The notes under the pieces were generated by a model, which saw only the letters and a program-made list of their open reading frames with translations, made no database searches and was not told where the DNA came from. From Physcia stellaris (Eukaryota; Ascomycota; Lecanoromycetes; Caliciales; Physciaceae), in the NCBI GenBank assembly GCA_018902385.1, contig JABSSW010000024.1, forward strand, positions 186,001-250,000: DNA of 64,000 bases, in the 5' to 3' direction. Below are positions 1 to 64,000 of the stretch, piece after piece (position 1 is the stretch's first letter; every line of letters starts with the position of its first letter). The position numbers were made by a program, and so were the translations under genes.

Positions 1-7
1 CGACGGT

Positions 8-298
8 TCACAGGAGCTCGACGGTTAGTACGAGCTCGACGGTCCGCGGGAGCCCGACGATTGGGAGGAGCTGGACGAGTAAGGGGAGCTCGACGGCTAG
101 GGGAGTTCGACGGCGAGGAGCGGGCATGTCATCGACCTCCGATTCATTACCTGATGGAGTGTAATCCGGGGACGAGTCATTCGCCCCCAAAGCCTCGTCA
201 GCGTTTGGGTCAGCGTCTAACATAACGCAATCCTCCGGATCATGATCCGCGGGGGCGGTCTGGCGGTTTGACATGTTGAAGCCGAGCGGATGTAACAA
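8..298 (-). CDS. Small hypothetical protein with repeat-coded C-terminus, near left edge
   Basis: I do not recognise this protein. The reading frame starts at 298, or at an internal ATG eight codons later (MSNRQTAPAD). It gives about 90 residues and ends at a TGA at 8-10. The first half is acidic and disordered (DHDPEDCVMLDADPNADE). The second half is made from a degenerate short repeat of the type GTCGAGCTCC. In the used frame this reads VELPLLVQLLPIVGLP. In a neighbouring frame it reads NRRAP-like units that stay open to the window edge. A splice into that frame, giving a longer protein beyond the left boundary, is therefore possible. It has no neighbours to help and could be a chance ORF. 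Confidence 0.3.
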   Translation of the reverse strand: MLHPLGFNMSNRQTAPADHDPEDCVMLDADPNADEALGANDSSPDYTPSGNESEVDDMPAPRRRTPLAVELPLLVQLLPIVGLPRTVELVLTVELL

Positions 299-657
299 GG
301 TACAATCAGCAGCTTGTCAGTCAATCACCGAGTCGAGTCGATAGGTTGGCGTTAGCAGTCTGTGTGTCGATCGAAGGACAAAGATGGATGGCCAGTCGAA
401 GACAGGTTTCTGCTGAAATGAGTATGGAGCCAGAAACCCTTTTTGAATAGGTCGCTCGACGCTCATACATCATTACTCTTCACATTGCGAACTAAGGCTC
501 AGAGACAAGCGCCCTACATGTGTGTAGGTCTGACAAAGCCATTCATTTCACTTTCTTTGTCGAATGCTAGCTAACGATAGTGGATTAAGAATAGCACATA
601 GAAGTGCGAAAGCCCCAAAAGCAATGCCGTAAGAATGCTAAAGTCACGATCCCAAAG
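299..657. other. Intergenic, no gene seen
   Basis: This is the spacer between the small left-edge ORF and the 3' end of the NACHT-TPR gene. It holds the natural 3' extension of that gene after its TGA at 658-660. I see no coding frame, RNA gene or repeat in it. Confidence 0.5.
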
Positions 658-3600
658 TCATCCTTGCAGGCCGGATAGAACCGAGGACATTTCTGTTGGT
701 GATTGGTCAGTATTTTTCCATAGTGGGCGATTGTTGAGGTGATGGACATGTTTCTTTCGTAGAGCAGATTGGAAAGACTTACCAACAGTTGTCGGATCAA
801 GGGGTCCAAAAAGAGTGGTGAGATTGTATATGATAGCCTCGCATAGCTCAATAGCGGCATCCTTCTTGCCTTGTGCATACTGGACCTCGACGAAGCGTTT
901 ACCAAACTACCATTGCCGTGGAGTCAGCTACATTTCCAAGCCCGAGCCAAGCGTTGATCCGTATGATGTATGGAGGGAAAGAAGAGGAATCGGAAAAACT
1001 TACCCACACAATATCGTCATGCGTCCAAGACTTCTGAGTAGCATGCGAGGACCATAGAACCGATAAGAGATTCTAGGGTGTATCATCAGCAAGTTTTCCT
1101 CCAGCTTCGTTGTTGGTGCTTCTTACCTCCAGCTCGGGCAAGGCATTTTGTTGGCTTAGCAAGCCTACGATCTCCTTCAGTCCATTAAGATCAATCAGCT
1201 TAATCCCTTCTGTAAGGTGATCTGTAACATTGAGGATATCGCTCAATAAGGCAGAAGAGAGACGCTGCATGCGATCCCGCAATTCCATATCTGTGACAGC
1301 CCCAACGACCCCGTTGTTGGCCAATGCCAGACACAAGCTAAGACCAAGCGCAACGGTCTGAGGGTCCTCGTAAGCTTTGAGGCCTTGAGCAATGTTGAAG
1401 GTTGAGTTCGCAACCGCATATGCCTCGCCGAACGCCTTCTCCTTGATCAAGTTTCTAAAGAGATCATTGCCAACTGCGCAGATCGCCTCGTTAACGGAGG
1501 CATCGTTGCTCTCTCTAAGCCGGTCCAACACCTGAGTAAGCATTGCCCACATCGTCTGTTTCGTTGGCTGGACGGATAAAGTTGTGGTTCCGAAAAGCGC
1601 TTTCAATAGCATCCTCTCCAAAGCGTCGACCTCCCTCATTCGCTTACTGGTGCGCAGGATTCCATGTAGACGTAGGCCCCAGTACAGCTTCTCCTTGAGG
1701 CTCTCGGATTCAACGCATCGCTTATAGCACATATTCTCGTAGAGGAGGTCCGACATTGTTGGGGAGAAACCTTTTTTTCCGGACTTATTGAGGTCTCCTA
1801 ACATGACGATGAAGATATAACACTGGGGATCTAGCGACCGGTGTAAGACATTGGACGTCTCATCTATACGTTCCTGGAGTCAGCATTTCCATGTCATAGT
1901 CGGGTAAGCGTTGGGCCACGAGACAAGCACACACCATTCAGGTAGAATTGCCGCTGGGGGTCTAGTGAACGTTGCAAGACGTTGGACGTCTCATCTAATC
2001 ATCCCCGGAGTCAGCAATTTCGTCCCATTGTGGGGTAAGCGTTGGGCCACAAGAAGCACATACCATTAATGGTCTCTTCCAGGAAGAACTGCCGCCGAAG
2101 AATCTCAACAAGATCGGCACCTTGCTCACGATACCCTTCATTGGAATAGATGCTTGCCAACTTGCCAGCAGCCTTCATCAGTTGAAAGGGTGACGTTTCG
2201 GTCGAAATGATCTCGGCTGCAACGCCCTGGAGGAGGTCGGAAACAGCTTTACGGCCGTTCGCAGCATTATCCTGCTGTGCATATAGACGGACCAAAGCGG
2301 CCAAAGTGTCCAGAGTACGATCATCAGAGCATCCAAATTCAGCCTTTACGGCCTCATATCGGGCCCTAAAGAATACAATGGCGTCTCCAATCACTTCAGC
2401 GAAGTAGGCGGTGGGTTTGAGGCTCATTGTACGGTATAGAGCCTCCAGACGAATCTTAGCTATAGCGACGGAATCTGATAGCTCAGGATTCTCAGCCGCC
2501 GTGATCCTTCCGGACGTCCCAATGATATCTTGATAGAGGCGTACTGCTTCGACTTGGTGGGCCTCTTCACGCTCGTTGATGTCAGCAAGTTCCAGTGCTG
2601 CGTTTGTCTTAGTACCACCTGGGGCTTTGAGAAGTTTAGAAGAGGTCTCGTAATACTGCGTAGCTAATTTCCGGAGTGCAGAAGAGTCGCCCCTGTCAGC
2701 TTGTACCAACACACTCCGATGATGCTCATAGAGTGATCGTAGGATATCAGGACTCAATTCATTTTCCCAACCTTGGTAGACGGTTTGCCAGAGTAACCGA
2801 GATATCTTAAGAGCCTTGTCCATTTGTCCTTGGTTGCTGTACAGCTCTGATATTTTAAGGGCGGCGTTGATCTCCTCCAAAGATCTTAGTTGATCCGGGC
2901 CAACCCCTGATAGGTATTCAGGCTGGTTGGAATCGGTCCATAGGCTAATCACCATCGTCAGTGTCATACCAACCTCAGGTAAGCGTTGGGACACAAGACA
3001 AAATGACATACCCAAGAAGCATACTGGTAGCTTCGGCTTTACGACCGCACCGCTGAAGGAACTTAATGTAAGCGGTGGCTACGTCGAAGCTCAGCTTCTG
3101 GCTGTCCACTCCAGAGCGATCATGTGTGGCGTCGGTAACATCCTTCCAAAGACCTACAAGAAGGACCTCTGCTGAAGCAAAGTCGCCCCGAGTCTGATAT
3201 ACTTCGGCCATATGTATCGTGGCAGAGACACGACGAGGATCGGCCTCGTCCATCTATCAGAACATCGCAGTCAGCATTCCAGTCTTTGGTGTGTGTCGAA
3301 TCTCCAATCTAGAGGCTCGGCTTTCAATAGGTGTGAGACATGGCTGTCAAACTCAATGATTGGACAAGAATGCCTGTAGATCTGAAGAGAAAGTAGGAAA
3401 TCAATGAAATATACGAAAGACTTACTGTTTGCTGAGATAGTAGCCAGAGTTTCTCGGCAGGTACCATGATATCACCGCCCTTGTCACTAACGGCCTGCAA
3501 AGCAGCTGCGAGCTTTGCGTTCATATTGGTAGCTTCGGCTGAGCCTGATCCAAAGCGTTCGACCAGCATGTCATGCAACTCGTCGAAGATTCCAATCGCG

Positions 3601-6600
3601 GAAGTCTCATCTCCCTATAATCCATAAAATCAGTCTTGCTTTTCGAGAGAGTGAGCTCACTTTTCGTAAGACGAATGCCCATGCTGGGATGGGTAATCTT
3701 CTGTTCACGGGTGGCGACAAGCTCGAACCATATGACTCACCTTAGCAATGTAGAAATCACCCAAGGCTTCCTGGTACTTGATGACATGATCACTCTTGGC
3801 CCCACACTGGTGTCTCGATGTATCGACCAGGAGTTTTAGCATATCTTCTTTGTAGCCCGATCGACTGAGAGATGTATCGCCTGGTTGACTTGGGGACCGA
3901 ACGCCTGCAGTGTATCGATCACAGTCCATAAAGTTTCGAGCACAGCCACTGGTTACATCGCTAGACATTCCTAACAGATGCTGACTAAGCTTGGCGGCTT
4001 CGTAGAAGTGAAGGCTGGCCTCCGCATATTCGGACTTCCATGCGAGTCTTGTTGCGAGGTTAATCGTCGACTGCAGCACAGACCGGGAACCACTGCCGAG
4101 TGCTGCACGGCGTATCTGCAGCGCTATCCTGTTGGTTTCGTTAGTATCTTCCATGATTGGCCAAGCATTGACTTATAATTGAGAAGGTCTCCGAAAAGAC
4201 ATACCTGTGCATGTTGAGCGGATCAGGTGTGAGATCGGTCATAACCCAGACTTTGGCCTCAAGAGCAGGGAGTAGTGAAGACTCAGGGAAAGTCTTCTTA
4301 ATCGCCGAGGGGACTATGAGGTCTTTATCCGTGTTGTACATGGAAGACCGGCAGAAGTGTATCAACCAAGACTCCGCCGTGTACTCGAAAATGCTATCAC
4401 TCGCCTGAAGCCCATCAAAGGATGAAACGCTCATTGTAGGCAATTGGTAAATGGTGTTGTCTGAGCGTGCCAACGTCAAGAGTCTCATTGTAATGTCGGA
4501 ATGGGCTTCATTTGGTGGCATTAGCCCACGGCCCTGGCTCGACATCTGTTGTAGCGTATCTCTTATGACATTGTGGCGGATACGGACGACCCCTTGATCT
4601 TGGACTAATAGGTTTACACTGGAGAGGATGACAGAGTCGGTAATGCTGGTACCAGTGTTCGCGGCAGGTTGCTTCCGAGAAAGGCTGCTAAGAAGGAGTT
4701 GAAACTCGTAAAGGCTCAAAGGTCGTAGGGCAATCGTGAGCCAAGAAAGAGCATACTTTGTCGGTGTCGAATCCGCATCGAGACCTGAGACTGACCGCTG
4801 GACTACATGTGCCACAGACTTGGGGGTCCTCTCAAGGGTAAGCAGCATACCGTCTGAATTGTTCTCTTTCTGGAGCAATCCCATGACTAGCTCTGCCCAA
4901 ACAAATGACCCATTGGCGTTACGTGCGATGCGTTCACAGATTGCCGTAAGTTGATCTTCCTGCTGCTGATTGGATAGAGCGGAAGATGCAAGACCGTTCT
5001 CGACCATGTGGAGCATGTCGCTATACGTATCATCCGTTGTGATAGATACTTTTACCGAGGGTATCCCCGATGGCCTCGAGAAAGGACGAGAGAAAACCAG
5101 TACTCTGATGTTGTTAGCGCTTGCAATTGAATCGTATAGGCGTCCAAGAGTATCCAGAGCTTTAGGCTCGCCACCCTCTATAGCATCTAGTCCGTCAACG
5201 ACTATGACCGCATTGGTCGACGTCCTAAAGGCTTGCATGGCAGCTATGAAGGCTTCCCATAAAGCTTTCTCCATGCCATAGAGATCTTTGGAAGCTGAGA
5301 CATTGTCGTACGCAGTGGACATGAGGCTGATCATCTTGACGTCTCCAACGCTTTGTCCAAGGATCTGTGAAAGTAGGCTTTTCAATAGCCGAATTGACGA
5401 AGTCTCGAAGACAAAAGCAGGATCTATACAAGCATTATCAGCATTACCAAATAACCTGGACATCAGAGAGAGCCAACTGACCTATCGAGTACGCCAACGT
5501 TGTGTAGTCCTTGCCCAGCATTCGTCGCTTCAACATATCCAGCGTCCAGAGGAACAGCGAAGTTTTGCCGCAGGCTGGGTTCCCAGTGACCTCAAGAGCC
5601 TTGTCTTGACTCCTGAAGAAACCTGTAAGCTGTTTTTGAAACCAGCTGCACGAGAGACCGGGATACACGCGGTCAAGACCGTAGGAGTCGAGGTTGGTAC
5701 TTCGGACCCGATAATCTTGGGAAATGAGCCAATTGTTGATCATCTGATAATCGATTGTGGTGCCTTTAGAGACAGGACGTTAGTTACAGCGGTGATAGAA
5801 GCTGTCTAAGAGGCTTACCTTGTAGTTGACGATCCCATACCAAACTCATAAGTCGTTCTTTTCGGGCACGGAAAATAATAGCTACCGGTAGGAAGAGGGA
5901 CTCTGGGCTAGGGGCCAGGGTGGTTGTAGGATCATCTATACAGGTTTTTAGTGTCTACATGCCTGCCAAAGCAGGTTCCATACCAATGACACCTCGCTGA
6001 TAAGAGATAGTAATGTCCACGAGCAACGATAGAATGTCTGAGTATGCCTGGCCCAATTCACGTTTTGCTTCGTCCATGGCTCCGAGCACATTGCTGAAGC
6101 GATGGAACATTATCAGGTCAAGGCTTAAGACATAAAGCACGCCGAAGGCTTTCTCCAGAGCTGGAGCTTGACTGGAGGTAAGCTGGATGGTCGTTAGCAA
6201 TGACCAACCCTGTAGGCACTGTGGACTTACCTCAAGTAGAACGCGGCAACAGTCCCAGATCAGCTCAGCAACCATTGAACTCTGCCGCAGGAAGGGCTCA
6301 ATAAAATGCTGATATTGGGAGATGTGGACGGCAAAGGACTCGGCATCCTTCAAAGCCATGTCCCATTGGCTTCCGCTGCGTGGCAGACGGGCCAGTCGTT
6401 CAGTAGCAATGTAAGTCATTACATCATGGAGCGATGCACCGCTCCATCCGTTCTGCATGCAATCCAGCTCATCGGTCAACCTCTGACGAGCCGATTCGAG
6501 GAACTCTTGGAAGCCGGTGTTTAGCGGTTGATTTGGTGGGCTTGTCTCGACGATCATTCGCTCTTCATCGTCTGACAACTCCCAAGTCGAGTAGAAGGGG

Positions 6601-6617
6601 TTTGAGGTAGGAGACAT
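658..6617 (-). CDS. NLR/STAND protein: helical N-domain, NACHT NTPase, TPR-like repeats
   Basis: The model has about 14 exons and encodes roughly 1,620 residues. It starts at the ATG at 6617-6615 (MSPTSNPF). The N-terminal 200 residues resemble the DUF7708-type helical domain found before fungal NACHTs (SMVAELIWDCCRVLLE). The NACHT follows with Walker A GNPACGKTS (near 5590) and Walker B AVIVVDGLDAIEGG (near 5190). From about 4128 downward come TPR-like helical repeats ending in the block FVEVQYAQGKKDAAIELCE. Exon joins checked by phase: 6231/6182, 5993/5881, 5819/5763, 5482/5423, 4205/4128 and 3741/3615. The 6182-6230 intron is short, a multiple of three and stop-free. The frame ends at 658-660, soon after PTTVEMSSVL, where relatives usually continue, so the C-terminus looks truncated. 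Known fungal NLRs act in non-self recognition; that role here is inference. Several of its introns are introner-like elements. Confidence 0.85.
907..1003 (-). repeat. Introner-like element, diverged copy (NLR intron)
   Basis: This 97-nt intron has donor GTAAGT at 1003 and acceptor GGTAG. It carries a diverged form of the shared internal blocks: ATCAACGCTTGGC, then TTGGAAATGTAG, then the branch block GCTGACTCC. The 26-nt distance from CGCTT to CTGAC matches the better copies. Its 5' half is unrelated to the other copies. Confidence 0.6.
1864..1934 (-). repeat. Introner-like element A (NLR intron, 71 nt)
   Basis: The intron runs from GTGTGTGCTT at 1934 to TATAG at 1864. It contains CGTGGCCCAACGCTTACCC, then ATGGAAATG, then CTGACTCC as the branch region. 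It is nearly identical to the intron at 1995-2063, and the exon between them is also duplicated. Confidence 0.85.
1995..2063 (-). repeat. Introner-like element B (NLR intron, 69 nt)
   Basis: The intron runs from GTATGTGCTT at 2063 to GATTAG at 1995. Its internal blocks are CTTGTGGCCCAACGCTTACC, TGGGACGAAATTG and CTGACTCC. TTGTGG and CCACAA can pair to form a hairpin around the AACGCTTA core, consistent with the structured character reported for fungal introner-like elements. Confidence 0.88.
2945..3011 (-). repeat. Introner-like element C (NLR intron, 67 nt)
   Basis: The intron runs from GTATGTCATT at 3011 to GATTAG at 2945. It shares CTTGTGTCCCAACGCTTACC exactly at the core. The branch block is ACACTGACGATGG, more diverged than in A and B. 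Flanking exon phases join LLG to the next TPR exon. Confidence 0.85.
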
Positions 6618-7647
6618 GATGATAAGTGGTAGTGAATAGGTTGGGGGCTTTGCTTTGGGGAGAATGGTGAGAAGAGAAGAGAAAATGGGGTTTTGAAAAC
6701 TGATCCTATGGCGACTGGGGTTTCCATAAACGGTAGGTACGAATCTATTCTTCCAAAGCAGGTACATTCCCCCACCTCGTAAATGGAAGGCACCTTCTAG
6801 GCTGGCTCTTCATCAGGTAAAGCTAGGACTCTACCGGCCAAGTCAAAGCCGTCTACTGCCATCGAGTACAGGGAGATTTGAGCATCCTATACACATGAAT
6901 CATATCTCCTCAGATAACCATCGTGAAGAAGATTACCACGACGCAAAAGCCGATCTACTGTCAGATCAACGTTACCCGTCGTGCGGAACTCCCTGAAGAG
7001 TCAATATGAAATGGGCTCTGCGAGTTTGCGCTTTCTGAGTGGGGTTCTCACCCCTTGCTATAGATCTCTGCATCCGTACCTATCTGTGGCGAGCCAAGGA
7101 AGGCGCACTGCCCTTACGATTTTACAGGCAGTACAAGCCGGAGAAGGGTTTACCTTACGTGTGTACAAATGAGAAGGTGCTATCGCTACATAGTTACCAG
7201 CAGTGAGGAGTCGCATATTCATTAGTGACTCGGAACAGAATCTTTCCGACCTTGAGTTGGAGATATGCCAGCGCGCATCCCACTCTACTGTACGGATCCA
7301 TTCCTCGACTGCTTGACTACTTGAACGAGGAGCCGGACATCGATCGTATGGCTTACCACTGGTTGGTATTTTCATGTCATGCGGAAGGCAGATGGAAGAT
7401 AGCAAAAATGCACGAAAGAAGTGAGAATAGGTATCTTGGCACTCGAGGAGTCGAGGTCCGAGGGGTCACAGCTTGCCCAACGGGCCGCAAGGCTCGGGCC
7501 GGATCCCGAGGCTTGGCTTCCTGGAACCGTATCCGTAATTACGCCGTACGGATACTCTCGTACTGCCTCCAATTTTTCGCCATACACCGTGCTAGTAAAC
7601 AAAAGAGATTCTGATGACTCTCTCCTCCCCGGTTCCCACCCTTCCAT
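6618..7647. other. Intergenic, no supported gene
   Basis: This stretch of about 1 kb lies between the 5' end of the NLR gene and the 3' end of the gene at 7648-8765. Several overlapping short frames exist on both strands near 7058-7640. None has a recognisable domain or consistent splice signals. The NLR promoter should lie in the first few hundred bases. Confidence 0.5.
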
Positions 7648-8765
7648 CTAGCATTCTTCCCAGACCTCATACACCGAGTCCACAATCCTACCCATCTCCC
7701 CAGCGGGCAACCCGAGGCAGCTTGCGACATCAGTCAAAATCCTCAGATCCTCTTGACCCTCCAGATCTGCACGGCACGCAGGGAGTTCAATAACCAAATT
7801 GGCAACTGCGTCGCTCATCTTCCGGAACATACGATGGCCCTTAATCCAATGATACTGGCTACTATCGTAATTTGTCAGTACAGCCTTACTCAGCAAGTTG
7901 GTTGACCTCGACGAAAGGAAAATACTTACTTTCTCTCTTTTAGCAGCCAGTCCTCAAGGGGGATTTGCAACGTCAACTGCCTTTTCCAGAAATCAACCTG
8001 CAGCCGACACGTCGTGATCATCCACACCCTATCACCTAGCTGCGTACTTGGGATTTTCACCGGTGGCTCATCGACCATTCCTCGGATAATCACAACCTTG
8101 TTGGTCGGAATACGAGTCCCTGGTCTCATTGCTGTAGAGGTGACAGTACTGATGCTCCTCAGTGCTTCGTCAGGCGCAATCACCCGGAAAAGATCCCGCC
8201 TCGCATTCTCCCGCTTCAGATTAGCCATTTCGAGCTCATGGCCATCGTAGAAAAGCATCCGCTTCCCCAACCGGCCAGACATCGTGATGTATGGCATGGT
8301 CTCGTGCGCCTCGCCAGCGGGGATGACCATCACAATCGGCTCGTAAACCAGATCGACAAGCAGACATGCTTCCGCTGTCAGGACTGCGGCGACGCAATGT
8401 CTAGGTCTCTCGCCCTCCTCTGGACAAGCAGGATCGAGCTCCCAGCTAGCCATCGTGTGGACTTGGTCCGCAAGATGGATCAGACCGGGTGTAGAGCTGT
8501 AGGATGCCCTGAGGGAAGCCGCTACAGCGGTGGAGAATCCGACGCAGGTGGCGAAGGGGTGGATTGCTTCCCAAATCGCGGATGGGGATGGTTTGGGGTT
8601 GCGACGGATGTAATCCCATGTGTGCCATGAACTCCAGTTCGTGCTTGCCGCGTGACGCCGGGTGATTTGGTCGGCGATCTGGATTGCGTGGGTGAGGGTA
8701 GCGCTGTATGACGACGCTGGGATGGTATTGACGCCTATAGTGGCCACAGCCAAAGGTGAAGACAT
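7648..8765 (-). CDS. Hypothetical protein, about 349 residues, two exons
   Basis: I do not recognise a named family. Exon 1 runs from the ATG at 8765 (MSSPLAVATIG) to 7930, followed by GTAAGTATT. Exon 2 starts at 7861, or 7858 with an alternative acceptor in the same frame, and ends with VYEVWEEC at 7648. The two exons join in phase and total 1,050 nt. The protein is soluble-looking with no signal peptide. It has a Trp-rich early segment (SSWHTWDYIRR), a central region with DPACPEEGERPRHCVAAVLTA, and a later beta-rich part (VVIIRGMVDEPPVKIPS). A clean intron and a long frame argue that it is a real gene. It lies between the NLR and Med5 on the same strand, but about 1 kb from each, so it is independently transcribed. 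Confidence 0.65.
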
Positions 8766-9805
8766 TATTGGCCTGTCGGAATATATGAAATAATCTCGGA
8801 CTGGTAGAAAGAGTAGGCGCTTCGGTGTTTACCTTCCTATGCGGTGTGGGGAAGTATGATATTTCCAAGACAGAATGGATTCTTACTACGGAAAATTTCG
8901 CGGTGATATAAAGAAAGACCAAAGTCAAAAAAAAGACCGGCATTTATAGGCTATACCTCGTGAATTAAGACATCATAACAATCCCTTTGTATTCCCATAT
9001 CACCAAGTTGTGACAACCTATCCTCTCTTTGTCAATAAGTGATAACAATCTCATGTGATAGCTTTGTCCAAATATACTCAAGGTAATATGTTCATCACTC
9101 ATATAGCCCTTCTCTAAGGATAGATGACTAGAGATCAGTGACCTCAGCGTGAGAGTTGGAGCAAAATATGAAAAGTAAATATATACAAGGGGATCGGAAG
9201 TTCAAGTCTTCGTCTAGGCTCATAACCTCCAGAGAACTCTGACCAAAGGTCCAAATCCCCAGCTCATTAGAATGATGCAGCAGGAGAGGGAAACTATCTG
9301 TTAAATCACTTTTCGAGTTTGCCATCCCAAATAAATCAACAAAGAAAACCCGATTACCTGCATGGAAGTACATGCAATCAGCCTGATAAGTATTAGCGAC
9401 AGACTTCTCCCTCCCTCGCAGTGCATCTATCTTCCAACGCCGATTCATCTGCATTGTGTCGAGAACAGGTACAAGAGTTGCCAGGATGATAATGATGTCG
9501 GTAGCCATACGTGATTTGCACGAGTAGCGAATGAGCAGCGTGGCGTGTTATATTTGGAGGTTAGAGATAGTGTTTCTAGGTAGTAGTAGGAATTACATGT
9601 CCTATGGCTGGTACGAAGTGATAGAAATTTTCATGCATTCATCTTTAGAGATGTACGATTATCCAACTCGTAGGATGGTGCCCCCTTTATCTCATTTTCG
9701 TCTACATTGTACCACGAAGGGGTACTCGTCTTATCACGGCCACCACTCCAGAGCATGGGATAACCAAGTAATGTATGAAATTCTCTATAATTCCATTCGG
9801 ACGCT
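8766..9805. other. Intergenic with one doubtful small ORF
   Basis: This is the spacer between Med5's 3' end and the unknown gene's 5' end. A minus-strand frame at 9128-9508 could encode 126 residues with a hydrophobic start (MATDIIIILATLVPVL) and a hydrophobic end (CIYLLFIFCSN). It has no family resemblance and no splice support, so I do not call it as a gene. AT-rich DNA around 8980-9120 looks like the upstream region of the unknown gene. Confidence 0.4.
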
Positions 9806-12800
9806 TCAAGTCAAGCTCATAAAATCACCAGACCCCCCAACCATGAAATCCATAGCGGCAGCTTGTTCATTAGCCTGCCCAAGAACGTCATCAATGTCCT
9901 CCGCCGGCAATCCTTCCGGATTATGCGCCATAACCCCAGCCATCGGATCATCCATAACAGCAGCGTTCTCAGCTTCATGCGACTGCGGTGCAGTAAGAGA
10001 TTCTATGCGTCGGTGCAATCGAACGACCATGACAGCGCGGCTATGATCGTTCTTCGAGAGCTCGAGGATATTCTCCATTTCGGCATTCAAGGCGTCTCCG
10101 AGGCTAAGTTGACATTTATGGCCCCCGACTGGTGGGTCGGGGAATTGGGCTTGCGGTGCGAGGATCATCACGGAGACTACTTCGAGGGCGGACTCGGTGT
10201 CCAGCATCCCATCATGGGTAACGTGAACCATTATCTCGTCGATTAATGTGTCGAGAACGGTTTTTGCACCGAGTATCAGCACTGAGAGTGCGATCTGGCG
10301 ATGCGTGTAGCGAGGTGGCGACACGTGCACCGACGCGACACCATCCCACAGGATCAAAGATTGGACTGTGTGTCTCAACGCAGCCTGCACACCACCGCCA
10401 GGAGTATTCGACCATGTCTCCATTTCCGTCACAGCTGCAGCCTTGTAGCGTTGTTTCTGCCCATGACGTGACAAAATCTCAGTTAGAGGCTTGATGTCAG
10501 CTCGTTGTGGGTGTCTGCGGTGGACATACGCTAGCGCTTCATCCAACGATTTAGCAACAATGGAGAGTACAGCAGAATGCAGAGCTGAAGAGTCACTCGA
10601 GATGGAGCGAGGCTTGAGCAGAGTAGTGAGAGCTGGCATGATAAAGTCAAGGCTCGTCGACTGCTCGGTGGTCTCCAGTAATCTTTGGGCGAACCAATTC
10701 AGACCTGCGACCAGCGAGGGCAACAGGAATGGCTCGAGCAAATATTCTAGACCGTCCTTCAGTGTAGTCATTGCGAGAAATCCGGCTTGGCATGCCCTCA
10801 GACTTTGATCCAGGAGAGTGGCTATGATCATGTGAAAGTCACTGGGGCTAGATGCAGCCATCAGCTCATCATTGATGCCTTCATTCTCATTGAAAAGTCC
10901 CCGTATCCAGGCCCCTAATAGCTTGTTCTCTTTTTCGCTCACATCCTCCAGGCTCTTGGCGCTGGCTGAGTAGGCCATATAATGCATGACAAATGAATCC
11001 AGCGAACTAGCACCCAGCTCGTAGCGCTGCAGGTCGAAACGATGCTGAATGAGCATGACTAAAAGCAAAATGCTCCCAAATTCGTCGTATACAGGTTGAT
11101 GTTCACCCTGGTCCTCATGCATTGGCCAGGAGTCCAACATGTTGCAGAGAGGCTTCAACAGATCATGGATTGAAGTGAATAACATCAGCACATCTAGCGT
11201 GAACGGTCTTCGGGATAAGCCGTTGCATACGATTTTGAGAGTCATGGTATCTTTGGTTGCACAAAGCGATTGCATGATGTCCACGAGCGCCGCCGCGATC
11301 TCGCCGGCATTACCCTCCATGTTCTCGAGCTCTTTGGCGAGCTCTTCTATTCTCGCAGGGTTGGAAGTGCATTGTTCCACTAGCAGATGCTTCACATAAC
11401 GGCCACCAGTGGGCAGATTCTGCATGGGATCTTCGCCAAGGAGGGTCTCAATGCTTGTCTCTGGTATTAGATGATGCAAGGCACAGGCAATCAGAAATTC
11501 GACTCTGGCTTCTGAAAGCATACCGTTCCTGCCAACAGAGTCGAACATTTGTGAGAATGATGGGAAAGCGGCTGGATCGATTTTGGAGAATGCTTGACTA
11601 ATACAGTACTCGACCGTCATCGGCTCGAAGAGCATTGGCGCGTAAATGAGCAACAAGCTCGGTATTTTGTTGACAAGGAATGAACGTAACAGCGTCAATG
11701 TCTCAATCGGCTCTGATCGATACATTGCGTTTGCAAGGGTGTCAAAGGCCGCCAGTATCAGGTCAACGACAAGCGCAGTCACGTCACCCTTGTATCGCGC
11801 CCCAAAGTAAATCATTACCCTTTTATCATCCAACAATGGTCGATCATAGATCATTGCGTTAAGGTAGACGTATGCTCCTGCGCGTGTGTTGACGGGCGAT
11901 GTGTCGAGTACACTTTGCTATTCATCGGAGTCAGCATCTCCACTCTCAGTTAGCCGTTGAGCTACAAGACATTTCCTGAGCTTGTTGCTCCCGTAATAAG
12001 TTTACTGCTCGACGGCCGGGACGAAAATGAGGGCCGATCGCAGCCCTACATTACTTCCTACAAACCCAAAAAAAATTGAGAAGAACATCTGGTCCAATGC
12101 TCCATTCATATCAGTTTATGTTCTCCATTCCCAAGACGTAAAAGCTTGGTCTGACGACGGTGCACCTCTTTTAATGGTACTGAGTTTTGTCCAAGGCGAA
12201 TGAGTCGGAAAAAGAAAGAAAATTTCCAAACCTCGTACCTGAAATGTAAGGGCTCCAAGGTTGACGGTATCCACATCGATATCGGGGTTGGGCGGATGTA
12301 TATCTTCATCGCCGACTAGACCATACTGCTTTTGCCAAAAATCTAGATTTGTGGCTGATGGACGAATCAGAGTCAGTACTTCCACTCTTGGGTAAGCGCT
12401 GGGGCATAAGGACAAGTCTCACGAGTAATCTATTACTGGGACATGTTCTATGCTGCCATGAGAAAGGGGAGGAAAGAGGACAGAAGAGACGTACCAAGCT
12501 GTATGTTAGTCTGCATTGTTTGGTTGATAAGAACACCCAATGAACGGCCAAAAGCTTTCCTTACGCTCTTTTTCTCAACCCGGTGGTTATGGCCTAACGC
12601 TTTCTGCGCAGCATTGGTACCTAGCACAGCAGAAAGAAGGTATCCTAGAGATTCCGAGCCAGGGTACATGGATATCCAGGGAATTAGGCAGTGAATTATT
12701 GCAAAGACTTCCCTACCCGTCTTGAGTAATCCTTTAGAGATCTCTGAAATCAGCAATTGAACTATCATCGCTGTCATGGTCGGCCTGTGCATATTATTGG

Positions 12801-13140
12801 CATCCAGTAAGTTCTGGTCATAGAAAGTTGGCTGACCGCCAAGATCTCGGGGACGTGGCAATAACGAGGATAGGACGTCCGCAACACTGAAGAATTTCAT
12901 CGACAGTAGTTCTAGAACATAAAGCGGAAGCCGAGGGTCATTGGTCAGGGCAGGCTTAGATGTAAATATAGAGTTGGCCAACTTTTGACCATGTAACGAG
13001 CTTTGCTTTTGAAATGCGATGAAAATCGTTCTAAACTTCTCCTGAGTCAAGCGCCTCCGCAGACAAGCCTCGAAGAAGTTCGACATACTCGGCCCATCCG
13101 AAACTGAGCATCCAGAGGAAGAGGACAAGGATGAAATCAT
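9806..13140 (-). CDS. NUT1: Mediator complex subunit 5 (Nut1/Med5)
   Basis: Mediator tail subunit that relays activator and repressor signals to RNA polymerase II in the nucleus. Three exons join cleanly: 13140-12495, 12354-12239 and 11917-9806. Together they encode about 957 residues, normal for filamentous-fungal Med5. Diagnostic segments are the N-terminal FFEACLRRRLTQEKF, the middle DIDVDTVNLGALTFQ, RAGAYVYLNAMIYDRP, and SRRPFTLDVLMLF with VYDEFGSILLLVMLIQHRF. The C-terminus is short and ends DFMSLT. An alternative start (MSNFFEA) lies 18 codons downstream at 13086. Both introns carry an introner-like module at their 3' ends. There are no frameshifts, and the gene appears intact. Confidence 0.92.
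11918..12238 (-). repeat. NUT1: Introner-like module in Med5 intron 2
   Basis: The intron is 321 nt. Its last 70 nt or so contain GTCTTGTAGCTCAACGGCTA, then GTGGAGATG, then CTGACTCCGATGAATAG, which is the same block order as the NLR copies. The upstream 250 nt are unrelated, so the module either landed in a pre-existing intron or the intron later grew on its 5' side. Confidence 0.7.
12355..12494 (-). repeat. NUT1: Introner-like module in Med5 intron 1
   Basis: The intron is 140 nt with donor GTACGT. Its 3' half contains GACTTGTCC, GCCCCAGCGCTTACCC, GTGGAAGTA and CTGACTCTG, ending in CATCAG. The 22-nt distance from CGCTTA to CTGAC is the same as in the 31.1-kb copy. Confidence 0.75.
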
Positions 13141-14187
13141 GACAGCTCGTTTAAGGCAACCAACAACACTATATGATATAAAAGTAAATTCGATGACGAT
13201 TTGGTTCCGCAGTCGGGCTACCACATTTTCATGTCGTCTTAATGATCAATTCTGCCCAGACTGAGAAGTTTGTTGTGATTCATGGTAGCAGAGCCGTCTA
13301 TTCGGCTCATTGCCTTAGCAGCTCAGGTTGACTTCGATCCAGCATTGATTTCCAAATCGTTGAGTATTAGACGCGTTGTAAGCTGTGAGCCTACGAGGTA
13401 CGTGGGACGAGCCATGCCAGCGGCTGCGCCTAGCGGCTATTTTCCCGCAGTCTGGGGCACAGCATCGTGATCCCAGGCTCCATCACAGCTTATCTATTGT
13501 CTAGTCAAATGCCTTCGGTCCTCTGGGGCAATTCGAGTCCGCAAGCATTCTAGCAATATGACGCTGAGCCTGGACCTCTATTCGACCTGGCCCCTCTAGA
13601 AGCCCTCAGTGTTGAGTCTTTCGGAACGAGTCACCAGATCCGAGTCCTAAGCCCTTTACAATGTCAAGAGACTACATGATCAGATTAGGCACTTTCGAAC
13701 TGCGGCCTACCTTAGCGGACGTGCGCAAAGGCTGCAAATCTCACTGACCTATCGTGCTTTGTCGTGGAAGGTAGGGCACAATTCGCAGGAACAGCAGTAA
13801 TGGTTCCACTCTAGTCTCCCAGCAGCGACAACAATCAGTATGTATTCCATTTGAGTGTGTGCCGTAATAGCTGCTCTGCGCTCACTGCTAGATGATTAGG
13901 AGAGATGAGCAACATGGAAGCAAGCGCTGACCCAAGAATGCCGACCAACCACTGCAACGAATACACTGGGCAGCATTGGCGTTGGGCAGGAAATAGGAAG
14001 CAGAGCTTAGAACATTAGGTTGTTCTTGGGATGACATTGTGATGTCGAGCTACCAAGAGCAATGGGGAAATACACAAGTATGCTACCTGAGCGCCTGCCC
14101 AGAGAAAGCTGGTGCACGATCGTCTGTTTTAGGCATCAAGTGATCAATGGCTAACAGATCCTCCATCCACAACTTTCAAGTCGTCAA
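13141..14187. other. Intergenic, Med5 promoter side
   Basis: Divergent or unassigned spacer upstream of Med5 and downstream of the rhodopsin-like gene. Short frames such as 13282-13470 have no domain support. I see no repeats or RNA genes. Confidence 0.5.
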
Positions 14188-15496
14188 TCAGCTGAAGTCC
14201 ACCATTACATCTCTTCTTACGTATACACCCTCCTTTGGCAGCTTCGGCAGAATGTACTCCTTACTGCCATTCCCTCTTATCATCCCGTCCGTGTCGGTGA
14301 AAGGGTCTTCCTCATCCGGAGTAACGCGCTCTGCACCAGCGTAGTGTTGTGTCCGGTCAGAGTTGCTACCGCCATGCCCGCCGGCTTCGAAAGATGTGGC
14401 TCCGTGTGTCACTGGTTTCAGTGGCCACGCCTTGTTGGAGCGTTTGGATTGGGCAGACGAGTTATTTCGTCGGGTGAAGGCAGAGGCTCCTCGGCTGGAC
14501 CGCGTGTTGATAAGAATACGGAAGGACGGAAGACACGAGACTACAACAGCTATCAAACGAATCGTCAGCCATCGCTTATCTAAATATGATTTCTGCTAGA
14601 ACGTCATACCAATGCTTGCTTCGATCATGGACCACAATGCCAACCAGACTGGATCAACATGGTGTATGGAAGCACTTGTCTCGACAACTCGGACAATGGC
14701 GAAAATGATGATAACCAAGCCTAGCGAGAAGATACCGGCGAGTGCCGATTTTTGCTTTCGATTGATTTGCAAGTTCCACAGGAGCCGGAGTGGCAGAGCC
14801 ATAATGAGTAAATCGCAAACAATGTCTACTGCCGTTGAGTAGTACAGGCTGAAATTGGAGACCCAGATGTCGCGCCTCGTTTCGCAGGCCCCTACAGCCG
14901 TTAGCCGTAATCCTTTGTCCAACGCGGGACAAGTTCAATGTACCGAGAATGAAATAATTCGAGATGGGGCTACACGAGGCTAATTGCGTCGCCCAACAGC
15001 CAAGATATGCGATCAGTGCAAAGCCTGACACGAGCCTCCACCAAAACAATTGGTTCGGAAGACCCGCGAATAGATTCTTGTAGTACAACAGAAACGAGAA
15101 CTTCACGGCCCAAAGCGTTGTCCAGAAGCAGCAGATGATGGCGAATTGTAATTTCAAGAATTGTGTCGCTCGCGCCAGGAAGCCAGGCGGTGGGGGCGCG
15201 CCGGCTATCACTGCCTCAAGCTCGAACATGGTGTATGTAATCTGGTTGTACATCACAGCCATGCAGAGGAGTATGATAATGGCCAGGTACACACATGCAT
15301 CGTCGAGGAAAAGCCGCCGGTACACATGAATTCGAATGCCTGTCCTAACAATGGTGAAGAGAATGGCGATGCTAACCGATAGCCAGATCAGTGCCTACAG
15401 TGCACGTCAGCAAGCTTGGTCAACACTGTTTCCCGAATATCAAACCAGGAGAAGAGTAGGACTCAACCCTCCAACCGAGTTCACGAGCTTCATCAT
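14188..15496 (-). CDS. Fungal rhodopsin-like (PTH11-type) integral membrane protein
   Basis: Predicted seven-helix plasma-membrane protein of the fungal 'rhodopsin domain' family; ligand unknown. It starts at an ATG pair at 15496/15493. The donor of the first intron (GTTTGA) is weak, so the N-terminus is uncertain. Helices are visible in LWLSVSIAILFTIVRTG, ACVYLAIIILLCMAVMY, FAIICCFWTTLWAVKFSFLL and LVSGFALIAYLGCWAT. After an intron near 14892-14946 (GGTACATT to GGCTAACGGCTGTAG) comes the family signature SNFSLYYSTAVDIVCDLL, then LPLRLLWNLQ, LAGIFSLGLVIIIFAIVR and WLALWSMIEASIGM. The last exon gives a basic then acidic cytoplasmic tail ending VRRDVMVDFS at 14188. It resembles the gene at 48748-50292 in fold but not closely in sequence. 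Confidence 0.8.
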
Positions 15497-16521
15497 TGCA
15501 CTCTCGAGTAAGCGAAACGGAGGAGTTCAAGGTCGGAGAGGTGAAAACATTGTCAAAAGTAAGGCGAGTGTTGTTTGTGATAGCTCCCTTGCGGTGTTAG
15601 GATCTCCCTTGCGCTAAGGACGATATGGGAGAAGCCAGACAAAACGCAAACGGAAATTGACAGCGCTTGTGAGTAAGCGGCCCGTTGACGATTGACACAC
15701 ATTTTTCGTGCCTCTTGAACTCAATAAGAGGCGTGTTTTCTTTCATGATGCAACTTTAGGATCTCGTTGCTATTGTCTCCCGATCCTCTACAGCCCTTGC
15801 ATGCAGGCGAAGGAGATCTCGTGGTCATGTGACTTTGGTCGACATCCCTGCATGTAACACATCTGCAGGTAGCCGCGAAGGAGAGGACGGAGAACGTTAC
15901 ATATGATAAGCCGTTACGTCGTCAAGACATCTGTTCACTTTGAATACCTAATCAGCAGTCCGACAACCAACGACATGTTCACTCACGTCCAGCTCAATGC
16001 GGGTGGTTTGCACTTTACAACAGCTCCATCATTGAATCTTATAGCTGCAATAATTCTGAACAAGGTGCATGATGCTCGTACGTCATGGAGGTGCAGATGC
16101 GGATTTGCTCGTCCGACCAACCGATTCAAGGAGACCATACATCAGGTATCGCTGTCCCACCTCTTCAAGATCCCTAGGCGCACCATGGAAAATCTCAGCC
16201 ATGACCTCCTCAGTGCAACTACCCGTTGCATATATGTAAGATTGGCGAAGCATACCCCATCGTCTATTGCCATTGTAACACTACAATCCTGTCACCTGCG
16301 TTTTTCGGTCTGATCCGGCCTCCGGACCTGCTCAATACTCGGAAAGATTCTTGAAAGTCTTATCGTCATGGCGCACAGATCTAATAACAGGCCATGGCCC
16401 CCACGTGGCCTGGTATGTTTCCAAAGGAATGCGGGGGTTGTCAGAGCTTCCAGCTCCCCTCATCATATTCTGTTTGAGCGCTGCTGTCTGCCCATGCCAT
16501 ACGCAGAAAAGCACCTACACA
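15497..16521. other. Divergent promoter region
   Basis: About 1 kb between the divergently transcribed rhodopsin-like gene and the FAD oxidase gene, presumably holding both promoters. A plus-strand frame at 15903-16313 (136 codons) has no recognisable domain and is not called. I see no repeat or RNA gene. Confidence 0.5.
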
Positions 16522-18332
16522 ATGTGGCATCTTCTACTCCTATCTCTCTCGTCGTTTGCCTCCGGTAGGAGTAAATATGACGGCTTCCCGAAAAGGGCTA
16601 TCGAAATTGGGCCAAGATGTGTACGTTGAGCACAATTGCAGAACTAGAGGGTAGCTAATCTAGGAATTATTCAGTGCTCAGCATTAAAAAACTCATTTGG
16701 CTCTCACGCTGGAGATGTGCTTGTATCGCGTAATACCACCCAGTTCACGACTCTGCAGAGTGGGGAATTAGGATATTGGACCCAGCAGGAGGCCTCCCTA
16801 GTACCTAGTTGTAGGATTACACCAACGTGTACAGAAGATGTATCCTCCGCCATTAAAACTCTTGCACGGGCAAACTGCCAATTTGCCATTCGTGGAGGCG
16901 GTCATATGTCTTGGGCTGGAGCCGCGAACATCCAGGACGGCGTGACGATTGACCTTAGTCAAATGAACACCGTCATTGTCAATGACGACGAAAAAGTCAC
17001 ACGAGTCGGTCCCGGCGCTAGATGGGCAGATGTTTATTCCAAATTGGCTCCAATGGATCTTTCGGTTGTCGGCGGCCGTGTGAGTGATGTTGGAGTAGCT
17101 GGTCTTACGCTTGGAGGTCGAGTCATTCAATAGGTATCGAAGCCTAGGTATTAAGGCTGACATCTTTCTAGGTGGTAATTCGTTCTTTGCGCCTCGTTAT
17201 GGGTTCGCTTGCGACGGTATCGGTAATTTCGAAGTCGTCCTAGCATCCGGCAAGACCATTGACGTTAATCTCCATTCAAATCGCGATCTGTTCAAGGCGC
17301 TCAAGGGTGGCAACAACAATTTTGGAATAGTCACGCGCTTCGATTTTCGGACATTCAAGCAAGGTCAAGTGTGGGGAGGCTTCATCTTTCATCCGTACCA
17401 AACACTACCATCCCAAGTCCAAGCCTTGCAAGACTTCACATCGGCTTCTGGCGCGGGATCTGATCCGTATGCCGCCGTGATCAACGCTTATATTTTTGGT
17501 CCCACTGGACCTGAGGTCATCGCCAATCAATATACCTACACCAAGCCGGAACCCTATCCACAGATTCTTCTAGACTTCACCAATATCGAACCAAAAATCT
17601 CAAATTCGATGCGAGTTGCCGATCTCTTGAATATTACGGATGAAGTCGGCGCCGGGACACCGAACGGCTATCGGTAAGCTTATTCACCTGACATCGTTTC
17701 GCATGAAGACATGATACTGACAGACAGGAAACATTAAGCCAGCTTTTTGGGACCGCAACCGTCGCCAACAACGTCACGATTTTCACCAAGATTCTGGAAA
17801 TTGCAGAACAAGTCTTTCGGCCGATCAAGAACGTGACTGATTTCCAATCCAGCGTCGTGCTGCAACCCATCCCTCGGACAATCACAAGCAAAGGCGCTGA
17901 GAACGGCGGTAACGTTTTAGGCCTCGATGGGAGCGAGGATCTGGTCTGTAAGTTCTGCCCCTTTTCCATTCCCCCTCCCCTCACCTCTTACATATTTCAA
18001 ACCGACACCTCCCCTTCACCGCTCAGACAGAACCCAGCTAACCCCATTCTCACACCCTAGTCCTCGATCTCACGATCCAATGGTCTCTTGCGCGTGACGA
18101 CCTTACCATCAACACCGCCGCCGAATCCTTTCTCCGCCAGTCCATCGCGTACGCTAGATCCGAGAACCTATACAACGAGTTCCTGTACCTGAATTATGCG
18201 CTCCAATCCCAGGATCCGATTGCTGCATACGGTGCCTGGAATCAAGAGTTTCTGAGGAGGGTGGCTAGGAAGTATGATCGTACGGGTGTGTTTCAAAGAT
18301 TGGTGCCGGGGGTTCAAGCTTTGGAGGGATGA
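16522..18332 (+). CDS. Secreted FAD-linked oxidase (BBE-type, FAD_binding_4)
   Basis: Flavin-dependent oxidoreductase of the berberine-bridge/6-hydroxynicotine-oxidase type; substrate not predictable. Five exons fit in phase: 16522-16620, 16675-17116, 17172-17673, 17724-17947 and 18061-18332. The protein begins with a signal-peptide-like start (MWHLLLLSLSSFASG). The PCMH FAD fold follows, with the flavin-binding loop AIRGGGHMSWAGAANIQDG, whose His is the usual flavinylation site. Then come VGPGARWADVYSKL and LSVVGGRVSDVGVAGLTLGG, and after the intron NSFFAPRYGFACDGI and LKGGNNNFGIVTRFD. The C-terminal BBE-like end is ARKYDRTGVFQRLVPG. Asn-X-Ser/Thr sites suggest a glycosylated exported enzyme. 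Such oxidases are common in secondary metabolism, but I see no backbone synthase nearby. Confidence 0.85.
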
Positions 18333-19060
18333 GGAAGAGTTGACGTGCTGTTAGGTCGTGAAAGTGAAGGAAGGGAGGAAGGGAGGCTGGCGTTTAGATA
18401 CAAGGATGAGTTCAATGCCCAGCTTCGCTCTCTCACTTGTGGTTCAGCTATGAGCTCACTGTTCTAATTCAAGCGGTTGCGTGACTGCTTGGTCACCTCT
18501 CGATTCACAGTAGTGAATCGAACTATTCCCAGCCAATGTCACTGCGTTTGTTCACTAGCCATACCGTGAAGCGGTCCCGTGACTGCTTGGTCATCCCTTC
18601 AATCACCGCAAATAGCGACCATGCTCGAGTACTTAAAGCCCTCTCCCTCCCACCTCCTCCATCCGTTTTACATATTCAGCAACCGGCACTCCTCTATACT
18701 AAACACCTCCTCATATCAAGTACTTCTTCTACCAAATCTCCTCTATACCAATACTCCTATATCCTCTCACGCCTCTGTGTTATCACGCTAGCCATAGCCT
18801 ACACATAGCCAGCCATATCTCCTCCGTCTCTGGCGTCTTACCCTTAGCCTCCACCATATATACGATCTTCCTCTCACTTCACTTATCACGCTATTCCACC
18901 ATCTCATCAACGCGCTCAAATACTCCTTGCAAGTAGTGCAATTGCCGTAACCCTTGATCGGTATGTGCCCGGTTTGACGTGCGGAGAGCCGGGATTAGCT
19001 GACGGAGATTAGATATATAACACCTTCAACCACCACAGTCTCACTCATACGTACGGGGTC
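18333..19060. other. Spacer with a 38-nt direct repeat
   Basis: Downstream of the oxidase. Two diverged copies of a segment of about 38 nt start AAGCGGTYSCGTGACTGC at 18471 and 18569 (98 nt apart). A CT-rich, AT-rich tract follows at 18640-18900. No gene is called; frames at 18536-18808 are low complexity. Confidence 0.5.
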
Positions 19061-20591
19061 ATGCGAGACGTTTCGCAGTCACTTCAGTACGGCCAAGATG
19101 CTTCGGGTAATCAGATGAGAGCCTGCTTCATACCTCTGCCCGGCTGTGTGCTAGTTGACGGCAAGCCATCACAGTACATCGCGTTTGTCCAATGCGATAG
19201 CCAGGAACATCTGAGGGAATAAGGTGACGTTGGTCAAATGATCTTCGAACTGCCGGAGGACAAGGACTTCAAGCCTGTCGGTTGGCGTTTCATTGTGCGA
19301 CCGGCACTGCCAAATTGCGAGGCGCCAGGGAATCTTACTATTCAAGTACGCCGTCGCAAGGGTGACGATTTCGAGGTACCTACAGAATCCCATCCTCATC
19401 CCGCTATGATGTCGATGGACGTATACCTATGGCCAACAGTCTCCGACGTCTCACCTCGACGTCTTGTCAACGCCGCGAATCTGATCCGGCAGCCCAATCC
19501 TGAGATAAAGGAACTGCAGCGTTTCGTCGAAGCACTCGACTTATCGGAAGATTGCGACTACGTGAGTCCTTTCGCCAAGCATCAGGCCATCAATGACGAA
19601 GAAACGGAGGCAATTCTTCAGCCCTTGTCTGTCTCCCAGCGTGACGCATTCTTCCACATAGTCAATTCCAAGCATCGGATTGTGCTTATCCAGGGACCAC
19701 CAGGTGAGTAATCTATCATTCCTTCTCTTATCGCTTTGCGAGACTAGAGTAATCCCACTAATCATTACTGCTTCACTAGGTACCGGCAAGACTGAACTAG
19801 CTACCAAGGTCACTAAAATTTTGAACAAATTGCGAGAGACTTGTCTGGGCTGTGGACCTAGCAACGTTGCTACCGACAATTTAGCCTCTGGGTGCAATGA
19901 GGCTTATCCGGAAGCACGCGCACTCCGTCGGCACGCCAAATACTTCGAGAACAAAAGTCTCAAGCAAGGCGAAGCCAAAGCGTACTACGATGAGCACCCT
20001 GACGAGATCCCTCAACGTGAAGAAGTGCAACGTCAAGAATTCAACGACGCCGGACTCGATCCCCAAATTATCGAGGAAGCACGGCTTTTCTATAACCTCC
20101 TTTTGACTATGTTAGAGACTGATTATGGCTGGCAAGGAAGCAAGAAGTCTCGAGAGATGTTCAAGCACATGGGCACCTGGCTCCGCTCCCTCGAGACCGC
20201 AGGCCTTATCCACAGTCTTGGTCAAGAAACCAAGGATACAACCGAGAAGGCTGAGGACAAGTATGCTGCCTTCCGTGCTGCGGTGAAATCAAGCATGCTT
20301 CATGACAAGACTCGGGAAGAACTGGCTGAGTTCAAGAAGCTTGAGAAGGAAGTTTTCGAGGACACCATGAGGCAGGCATACCTCATATTCAAAGCTGCCG
20401 ATACAGACCTCAGTCGATTTGTCAGACCTAGTGTCATTCTTATCGACGAAGGGTGTCAGGCAACCGAGCTGGAATCTCTGCTACCGTGGATTCATAATTC
20501 CGACACCGTTCAGCAGATGATTATCATCGACGATCCACAGCATCTGTTGCCAGACGAAAAGTTGTCATCCAGAATCACTCGACAGAATTGA
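19061..20591 (+). pseudogene. Truncated SF1 (UPF1-like) helicase, N-terminal part
   Basis: This carries the N-terminal half of a superfamily-1 RNA/DNA helicase. An ATG at 19061 opens a frame (MRDVSQSLQYGQ) that hits TAA at 19220-19222. A second ATG at 19238 continues in the same frame as MIFELPEDKDFKPV. Motif I is split by an intron between 19705 and 19780: GPPG, then TGKT. Motif II is VILIDEGCQATELE, and motif III is degenerate (IIIDDPQHLLPD instead of GDPQQLPP). The frame then ends at 20591, and motifs IV to VI are absent downstream. The intron signals are intact (GTGAGT to CACTAG), so decay may be recent, or a shortened protein is made from 19238. It overlaps in content with the helicase piece at 24125 on the other strand, so it is not simply its missing half. 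Confidence 0.7.
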
Positions 20592-20744
20592 AGACTATGA
20601 TTGAAAAGTGTGGCGCTATACTCTTCTCCCTGTTGAGGAGAAGAGTAAGATGTTCGACATCATTGGCGACGACTGCTATCATAGGGCAACTATAGCTCTT
20701 CTTATAACCTTACTTCCGAACATAAGACACATTGCATCACAAAG

Positions 20745-21197
20745 ATGGATGACGGTGGCAATGGAGATGTTAAACCAACGATCAAGAAGCTCGAACAATT
20801 GATGAAAGACAAGGGGGGCTTCAATACGGCGGAGGTGGAGGCAGTGAACGCATGTGGGGAAGGACTGACACTTCGATCCTGGCGAGACGTCAGCATCGCC
20901 GTCAGCCGCAAACACATGCACAAGGAAGAAGGTCGGTTTCGGGAGAGCGAGGAAGACTGGGATCACGAAGAGGACGACGACGAGATGGAGGATTTGCAGG
21001 CGGGACACGGCTCACACGTTGCCGGCGCCGTGTACGCGCGAAGCATCCGGGAGGGAGATGGGATGCTGGCGAGCACGCGGCAGAAGTTCCGCCGCGTGAG
21101 CGAAAACTGGCATCGAGTGTTGGGCTTCGAAGTGCCTGGGGCCAGCACGGCCGTCTCAGGCAAACGCAAAGGTGGAGGCAGTGATGCGAGAGACTAA
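20745..21197 (+). pseudogene. Relic of fungal RecQ-like/telomere-linked mobile helicase protein
   Basis: An open frame of 150 codons (MDDGGNGDVKPTIKKLEQ to GGGSDARD). The segment LTLRSWRDVSIAVSRKHM, an acidic stretch, LQAGHGSHVAGAVYARSI and KFRRVSENWHRVLGFE resemble, from memory, the module that precedes the RecQ-like helicase in many fungal transposon-borne or telomere-linked helicases. No RecQ helicase motifs follow. The frame ends at 21197, and further related-looking sequence (TNVVPKSFTSEQ) follows until about 21264. I therefore read it as a remnant. Family assignment rests on pattern recognition only. Confidence 0.5.
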
Positions 21198-24124
21198 TGT
21201 AGTACCAAAGAGTTTCACCAGCGAGCAAGTCCAGGACTTGATTAGAATGCTGGAGAATCAGTAAAGTGTTCACCTTCATCCTAAGGTATCCTCTACCTTT
21301 TTCTGATACCATCGCCGCGAACTCGTGCTCAGAAATACAGCAAGCTTGACGATTACCGTTATCCAACGTTTGACGAGCAATAAAAGCAGCTATCGCCTGG
21401 ACCAGTAAACCATCAAGTTCGGGGCGCTGGTCAGCACGTCTTTGGATCCTACGACCAAGAAGATGGCCATGACGCCAATCAACTGTCCCGCCCTACACAT
21501 CAACAAAACCTAAACATGATCTTCGATGATGCCTCTGAAACTCAGGCCAATCAATCGCCCGACTCGACCACTAGTGGTCTCACCAGTTATGCCAATCTCT
21601 TCGACTGGACAGGTGAAGCGGGTTTAGCTTCCAATGGTGGCGCTTTTGGAGGAGCAGGTTTGAAGGTGTTGCAGAGTCGGAGGAAAGCCTCGCGGACGCG
21701 CACTTCCACATATATACGGATGACAAGAAGATCGCCGCTGCGGCCGTGCGATCTATGGAGCGTGTCGAACATTGGGAGGATGGGTTAGGATTTTGGGTAT
21801 CTCTTCGTATATATCAGGTAGTCATTAGATGCATCTGGCATCCAAAAACTCAACCTATAATATCAATAAAGATCCTTGGCTTTGAAAGCGACTAGTAACT
21901 CCGTAGCCATAGTTCCGTTTCGCTCCGTCACGAACCTCATGGTCTGATATTTGCACCTCCCATGCGCCTTCGTGAAAACTCATCTCCGTTTGCCTTTTCC
22001 CATTTTCGTTTGTCTGTGCCTATGCTCTACCACTCACCATAGATAGACGATACTGGACGCCAGAGCGATATGAGCACGTGGTTACCCGAGTTGGGAACGA
22101 AACGGGTTGCGGAATTTTCATTTCTTTACCCATAGTCTGTTTGCCATTTGCCGTTGTCGTTCGCCTGTGCCTATGATCTGCCACTCACCCTAGACAGATA
22201 TTACTGGACGCCAGAACGATATGAGCACGTGGTTACCCGAGTTCGGAACGAAAGCATTTGCGAAACTGCTTTCATTTCTTCAGATTACGTTCAGTTATTT
22301 GTTGACACGAAATGTGCTCTCATGATATGTCTCGTGCTTATTAACTTTCTGTTCCCAAACCCCGTGATATCAGGAGATTAATACTAAGATATCCTGAAAG
22401 CTGATGGCAGTAAGAATGCTTGAAGGATCGTAGCTCATGCTCCCCGACAGACGCTAGAGTTGACTTGGACCGATAGCCGCCTGGTACTTGAGTCACTGGT
22501 GGGTTCCGTGGCCATCATTGCTGAAGGGTAAATCACGCTTCCGCGCAAATAAATAATCGATTCATGGTGTAAAGAAGCTGAACAAGGTATAACCTTCCGC
22601 GCTGCACCGTTCAGGTTGTGCAAATCATTCAGGACCCATTTAATTAGCGCAAAATAGGTCTGATTTGTGGGCGCAATAGTGCCACGTCCTGCATCCGAGG
22701 TCCTCCTTCTAAAGTGTTCCAGCGCAGAGGCTCGTGCTAAGCGAGTGACGATAGGGTGAACCTGCGTACTAAATTCTCACTATGCGGGTAGAGCTAGAGG
22801 CGTATGGAATCATGGGAAGGGTATTCAATGTCAATGTATGACACAGGGATAGCGGGATTGGGTAGAAGTCCATTTTGCTTGTTGGTGGATCGATTGGCCT
22901 GAGGTGATCTTTGTAAACGCCTTAAGCGGTGATCACGCTAATAAGAAGGTCGAGCATTAAACATTTTATCTAGCTGTTAGGATAGATGGCTGTCCAATGT
23001 TCGCGGTGTCCCAAGGATTTCTATGCAACGCGTAAGCTCTTCGTTGAATCTGTTGCATAAGATGTCCGAACATACCATCTCAGCTTCTAGATGCGAAGAT
23101 ATCTCTAGCGTAGGCCAAAAGGAACCTCGCGCTTTGCGAAGACGCCATAAGGTACTCTCTGAGCATTTAATCGAGATGACCGAATGGTGCTCTGCGGCAT
23201 GTTTGATGCCAGGCCAACGGGACGGGATCGAACGACGGGACGTTCCGTCCCTTCCGCGCTTGAGCCTCAAGCTTTGACCATTGTGATTTTTTCGGGCTTC
23301 GGGCAAAATCAAAGGAAAGGTAAAAGCATTTTGGTATGTAATGCTCAGCTTTCAGCTTCTTATAATGTCTTGCCGGAGTGTGCGATATCCAGAATATCCA
23401 CGGTTCAGTTGTCTCGTGCAGTCCAGGGTCCAGGTGGTCGGGAGTTCATCAACGGCGCGTATTTCACATGTGTCACTATTCAATGCTTCCATCTGAATAT
23501 CTACTCTCATAGCTGGTCATTCAGTCTACGCTTGAATTGGTGTGCTCTAAACCTTCGACGATAATGTAACAACGGGAACTAGTTCATAGGTGAGCTGTTA
23601 ATGAAGACCGAGATCTCGACGGATAGAGTCCAGAGAATCTGGCGGAAAGTGAAAAGTTTCGATTCCTGGAGTACGATTCATCCACGAGCTTTCACGGCCA
23701 TTACGAGTAGTGATTATCGCTCATAATTGAAATCCAAAATTATAACAGACATCTTCTTCATATGTGCGCATTGTATGGAAATCGAGATCTTGAGGGATAG
23801 ATCCTGAAAGCGGAGCGAACCTCCCCAGTCGCTTAAACTACTCAACGTGGCTTTCATCAGATCGTATGAGCCTTACCAAGCCTTAAAATCTAAGGACATC
23901 GAGTGGGACGCTAATCACGTTACAGGGTACTTGAAGATTGGAATGCAAGGAGATGGAATCAAGAAACTGGATAGTATCGAAGAGTCAGAGAAGGATCGAT
24001 TGGGAAGATGATCTACTGTCAATTCTTGTCCATCGATTGAGTTTTGGTCTGCTAGCTATTTACTATATACTACTTTAGTCTGATGGAAAGCCGACACCAT
24101 GCGTCGACGGTCGATCTGCCATAT
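21198..24124. other. Gene-poor tract with diverged repeats
   Basis: No convincing gene in about 2.9 kb. A 90-codon frame at 21516-21788 (MIFDDASETQANQS) is unrecognised. The tract contains the 151-nt duplication at 21988-22285. It also has two similar short segments near 23605 and 23785 (ATCGAGATCTTGAGGGATAG-like). This fits decayed transposon or subtelomere-like DNA. Confidence 0.5.
21988..22285. repeat. Two tandem copies of a ~150-nt unit
   Basis: Copy 1 starts at 21988 and copy 2 at 22139 (both GTTTGCC). They share long blocks such as ACTGGACGCCAGARCGATAT and GAGCACGTGGTTACCCGAGT. They differ by scattered substitutions, many of them transitions. One frame reads WTPERYEHVVTRVRNE, possibly a coding fragment. 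Confidence 0.7.
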
Positions 24125-25697
24125 TCACCACTTTGGCTTAGCTTTGCCAGTGCTCCCGAAAGTGTCGTCGTTCCAGCCTGACCGAGGTGCAGAACTGGAC
24201 GATCCTTCACCCGCTGCTGCGTTCCATGTGGGCTGATCCACCTCGTAGTTGCCTGGATCATTGATAATGGCATTGGCACTGGGCCACAGCGCATCGCTGA
24301 CATCTCCGCCTGAAGCCTGGAAGCCACCAGCACCACCAGAGCTTGTGGTCGCATTCCAATCCGATGCCGTTCCTTCTTCAGCTTCAGTTAGGGTGATCAC
24401 AATGCGCTCATCGGGAATGACATAGTCCGTGGGAATGGTGAATGGCACGTCATATGTCTTCTGCACATCCTTCCAGCAGATCTCAAGAGGTGCCTCGAAC
24501 ACGAGATCCTTGGGACTGAGCCAATTGAGGTAATCGGCGATGTACGGGCTGGAGTGGAAAAATCTAGTAGAGAGTCAGTTTGAGAGCGTCAGGTTTGGGA
24601 TACGATGATAACTCACCGCTCTCCATCTACCACGGAGAACCGACGAGAGACTTTGGTGAGGTCGTCGATGTCGTGGGTGACCTGCTTTTTCCCAGCAAAC
24701 TCTAAGTCCTTGCTAAGTCCCTTCGTGAGCTTCGACGCGATGATAATTAGGACCAGCATAGCTCGGGTGCACGCAACATTCATGCGGTTCTCGTTGTCCA
24801 CAAATCCAAGCTCGTTAGTGACCACGGTGTCCAGAATTATCATCTTTGCTTCCATGGATTGGAAGCTGTCCACGGTGTAGACCTTTGGCAGCGCATTACG
24901 AGAGATACCTTGTTTTATTGCCATGCACATAAGGATTGAATTGATCAATCCCCGCTGTTGCCCATAGGTCGTGAGGATAACGACGTCCTCCATGGGAAAC
25001 CCCGCATTCTTGCGCATATCATTCACCATATGACAGATATATGAGGCGCTCTCGAGGTTGAACCTCGACAAGGACCCTGTCTCACGGTCAGTACTGAGAT
25101 GAAACACCATACTCGGACACTTACTATTGTTCCTCGCGCAATCTCCGTCGACTGTCACAGCGAACAAGCGGCAGCTTTTCTCTGGCCGGTTAAAAAACGT
25201 CTTGAACCATGGAATATACCCGGCAGGAAGCGAGCGACGGTTTGCGGCAGATGTGGCTGTAAGCTTAGACATGTATGTCCGCTTGTTCTGTAACAAAATT
25301 AGCAAGGCGATACAGCGAACCCGCCAGGACTTACCGGAAAGCAGAGGATGTGGCGATGCATCCGGCTACAAAGGCTCAGCTCGAAGTGAGGGAAGTGGGA
25401 TAGATACAGGCGGGCGAAGAGGCTGAGCTGCATCTGGGCTGCAAAGGGGTTGACGTTGGCGAAACGAGATAGGTACAGCGGACCCAGTTGCGCGAAGTCG
25501 CCGATCATCCAGAGTCCCCGAACCTTCTCGTGGTGTCGTAATTTGGTGAGAGCAATCCACGTGTCAGGCTCTGGAATCATTGCTGCTTCGTCTTGGATGA
25601 TGACGATGCACTTGGCTTTGTCCCCGAAGTTCTGCTTCACCACATCGCAGCCCATATTATTAGCTGTCGTGACGAGCACGTGGGGGTCTTTCATCAC
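24125..25697 (-). CDS. SF1 (UPF1-like) helicase, C-terminal part, three exons
   Basis: C-terminal half of a superfamily-1 helicase. Motif II is IVIIQDEAAMIPEPDTW and motif III GLWMIGDFAQLGP. Later motifs are ILTTYGQQRGLINSI, KVYTVDSFQSMEAKMII (motif V) and NRMNVACTRAML (motif VI with the arginine finger). Two canonical introns near 25345-25276 (GTAAGT to TTACAG) and near 24618-24562 (GTGAGT to CTACTAG) join the exons. The C-terminus is Gly/Ser/Trp-rich and ends GSTGKAKPKW at 24125. The frame is open without an ATG up to about 25870, and no Walker A motif is found upstream. The 5' part is therefore lost, or lies behind an intron I cannot place. The usable start may be the ATG at 25697. Confidence 0.65.
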
Positions 25698-25902
25698 TTC
25701 AGCGTTGCCATGGCGGCAACAAACAGCGGAGCGACCTTTGTCTTCGGCCGTCCAGCTGTAATAGTATGTGTCCGCGTTTTCCGGACGCGGTGAAGATGTT
25801 AGAGTTGGATTAGGAGTGTTAGGAGGTATAGCGTAGGTGTAACTGATGGTGAATAGTATACTGGATTGGAGTTGGGTTTATCTGTGATCAAGGGAGTATA
25901 AG

Positions 25903-25960
25903 GTTATATATAGAAGAGTGCTGGTTGCTGGTTATATAGAGAAGAGTGCTGGTTGCTGAT
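25903..25960. repeat. 28-nt tandem pair
   Basis: Two copies of a unit reading GGTTATATAKAGAAGAGTGC followed by TGGTTGCT lie head to tail, a short way upstream of the helicase piece. Confidence 0.7.
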
Positions 25961-28286
25961 ATGTAAAATGGATAGAGGTTTTGGGGAGTGGAGGGGGTTT
26001 AAGTAGTCAAGCATGTCGCTGTTTGTTGTGAATGGAGCTGAATGACGCAATCTGAGCAGTGAACATCTCGGTCACTGGAGTGAAACTTGGTGTGATCGTG
26101 CGGGGGATGAGGTGGTGAAGTGAGCTGGTGAAAGATTGGGGACTGTAGTGTGTTAAAATGATTCACCCAGGCAAGTTCACCGCTGCCTATGATTGGACAC
26201 GCTAGATGATGAGTAATGGAGCAAAAGGGCGCAAAGTATGTAACTACGAGTACTTTAGGCAGCGCCAGTGTTAAGGCGCCACCAAAATACTATGGGGCAG
26301 GAGCATAGCAGCTGCCAAGGACCATTCAATATTCCAGGGCAAAACCCATGCCAATTCATTACATAACAGTAGGCTATGCTGTCATCTGACTCATTCCCGT
26401 CACGATGCTCTAGTGATCGCTGTGATTAAGAATGGAAGGTGCAAGGTTACGAGAAGGTGAAGTGAGGGTGTGAATAGATGACACAGGCAGGAAAGGCGAA
26501 CTGACTCTTTGCCCGAAGTCGGTTGAACGTGTTTCCAGCATTTCGAGCGATGAGGACTCCAGCGCGGAATTGATTCTGCCTGAATGATGCATTGGACAAC
26601 ATCAGGTCACGATTGAGACTGAAAGTGAAAGAAAACCCTTTTTTCCACCTAAATCTTATCACAAAAGATACGAACATTATAAGGTATCATTTCAGACTAT
26701 TCAGATTAGCCTCTTGTCTTACAGGAAATTCGCTTTCTCGGCTTTGCATGAAAAGGGCCAATGACCAGAAGCTGTGGTGGAGTAGATGGCCACTGCTGTG
26801 GCAGTTTCGGCATTGGGATTCGGTTGAGATGGACACGAGATTCTCGTACATTCGTTAGGAGTTAGTGGCCATTTGTAAGGAGTCAACTGGAAATATAAGG
26901 CAGACTTCTCCTTCTTCTCTTCTTCCTCAGCTTTCGCAGCCTCGCAGGTTTTCGAGGTTGGCTTTGCTCCCTCCCTATACTATCTCAAGCTGCCGCCTAT
27001 ACATTGGGACTTTGCCAGCGCTCAGGGGCATTGGGCTTTGTGCCTGGCCGAATACAGGCTTCTAGGCATATCCCGGCACCAGCGGGGCACAAAGCTGTAA
27101 ATGGACTCAAATGGAAGCATATAGGTCACTCTCTAGGTCTTTCGGCGCCATCCCAGGTCCTGACTGATGTCCCGCCATTTGGTGTGGCGCCAAGTCGATA
27201 CACACGTATCATTTTTTTACAAAGCATGTGATTGTGATGAAGGAGCCATAACTGCATGAGGTCGTCCTGAGTCGGGTATTCGGCATTTTGTAAGAATATA
27301 TCCATACAAGAATGCCGTCCAGTCCACGGAAGTATGGCATTACTTTAATAACAGTCTGCTAAGCGCTGCGATGGATTGAAATTCCCTTTCCAAGAGCTCC
27401 GCGCTCATCCGGTAAGGCAGGTTGGAGGATCATAGACAACCTGTGACTCTCTGTCAGCGGCTGATGGAGTTGTAAGTCTTTCGGAGTATGCTAACATACT
27501 TTATCGGCCTGGCAGATTTTGCCTCTGAGGCTCTGAGGCAAGCTTTGGAGAAGTGGTACGGAGAACACGTTATGACTAGAACCAATTCCGGAACCCGCTG
27601 GCGTTGACGGATACGATGAACTCAATGTGTAACACTGGCCTGCTGAAAGAGTGGTAAACATTTGCCAGAAGGGGCGAGCTGTAGACCTGACGAGCGAGGA
27701 AGGCTGAGACTGATTATATGAAGGATACGACAGCTACAGTGAATTTGTCAGCCCATGACCAGACGAAGAGATGGTGAGCATCAACTAACCGGCCGTTCCA
27801 GGTTCGAGATGGTTTGTGTTGGACCTGAAGCGGACAGGTCGTTAAAAAGGGGTGGTAGCAGTGCGTGTAGTCGACGGTTGGTGATGACAAGTAGTACGGT
27901 CGACTAATATATGTGCGATCTGTGTAAAGCATATTGTAGGAATCTTTGGGCAATGGATTTCACTGAGGTATGCTGAAAGCTAGCTAATAATTTTCAGCTG
28001 TAGCGATTCAAGAACGTAGATTGAGGACAGCACTGTGTCTTCAGTAAGCATACAAGCTAGCCGCCAAATTATGTTGATTGCAGTCTCAAATGCATCAGAC
28101 AAGAATATCTGGTCGTCTCCTCTCCCTCCTGTTCTGGAATGACCAAGACTCGCGCTCCAGCAATATAAATTGGAAGGTGCACCTGTCACGTCGGTCACCA
28201 GGGTTGTGTATCATCAGGGTTGAAGAGATCGTAGAAAGCACTCCGAATTACTTACACTTGATATTCCATCCACCTAACTCTGAATG

Positions 28287-28319
<33 letters not shown>
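28287..28319. repeat. (ATT)n microsatellite
   Basis: About 11 uninterrupted ATT units in intergenic DNA. Confidence 0.95.
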
Positions 28320-30145
28320 AATGGTAATCTGATGAGCTCCAACCCAGCTACAACAATCAGGTGTTTATGAAATATCCTCGCAAAATCCGAAATTACTTGG
28401 TTGTTAGCTAGTGATGTTCAAGCCCAAGCTTTCTATTTGAAGAATGGCTCCTCATTATCTTCTACATACGAATGATCAGTGTTCATGCTAGATACATGGT
28501 CAAAGTTAGCTCGAAAATGTGATAATCTGATGGTTGGTTTGCATTTTTTTTTTCGCTACCAACAATTTGTGTTCTAATCATATCTTAACCCTACAAAAAC
28601 GCAAAGGGATTTTATATCGGTCTCGTTCTAGCTCTAGATGTCTCCTCGCTCCTCTCACATCTAAAGTCTAAGCTAGCATCGCTTCATCGATGCTGCCCTT
28701 ATATGTCACCTCTAGGTGATCTGGCCTGGACGAAATTGATCTTGGAAAGGAGGTGCTTGGAGATGCAAATACATTAGCCATGTGTGGGATTAAAAAGAAC
28801 TAATGTTATGTGACGCATATTTGGAATTGAGGCCGTTCCAAAGTCGGGTACCCGTGTGCTCATGCCGTTTCGGTGCTTGAGGGAGTATCCAGGGGTGCTG
28901 AAGCATTGAGCATTCCTGCCACATGAATAGACACTGGATCGCACAGGAGTTGAAAGGAAGTAGGGATTGATAGGCAACGGAAGGAACCGTAGAACTTGCG
29001 GCAAGTTTCTAGGAACCACGATTTTGAAAGTATTGAGTGCCTTCTTAAGACATACCTCAGCAATTCATTAAGGTAAGAGTAAACAGGGTATAGAGCATGT
29101 AGTCATCGCCTCCATAACGCACTGGGTCAACAGACTACCAACATTCCCATACCATCCGAAGATATATGGCATTGAGATGCCACCGATGGACAGAGCCGTG
29201 GGTTCACATAGAACATTCGGAGAATATCCAGGTAACACTGCCGTGATTACAGGCTTGAGGGGGTGGGGTAAGACGCCGAAGGGACCGTATGTGACTAGGA
29301 GGGTGTTTTTCCCCCTTTTGCTCTCCCACTAAACAATTTCTCAAGACAGCTCATCTCCGGACATCCGAAGAAGATTCATGATTGGAAGTACTATCATGAA
29401 ACAGGTAGGATATGGCTGGTTGAGACGGCGCTTTGAGACGAAAAGGATTCACGAAGTGGTTCGTCGGGGCTATCGTACGTGGAAAGGCAGAGGCAGGCTT
29501 TAGCTTGGATCATGGCGTCTGGAATGATTGCTTAGAATTAGTCATTACTGATTAGCTGTGACGACTCAGGATCAAGAGAATTTACTGTTCCATTTCTTAC
29601 CAAATAACATGCCCAGCGCCATAGCAAATAAAATCTCGCGGGTCAATGGATGTTCTCCAACTGTTACCGGATCAAGGTTTGCATCGAGAACCGTCGTTCC
29701 ACGATCAGTGTCCTACCAGGAGCGGATTTGATAGAATAGGCAGGAGCATGTGGAATGACCAATACACTTCAAATTTTCAAAGGCAAACAAAACATGTCGG
29801 GAACCATGGTACGCTGCGGGTGGTGGCCTCTCGGGGCAAACTCAAAGCTAACCAAGCTCACGGTATCCACGTTGCAGTGGAGTGCCATCTGAACCACGTT
29901 TACCCCGATTGACGAGACCATGGTTGTACAAAATTATAAGCTTATTCTGACGTTCAGTGTCTAAATATTCCACACTGTAATTCCATTTGGAGCCCCAGCA
30001 ACTGCTCACTATCTCAGAACGTAGTGCAATGCCCGGCAGTAGCTCAAGATTACTCAGCGCATATTTCCCATGCACAGAATTTTACAGAAGTGCCCCCTAG
30101 CTTTGTTATTGCAACTCATGGCTGGGAAACATGTTCTGGGGATCA

Positions 30146-30745
30146 CCATCCGATCTTCCCGCGTGGCCCAAAGTAAGTATTACGTTGATCCTACTCTGGC
30201 ACGCTCACGTGTCTTTGTTTACATCCCAGAAAGTTAAACATATGGGACGGCCGGTAGATACACAAGGCGCTAACCGTATTCTAGTACTTTCCTTTGCGTT
30301 CCGTGTACTCAACCAAACATGATGGCCGGTAGTTGCATGTCGCCGTGGCCATGCTCTGGTGCTTTCACTTGTTCTTCTTGCAACGTGTATAGTAAATCAT
30401 ATGGCATGGCTAGTAGGTATGTTGGCGAAGAGAGTATCATCAAACCTACCTCGCAGGCTCCCAGTCGATTGATCTGATAAATTGGCATTATTCAGCAATC
30501 CCTAGCCATCCCATGGTAAGGAGCTCGAGCCAAGACTGCCAAAACCTAGCAATCGACCGAGACCGTGCTCAACTATTGCCTGAAAGTATGTTTGTTAGGT
30601 TTGAGGCGTGCAGTATCCCCAACGAAGACTCCTTTCCATCCGAACTTTCCGCGTGGCTCAAAGTATATGTCCATGTGGACCACGCGCTAAGCGTGTTCTG
30701 GTACTTCCCCTGGCTTTCCGTGTACTCAGTCAGATATGCCAAGTC
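30146..30745. repeat. Diverged dispersed repeat, two to three copies
   Basis: Copy 1 (30146-30322) and copy 2 (30635-30745) share CCATCCGAWCTTYCCGCGTG, GCGCTAASCGTRTTCTRGTA and TTCCGTGTACTCA. Copy 2 lacks about 70 nt in the middle. A further shared piece, AATCGACCGAG..TGCTCAA, occurs near 30550 and 30762. Differences are mostly transitions. Confidence 0.6.
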
Positions 30746-30973
30746 CGCCAGATACCCAGAATCGACCGAGTGCTCAAAAAATGCCAATTGAAACTTTGTT
30801 TATTGACCGAGCAGGTCCGTCGAATCGCCGTGTGAGCCACGCTTGCCAGACTGCCCAAGCATATATTCCCTCTCTCCCTCGCCCTCCTCTTTTCTCGTCC
30901 TCCTCACATCTCATACTCTCTGGTACGTATATGTGGTTTTTTGCCCCTGAACCCCTGAGTGGCACTGCTAACC

Positions 30974-32704
30974 ATGGTAGCTACAATGTCGTCAAACACA
31001 TTCAAGCACTCTTCATCTCACTCTTCCGCTTCTGCCTCACTAGAGGCTTGCCTTCCGCAAGGGAGTGTCAAGTCTCGCCCGGCAGTTGCGTCCTCTGTTC
31101 TCTCTGAGCGGTCTCGTGGTAAGTCATTCTCCTTGTGCATCAACGCTTATCCGGCTATGGCAATACTGACCTGGATTACTATAGCTCGCGCACCTTACCC
31201 TCGTCCATGGGCCCAAATTTCACAGGGCAACTCTCGCAGTCCGTCTCTCACACAAACGGCTGCACCTACACTCATTCCAAAACCACCACCACCACATTCT
31301 TTGGTTTCTTCGAGGACTCGTGCTTCGAGGAGCAGCACATCGGCCGGGGATACTCCACTCTCTCGTATTCCCGTCGCCAAGTTCTCAGGACAGCAGCGCA
31401 CGCAGCCCAACGGCCAAGGCTCTCTGTCCTCTACAGTCTCTACCCGCAATAGTCACAAGCGTTCCGAGACTGGTCGGTCCGCCCTGGCAATCACTCTTTC
31501 TGCCTCGGCCTCCGACGATGACTCTTCTTCAACATGCTCTTCAGCATCTTCAGCAGCTGGCTCTTCAGCATCTTCAACAACTTCAGCAGCTGGCTCTTCA
31601 GCATCTTCAGCAGCTGGCTCTTCAGCATCTTCAGCAGCTGGCTCTACAGCAACAACTGTCTTTTCTGGTTCTTCTGGTTCTTCTGGATCTGGTTCTGGTT
31701 CTTCTGGATCTGGTTCTGGTTCTTCTGGATCTGGCTCTGGCTCTCTGGATCTGGATCTGGATCGCTGTTTCACTGCAGCAACTACACTCTCTACCTGGTT
31801 GTCTCAATCCTTGGAATCACTCTCTCTTACCAAGGACGACCAACCTACTACTGGACGCTTGGCCACCTCCGAGCACATCAGCAAGGGCGAGCAGCAGGCC
31901 TCGCTTGGGATTCCCCGAGCCAAAGGCAGCCGCATCCCTTGCCGCCAACACTCTTTTCGGTCTTCGACCACCACACGCCTATCTTCATCGGCATCACTGT
32001 CACTACAGGAACAAGTCCATGCCAGGCTTCGCGCAGAGTGGAATGCGGTAGAAGCAAGCATGGCAGCAGCCGCCGACGATCGGACGCCAGGTATGTCTCT
32101 TCCATCTTGTCTTCCCTTCCATCCCGTCTTTCCTTCCACCCAGTAGTACCTTCCACCCTGTAGTACCTTCCACCCCGTAGTACCTTCCACCCCGTAGTAC
32201 CTTCCACCCTCCACTACCTTCCACTCTCCTCCACCTTCCGTCCTTCACCAGCTTTCACCCTCCTCCACCCTCTCCACCCTCCTCCATCCTCTACACCCTC
32301 CTCCACCCTTTCCACCCTCCTCCAGCCTCCTCCACCTTCCGTCCTTCACTACCTTCCACCCTCTCTACCTTCCATCCCATTCTTCCTTCCATCATCACTG
32401 ACCTCTTCCAGTCTCTAGCAGACCACCGATCGCGCGGCGTGACCTTCCCCAAGACCCCTCCGCCACTCTCGACAAGCCTTCATCAGCTCCCACACTACCT
32501 CCGCCAGCTAAGAAGTCCTGTCTTCGAAAGCCCGGTAGTGTCCGCCCTGTCAAAGGGTTGAGATGGGAACCTGATGCGAGAGGGAGGTGGAATTCAGTGA
32601 AGGTCACTGTCTACACAACTGAGCGGTGGATCACGCCGGAAGACCAGCACGAAGAACCTCAACACTTCAGTCAAGTTCAGGAAGGGGAGGAGGAGTTCTT
32701 CTAG
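30974..32704 (+). CDS. Serine/glycine-rich low-complexity protein, about 447 residues
   Basis: I do not recognise a named family. Three exons fit in phase (30974-31118, 31185-32090 and 32412-32704; 1,344 nt). The ATG at 30974 (MVATMSSNTFKHSS) is chosen; a second lies 12 nt downstream. The N-terminus is Ser-rich and basic. The centre contains an Ala/Ser repeat (SSASSAAGSSASS type), a Gly/Ser repeat (GSGSGSSGSGSGS) and LDLDLDR. The C-terminal exon has the most ordered-looking part: PPPAKKSCLRKPGSVRPV and GLRWEPDARGRWNSVKVTVY, then an acidic end (QEGEEEFF). KGLRW-type motifs sometimes occur in regulators of phosphatase or cell-cycle proteins, but I infer no function. Intron 1 is an introner-like element. 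Intron 2 is a minisatellite. Confidence 0.65.
31119..31184 (+). repeat. Introner-like element F (66 nt, plus strand)
   Basis: The intron runs from GTAAGTCATT to CTATAG. It contains CTTGTGCATCAACGCTTATC, then ATGGCAATA, then CTGACC. This is the same block order and spacing as the NLR and Med5 copies, in an unrelated gene 18 kb away and on the opposite strand. It is a multiple of three and stop-free in frame, so retention would add 22 residues. Confidence 0.8.
32140..32400 (+). repeat. CT-rich minisatellite inside intron 2
   Basis: The 321-nt intron 32091-32411 is filled with a degenerate 15-18-nt unit (GTAGTACCTTCCACCC), first as near-perfect tandem copies and then as CCTCCACCCT variants. The branch site CTGACC and CCAG acceptor sit just after the array. 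Confidence 0.8.
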
Positions 32705-33076
32705 CTTCTGGTTACTGGTTTGGTCTACATATAGGTCCTCTGCTGCTGCGCACCCACACAGAACCCGGTTCCTGGTCATGGGAAGATGGACGCTCGTGGA
32801 GTTGGTTCGGGCTGTACGCTGGTACACCGGCCCTCGTCGCACCTCATCTGACAACTCATATGGGCTGAGGGCTAGTACCTCTCAGGCACCATCGACGAGA
32901 CGACTTCGCAATGGGCTCATCTCATCGGCGCCAAGTACAAAGGGGCAACCCTGAGTACAACCGATATCCCATCCTGTCATTACACCATACGGGTTCGACT
33001 CTTCAAGCTGGGTGTGCGAGTGGCAACCTATATGGTCCGCTGGTTGGTAGACATCACACTCTCTTGGTTCTGGATT

Positions 33077-33150
33077 GGACAACATTCTTTTGGCAACATT
33101 CTTTTGGACAACATTCTCTTGGACAACATTCTTTTGGACAACTCTCTTTT
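33077..33150. repeat. 15-nt tandem array, five copies
   Basis: The unit GGACAACATTCTTTT is repeated five times with a few substitutions and one 1-nt deletion. A lone extra copy lies near 33201. Confidence 0.85.
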
Positions 33151-33974
33151 ATTTTGGTCAAGATTTGCAGATGGTCAATGGTCTTGGGATGCTGGTGGAG
33201 GACAACATTCTTTTGGTCTTGGTCAAGATTTGGACTTCTTGGCTGAGCTGGGGTGTGGTTGGTGGAAGGCAGTTGCCTTCATTCATTCTTTTTGTTTTTG
33301 GTTTTGGTTCAAGAGCTGGTGGTCTTTGATCTGGTGGAGGACTTCTGTGGTGGTGGTCTTCTTCTGGATCTTGGACTCTTGGCTTCTAGGACTGGTCTTT
33401 CTTTTCTGGTCTGGGATCTTGGTACTGGACTTCTTGGCTCTGGATCCAACTTCTGGGGCTTGGGGACTTGGTTCAAGATTTCAAGAGTCATTCTGACAAG
33501 CACACACTGTGGGGCTCAGGCTATGGGGCTCTGGCACAGGATTCAATGGGATGACAAGATTGGTGGAGCTGGCACTGCAGCTTTCACTGCACACTCTTTT
33601 CAGCAACTCTGGGATAGTCACTGGAGGTTGGCACACAAGAGGAGGACAGGAAGGTCTCTTGGGTTCAAGAAAAAGAAAGAAAAGGGTATACTTGCCCACC
33701 AAAAAAATTTGAAGATCAAGAAAAAGTCTGACAAAATCTCGGGCTCAAGGCCTACTTTGTTCTTGTTACTGACACACTCGCTTATTTCTTATGGCGTTGC
33801 TTTGGTAGATAGTTAGTTAGCTGGAGCCTCTTACAGGCTCTGGCGCTCTCTCATGGTGCTGCTAATGGTCAATAGCTTCGACATCCACCTACCACTGCAG
33901 GACAACAAGCTAAGTACCCCCAATCCCCTTTGTGGAAGAACTTACTGATCTTTTTGTGACAGGTACACTTTCTT

Positions 33975-34320
33975 GTCAAGCTGTGACGACCAGCACAATC
34001 TTTGGAACTTGTCAAGCCTGTGGTGACCAGGTGTCAAGCCTGTAATGACCAGGTAGTCCTTTGGGACTTATAATTTTTGGAACTTGTATCCTCCGGGGGC
34101 TTTTGTCAAGCCTGTAATGACCAGGTAGTCCTTCGGGACTTTTAATTTTTGGAACTTGTATCCTCTGGGGCATTTGTCAAGCCTGTAATGGCCAGGTAGT
34201 CCTTCGGGACTTATAATTTTTGGAACTTGTATCCTCTGGGGCATTTGTCAAGCCTGTGATGACCAGGTAGTCCTTCGGGACTTAATAATTTTTGGAACAT
34301 TGTCAAGCTGTGATGACCAG
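33975..34320. repeat. 71-nt tandem repeat array
   Basis: Units begin GTCAAGCCTGTRATGRCCAG and contain GTAGTCCTTYGGGACTT, TAATTTTTGGAACTTG and TATCCTCTGGGGC. Starts at 34033, 34105, 34176 and 34247 give periods of 71-72 nt. Partial units flank both ends, with starts at 33975, 34011 and 34302. Within each unit, AGTCC..GGGACT forms a short palindrome. Confidence 0.9.
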
Positions 34321-36734
34321 TATTTTTTTTTTCATCATTGCTTCCAGCTTGTCTGGGACCTTGGAGAAGGAAGATGGAGCTTTCCGACTGATGGGCGGCT
34401 GGCTGGACTGCGCTGGGTTATTGCGCTATGGAGATTGGTGTCGGGCCTTGGGGCTGACTATAATTACGAAGGGAGATAGGTACATGGGTTTGCGTGCTAT
34501 CGCTCTTCTAGGGGTGAGATACAGCGCCTGAGCTGGGCACATAGGATAGCTAATCATGACAAGGCCTTGGCATCAAGAGGACAAACTACAACATCAACCT
34601 GTCTCTGTCGAGTCATCGCCAATTAATAGTCCATGCAGGGGCGTCAACAGATATCCCAAAGTCCTAAGTCCCAGCCGAAACAGAATGTACTATGCCCTGG
34701 ACGTGAAGCTGGCTATCTCACTTTCCCACAGGAGCGTCCATTGCAATGATGCCCAAGTCGGGTGTCAGCTGTTTCAGTTCCCATCCGTCTGGTAGAAGAG
34801 GTAGATGCTGGCTTTCCATGGTGTTGAAAGGTTCGAGGAATACAAAGGCTTGGAGGAGCCACCCGCGATCTTAGGCTTTCCTCCGCGAGAGACATTGATA
34901 TAGAGTGGCACAGTCTGAATGGAGTGGAGCCTCCAATGCATTCATATCAAGATATTTAGGAACAAAACTTGTTTCCCAGCATGTTCATCTGTGCTTCGTT
35001 ACTTGGGTATTACGGAAACACCTTAGCACCATACTACCAGCACACGTATAGACACTACCCAAAAATGGCACCTTTGACCACGTTGTAGATGGAGAAATTC
35101 AAAGCTGTCTGTGCGACTGCGCGAGCAGCATCGGCGCTTGCGAGGAGACTCGCGTCAAGATCTCCTCTGTAGTATTTGCGTTGGCCTTTATTCATCGGGG
35201 AATACCAGAGTCTTTATGGCCGTTGGCTGAGAGCGTACGATTCTCAGTTGAGTAATGTTCAAAGGCCAAGACAGAAATACGGACTTCGTATTTGGGAGCG
35301 ATGAGCCAGATGAAAGATTATCCAATGGAGAGTGTCGTATCAAACACAGATGGCTTAGGTCTTGAAGCTGCGGTCCATTTTCGGAAGGTAAGGTTGGTTG
35401 AGCTGATTATTCCTCTGTTCATGGTCACAGTTCTATGCCATGAGAAGATCGATGAATCATAGTATGCTTAGTCCTAGTATCATGATTCGCTTCAAGCAAT
35501 CGTCTCAACGTTCTAAGGAGTACGCGGTACAATCGATCAGTATTGGTGGAAGTACATAATGTTGTTCCATTTCTGTCTCTTGACTACCAATCATGGACCA
35601 CTGCTATTGCCAGGATCTCGATCTTCTTTGCTATCACTCTCGGACTTCCTCCTTGCCTCGATCACTAGTATCTTCTTCGGCAACCATGCTTGGTCTAAAG
35701 GCGCACCCAGATCCGGTAGGTCTTTTCCCTCCCCGTACGCTAGGTCGATCGCATCGACAAAATGTGAGAGAAGGGTGTTGCGGTAATCGAAGAAGCTATA
35801 CATGGGATACTGTCGCGTTTACCGTATCCTTATCGATTCAGGAGTTTGGCTGAAGTTGAGTCGGGTTTAGGTGAGGTTTGTTTCGTGAAGCTGGTGTCGT
35901 TGAGCATTGACGGAAGGTGATTTTCTTGGAGCGTTGATCTCTTTCTCGATAAGTCTCCGCTCTACACTCATCCGCTCATGAGTCTCCCAACACATAAGTA
36001 ATCGAGATACTCAACCGACTCTTGCTGATTTAAATATAGACGGATACGTGCGGAGAATCCATGGTGTCGTAGTGATCATGAAACACTGAAGGGTTCAGTT
36101 GTGCATTGGGATGTGTACCGGCGACAGTCAGCGATGGACAATCTTCCATGCGCAAGCTTTAGGCCGCACAGATTGTAAAATCAAGCTGTCGGACAAGATG
36201 TTCCAGTATGAGGAGATGGAAAAGGGCTTAGGGCAGTGATGCCAGATTGAGGCGCCCCGGCCGGGTCGGCACGCTCCCGTCGGGGACTAGCGTATATTAA
36301 GGTGTTTCGACCCAGGGCTACTATTGCGTACAGTTGCCCAAATCATAGCAATCCTGAACATCGAGTACCTCTTTCTGCCCGCTTTTTTGACTCCAGCAGA
36401 TGGTCACTGTAATGCGTCGAAGGACAGCTTCCACAAGCGACGAGAGATCTATAATTTGGAAGCTTTTTCTCCTTCTTCGCCTCTGGCCGTTACCCTGGCC
36501 ATAAGGTGGTCCTTGAGCATCCCAATTTCGATCTTTTGTCTGGAGCGGTGTTCTTATAAACAGCTTGCTAACATTTATCCAGTATTTCGCGGAGCATCAA
36601 ACCCATTATACTCTAATGTCTGGAAGACTGTTCCGCCACAAAGGATCCAATAGAACATCCTGGATTGCTCCCTACAAAGCCTCAAGCAATCAGCTACACC
36701 AACGACGCTACATATATATTCATAGTTGGCCCCT

Positions 36735-36829
36735 CCTTCTCCAACGCCGCCTAAAGGCTTGCTCACCCTTCCGCCGTCGCTTAAAGGCCTACTCGTTCCT
36801 CCGCCGCCGCCTGAAGGCTTTTCTACTCA
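36735..36829 (+). repeat. 30-nt repeat, three copies
   Basis: Exact 30-nt period, with TRAAGGC at 36752, 36782 and 36812. One frame reads PPKGLLTLPPSLKGLLV then PPPPPEGF, a ten-residue proline-rich repeat. No longer coding context supports a gene. Confidence 0.7.
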
Positions 36830-38010
36830 GGCATGCGTTGTACAATGGTACTCTGAGGGAGCTATCAGAGCCTCACACAACTGGATCATTTTGGAGACCT
36901 GTGGGGTGCAATATCCTCAAAAGATCGGTCAACAAATAATCTATTGACTACACATAACGGGTCGTATCCTCATGGCTTCCCTCATCCAGCTTTCGCATTT
37001 CGACCGATCGTGCAGGTTATTACCCTCGCACTAGAGGAGCACCCAGCCAGCGAGATATAGGAGATGATCTGATCAGGAATTCATTGCGAAAGTACTGCGG
37101 ATTTCTGCTCAATCTAGGAAAGGATTTTTGTCAGGAGCCCTCGTATTTCAATGTAAACAACAATTTTAGATTCTTGATCACCTCATGCAATGATGGGATG
37201 CTATACCAAGGCTACGTAAGGCTGATTGCAATGTCGTCACTAGGAATTTCCTCAGTATCAAGAGTCCCCACCCAAAGTCTACTTGTGACGCACAGAGACG
37301 TCTCCATGTTAGGTATACTATGTCTCGAGATCACCGCCTTGAGTAGCCGAAACCCGAAACTATCAGCCTACCTTCTAGTAACTGAGACAGCAGCGATAGT
37401 CTTCAGGTGCCGTCCGCAATGTTGAAGTCAAGCTGTTCATATCAATCCTGCAAACGGAAGGAGTTGATAAGCGCCACTTGAGGTCCGAGGTTCCGCCGGT
37501 TTTAACACTAGATTAGTATTCACTACAATGTACATCTTAACACTAATCTCACTTGACTCCCTTCATTTCCCCTCAAAGCGCTCAAACACCCGGAGGTGTG
37601 GTAGGTACCTTCAGACACACACGACTCGTAACGTGCAAAGCTTTGGTACTGATAACTTCATTATATTTACTAGTACCACTTGCCCCTCCTACAACTGCCC
37701 CCACCCGCAACTGCAGTCTCAGTCGAAGTGACCGTCATTCGTGCCGATGTAAGGTCCCCTCGTGTATTAGTATGCAAGAATTCTGACTTTGATTTGAACA
37801 GAGTTCGAAGATTTCTAATCTCATCCTAAAATAAGTACTACCAACACTACCATCGTCAATATTACTCGCGTCTCGGAAGACTTTGATTGTTTATCGGGGA
37901 CTTCAGAATCTGCGCTGTCTCTCGCTACCTCACGACCATATCACGGCCAGGATCTGCTCAAGCACATACCATATTTATCAGGTCGGAGCGGTGCTTCTGA
38001 TATTGCGAAA

Positions 38011-39667
38011 ATGCATGGTCAGGGAATTGCGAAGCTCTCGATAATTACAAACACGGCGGTGGGCGACCTTCCAAATGAGATTCTTAAGAAGGCTTTTATG
38101 AGACTGCGGGGAGCAGCGTTGAAGAATGTACGGCTGACCTCTAAGCACTGGAATGAGCTTAGTGCTGGCTTGATGTTCAAGCGCATTTACTTTTCCCCTG
38201 CAAAGACCGTGATTGAGAACTTCACTCTCATCACCAACAATCCACTGCTTTGCACAAACATCACCGAGGTCGTCTACGATGCAAGGGTGTTTTCTGTTGG
38301 CGACACATCTCCTCAAAGCATAAAGAAGAAGCGGGAAATTTTAATAGATTTCTTTCAAGAGGATGAGGAAGATCTCCTACACGTACCCGTGTCATTGTCC
38401 ACTAGCCAGCTTCAAGAGGCAACGGAAAACCTACAGCACCTCTACCAGGAACAGCAGGACACTCTAGAGAACGCCCATGACACCCAAGCTCTCATCGCAG
38501 GCCTCCGAAATCTACCGAGACTAGAGGATCTCACCATCCCTGGGATGGTACACTGTAGGGATACAATCGCCGACCAGTATCCGCATCGAGAATACGTGAC
38601 AAAACTCAACAAGCTCATCAGTAACGCCATTCTTCCAAAAGGAGACGTATTAAGACTGAAGCCATTTTGTGGCTCTGGCATCCATAAAGCTTGGCAGGAA
38701 ACCCACTGGAGTCCGCAGGGCATCTATCATCTCTTTCACGTAAGTGGTCTGGGTCAAGAGGTGTTTGCAGCCGTGGAGACTGATTCCGGCTTTCTATAGG
38801 CTGCTCTTGTTGCCAAGGTTACAATCAAGCGATTGTGGTTTGGGCATCAGCATGAGGATGACAAACCACCATTCAGTCTTTTCTCCTCGCCTGAACTATG
38901 TAAACGAATCGGAGCAGTCGCGAAAAACGCCAATATTATCAAGATCAGATGTGCTGGCTCAGCAAGGTCACAAGACTGGTCAGTACACACTGATACTCTA
39001 GAGATGGCAGCTACTGGACTCGGCTTGATATATGAGCAGACCAGTAAAGTCAGATTGCTGTCGTCAACTGGTCCGTGGTCGCCACTACATTTCCGCCAGA
39101 TCTACCTCGGAAAGTCGATGCCACTTACAGTTTTGACGCTGGAGTATATGTTAATAGGTACGTCTATCTGATTTTTTCTATTCTGACCTTAAACTTTGTG
39201 GTTCAACTCGTGGTGTTTTTGATGGTGTTAACTCAAAAACGATCGCAGATGCCCAGGACCTCAAGACTTTTCTATTACAATGTAAACGCACCCTCCGACT
39301 CCTGGAGCTCTGGCGGATCCGTTTGCAAGACGAAACAGATTGGGTTGATGTGGCAGAAACCGTCGGTCCGGTCCTCAGTCTAGACACCATCCGTATCGAG
39401 GACGATCGGATTATGGTCAACGATCCTCTCGGCTTCCGCACCAGCTCTTTGGCCAAGTCAACGTTTCGCCGGATCGTCTTTGGATTTCTCGATCTTCAAG
39501 AAGGAGGGACGGAGTCGTTTTTCTATTCAAGTCCTCATGGATATTCCAGGAGAGATCGACTTTCTCTACGTGATATGGATCGCGATGTCGACTGGAACTT
39601 CTTGCGCCCTTTTCCTCGCGGCAAGCGGGCGCAACGTATAAGATTCCCAGGAGGCTATCAAGGCTGA
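38011..39667 (+). CDS. F-box protein, about 501 residues
   Basis: Probable substrate adaptor of an SCF ubiquitin ligase. Three exons fit in phase: 38011-38739, 38800-39157 and 39249-39667. Introns have GTAAGT/CTATAG and GTACGT/TCGCAG borders. The F-box lies at about residues 18-60: VGDLPNEILKKAFMRLRG, then KNVRLTSKHWNELSAGLMFK. The remaining 440 residues are leucine-patterned (LRNLPRLEDLTIPGM; LRLLELWRIRLQDE) as in fungal F-box proteins, which have poorly conserved target-binding regions. The C-terminus ends RIRFPGGYQG. Neighbours give no hint of the target. The start could lie further upstream if a 5' exon exists, but no in-frame ATG with splice signals was seen. Confidence 0.8.
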
Positions 39668-41435
39668 TAATTGCACTTGAGAACAGGGGATTAAGAAGTC
39701 CGAAGGCAACTCTCTCATCTTAACCACATCCATTATTCTTTATTTGACTTCGCTTTACTGGACTTGTACGATTACTGAATAACTTACCCACGTAACATCA
39801 TGCCCGTTCCCAGTATCCATGCACAATTCATTCTATATCTCGAGTCTGATGACCAAGATGATCACAGGACTACCCGTCGAACAATCTGCCAAGCTAACGC
39901 GAAACCTACAGGCCCCAAAGTTTGCTTGCGACTCTCCCCTAGCTGTTCAGTAGGAAACTGTATGATTGCCCAAGGTCCGGAATGTCCCTCAGCGCAGCTC
40001 AGCTGTCAACGACAGATCTGCCTACAAACAGCCTGTCGAGAGGACACTAGTAGGAGGAATTACGGTGGGATGGAATTTGGGAGCTCTATCAGGTCGAGAG
40101 GATACTATTCGGAGAAAATTACGGTGTGATGGGACTTAGGAGCTCCATCACGACGTCGTAATTGATCCACACATATCCGAGTATACTCAGTCCACCTCAC
40201 TGGACCTACTGCTACTCGCCCCTAGCCAAGTAGACTGTTGATACTTGTGAGGACTCATTTATCTTAATTAGACAGATGGCATTGCCTGCCCTCCTTTCTC
40301 GCCATCCCTGCATTAGTACCCCGATCTTTGCATGTATGAATCCATTATTGGCATGGAGCTCGTCGAAAGCTATTGGGCTATCCACTATCGTTGCTGCGGA
40401 ATAGGAATCGAAGCATGGAGGCAATCCTGCTCCCGGTTCCGAAGTCGGGGAACCTGCTTTCCATGCCTGGTCTTTGGACTGTGTCCCGGATATCTCTATT
40501 AGCTGCATCTAGAATGGACACGTGAATACCCGGTCCTGGAATTCGCGATCTGTATGCAACATCAGTGGAACTTTGAAAATGCTATTCATCCCAAGTCGGG
40601 TTATCGTCTCTTTATATGAGATTCAGCACTCGGATTTGGGCTGGGAGGGTGAGGACTGGAATCTCTGGCATGTATCACTTAGGAGGAGAGTTGCAATGGA
40701 CGAGTCTTCACGGAGGAACGTATACGGGTTGGCAGATTCCAATTTTGATACAAAGGGTCAATTGGCTGTGATCGGATAGATAATTTCTGTACTAAGTATA
40801 GAAAGGTTACTATCGATAATAACAGACCATTCCATGTTCTAGTCCTGGTCGCTCCGCTTGATCATGCATCAAATGGACAGCAGATGCCTGCCTGGATCGC
40901 GTACTATGAGGGTTTGGGCTTATGTCTGTTGTGTCGTACACGAGATATTTCCTGGTCGCCAATTAGACTCATGCAGGTAGTTGATCGTTGTGAGGACTCA
41001 CTTATCTTGGACGGATGGCATCGATGTATTTCTCAAGGGCGAGTACAGGCCCTTCTAATGGCTTCAGCAACGAAATGCTTTCCGGGACCGGTAACTGAGC
41101 GTTTTAGTGCTATGTGAGACCCTGAGACGCTTTTAGCATAGGTCCATAGGTGTTGTTGATGGAGGCAAAGGCTCATCTTACCTTACGTGGGTTAATGCGA
41201 GCTCCTTGGAACTCACGAAGCAGAAGGAAAGGAATAGGAAAACGTCTAACGGACCGCTGGGAGGTTGCTTATGTAATCAGCTTTTGGGCTTGACATGACG
41301 GAGTAAGACGAGAAAACCTCGATACACCAATTGCAAGTTGCAACATACCTATTCTAAAGGCCTTTGTAGACCTCGATTTAATGCTGCTCCCAATGCGCTG
41401 AGTAATGTTGGCTATACTTAGTCTGCCTCAAATCG
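39668..41435. other. Spacer with short repeats
   Basis: No supported gene. It includes a tandem pair at 40035-40150. A further dispersed pair (TTGTGAGGACTCAYTTATCT) lies near 40239 and 40989. Small frames (40522-40779, 40884-41117) lack domains. Confidence 0.5.
40035..40150. repeat. 58-nt tandem pair
   Basis: Copies start at 40035 and 40093 (GTCGAGAGGAYACTA). Each ends GGAGCTCYATCA, and they differ by about ten substitutions. Confidence 0.8.
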
Positions 41436-42224
41436 TCAAAGCGCGAAATTTGAAGCGCCGGGCTCCAAGTCATCTTCTTCGTCAACATCCATTGGGTCGA
41501 CTCTCGACTTCGATTCAAGGTCTTGAAGGTTACCAGAGTTGCCCGGTTGCTTGCTCTTTTCGAATGCTTCTGCCATGGCGCTTATGTTTTGTTGAGAGAA
41601 TATGTCTCCGGACGAAGAGGAGGCTCCCAAGTCAGGTGTTCTCTCATCTGTAATGGCACTGGGTTCCGCTGAGCCGGCCATCACTGTATCTTGCACGGAG
41701 GCAGTGGGCATCGGAGATACAACTGGGGCGGGGTCAGACGCGTTACGCGAGCTTTGAGCTTGTCGACTCGGCGATCTCTTGGAAATACACCTTTGCAAGA
41801 CCTGCCATACTCGGTAGTTCATTTCAGATACACTGAGGTCCTTGCCATTGAAAATTCCATAAAGGCCCTCGTTTGCGTATCGGACTCTCCAGAGAAATCG
41901 CGCATAGTGATCCTCAGGGTGCCAGGCGGCTTTATCGGGTTCAATGCATGAATATGTCTGCCGCATAAAAAGCTCTCCTTCTACCAGTCGACGCTCCACC
42001 CTGCTCAGTGCCGGGCCTGGTCCTCTCTTGGCATTGGCTGCCTTGGTGCTTTCTTCCTCGGGTATGATACAGCATTCCAGCAATTCATCATAAGCGCCTT
42101 TGAACAGCTTTCTATCGTCTAGCCATTCGGTGAACTCGTCAATATCGACGAATTCAAGGTAATCCGCAAGGTTCTGCTGGTTTTTGTATAGCGTTGAATC
42201 TCTAGGGGTAGACTGATCCCCCAT
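41436..42224 (-). CDS. Hypothetical acidic protein, 262 residues
   Basis: I do not recognise a family. The single-exon frame starts at the ATG at 42224 (MGDQSTPRDSTLYK). The same frame is open further upstream to 42365 but with less protein-like sequence. Residues 1-130 look folded: YLEFVDIDEFTEWLDDRK, then AYDELLECCIIPEEE, then WHPEDHYARFLWRVRYANEG and NYRVWQVLQRCISK. Residues 145-262 are disordered, Ser/Pro-rich and end acidic (DPMDVDEEDDLEPG). There is no signal peptide or membrane segment. The compact N-terminal region with Trp and acidic residues suggests a real fungal-specific protein. Confidence 0.6.
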   Translation of the reverse strand: MGDQSTPRDSTLYKNQQNLADYLEFVDIDEFTEWLDDRKLFKGAYDELLECCIIPEEESTKAANAKRGPGPALSRVERRLVEGELFMRQTYSCIEPDKAAWHPEDHYARFLWRVRYANEGLYGIFNGKDLSVSEMNYRVWQVLQRCISKRSPSRQAQSSRNASDPAPVVSPMPTASVQDTVMAGSAEPSAITDERTPDLGASSSSGDIFSQQNISAMAEAFEKSKQPGNSGNLQDLESKSRVDPMDVDEEDDLEPGASNFAL

Positions 42225-42957
42225 GGCTATAAAGCGGTCTGTTGGAGGCGCGTTTGAAGTGAGGTGAGAAAATTTTAGTGGTAATAGCCAGAGAAGTGGA
42301 GTCTGTTCTGATGGTTGGTCTCTCATATACGGGTGCTGCGCGTATGTAAGCTTAATGAAACCCAAAGCTACTCGATAATCACTTACATCTGCACGGCCAA
42401 TAAGGTGGCGGCGTGAAAGATATATTACTGACTAGACTTCTGGAAGCGCGATCAGGGCGGAAGCGCGATGGGAGTGCAGTGACTTGGTTTAGTGATATAA
42501 TTCGGAGGTGAGAAAGTGATGGAAGTGATTTTTCATTAAAAAACTTTTTGTATATTAGTATTATAGGTTAGCGAGACCAATTAGCTGAGAAGTCACGTAC
42601 ATATGCACCCGCAAAGACAGCGGTGCGCGTGGCATTACCTGCTGCAAGCTGGTCAGTAACGAGGACTTATAGGGGGTAGTAGTCACTGCTGGATGCGGTT
42701 TACGTACCAAGGGGTTTTTGAATGCTCTTGACGCTGAAGGAAAAGGAGAGTTCCAGTGCAGTCGACGCCATCTACTTCGAGGCTTCGCTTATTTTAACCC
42801 TAGGCCTGTTCTGGTGTAGCTTAAACTAGCCCCTCCCTTAGCTCGTTCCCACCTTAAAAATAGCCAATTTCTCAGAATCATCCCCAATCATCTAATCATT
42901 CTCCTGAGTAAAGCACCGTGAAGCATCTACCCAGACAAGTCTCTCTATTGCCCCACC
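42225..42957. other. Divergent promoter region
   Basis: Lies between the acidic protein gene (minus) and the dehydrogenase gene (plus). AT-rich around 42530-42580. No gene seen. Confidence 0.5.
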
Positions 42958-44150
42958 ATGGAGGCCGTGTCCCGACCTGCCTACCAAAGGACTTCATCTA
43001 CGAATCTGAGGGGCAATGTAGCAACAAGGTCATTGGAAGGAAAGCTTGCCATTGTCACTGGAGGATCCAGAGGTTACTCTCACCATTAGACTCGCAAGCA
43101 CGCCCGATCATAACGTTTGAAAAGTCCTTTCCACTCCTCCAGACTACAGGGTTTGGTGAGGTGCCATGTACCAACACTCTGCAGTCAGGACCTCTCAATA
43201 ACCTAATATCTTTGACATTCTAGGCATCGGTGCCGCTATCGCAAGAAACCTTGCATCCAAAGGTTGCTCCCTCGTTCTCAACTACACCTCGGACTCTTCC
43301 TCCGCCTCTACCGAGAAGCTCGCATCCCAGCTTGAGTCTCAGCACAATGTCCGGGTGATATCCGTCCAAGCCGACATGGGTACAACCGGTGGCCCAGCCC
43401 ACGTGGTAAGCACAGCTAAAAACCGCTTTTCGCATCCCAAGACGGGTGCGTTCCGGATAGATATAATCATCAACAATGCCGGAGTCGCTGGAGACGCACC
43501 TCTTCAAGATGTCAAGCCTGAAGAATTCACGAGACAGTACAACGTGAACGTTCTTGGGCCCCTTCTACTTGTACAGGCCGCGATACCCTATCTTCCGAAT
43601 GATCGATCTGGCCGAATTATCAACCTATCTTCTGTGTCATCCTCGCTTGGATTCGCTAATCAGACCGTCTACGGCGGCACGAAGAGCGCGTTAGAAGCTA
43701 TGACACGTACTTGGAGCCGTGAGCTAGCGGAGAGATGTACAGTCAACTCAGTCAATCCTGGTTAGTATTTCTTGGAGTTTTGCTGATTCTCCGTGTCTAT
43801 GCTTCGTTTCCCATGGCCAGTGATTTTTCAATACCAACCTAATATCCTAAACCGAGTCCATATTCTAACTCCGATATTCCGCTTCAGGTCCCGTAGCAAC
43901 GGATATGTACGGAGGTACTCGCGAAGACTTTCAGAAGCAGATGAAGCCATTCATACTGAACTCACCACTCATGGCTGCAAGACCAGGAATTGACGACGAG
44001 CTATACGTCAATGACGCCGAGAAGGCCGGCGGAAGACCAGGTTACGATTACGAGGTAGCGGGCATAGTCGCCATGCTTTGCTCCGAGGATGGTGCGTGGT
44101 GTACTGGTAGCGTCGTATGTGCGAATGGAGGTTTTAAGTTTAGTTATTAA
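42958..44150 (+). CDS. Short-chain dehydrogenase/reductase (3-oxoacyl-ACP reductase-like)
   Basis: NAD(P)-dependent oxidoreductase of the classical SDR family; substrate unknown. Three exons fit in phase: 42958-43072, 43224-43760 and 43888-44150. The Rossmann motif TGGSRGIGAAIA is split by intron 1, which has an unusual GTTACT donor. NNAGV follows, then the catalytic Ser in INLSSVSSSLGF and the Tyr/Lys pair in YGGTKSALEAMTR. The PG motif is followed by VATDMYGG. The C-terminus is WCTGSVVCANGGFKFSY, as in FabG-like SDRs that end with a cofactor/tetramer loop. About 27 residues precede the Rossmann strand. All catalytic residues are present, so the enzyme should be active. It lies beside a secreted lyase gene on the same strand, with about 580 nt between them. 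Confidence 0.9.
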
Positions 44151-44729
44151 CTTCAGTAAGCATGCTCACATTCCAGTCTTCAAAATTCAAACTGACAAAC
44201 GTGATAGTGAAAATACTAAAAGTTCATTGGCGTCAATGCTAGAGTCTGCACCGCCCTAATATTGACCTACGCCACCCTAGGTTTGCTCGTATTTTCTTAC
44301 TATCTCATTATTCACCGGTTGAGCTTTGCATGCATGTGCTTATTCAGTTCACGGTCCGGTATCCACGGACTGCACCTTGTTTGTCAGCGAGCTGTAGAAC
44401 GGCACGAGAAGTATCCCAGTTGCGCCAAGCGCATGTTTCCGAACTATGAAGCGAGAGCAGTAGCAACTTTGGGACACCGAGAAGGCGCTGCTAACTGTTA
44501 AAAGGTAAGTGCAGCCTCGTAATGAAGTTGTGTTTCTTCCGTGTGGGGGCGAAAACAGTTTGAGGTGGTCAGCTTCAGCGTCTGTCAGCTTATTAGACCC
44601 CACAAGATGTCCCCTTTTTGACACAGCCTTGTGTGTAAGGTAGTACGGCCATCTCAAGTTTCAGCCTCGCGAGGAGTATAAGTACATCGGGAACACCCAA
44701 TGTTCATTTTCTGGGCCAGTATCGGAATC
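44151..44729. other. Upstream region of the lyase gene
   Basis: Spacer between two plus-strand genes. Frames at 44262-44501 and on the minus strand lack domains. It carries the TATA-like box at 44677. Confidence 0.5.
44677..44684 (+). promoter_or_regulatory. TATA-like box before the lyase gene
   Basis: TATAAGTA lies 16 nt before an ATG at 44700 and 46 nt before the ATG at 44730. If it acts as a TATA box, transcription would start at roughly 44705-44715. That favours the ATG at 44730, which also gives the better signal peptide. Confidence 0.4.
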
Positions 44730-46267
44730 ATGTTATTCCCATTTGCTTCGTCTGTGCTTCTAGCGACCCAGCTCGCCTCTCTCGTATCCAGTACGCCTAT
44801 CGCTTCCGTCGAAGACGGTTCATCAAAGCTACAGTCTCGAGCTCCAGGTACATTCGCACACCCAGGTGTCTTCGTCAGCAAAGCGCAATTGGATTTCATC
44901 AAGTCCAAAGTCGCTGCCAACGCCGAACCATGGAAGACCGCCTACAGTGCCATGCTTTCCGACCCTCTCGCCTCTCGAACCCGCAATCCCGCTTCCAGGG
45001 CGACTGTCGAGTGTGGCCCAACATCCAAACCCAATAATGGCTGCAGCGATGAGAGAGAAGATGCGCTTGCTGCTTACGCCAACGCACTTGCGTGGTATAT
45101 CTCCGGCACAACCTCGTATGCGCAGAAAGCCATCTCCTACATGAACGCGTGGTCGAGGACCATCAAGGCGCATGCCTACAGTAATGCACCACTGCAGACT
45201 GGATGGGCTGGAGCATCTTGGGCCAGAGCTGCTGAGATCATCCGGTACACCAATGCCGGGTGGGCGGCGAGCGATGTTACGGCCTTTGAGAATATGCTTA
45301 GGAATGTGTACCTGCCGGAAGTCATTGTTGGATCCAGCAGTAATGGTAATTGGGAACTAGGTACGTACCCATGACTGTCATCGACTCGCCCCAGACACAA
45401 ATGAATGTCGGTTACAGCGTGAAAAGATGGTAGCTCGAAATGGGGAAAATATGACTCCCGAAGCCCCATTCATGTCACACATATATGTAACCAACACATT
45501 CCAGACAAGGGCGATTTTAATCCAATGAAAGAAAGGATCTGTACTCGTTCACATCAGCGGCGAAGACTCTTACCATTTTCCCCTACATCTCCTCCCTCCT
45601 CCCTTCACACTACTCTCTAAGAACATCACAGTAATGATGGAAGCCGCAATCGGTATCTCCGTCTTCCTCAACGACGGCTCAAGCTACGACAAAGCAATGA
45701 ACAAATTCCTCGCCCGCGTCCCGGCCTACATCTACCTAACCAGCGACGGCACCTGCCCGCGCCCGCAAGCCGGCGCCTCATCCTCCTGCTCCGCCGTCTC
45801 GTCCTACTGGCAGGGCCAATCCACCTTCCCTGAGAACGGCATCGCGCAGGAAACCTGCCGGGACTTCACGCATACCGGATACGGGTTGTCCTCCATCTCG
45901 CACGTCGCGGAGACGGCAAGGATTCAGGGGAATGATCTGTATAGCGGCGATGTGGGCACGAGGCTTCGGTACGGGTTGGGCTTTCATAGTAAGTATGAAT
46001 TGGGCGCTGCGGTGCCGAGTTGGCTGTGTGGGGGTAGTTTGGATTTGGGGTTGGGGCCTGGTGAGTCCTTGATTATTCTCCTCCGGGATTGGGGGGGTTT
46101 CGGCTGACGGGAATGCAGTTACGGAGGTTGGGTATAATGCGCTCGCGAATAGACTTGGGAATGGGATGACCAATACGGGAATCTTGACGAATAATAATCG
46201 GCCGGCGGGCACGAATCATTTGTTTGTGGGTTGGGAGACCTTGACGCATGCGAATAACCTTGCCTAG
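44730..46267 (+). CDS. Secreted alginate-lyase-like polysaccharide lyase
   Basis: Likely an extracellular enzyme of the Alginate_lyase (PF05426) type that cleaves uronic-acid polymers by beta-elimination; the true substrate in fungi is uncertain. Start chosen at 44730 (signal peptide MLFPFASSVLLATQLASLVS); an in-frame ATG at 44700 would add ten residues. Three exons fit in phase: to 45360, 45632 to about 46060, and 46119-46267. Family-like segments are GTFAHPGVFVSKAQLDFIKS, LAAYANALAWYISGTTSYAQ, QTGWAGASWARAAEIIRYTN, NWELVMMEAAIGISVFLNDG across the intron, and ETCRDFTHTGYGLSSISHVA. It ends HLFVGWETLTHANNLA. Intron 1 is long (271 nt). It shares strand with the SDR, but the spacing gives no evidence of co-regulation. 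Confidence 0.75.
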
Positions 46268-46453
46268 ATGAGTGGTGTTGGCGATGTGGGGAGAGGTCAC
46301 GGTGGAGCTGATGAGCGTCCAGGGAAGTGGGCAGATAGGTAGCTTCTGGCAATTCATGAGTCAAATACCTCAGCCTTCTATAACAGGGTATATCGAGCGC
46401 CCTTCCCCACGCAGAATGCTCTTCTTGCTCTATAACACCAAGCGCTAAGATTC

Positions 46454-47116
46454 TACTCGCTTATCAGGACATTCTCCACCTCATCTAGTTCCTCAAACAG
46501 TAGCGACCCAAAAACAGTAACAATAACATCAAACCCCTTCTTCTCGCTCCCCCTCCACTGCCAACTCCACGTACCATCCCTTTCATTATTCCAATACGCC
46601 CCCGTCGCGGAATGCAATCCCCTCCTCCCAATCGTATACTCCTCCTCCCCCTCCTCCTCCTCCTTCGCACCCCCACTTTTGGCGAGAAGGGCGCGGGCGG
46701 CGTGGTGTGTTGGATGATGGTGCTCGTGACGATGAACTTATGCGACGTGGAATCGCCGATCAGGAGCGAGAGCGCGCTTTGGATGATGCTGGTGTTCCAT
46801 TTGCCGACCTGGGCGTGCTGGTAGCTGTCGCTGAATTGGAGCGTTGTGGTGCAGGCCTGGGTTTGGTGTCAGTGCTACTGTGGCTGGCAGAGGGAATAGG
46901 AGGCTAGGGAAAGGCAGGAGGGAGGATGGAGGAGTACCTCCGTGACTATTTCCTCAAGACGGGCGGGGGAGATGGGGGATGTTGGGGACTGTGGAGGCGT
47001 TAGTTGTCGTGCTTTGGGGGCAGGAGGGGAGGAGGAGTTACCGTGTCTGGTGCTGTTGGCTCGGGCTTGGATGCTGTATCGAGATTGCTGGTGCCGGAGC
47101 CAGGTTCGGATGCCAT
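46454..47116 (-). CDS. Tctex-type dynein light chain, with a frame shift before the C-terminus
   Basis: Light chain of cytoplasmic dynein that helps attach cargo to the motor. The start is the ATG at 47116 (MASEPGSGTSNL). Exons then join as TAPDT-SPTSPISPARLEEIVTE-ACTTTLQFS through introns with GTAACT/CCACAG and GTACTC/CCCAG borders. The Tctex core is clear: SYQHAQVGKWNTSIIQSAL, then HKFIVTSTIIQHT. The expected C-terminal strands (RRGLHSATGAYWNNERDGTW, KKGFDVIVTVFGSLLF) are present but in another frame. The shift falls between about 46680 and 46640, within a G/A-rich stretch (GAGGAGGAGG). No normal-sized intron fits there. It could be a very short intron, a real frameshift or an assembly error. 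The family call is firm; gene integrity is open. Confidence 0.75.
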
Positions 47117-48747
47117 TGCGTTCGATACAGCGACTGGGGTTTGCCCGGACTGGAGATGATTGTTTACTGCTTCTCCGAGTGCCAAGACCAAATCGACCCC
47201 GCATAACTCCTAGCCGAAGGTCAGGACCCTCCTGCGCTAGCCAAGCTTAAGCTTGTTAAGCGCGACACGCCGTGCACGCCGAGAACGCCTTCCTGGCTCG
47301 TGGATTTTCATGCAGTTACGCCTACCTAGGTAAGAGACCAAGGAAGAAGCCAATATCGGTCCAACAACATCGGACGATCCATGTGGCACTTCCACGTGCG
47401 GTTGTTCTCTGAAACGAAGTCTTCTTGGCACCGTCGAGATGAGTCGGTATCCAGATACATGCCTCGATCTCAACGATTCCTCGACGCAGCTCGACTGTGA
47501 AAAAAGTCTCTACAGCGTACTTCAGTACAGCAAACGTCATCCTCATTGACAGCTTACACATGGCAGCGAGCCCTCAGCCACGAGGGAGGGTCTCTACTTC
47601 ATCGCCGATAATACCAAGAGCGGCCAAGACTTCGGCTTAGTCTCACGCTGGTCTTGAATAATTACGATGTTCGGCGCCCCTGAATTGTTAGTCTACTTCT
47701 ACGCGAAAGGGTCTTGGCAAACCCAACGATCTGTAAGCTCATCATGCCATCTTGATGTCATAGGCTGAAGCTGCCAGATGGTACCTTACTATCCAGACCG
47801 GTGCGAAGTTTGTCATAGTTTGGGAGCAAATCAGCAGCTCCCTCGATCTCTACAGTAGACTCTGTCTTCAGCTAAAGCTGCTAGGTTTGGCCTCCGGAGC
47901 AAATTCACCTGCAGTAGTCGTAGGCGACTTCAATACATCGGCTAGGGTGTTCAGAAGTCCACAAGCCAATATGCTTCGACCTCTCTTGCGATCCAGCTTC
48001 ACAAAGCCAAATGGTCGTACACAGCAGCCTTTTCGCGGCCCAGTGGTCTTTTACAAATGGGTGCTTGGCGATGGATAGTGTCACCCAACGTCAAGGAACA
48101 AGCTTCATCTAAATTCCGTCATCCATGCTGACTGTTCGAGGACGACGATCTAGCTCTTACAGTGCTACCTCCCTGGGAAGGCTGACACTCGCTGAGCAAA
48201 GACGTCGCACTGAACGGATAGCGCATTAAGCTTCTGATGATGGCAAGAATGGGTTGCGACTGCTCATCCTTTCTCACAACTGCGTGTTCTTCCAAGGACG
48301 CGATAGAACAAACTATGGCACAAGATCTACAATACACTTTTCCAGCGGTTGCTTGGCCTCAACTGGTGTCTTCTAGCTTCAAGATTGCCCCTTTTTTGAT
48401 GACCGTCCCACACAGTAGACTCCCAAGCTTTTAAGCTTGATCATCCACGTTGTTCCAAACTAGGAGATAACCAATCGTTCCAACACCCACAAATGACCTG
48501 CAGCAACTTTAGATGCTCACCCCCTATGCAGCCCGAGCTTAAAGACTGCTATGCTTCTTGGCTTTACCCCAGCTTTTCTCTTAAAGGGTGCTATACTTCT
48601 TGGTTTTACCCCAGCTTTTCTATATGCTAGCATCGAGAGATCATTCAGTCTTCAAATTTTCCTCGTTTGCGGGTCGTATTAGTTGAGAGCCGGAGACATC
48701 TTCACAGGATAATAAAAGTTTCTCAAGTATCTCCAATCTTAACGCAT
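47117..48747. other. Intergenic with a possible nuclease fragment
   Basis: Between the dynein light chain and the second rhodopsin-like gene. A plus-strand frame around 47790-48078 includes SPAVVVGDFNTSA, which resembles the GDFN motif of endonuclease/exonuclease/phosphatase folds. The other motifs are missing, so it is at most a relic. A 42-nt tandem pair lies at 48538-48621. No other gene seen. Confidence 0.4.
48538..48621 (+). repeat. 42-nt tandem pair in promoter region
   Basis: Two copies of CTTAAAGRSTGCTATRCTTC followed by TTGGYTTTACCCCAGCTTTT lie 130-210 nt upstream of the rhodopsin-like gene's ATG. They may duplicate a regulatory site. Confidence 0.7.
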
Positions 48748-50292
48748 ATGGCTACACAAGTCATCTATACTGTAGTCTCTCCGCCTACACCAGGACTCGC
48801 ACCGCCCCCAGGCGTCACACCCGATTTCGAATCACCATACACATTGCAACCATATGTGGAGCTGACGATAGCGTTATGCATTATTGTTACCACAGCGTTG
48901 GTAGGAGCACGGATCTACGTCAAAACTCGCATTGTCAAGAAGGTTTTGTGGGAGGATTGGACATGTATCGTCGGATGGGTAGGCTATCATTTCCAGATTT
49001 CCCAGTCCAGTACCTACCCACCTCGCCGACAGTCCGATTTCATAGAAAGGCAGGAAAACCCCAGTCGCATCTGTGGGGCAGGCAGATCTTCGTCATCTGT
49101 AACTTCCAGCCACCACAGGATTTCCATGTTATAGGGAGTTTGTAACTGACCCTCTCCATCTAGTTAGCCTATCTAGTGTTTGTTTCTCTTGAATGGAATG
49201 TCGGAGTCCACGGTGCTGGGAGACATCAATGGAATCTGCCTTACGATGCTGTCAAGTATCACTTCCGCGTACGGTCGACCAATTTCTCAATATCCTGGTG
49301 ATAGTTGCTGATCAAATTAAGTTATCGAACATCGGCGACATGTTCGTCTGCATCGCATATGGTTGCGTCAAAGTATCGATTCTACTCCTCATTACTAGGA
49401 TATTTCTCGCTGTCAAACGAAATCTGCTCTTCTGGTAAGTACTTGTTCGAGCATTTTCGGAGGATTTTCAGGAGATCCGCAACCTCTGCATATGACACAC
49501 CTCCCGCACCTTCAATAGTCTTGAATGTGGTTTTTCATAACACGTAATGCTGATACACATTGATAGGCTCACGCAGCTTCTGATGATCGCCAATGGTCTC
49601 TTCTATGCCGCAGCATTCTTCATCAACATCTTCGCTTGCCGCCCTCGGCGTAAGATCTGGAATCCCGAGATTCCCGGAAAATGTTTCGATATCACGTCGC
49701 TGTATATATCATCGGCTGTGTTCAATACGTTTTCGGATGTTGCTATGCTCGTCGTACCAATCTTTATGGTCTGGAAATTGCAAATGACGACAAAACGCAA
49801 GATTGGTATATCTGCAATTTTTGGGACGGGTGTTTTTGCGACCATATGTGCTTTCGTCCGCATCAAATTCCAGATCTCGCTCCTTCATACGAACGACTAC
49901 TCATATACACATATGCAAACCGGTCTTTTAGGGTAAACATTCGATCCAACATACAACGCATCCAGCTAACTACGCATAGGTACGGAGAAGTAGCTTGCGG
50001 CATAATTTGCTGCTGTCTTCCTCTCTTCCCCCTATTCTGGCACCACCTCTCTCAATCTTCTACTGGTAGCGGGGCCATCAATCTCGGTGCCATCCACAAG
50101 AATTCGAAACTTCAGACCAACAGGAGTACCCACGAGTCGTATAACCCGGACAATACGGTGAAGGGTGGGAATTGGGTGAGATTGCACGATGGTACGATTG
50201 CGCCGATGCCGAGGGTACATGGTGTTGCGAGGGCACCGAGTGATGAACAAGCTCTTAATGAGGCGATTATCGGGGTTTCGAGTAAGGTATAA
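48748..50292 (+). CDS. Fungal rhodopsin-like (PTH11-type) integral membrane protein
   Basis: Predicted seven-helix membrane protein; ligand unknown. Start at 48748 (MATQVIYTVVSPPTPG). Exons join as VGW-LAYLVFVSLEW, HFR-LSNIGDMFVCIAYG, LLFW-LTQLLMIANG and GLLG-YGEVACGIICC, with intron ends such as TCTAG, TTAAG, GATAG and CATAG. Helices appear as ELTIALCIIVTTALVGARIY, VKVSILLLITRIF, LFYAAAFFINIFAC, VAMLVVPIFMVWKLQ and ISAIFGTGVFATICAFVRI. The family signatures are present: GVHGAGRHQWNL after helix 2, CRPRRKIWNPEIPGKCFDI, and CGIICCCLPLFPLFW in the last helix. The cytoplasmic tail ends IIGVSSKV. It is related in fold to the gene at 14188-15496. A duplicated 42-nt promoter element precedes it. 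Confidence 0.82.
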
Positions 50293-51341
50293 GGAGTTGG
50301 AGACAAGGAGCTGGGTTTTTGGGAGGATCGGGGAGCATGGTTGGGTAGGGATGGTGGGCGATGTGCAGGATGGACATACCTCATCAATTGGGGGAACATG
50401 GATGATCTGTACAGTAGGCTCACGCTCATCTGGAAGCCCAGGTCACTGGCAGTGCGTACCTTAGCCACTTAGCACGTAATGGCTATCTTCCAAAGTCTTC
50501 ACATACGCTCTCCATTACAGACAACATTATAATTATTCAGGCAATCCTAGCATTCAAAGACGCACAAGGAGTTACTGGCAACCTCAGGGGGGCTTGTGAC
50601 CAAGATAGAGGCAACTTTCTTTTCTGCTTATACTCCGGAGCTCTACTATCGTACGGATGAGTTAAGATGGAAAGCGCAGTACCACTGCACATCGACATAT
50701 TAGCTATGAAATTGGATGCGTCGAAAAACGATGCATAAAGCTTATCTGGATTAAAGGTATGGAAACCCTAGCGAACGCTTCCAAGGCACGCGCAGGACCA
50801 GCTTGGAGGAATTGCTTTGATAAGATGAGGGTTGCAGAGTCATCGAGGTGTTCAATGAGAGGGGAGTGTTAGCTCAATCCGTTCATCTGAGCTCTTTCTA
50901 TGTGTTTGACAAACATCGCTTCCCTTTGCTAAGAAGTTTGTATGGCAAACCACGGGAGAGACACATCATGAATACAATTGCCTGGAGGGTTTAAAAGGCA
51001 TTTGGTCTCAGGGTACTATATATGCTGATGCTTTCATGCAATAGATTCTAGATTATAGGATACAGTTGCCTGGATACTTCTGAGCATTCATTCGCCTTGA
51101 TATATCTTATTTCTAAGTGAATGGCGAGTCGTCTACATGAAACACAATTGTGCCAAGACAATGCACACAAAACATCATAAATTGCGGAAGAGATCCCGGC
51201 TTGGCATGCCCGCTGCCGAAATCTTTCTCTCGACTTCGGTGCTGTCCCTTGTTCAGCAGTAACTCGAGTCCCTCCCCAACCCACCATCCAAGATCGAATT
51301 GCTACTGCTTCCCTTCGGTTGTCAGGCATTGCAACCTTGAA
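50293..51341. other. Intergenic, no gene seen
   Basis: Spacer between two plus-strand genes. The last 200 nt or so before 51342 hold the promoter and leader of the KH-domain gene. Small frames on both strands have no domain. Confidence 0.5.
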
Positions 51342-53239
51342 ATGGCCGACGAAGAGCGACGAACCAAGAGGTCCCGCTTCGATCAAACCGAGCCGGAACC
51401 TAGTAGACGTGCCTCGAGATTCGACCGCCGTTCGCGCTCTCCTTCAAATCGACAGGCAGATACTCGGCGCAGCAGAAGTCCTTTAGCTTCTAGCAAGACG
51501 CTTAGTCCTTCCGTTGAAGGGGTCAAAAGTCCGTCAGACCCAGCTGCTGCTGCAGGTATGATCCTTGGATCCTTCGCCCCATCCAAATAACTTACTGATT
51601 CCCATCGCAGCCGCTGCCGCTGCTCGCATTAACGCTCAAATTCAAGCGAAGAAAGGCATTCAGCATGTTGAAGTTCCACCTATACGTCCAGTAACACCTT
51701 CAACCCCTTGCCACCCCACATTGTTTGCGCGCACGGCTAATACCTGCTAGTCTTCAACCTCTGCTGGGAAATCAGCTTCGCCAGGAGCTGCTCCCTCTGG
51801 TTCCAGTACAAGTAACATCAATGGCGATATGTACATCGCAGACGGCGATTACATCAAGGATATCGAGGTCAACGACCTTCGAAACAAGTACACACTGACT
51901 AAAGGACCTACACAGAAGCTGGTAAATATCTCTGTTATACCTACTGATACTCCCAGGCATTTGTCCGCGTTCATCAGGTTCCATGAATACTTTCCCCTTT
52001 CTGTGTTGTTGTGGAGAGAATATATCAAGCTTACATTAGGCTGATTAGCACGCTTCAACCCCCATTTGGCATCTGCTGACCTCCGCTGCGTGACATCTAG
52101 ATTAAAGAGAAAACTGGCGCCGGTACGCAATACTTGATATACTGAAGATTTTTAGAGACCACTTGCTCATAGTGTAAAGATGTCACCACCCGAGGGAGTT
52201 ACTACCCTGACAAAAGCCTAGCAACCGCTGCTGTAAGGATTTCCCATTGTATTCAAAAAACATAGTTAACGATTTGGCAGAGCCCACCTCTTTACCTGCA
52301 CATAACCAGCACTACGAAATCAGGTCTTGAAAAGGCTGTCGAGATGATAGAGGAACTCATGCAGCAAGAGTTACCCAACCTCGTCGATGAGCGAAGATTC
52401 CGTCGTCGAGAACCCGAGCAGGTCGAGCGTGATGAGTTCGGACGTCGTAAATGGCCCGAAGAACGTATACCCATCGACCTTGAGCCTATCCCAGGCTTCA
52501 ACCTACGAGCACAAGTTGTTGGACACGGTGGAGCGTATGTCAAGCATATCCAACAAGAAACCCGCTGCCGCGTTCAAATCAAAGGTCGCAATTCCGGCTT
52601 CATGGAGCACGGAACCAATCGCGAGAGTGATGAGCCTATGTACCTACACGTAGCGTGCGTACCCACTGCAATCACCTAACCTTACCTTACTGATAATCGA
52701 TAGTGGCCCCGACCCCAAAGAGGTCCAACGCGCCAAAGAGCTCTGTGTCGACCTCCTCACCAACGTCCGCGAACAATACGAGCGCTTCAAGGAAAATCCA
52801 CCCCAACGCTCATACAACAACAACTACGGCGACAACCGCTCAGCATCATACTCCTCCTACACGACCTACGGCCAGCAATCTCCCGCCACGCCCTCTGCAC
52901 CCACGCCCGCTCCCCCTGGCGTCCCTGGCGCCTCATCTCCGACGGACTATAGCAACCAGTACGCGCAGTATTACGGTGGAGGTCAAGATCCGTATGCGGC
53001 GTACGGGGGCTATCAGGGCTATGTGGCATACTACAATTACTATGCGCAGCAGGCACAGCAGCAGGCTGGTGAGCAAGGAGGGGCGCCACCGGGACCACCG
53101 GCCGAGGAGCCTCCGCCTCCACCTCCGCCGAGTGGGAGTCCGCCTAATGGGGGGTTTAATGCTGTAAGTTGAGATCTTTGATGGGACAATGGGGGATGCT
53201 GATAGGTTTTCGTAGGTTCCGCCTCCGCCTGGCTTGTAG
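51342..53239 (+). CDS. KH-domain splicing protein (KHDC4/BLOM7-like)
   Basis: Nuclear RNA-binding protein related to human KHDC4, which associates with spliceosomal complexes. It starts at 51342 (MADEERRTKRSRFDQTEPEP) with an Arg/Ser-rich head. About eight exons follow. INAQIQAKKGIQHVEVPPI is followed by the first KH-like region: YIADGDYIKDIEVNDLRNKY and TLTKGPTQKL, then IKEKTGA-DVTTRGSYYPD joined across two introns, then PPLYLHITSTTKSGLEKAVE. The second conserved region has PIDLEPIPGFNLRAQVVGHG, GGAYVKHIQQETRCRVQIKG and PMYLHVA-GPDPKEVQRAKEL. The tail is Gln/Tyr/Gly-rich with polyproline (EEPPPPPPPSG) and ends VPPPPGL at 53239. Several introns are small and exons are tiny (about 20 nt near 52100), so exact borders there carry some doubt. 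The protein appears complete. Confidence 0.88.
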
Positions 53240-54299
53240 GTTGGCTTTGGCGGCCTGCAGACTATGTATGAGGATGGGGGTTGAAGGGCGGTAGAGGATG
53301 TTGGAGAGTCTCTCTACATGAAAAATACTACTGAAAACGTATCATGTCACGATCCTCATCTACGCTTAGCCCTCGCCGTTAATGTTCCGTAATGTGATTT
53401 GGTAATAGACATCTTAACAACTTACCATCTCATGCCACGAATTCCTTCTCCGGGTCCAAGCTATTCCATTCCTTCCTTTACTTATCAATGGGGTCAATGC
53501 TCGACGTCTCAAAACCCTCTCGTCTTCCCCTCTCAATTGTATTTGCCCTGTTTTCCTCCTCTTAATCCCTCTCCGTGCACGTTACCTTCTTTCCTCTTTT
53601 TCCTTCCTCCTTCTCAGCCAAAATCAAAACCCATATCCCGATCTAGAACACGACATGTGCCTTGTTTCGTCTCTCGGGCTTGGAGCACCGTGTAGCCTTG
53701 TGGATATGGGATGTATTCTTTGCGAGTGTCTGGTCTAGCTGTCTAGAAAGGGGAGGGGGGAGGATCAGGGAGTATGTCGTCGCGTTGCAATTTCTGCTTC
53801 GGTTTGTCAAGGGGGGTTGGAGTTAGATGGTTTTTTTCGGATTTAGTTGAGGTGTTTTGGGGTGTGATTTTTTTGGGGGGTGGATGCTTTTCCAATTCTC
53901 ATTGTTTATTTTTTGTTTTTCTGTCTTTTTTTCCGGGTTCAGGGTTTGGAGAACCCCAATCGACCCATTCCTCTTCCCAAGTTCGGCTCTCGTTGAATAG
54001 AATCGAGAGAGAGAGAAGAGAAGAGAGCAAAACGCGATCATGCCTGGCGGGCAATATTTCATCTTTGCTTTTGCGTTGTTCGATGGTGTGAAGGTAGGAC
54101 AGGACACTCGAATGAGAAAGAACTATGCAACTTGTTTGAGATTTTTGGATCTGGCGGTGTTTTTCTGGGGCGGGGGGAGTTCATGACTGAAGATGGGTTT
54201 TGGGTTGGATTGTGGGTTTGAATGGGTTGGTTGGTGGAGACGGGAGGGGAGCATGGGAGTATGGGGAGCATGGGGGGTGGAATTTGGAGCTGAAGAGGG

Positions 54300-54660
54300 A
54301 GATGGAGGCAAGTGGCAGAGCGGGAGTTTCAAAGCAAGAATAGAGAATTCGCATAGCAGAATAAAGAGCTTCAAAGCAGAGCAGAGCAGAGGGATGGAGA
54401 GCTTGCAGAGAAAATCAGAGCGAAGCAGCAAAACATGCAGAGTTCGCGAGTATCCCTGAGCATTCAGAACAGCGCTTGCAGTGCAAAGTAGAGCACGCAA
54501 AGCCAAGATTCTGAGCATGCAGAACAGAGTAGAGTCAAAGTAAATTATTCAAAGTACGGCAGAGCGAAAAACTTCAAAGCAAAGTCCAAGAGTTTTCGAA
54601 GCAGAACTTCAATGCAGGTCAAGTCATTCAAAGGAGTACCTCAGAATATCAGAGCATGAC
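54300..54660. repeat. Degenerate purine-rich repeat tract (CAAAGCAGAGCA-like)
   Basis: Many imperfect copies of TTCAAAGCARAG and CAGAGCAGAG-type units cover about 360 nt with no fixed period. It is followed by a perfect (GAAA)n run. Confidence 0.65.
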
Positions 54661-54700
54661 GAGCAAAGCAGAGCATCCGAGCTTCACCTTACGAAGTCGC

Positions 54701-54723
54701 AAGAAAGAAAGAAAGAAAGAAAG
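54701..54723. repeat. (GAAA)n microsatellite
   Basis: Five to six GAAA units in a row. Confidence 0.95.
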
Positions 54724-55831
54724 CGTGATCGTCCGTCCAACAAACCCAACAACAACCCATCCCCCGCCATCCCCTTCTCAAATACTCAAATGCTCATCTC
54801 AATATAAATGCCCAAACCCCGGAATCAAGAATCTAAACGCAGAGAGATTTTGCCTGACTTTATTTGGTGGGGTTGATAGTGAAATAGATAAACTTTTTGT
54901 TGGGATGTGATGGATATTGGGTGATGGGGATGGGAGAGAGTGTGGGTGGGGACGAGAAAGAGGGGAGGGATGGACTGGAGAGGGTTAGTTGGAGGAGGGA
55001 GGAGAGGGCTATATTTGGGATATTTATGACTGCCTTGCACAGCTCTCGATCGAAGACGCAACGGTGAGATCTATGTGGTAGTCCCTGTGTTCGACTGCTG
55101 CTGTGAATGTTATACAAATCGCTTTTTGCTCTTCCTCCTACTTTCCTGTCTGAATTTCTTATTCTTCGTTCCTTCCCTCTCCAGAAAACTAGATTTAAAA
55201 AGGGAGGCAAAAAGAAACAGGGCGGGAAAGATAAAACAGAAAAGAGAGGATAGATAAACTCATAAAGCCTCAAATCAGGAATATTCTAATTTGAACAGTA
55301 CAAGCTACATATAAAGTTCATACAACAGTGCTCGACATGCAAGACCTCCAAGGCCATTTCTATGCCTGCCTCTGCCCCTGCTCCTATACCTGCTCCAATC
55401 CTTCGCATCGTATCTGCGCCGACGATACCAGGCTTTCGAGCGCAATGCTTATTCTGCATCATCGGAGAGACTGTTCCGGTCTCGATTCGTGGATCTCTTT
55501 CCGCCATCCCCCCATTCTCCAACCCATGCAGCCACGCTTTCAAGTTAGGAAATACGGAAGGAAGCCCGATAAAATCAGACAGAATAAGAGAACAGCCTCG
55601 CACCAATCTCCTCCCTCCCAAACCACGAAGACCCGCACGATATCCCAAAGGCGTTCATTATGATCGGCGTCTAAAGAGGAAAGGTAGTATCCCCTTCCCC
55701 AACAGACGTAGCAATTGTTGATGATTCGAGGTATCGATTCGTTGGGCAACGTAGGCGGCGCGCAAAAACATGTTTCTGCGAACTGCTAGGCAGAATTCCA
55801 CATTTCACATTCCGTATCTGGAAGTTGAGGC

Positions 55832-58800
55832 TTATGCATAGGGTACGATGGCTATCTTCTCGCCATTGGGCCTGCGTACCTCTATCCTGCTCAATATTCT
55901 GAATGGGTTTTCAAGGTCTTTTTTTCTTTCCTGGTCCTTGAGGTGTCTTGACATTGATTCCAAGCTATCTTTGAGGGCGTTACCTTGCAAAACAGGACAT
56001 ATGAGCCAAGCAGCTTTCTCCTCCGGGGAGAGATCTAGCTCTAGAGCCTTCTGAATGATTGCTGGATTGGTACTTCTAAGCGCAGCTTCGAAGACTGTTC
56101 CGAACAGGCCTCCTTGATACTTCAAATCGGCACCATGTTGAAGCAGCGTGTCGATGATTCCGTTGTGACCTACGTAAAAGGCAGCATGGAGAGGACTACC
56201 AAAGGTACCACCATGAACATTGGGGTCAACGCCCTTCTCAAGCAGTAAGTTGACAATTTCATGATTTTGCACGAAACATGCAGTTTGTAGAGCGTTGTCA
56301 TAGTCAGAGCACTTCGAGATATTAGGATCGGCACCGTGATCGAGTAACATGCGTACAAGGCCTGCATGTCCGCCGAACTGGCAAGCCGTAACAAGAGCTG
56401 TACCATAGGGTACTCCGTTCCGGTTAATATCCACACCGGCATCCAGCAATATCTTCACAATAGCAATTCGGTGCCTGATGCATGCGGCTTGTAGTGGGCC
56501 CCGAATTGGTCACTCTGTATGTTCAAGTTTGCTCCGCCCTCGAGTAAACACCGCACCAGATCAACTCTGCCTTGATGACAGGCGATTTCCAGTGCAGTAC
56601 CTTCAGAGCCTCCTTGGATATTGACATCTGCACCAGCAGCCAAGAGAGCTTTCACGAAGTCCAGAGAACCGGAAGCGGCAGCAACTGATATCAACGGTTG
56701 ACAGTGCTCCCGACGACAATTTTCATGGTGGATATCTTCATTTGGACGATGAGGCTTCAGAGCATTCACGTCGATGCCTTTTGCATTCAATAAAATATTG
56801 AAAACTCCTGCGTGCATGTTTCTTATAGCATGTGCAAGTGGACGCTCTCTGCAAGTACCTGGCGCATTCGGATTCGCACCGTTGTCGAGAAGAAGAGAAA
56901 CAATCTTTTCCCATCCACGCTGGCAAGCACCGATCAGCGGTGTCCTACAATCCGATATACCTCCCCCATCGATATCATGACCATCCTTAATGAGAAAATC
57001 GACGATGTCAGGTAATCCTAACATTGCGGCATAAAACATAGCAGGCATAACGTTTTCCAAAGTTATATTCGTTCCGAATTTTCTCCACCAGTGCCGAGAT
57101 ATCTGCGTTGGATAAGAAAGCCGTCTCCATCCAATTCTACTCTGCGGAGTTGCCAATAACATCAGGGCCAGCTTACGCACTCGGTCTGTGTCAAGTTCCT
57201 GCTTTTCAGGACTCGCCAGAGCTTCTCGATAGAAATTGGGCCACATTATAGCACTTGCGTGCGCAAAGGGATACATCGAGAGATGCTCTTCAATCACTGA
57301 TTCCTCCTTCTCAATCAAGTGAAGAAGATAAATCAAACAAGTCTCGGTCATTTCAAGGCTTGCTGCAACCTTCGTAAATGAGACCACTGTCTCCGAACCA
57401 ATCCGTATGAGCCCTGTCTGGAGGAAGTCAACAACAGACGCATGTGCAGCGGTGAGATGCAGGGTTTCAGCTCCATCGTCCATAGTATCGCGGCGGTCGA
57501 GAGCTGTGCTGGTGCTGACCAGAGATCCGCAGAGCCTCAGAATATCTTCTGGTCGATGCATTCTATCTTCCTCGTCGAAGCAGGGAGGATCCGACTTGAC
57601 ATCAACCGCGAGAATCTCCACCACTTCTTCGATAGCCAACCTACATAGTAATCACATTAACAGGTGAACTCTAGAAACAAGAAGTACTTATACGTACGGA
57701 CGTTGCGGGAAAGCCATCCACAATAGAAGCTTCCTCACGTCTTCCATTGCATTGTTCTCGACATTTGCTAATTCCCTCGCGTAAAATTCATGTAGGTCTC
57801 TTGGTGGCTCATTCAAAGCCCGGCTAAGCTCTTTGGGTTTGCGGCACCTGCGGATAGCTTGTAATTGACAGTCAACCCATCGGAACATACCTGCTCCATT
57901 GCGGGTCAAAGCTTCCTTAATTTCGGTTTGTCTTCCTTGTGGCCACTTCTTGAGCTCCTCGTCATTCTCTAGCCGCTCGGTGACATGTGCGAGGATATCT
58001 TCATCTGCACTGTGCCGACCGATTCCAACTTTGAAAATCTTGACGCTATCGTGCCAGTCTTTTCCTAGTGTGATACTGTTGGGCCGGCTCGTAAGTAGAA
58101 CGTGTATATTGTCGCCAATAGCCCGCATAAGGCTTTTTAGCATAGTAATAATATCTACATGCTCTGCTTCGTTCGACTCGTCTAAAGCATCGAGGATGAT
58201 GAATAGGTCAAGGGGATCCCCATTGGTAGGCTTTTCCCTTAGCATCTGCTCAAAGGTTGAGATCAGCTCTGGCAACGTAGGCGCTTCTATACCACGCATT
58301 TTTGCTTCCCAGAGTCCAAGGACAGGATGTGGATTTTTGGATATCGGCATGAATTGCGTAATTAAAGCTCGCACCAGATTCTCTAAACCTCTTCGTCTCA
58401 CGTCATTAACCGAAAAATACCAGTAGGCCAGACGACATCTTTGGCTATCTTTGCACATAATCTTCATTTGCTCGATAATCGTCGAGCAAAGCACACTTTT
58501 TCCGCAACCAGAATCCCCATGAAGCCAGAGCAGTGATCGAGGCGTTTCTTTGAATTCCTGGAATACAGCCCCATCGAGAAACCATCGTCCAGTTTCAGTG
58601 GACTTTCGAGCTTTAGAGACAACATTGTGTATTTCCCCGACATCGGGATGTGTAAGCCAACCCAGGATCTTTTCCCTAATCGCCGTCGCCTCTCTTTTGT
58701 CTTCATCTTGTCTGCGTAGCTCATCCCGCTGTAATTGCTGTGTCTTGGCTTCTGCGTTGGAGATCAGGAGCTGATTGGTATTGTCTTCAATGTTCTTCGA

Positions 58801-59271
58801 GGTAGAGTGTATTTGGCGCACCGTCACGCTAGTATCAATGGTGAGGGCTTTGTCCACAGCGGCAACGAAGCCATCAAGCGTTTTAAAAGCCTTGTCGACT
58901 TCTTCCTGCTTCAACGGCCATACTAACTTCTGAAGCAACTCCTTGCACCTATTGCCAGTCTCTACCTTGGACAGAGCAGCCCGGATTTTCTCCAGTTCCT
59001 CAAGGCACCTGGGTAGGGAGGTGAACTGGCCATATAAAGTTTCTTTCAAGAGCTCCAGGCGACTGTTGTCTCTAGAGATTTCCTCTTCATCTGCCAACGT
59101 TTGTTGCAGATGGAGAAGCAACATTTGAAAAGTCTGCATTCGTTTAAAGACGATGTCGATATCTTTCTTTGACTGCCCGACCCCACGTACATAGCGAAGG
59201 CATTGGCATCCGATTTTAGATGCCACCTGGTAACACGCGAGTACCAGGCCAATTGTAGATACAGGATCCAT
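55832..59271 (-). CDS. NLR/STAND protein: fungal N-domain, NACHT, ankyrin repeats; frameshifted
   Basis: Start at the ATG at 59271 (MDPVSTIGLVLACYQVASKI), the typical opening of the fungal STAND N-terminal helical domain (PF17111-like; note PLKQEEVDKAFKTLDGFVAA). The NACHT domain has Walker A LHGDSGCGKSVL (near 58500) and Walker B LFIILDALDESNE (near 58200), then VLLTSRP. One intron (57697-57641, GTACGT to TGTAG) joins QRP to LAIEEVVEILAV. From about 57050 come ankyrin repeats such as TPLIGACQRGWEKIVSLLLD, SLDFVKALLAAGADVNIQGG and GRVDLVRCLLEGGANLN. Around 56497-56503 (GGGGCCC on the coding strand) the frame stops matching; the ankyrin pattern resumes one frame over (IVKILLDAGVDINRNG) and runs to 55832. 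Without correction the protein ends at 56455 after about 919 residues. Recognition/regulated-cell-death function is inference from the family. Confidence 0.85.
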
Positions 59272-60316
59272 TGTACAGCGGTGAGGGCAGCATTGAGGGC
59301 AGCATTGACGACGTGTGAAACAATCTTGAAATGAGCAGTGAAGTCTGGATGTTACCCATCTTTTCACCTGCGGCGACGAGGATTCTGCGCATTTTTAATA
59401 CCATAAAGATAGGAGGCATCGAGCCCTCCTACAGAGTGATCAGCCTGGTCGTGGGCCAATCAACTTGTTTCAGCCTCGCCCATATGCATGTACCCGTAGC
59501 AACTCGCAAAGAGGGTGTCGTGCACTTTGGTTCCCCCAATAGACTGGAAGCGCAGGAGCGCTTAGCCATTCGCAAGCGCTTGACCATAAAATTAGAGTCA
59601 TTGTGTGGTGTGCATTGAAGAACTGGTGGTCAAAATTGGCGTTGCGAAGGACGGAAGTGTAAGAGCACACGCTCTGAACGGAAATAAATGCCGTTTGAGG
59701 GCGATGTATTTTTGTTGATTCAAGCTTTCCCGTTCTGGGCTGCAGATGGTTATATGCATATGAATAGGATTCTGGACCAGATGGGATTCCTCAATTCGAC
59801 CTACCGTTTGTCGACCACAATTCGGCATCTAATTTCGTCAGTAAACCCGTCGATTCACGTGGCCAGTGGCAAGCTCCGAGATGCTCCCATTCCAGTATTT
59901 GTTGCGGAAATGTGCTGTGAGCTAGGAAGCCATGTTCGAGTAGGATGAATATGAACTCAAGAAAAAGATAAGCCTCCTGGACCAGAGTCGTAGTAAGAAA
60001 GCGGCGTGTGTGTAAATCCAGTTGCAGCAGAGGAAGGCAAAATTATCATTGTATCATGAATTAAGATGGCCACACTAAAGAGGGCGGCTATGGTATTGGG
60101 TGTACAAACACGTAAGCTATGTAGAGTCCACCAACGGTTCATGGTACGTACAGGGAAAAATCATTCTGGCCTCCAAACCCCACCCAATGCCGCTCGCTAA
60201 AATCAAAAGTCCAATGAAACCGGAACTCCTGTATGCATGCAATTTCTTGTACCGCAGGCGATGCAGTCAAGCTCTGCCTCTCCGCCCGGCTCGACATCCA
60301 ATGAACTCGTCAACGA
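59272..60316. other. Intergenic, no gene seen
   Basis: Holds the NLR promoter and the 3' flank of STS1. A small direct duplication (GAGGGCAGCATT twice) lies at 59284-59308. Short frames at 59331-59618 and 59688-59948 lack domains. Confidence 0.5.
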
Positions 60317-61297
60317 TTACCATGGACCCACTCGGACCGGATAATTAGCCCCATAAGTCCCGTTCAACAGCTCTTGTCTGACAGAACTGACATCATCGCC
60401 CCGACCAGGCTGTTGCTGTTGCTGCTCGCCAGCCATCCAACCAAGCCCTGTCTTGAGTTCGTTGACCGCCTCTTGAAGTTTGCCATTTGCCTGCTGGTTG
60501 TGTTTCATAATCTTCTGGTCCCATCCTCCATACTGCAGCTGTATGCCACCCGCTTTCTTGGCGGCTTCACGTATTGCTAGAGCCCACGCCCGCGAGATCT
60601 CCTCATACGCGTTTTGTTTTTGTAGGCTATTTTGAAAGCTTTGCCAATTTGGGAGACGATGGATGATGTCGGTAGCACCATCAAGAAAGCCGAGGGACTG
60701 AGTAGCTTGGGTCTCATTCGGAGGGAGAAAGTGGGGGGTGAAGTCTGCGAGTGCTTCGAGGAGGTTGAGGAGAGCCTGGCGGACTCTATTGTAGGCGTAG
60801 TCTGAAGTTGGGTCTCCACCGAAAGGGAAAGATGACTGCAGTGTCGATTCGTAATTCTTAAGAACGGCCAAAGCTGAGGAAACACTGGGCCTTGGCGCCG
60901 TATTCTCGACTTCGGCGCCTATTGAAGGATTGCGGGCACAGATGGTTTGAAGGACACCACGTAATGAGTCTGCATCGAGGGTTTCTAATAGACGTGGTAG
61001 GGCGAGAGGGCGCCCTACTAAGCCCGATCTTGGTCGTTTGACTTGTCGTTGGGGTGGAAGAGGTCGAGCGGAGATGTTTGGAGAGGGCGAGCCCGACATG
61101 CGGTCATCTTGTTGTGGTTCATCATCTCCCGCTTTCCGCTTCCGACTAGACGAGCTGCTGATTGAATAGGACACTGCCATAAGTCAGCATATTCAGAAGT
61201 TCTCATGAGAATTTGCTTACGCACTTGATCGTGTGGGGGAGCAGCGGTTGTTGTGTGGTTGGAGGAAAGGCGGAGGTGTTGCCAGGATAGCATTCAT
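60317..61297 (-). CDS. STS1: Nuclear proteasome tethering factor Sts1/Cut8
   Basis: Anchors and imports the 26S proteasome at the nucleus and supports nuclear protein turnover and chromosome segregation. Two exons fit in phase: 61297-61225 ([17 protein letters not shown]) and 61173-60317, totalling 309 residues. Family segments are [123 protein letters not shown] and [14 protein letters not shown]. The tail contains a short Gln run. The basic N-terminal KRK cluster fits the importin-binding NLS of the family. The intron has GTGCGT and GGCAG borders and a possible stem-forming centre. The gene appears complete. Confidence 0.93.
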
Positions 61298-61800
61298 GGC
61301 TGCGAGAGCAAAAGTGAAGGACCTTTGTGTGAGTGTTGTCTCATGAGCAAACGCACAAGCTTTGACGGGCAAAGCTGAGGTTGATGAAGGTGAAAGTGGG
61401 GATCAAAGCATGGCAGTCTACAGGTCACTAGCACATAAAACCGACAGGGCATAAAAGCTCCCGAGGTCGACCCGTTTCTTGGCGCTTTTTCTTTGAGGCT
61501 AGTGCATAACAGCTCTCCTTTATCACAGCGAGCACAGTCATATCATCCTGCTGATGAAGAGCTGCAACACGCTTGCGACATCGAATAGGACTCGAGCAAT
61601 CAAAAGCTAGAGCAAACACAAGTGTTTTAGGAAGCTGCGGGTGCAGCTCCTCGATCAAATTGAGTGGTTCTATCCTTAGCTGGCGCACTGCATAACCATG
61701 GGGACCGTAGTTAGATGCTAGTGCTGTACATACCCTACCTTACGCCTCTCAGATGCATTGGGGATATCGTGGGCTAGTAAAGTACAAAGTATTCCCCGCA
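61298..61800. other. Intergenic
   Basis: STS1 promoter and 3' flank of the Mtr4 gene. A minus-strand 86-codon frame at 61428-61688 has no domain and is not called. Confidence 0.5.
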
Positions 61801-64000
61801 TTACAGATACAGACTCTGGGCAGCAACAATATCCCTCCTAACCTTCTTCAGAGATTCCTCAAACTTTTGCTCCAAATCTTCACTACCCATGACTTTAGCC
61901 GCTTGAGCCATTTGTCGGAGCAGCTCTTCAAGTCGACGAAACAGTCGGATCAAGCTTCCTTCGTAGACATCCGTCATTTTACTACATTCGTCAGTGGATG
62001 ACCCCGGACAAGATGGAGAACGTACCAAATCTCTGCAAAAGGCTTGCCATGCGCCCAGGCGTAGACTACTTCCATTAGCTGATACTTGAACCCTTGGACG
62101 TATTCATCTTCATTGAGTGCTAGTTTGCTCTCTTGGGACACCTTCGATATGATCCTTGCCTTCGCCTGTAATTCCCTATAAGGTTTGGCCAACTCTTCTT
62201 TGAGAGCCGGACACTCGGCTTTCTCCTCGAAGATGAAGCAGCTGAGGACAGCGGCACATAGCTCGGGTGAAAGTTCGTTGAAGAACCGATCAAATAGAAG
62301 CTCGCTAAGTAGCAGCTCGTCTCCGGTGCTGATTTCGCAGGCTACTCGGGCTTTGAGTTGCACTACTTCGGCATCGTTGATGAAGCCAAATCGGCGCAGG
62401 ACACGCTTGCGGCATTTCAATTCGTCTAATTGCATGATGGAGAGAGCAATGGAGATTTGCTTCTTCACTGCTTTGATCTTGTCCAGAACTTCCACTTTGT
62501 CAGCATACTGGTTGTAGAGTTCCGGCAGGCGAGGGGAATTGTGTAAAGGATTGGACAGCAGGCGTGATTCAAGCACTTCGATTTTCTACATCATGATTAG
62601 CAGACGTATCAAACATGAGCAATAGGAGTATTTACCCTAAGTAATTTCTTGAATCCGGCGTCTTTTATGCCCATGTTCTCAATAGGATCCAATATAGCAA
62701 TACCATCCGGAAATCTCCGATGAACCTCGTCGAGCATTTTCTTGACCTTGTTCTTCTGCTCTTGTGATCTCAAATCATCGGGAAGAAACAGTCTGACATG
62801 TCCGATATACTCAATACATTTGAGCATCACAGGAATAGTATCAATTTTTCCTTGTTCGCCTTCCGCTGGCGGCCGAATACTGTGGGACAACTCATGGACG
62901 ATTTGGTTTTTGCCCGGTTTGCTGTCAGCAACTTGAAGAAGCACGTCAATGATGAAGGACTCCTGCGGCTTCAAGTCTTCTTGTTTCTGCCCTCGGTCGA
63001 GCTTCACTGGAAGGAAGTTCACTACAGCACCCCAACCGAAATCTTGGTTCTCATATTTTATCTTAACCAGTCGGCCAGGCTGCATAAACTGCAGGGAGTA
63101 ATTCGGATGATTTATGACGTCCCGCATATCCTCCGTGTATGTTTTGAGCTGTTGCCGTAAATCGTAGCATTCCTTGACCAAGCTTTCGTCGGCAATGTCG
63201 AAATCGGCTTTTTGGGCCTCAAGTTCGTGCAGCTGTTTCTCAAGTCCAGAGACGCTGGCTGTATTCTGGAATTGATAAAAGCATCTCTCTAGCATAAACT
63301 CAGGGGAGATACCCTCTACTCTCATCAGGTTCAAGATCATATTGTAGCCTAGGTAGAAGGCCGAGTTCAATTTGTCTTGTTCACCACGGACAATTTCCTT
63401 TGCCACTCCAGGCTCCATTTTCTCATCGATCATCATGATGACGATACCTCGATCATCGAGACCACGCCGTCCAGCACGCCCGGACATCTGAACAAATTCC
63501 GAAGGACTTATCCATCTTTGAGTCTTGCCATCGAACTTTCGGACACTGGTGAAGACTACGGTCTTTGCCGGCATGTTCAGACCAATTGAGAATGTTTCAG
63601 TAGCAAACAAGACCTTAATCAAGCCTTCCTGAAACAATATCTCGATGGTCTCCTTAAGAATGGGCAAGAGCCCTGAATGATGGATACCGATACCACGTTT
63701 GAGGAGTGGCAGGATATTTTGGATCTGCGGTAGTTGTTTGTCTTCTTCTGAAAGCATTCCCAATGCACTATTGAACACCTTCTCAACCATTGCCTTCTCC
63801 GAGTCCTCGTTGAAGGTTAGGTTGCTCATTTGAAGAGCAAAAGACTCGCAGTTATTCTTACTGAAGCTGAAAACAATGACCGGATTGTAATTCTTCATCA
63901 TAATCATCTTGACAATCTTATAGATATCGGAGGGACCTTTGGTGCCACCTTTGTTGATCTTCTTATCTTTCCCTTTCCCTTTTCGCTTGGCCATCGCATC
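61801..64000 (-). CDS. MTR4: Exosome RNA helicase Mtr4/Dob1, partial at right edge
   Basis: DExH-box RNA helicase that feeds substrates to the nuclear exosome (TRAMP complex). Only the C-terminal part is inside the window; the DEVH half lies beyond 64000. Visible are the linker [20 protein letters not shown], helicase domain 2 with [55 protein letters not shown] and the motif [17 protein letters not shown]. Next come the arch/KOW region ([35 protein letters not shown]) and the C-terminal DSHCT domain ([22 protein letters not shown]) ending [10 protein letters not shown] at 61801. Introns near 62634-62587 and 62037-61980 fit in phase. The ATG at 63994 is internal, because the frame continues to the window edge. 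The sequence is highly conserved and shows no lesions. Confidence 0.95.

Follow-up and report, generated by a model that had tools for sequence, protein, structure and literature searches.

Seven introns in the window, the 64,000-nt stretch of the Physcia stellaris genome analysed here, are very probably copies of one introner-like element (ILE) that was inserted repeatedly and then decayed; judging from the sequence, we give this reading a probability of about 0.92. The mobile intron family is probably a further family of the known fungal ILEs. The introner interpretation was proposed in the original prediction and is supported by many further copies throughout the genome and by controls that match less well than the introns. 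As we picture it, the element would be a canonical spliceosomal intron of ~120-150 nt that supplies GTAGGT as 5' splice site, CTGAC as branch point and CAACAG as 3' splice site from its own sequence. It would have entered protein-coding exons repeatedly, in the sense direction and without a target-site duplication (TSD), after which the copies would decay through substitution and internal deletion.

Seven related introns in the window

Two profiles were used to score the window. The 5'-selected profile was built from 40 of the 43 genomic places picked by the element's 5' end alone, with the core unused. The 46-intron profile was built from introns outside the window, and a test with it is partly circular because many of the 46 were originally found with the window's own core. 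The features are listed below, with bit scores for the 5'-selected and the 46-intron profile, in that order.

907..1003, minus strand: putative introner copy, diverged; 14.7 and 13.0 bits
1804..1863, minus strand: exon stretch after intron 1864, duplicate of 1935-1994; common ATGAGACGTCCAA, boundaries by eye
1864..1934, minus strand: putative introner copy, compact; 22.2 and 29.6 bits
1935..1994, minus strand: exon stretch after intron 1995, duplicate of 1804-1863; common ATGAGACGTCCAA, boundaries by eye
1995..2063, minus strand: putative introner copy, compact; 21.3 and 23.3 bits
2945..3011, minus strand: putative introner copy, compact; 13.6 and 19.3 bits
3254..3425, minus strand: possible, more diverged copy, unproven; 7.7 and 11.5 bits
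11918..12238, minus strand: putative introner copy, adjoining the Med5 exon, whose long 5' part is unrelated to the family; 29.4 bits over model positions 63-117, and 36.2 bits
12355..12494, minus strand: putative introner copy, full length, assumed to lie in the Med5 gene too; 22.8 bits, and 51.0 bits over model positions 1-145
31119..31184, plus strand: putative introner copy, compact, in a Ser-rich gene; 14.7 and 22.0 bits

All seven introns predicted from the sequence have GT...AG ends at these coordinates. The host of 907..1003 is assumed to be the gene with an NPHP3_N domain further up, Med5 is identified by exon 9809-11917 (8.3e-95), and at 31119..31184 an open frame of 53+319 codons runs across the splice. 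With the 5'-selected profile, the top seven matches in the window were exactly the seven introns (29.4-13.6 bits), as against 9.7 bits for the best match in 20 shuffled windows and 0.5 bits for the reversed window. For the 46-intron profile, the best of 20 dinucleotide-shuffled windows gave 12.1 bits and the reversed window 1.9; the weakest intron, 907, was outranked by a match of 13.8 bits on the opposite strand, an echo of the 12355 intron. Shuffled and reversed sequence thus matched worse than the introns. The possible eighth copy, predicted to end at 3254, fell below the best shuffle with both profiles and is unproven.

The predicted spacing of 22-27 nt between CGCTT and the CTGAC branch point holds in all seven introns, five by script and two, 2945 (24 nt) and 31119 (22 nt), by eye, the script having matched the wrong CTGACTCC there. 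The claim that all seven carry the same ordered blocks stands as to family similarity, which is real, but the blocks vary more than the prediction says: an exact CTTGTG occurs in three of seven (1995, 2945 and 31119), and so does an exact CAACGCTTACC (1864, 1995 and 2945). Likewise, the four compact introns of 66-71 nt do belong to the family, but that length is not the full element (~120-150 nt), and two of the four, 1864 and 1995, are not independent. These two introns are 82% alike over 66 columns, and each is followed by an exon starting ATGAGACGTCCAA, so that 1864/1995 represents one insertion plus a tandem duplication; there are therefore at most six insertions among the seven introns. 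The duplicated exon-plus-intron unit is ~131 bp, with 1995-2063 the upstream and 1864-1934 the downstream copy. Duplicated exon and intron lying side by side, as expected for intron copying by tandem genomic duplication, were found at 1864/1995. We read the compact forms as internal deletions of the full element.

Copies throughout the genome

Genome-wide searches with the core, the 5' end and BLAST found many more copies, as the introner interpretation had predicted, and the introns belong to a multi-copy family, as do fungal ILEs. A 26-nt core, allowing up to 3 mismatches, matched 91 places vs 0 for the reversed core, and the 5' end matched 43 vs 2. Core or 5' end together marked 119 distinct places, 15 of them found by both, from which simple capture-recapture gives ~261. 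Full-length BLAST found 22 places, the best besides the query itself at 7e-51, and the merged match lists hold 137 places, matches judged to be chance excluded. A gapped core pattern gave 28 places vs 5 reversed. The bare CAACGCTTACC was rejected as a family marker (38 places vs 22 reversed); this 11-mer alone is weak, because 12 of its first 30 loci had no profile match of at least 13 bits in a 3-kb piece. BLAST with one older copy as query found no match besides itself. The only 5.8S match came from an rDNA copy that is rich in AT and apparently mutated by RIP.

The copies range widely in completeness. Among 20 regions picked by the 5' end alone, 12 scored at least 14 bits and 10 matched the model from position 1 to at least 131; 8 of the 20 showed little similarity beyond the 5' end. 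Some copies are not working introns: of the 22 BLAST places, six are missing a splice site or one end (C48:98082, C79:88377, C3:391695, C40:305864, C32:242782 and C3:1222101), and convincing frames seldom flank these on both sides; a further two, C21:74273 and C21:74393, are arranged in tandem and have no clear acceptor. The two most similar full copies share 95% identity when gap columns are ignored (93% by BLAST). Copies less than 3 kb apart lie on the same strand in 7 of 7 pairs.

Two chance sites and one site that was impossible to delimit were excluded, and introns were then delimited at 66 places. The 52-row alignment left out 16 of these and added two window introns; 12 of the 66 were dropped from the TSD test and 9 from the frame table.

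Element ends, reading frames and the origin of the copies

Full copies run from GTAGGTC to CAACAG over ~120-150 nt, and when aligned they show one simple donor. Similarity stops at the GT and the AG, the exons outside being different. Similar introns, alike up to both splice sites, sit in unrelated genes. All 36 full-span copies start with GT and end with AG, partly by construction. Splicing leaves an open frame in 33 of the 36, vs 6 when the intron is retained and 26 and 19 when the junction is shifted by 1 or 2 nt; the introns in this test were set purely by homology, although the model had been trained on introns for which an open frame was one criterion of donor choice. Judged by sequence, then, removal keeps the reading frame, and splicing in the cell would be expected. 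At C23:552970 the frame stays open just 1 codon past the homology-defined acceptor. A Pfam domain spans the junction in 5 of the 10 host pieces scanned (chosen from 41): sugar transporter, F-box, GTP cyclohydrolase II, mitochondrial carrier and haem peroxidase. The hosts' Pfam domains differ, and Med5 is a host in the window, in agreement with the prediction that the host genes are unrelated.

A non-autonomous cut-and-paste element of the DNA-transposon (MITE) type that happens to be spliced is an unlikely source of these introns. The ends of the element are partly complementary, with a mean duplex energy of -13.0 vs -8.1 kcal/mol when the 3' end is reversed and arms of ~10-17 nt by eye, and a clear host frame is missing around some degraded copies, both as such an element might show. 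However, neither mark of DNA-transposon-type introners, TSDs or terminal inverted repeats, was found. In 54 of the 66 delimited copies, the set used for this test, the TSD maxima did not exceed those from permuted flanks, the insertions being seamless. In the 15 most complete copies only 4-7 of the first 25 nt agree with the last 25 nt once these are reverse-complemented, hence there is no true terminal inverted repeat, and full-copy similarity ends at the splice sites. Repeated insertion of an ILE is preferred, and copying would most likely start from the intron RNA released by splicing, which would reverse-splice into transcribed DNA or RNA and be converted to DNA; the one observation that points to this RNA route is the missing TSD. 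It is less probable still that a repeat inserted, or gene conversion acted, within pre-existing introns. The 11918 intron, with its family 3' part joined to an unrelated 5' part, could be read in that way, but full copies are alike from donor to acceptor, and six paralogues of the sugar-transporter host can be aligned gaplessly across the site of one insertion and lack the intron. Insertion, and not later conversion, would then be the origin of each copy.

Two further explanations are already contradicted, the second for the family as a whole. Constraint on a shared functional RNA motif, such as an intronic ncRNA or splicing enhancer, would account for the nearly fixed distance of CAACGCTTACC from the branch point, and seems most improbable. 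In the 5'-selected copies, identity to the consensus is 0.57-0.64 in the core, 0.53-0.65 in the middle and 0.79 in the branch-point stretch; the core is kept no better than the middle, and the shared interior therefore reflects copying, as originally proposed. Neither the window nor any of five loci gave an Rfam match. RNAalifold found no pairs in 52 copies, and in 17 mostly full copies 13 pairs, 4 with two-sided change, at only -3.4 kcal/mol; folding overall is not exceptional (mean z about -0.4), and RNA structure as the cause of conservation is unsupported by either analysis. Least probable of all is that the sharing arose from host genes or exons being duplicated locally, or from spread inside single genes. 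Duplication did occur at 1864/1995 and in the C21 tandem pair, and in the C3:860746 gene 6 of 10 pairs exceed the 80th similarity percentile, but the hosts are unrelated and the mean percentile over 23 other same-stretch pairs is 0.57, little above chance. Local spread within a gene was accordingly set aside; it concerns mainly tandem pairs, with a lean at C3:860746.

Relation to known introners

The origin of new introns is a long-open question, and the mechanism by which ascomycete introners are copied without TSDs is unsettled. As with the introners of Micromonas and Aureococcus, introns have multiplied genome-wide. The Capnodiales ILEs of Zymoseptoria tritici, Fulvia fulva and Dothistroma septosporum are multi-copy canonical U2 introns inserted seamlessly in unrelated genes (PMC4457414, PMC8469720, PMC3510045). 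The present family resembles them in that recent copies stand alongside decayed ones, a single gene can hold two copies, and the element is partly self-complementary. It differs in that its best full pair is 95% identical, whereas 98-99% is reported there for active families, and in that its overall folding is not exceptionally stable; the likeness is drawn from the described features. The ascomycete introners of a 2022 survey, e.g. those of Alternaria alternata, are described as inserting directly, with no TSD or TIR (PMC9860276), and the present element likewise has no TSD and no true TIR and brings both splice sites. Some algal introner families in the same survey have TSDs and/or TIRs, neither of which was seen here. 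The Hypoxylaceae sister stwintrons and cropped sister introns (PMC8469720) are also proliferating and seamless, with complementary arms, and functional only on the coding strand; the introns seen here, by contrast, are single and simple, and their arms are much shorter, ~10-17 nt by eye vs 45-55 nt. In the literature CAACGCTTACC was found in five papers; going by their titles, none deals with introners and one deals with rDNA introns of lichens.

Elements of this kind are already known in fungi, and the surprise is limited accordingly. The family extends from 95% identical to barely recognisable copies, some stretches have been hit several times, and empty sites in paralogues are at hand for at least one insertion, so that gain, decay and insertion rules are measurable. 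A tentative and rather doubtful extension is that a large part of the ordinary-looking introns here might be decayed members of this one short family, which would travel via spliced RNA and return to the same genes again and again. If this were true, a single genome would show how introns are gained, how they decay into regular ones and how they escape RIP.

The seven introns of the window

The original prediction held that seven introns of the window, positions 186001-250000 of contig C24, are copies of one introner (introner-like element, ILE), an intron that multiplies as copies. All seven stretches are present with GT...AG ends, and they were scored with a first profile HMM, which was built from 46 introns, all outside the window. 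The introns and two flanking features are as follows.

Window features (introns by start, with first-profile score)
907, minus strand: intron, 13.0 bits
1864, minus strand: intron, 29.6 bits
1995, minus strand: intron, 23.3 bits
2945, minus strand: intron, 19.3 bits
4144-5481: stretch matching NPHP3_N (3.8e-07), assumed to be a more upstream part of the gene that holds the first introns
9809-11917: exon adjoining intron 11918, matching Med5 (8.3e-95)
11918, minus strand: intron, 36.2 bits
12355, minus strand: intron, 51.0 bits
31119, plus strand: intron, 22.0 bits

Five other window exons were scanned and gave no family match. As controls for the first profile, the best of 20 dinucleotide-shuffled windows scored 12.1 bits and the reversed window 1.9. 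Because many of the 46 introns had been found through the window's own core, the shared interior block, the profile test was repeated with independent selection. The second profile was made from 40 of 43 places chosen by the element's 5' end alone (its first nucleotides, GTAGGTC onward), with 150 nt taken from each and the misses left in. It ranked exactly the seven introns highest in the window, at 29.4, 22.8, 22.2, 21.3, 14.7 (907), 14.7 (31119) and 13.6 (2945) bits; the top score among the 20 shuffled windows used before was 9.7, and the reversed window scored 0.5. With both controls below all seven, the introns are one real family. The next match, at 3254, had been put forward as a possible eighth copy and is unproven, scoring 11.5 against the best shuffle's 12.1 bits with the first profile and 7.7 against 9.7 with the second. 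The shared blocks are present but looser than claimed, CTTGTG and CAACGCTTACC each being exact in 3 of 7 introns; the CGCTT-to-CTGAC spacing is 22-27 nt as described, two of the seven values having been read by eye.

The reverse complement of introner 12355 (window 12367-12450, plus strand) also matched the first profile, at 13.8 bits, and weaker opposite-strand matches of the same kind occur in 5 of the 46 outside copies. Given these matches, some older forms are partly self-complementary.

Genome-wide copies and their anatomy

The further copies that the prediction called for were found in the 43.97 Mb (147 contigs) searched.

Places found in the genome (counts are lower bounds), with counts for the reversed pattern
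33-nt core, up to 3 mismatches: at least 16; reversed 0
31-nt core with ambiguities: at least 40; reversed 0
26-nt core, up to 3 mismatches: at least 91 (at least 9, 13, 23 and 46 with 0, 1, 2 and 3 mismatches); reversed 0
Exact gapped core: at least 28; reversed 5
First 20 nt of the element alone: at least 43; reversed 2
BLAST with one full copy: at least 22, query included

Since the 26-nt core counts rise with mismatch number, the 3-mismatch cut probably misses further, more decayed copies. The core and 5'-end searches had 15 copies in common among 119 distinct places, giving a capture-recapture estimate of about 261 copies, which is likely too low because both searches favour young copies. 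The merged match lists, with chance-looking matches omitted, hold 137 places. The bare 11-mer CAACGCTTACC was a weak marker (at least 38 places versus 22 reversed). At one fetched locus (L007:1306-1522), a 97-bp tandem repeat of 2.2 copies contains CAACGCTTACCCGACTTCGGAA, and a second locus (L017) has a single similar stretch; no intron structure was seen in either.

Full copies of the young subfamily run from GTAGGTCTTTTCGGAGCAAT to CAACGCTTACCCCAGTCTGGCAATGCTGACTCCGAAATTTGCAACAG over about 120-133 nt, and an older form reaches up to about 157 nt, with CCCGAGANTGG in its core. The closest full-copy pair is 95% identical over gap-free columns. Of 20 regions retrieved by the 5' end alone, 12 reach at least 14 bits with the first profile and 10 are matched over positions 1 to 131 or further; the other 8 show little past the 5' end. 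Compact copies like those of the window are missing the element's middle, and locus L095 has an internal gap of the same kind; the compact forms are probably deletion derivatives.

The shared interior reflects copying, as had been proposed. The apparent conservation of the CAACGCTTACC block comes from its use in finding copies. In a small set of 13 aligned rows (at most 11 over the core) from the 20 regions picked only by the 5' end, identity to the consensus was 0.57-0.64 in the core, 0.53-0.65 in the middle and 0.79 in the branch-point stretch. The core is thus no better kept than the middle, and the CAACGCTTACC block is under no visible constraint in this small sample.

Behavior as introns and copies within one gene

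In a frame test of 36 copies with profile-set ends (GT start and AG end in 36/36, partly by construction), where open means 20 or more codons on each side of the junction, predicted splicing left the frame open in 33, compared with 26 and 19 when the junction was shifted by 1 and 2 nt and 6 when the intron was kept. Family copies therefore behave as introns, in that predicted splicing keeps the reading frame. By the same 20-codon measure 49 of 57 introns were open, with best-frame phases 0/1/2 of 12/21/16. Ten spliced host pieces, chosen from 41, were scanned; one Pfam domain runs across the junction in five, and three have no Pfam family. Of the 22 BLAST places, six have lost one of their splice sites or ends, in most cases with no convincing two-sided frame, and a further two form a tandem pair that has no clear acceptor. 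At the young copy C23:552970 the frame is open for only 1 codon past the homology-defined acceptor. Copies with lost ends or frames may be remnants that lie in pseudogenes or between genes.

The empty-site search covered one insertion, in a sugar-transporter gene (C15:618942) whose protein is split into two matches at the introner, at residues 141-145. Six long, stop-free matches were taken from the 36 in the genome, and all six paralogues run gap-free through the site. In some other paralogues the match is interrupted close by, near residue 130 or 148, and these breaks were taken for the paralogues' own introns.

The window's seven copies are real but are not seven independent events. An exon beginning ATGAGACGTCCAA comes after both intron 1864 and intron 1995, which are 82% identical over 66 aligned columns; the pair is one insertion followed by tandem duplication of exon plus intron, about 131 bp. 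The 23 other same-stretch pairs have a mean similarity percentile of 0.57 against copies elsewhere, so that most copies sharing a gene appear to have arrived separately. Copies less than 3 kb apart share strand in 7/7 pairs, where 0.96 pairs are expected under uniform spread, and those less than 10 kb apart in 12/16. Two stretches with more than one copy are as follows.

C3:860746-862702: 2-kb stretch, five copies on one strand, somewhat closer mutually than average
C21:74273-74471: tandem pair of introner copies, 5' part missing from the second, no clear acceptor

In the first, 6 of 10 pairs lie above the 80th percentile of similarity; it is either a heavily hit gene or a product of local copying, and some local copying may have occurred.

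Mode of movement

Neither the 54 copies tested nor the 15 most complete show a target-site duplication (TSD) above the level of permuted flanks. Of the 54, 42 have G as the final base of the exon, and no other insertion-site preference was evident. A true terminal inverted repeat (TIR) is absent, the ends matching at only 4-7 of 25 positions. Pairing between the first 30 and the last 35 bases is stronger than in the reversed control, at -13.0 versus -8.1 kcal/mol. Evidence for co-variation between the ends is weak: 8 of 2000 permutations were as good as observed for all 44 copies, and 57, 289 or 455 of 2000, by lengths used, for the 31 older ones. Whole-intron folding is ordinary (mean z -0.41 for 13 young copies, -0.35 for 31 older), and RNAalifold gave zero pairs for a 52-row alignment and 13 pairs, 4 with two-sided change, for one of 17 rows.

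The family resembles ascomycete introners without TSD or TIR, which are established (PMC9860276, PMC4457414, PMC8469720). The family did not turn up among the papers listed by searches for introners and for the core letters. It is probably a further member of this known kind and may already stand in a supplementary table.

An RNA, reverse-splicing route is proposed for fungal ILEs, as described in PMC8469720 and PMC9860276. We infer such a route here: the element would be copied via RNA and reverse splicing, with which the seamless, TSD-free insertion is compatible. A single 5.8S match turned up in the assembly (L134, contig C41, about 45899-46052), within a strongly AT-rich part of the rDNA that has the appearance of RIP mutation. 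Should RIP act in Physcia stellaris, the introners' short length may permit them to escape it.
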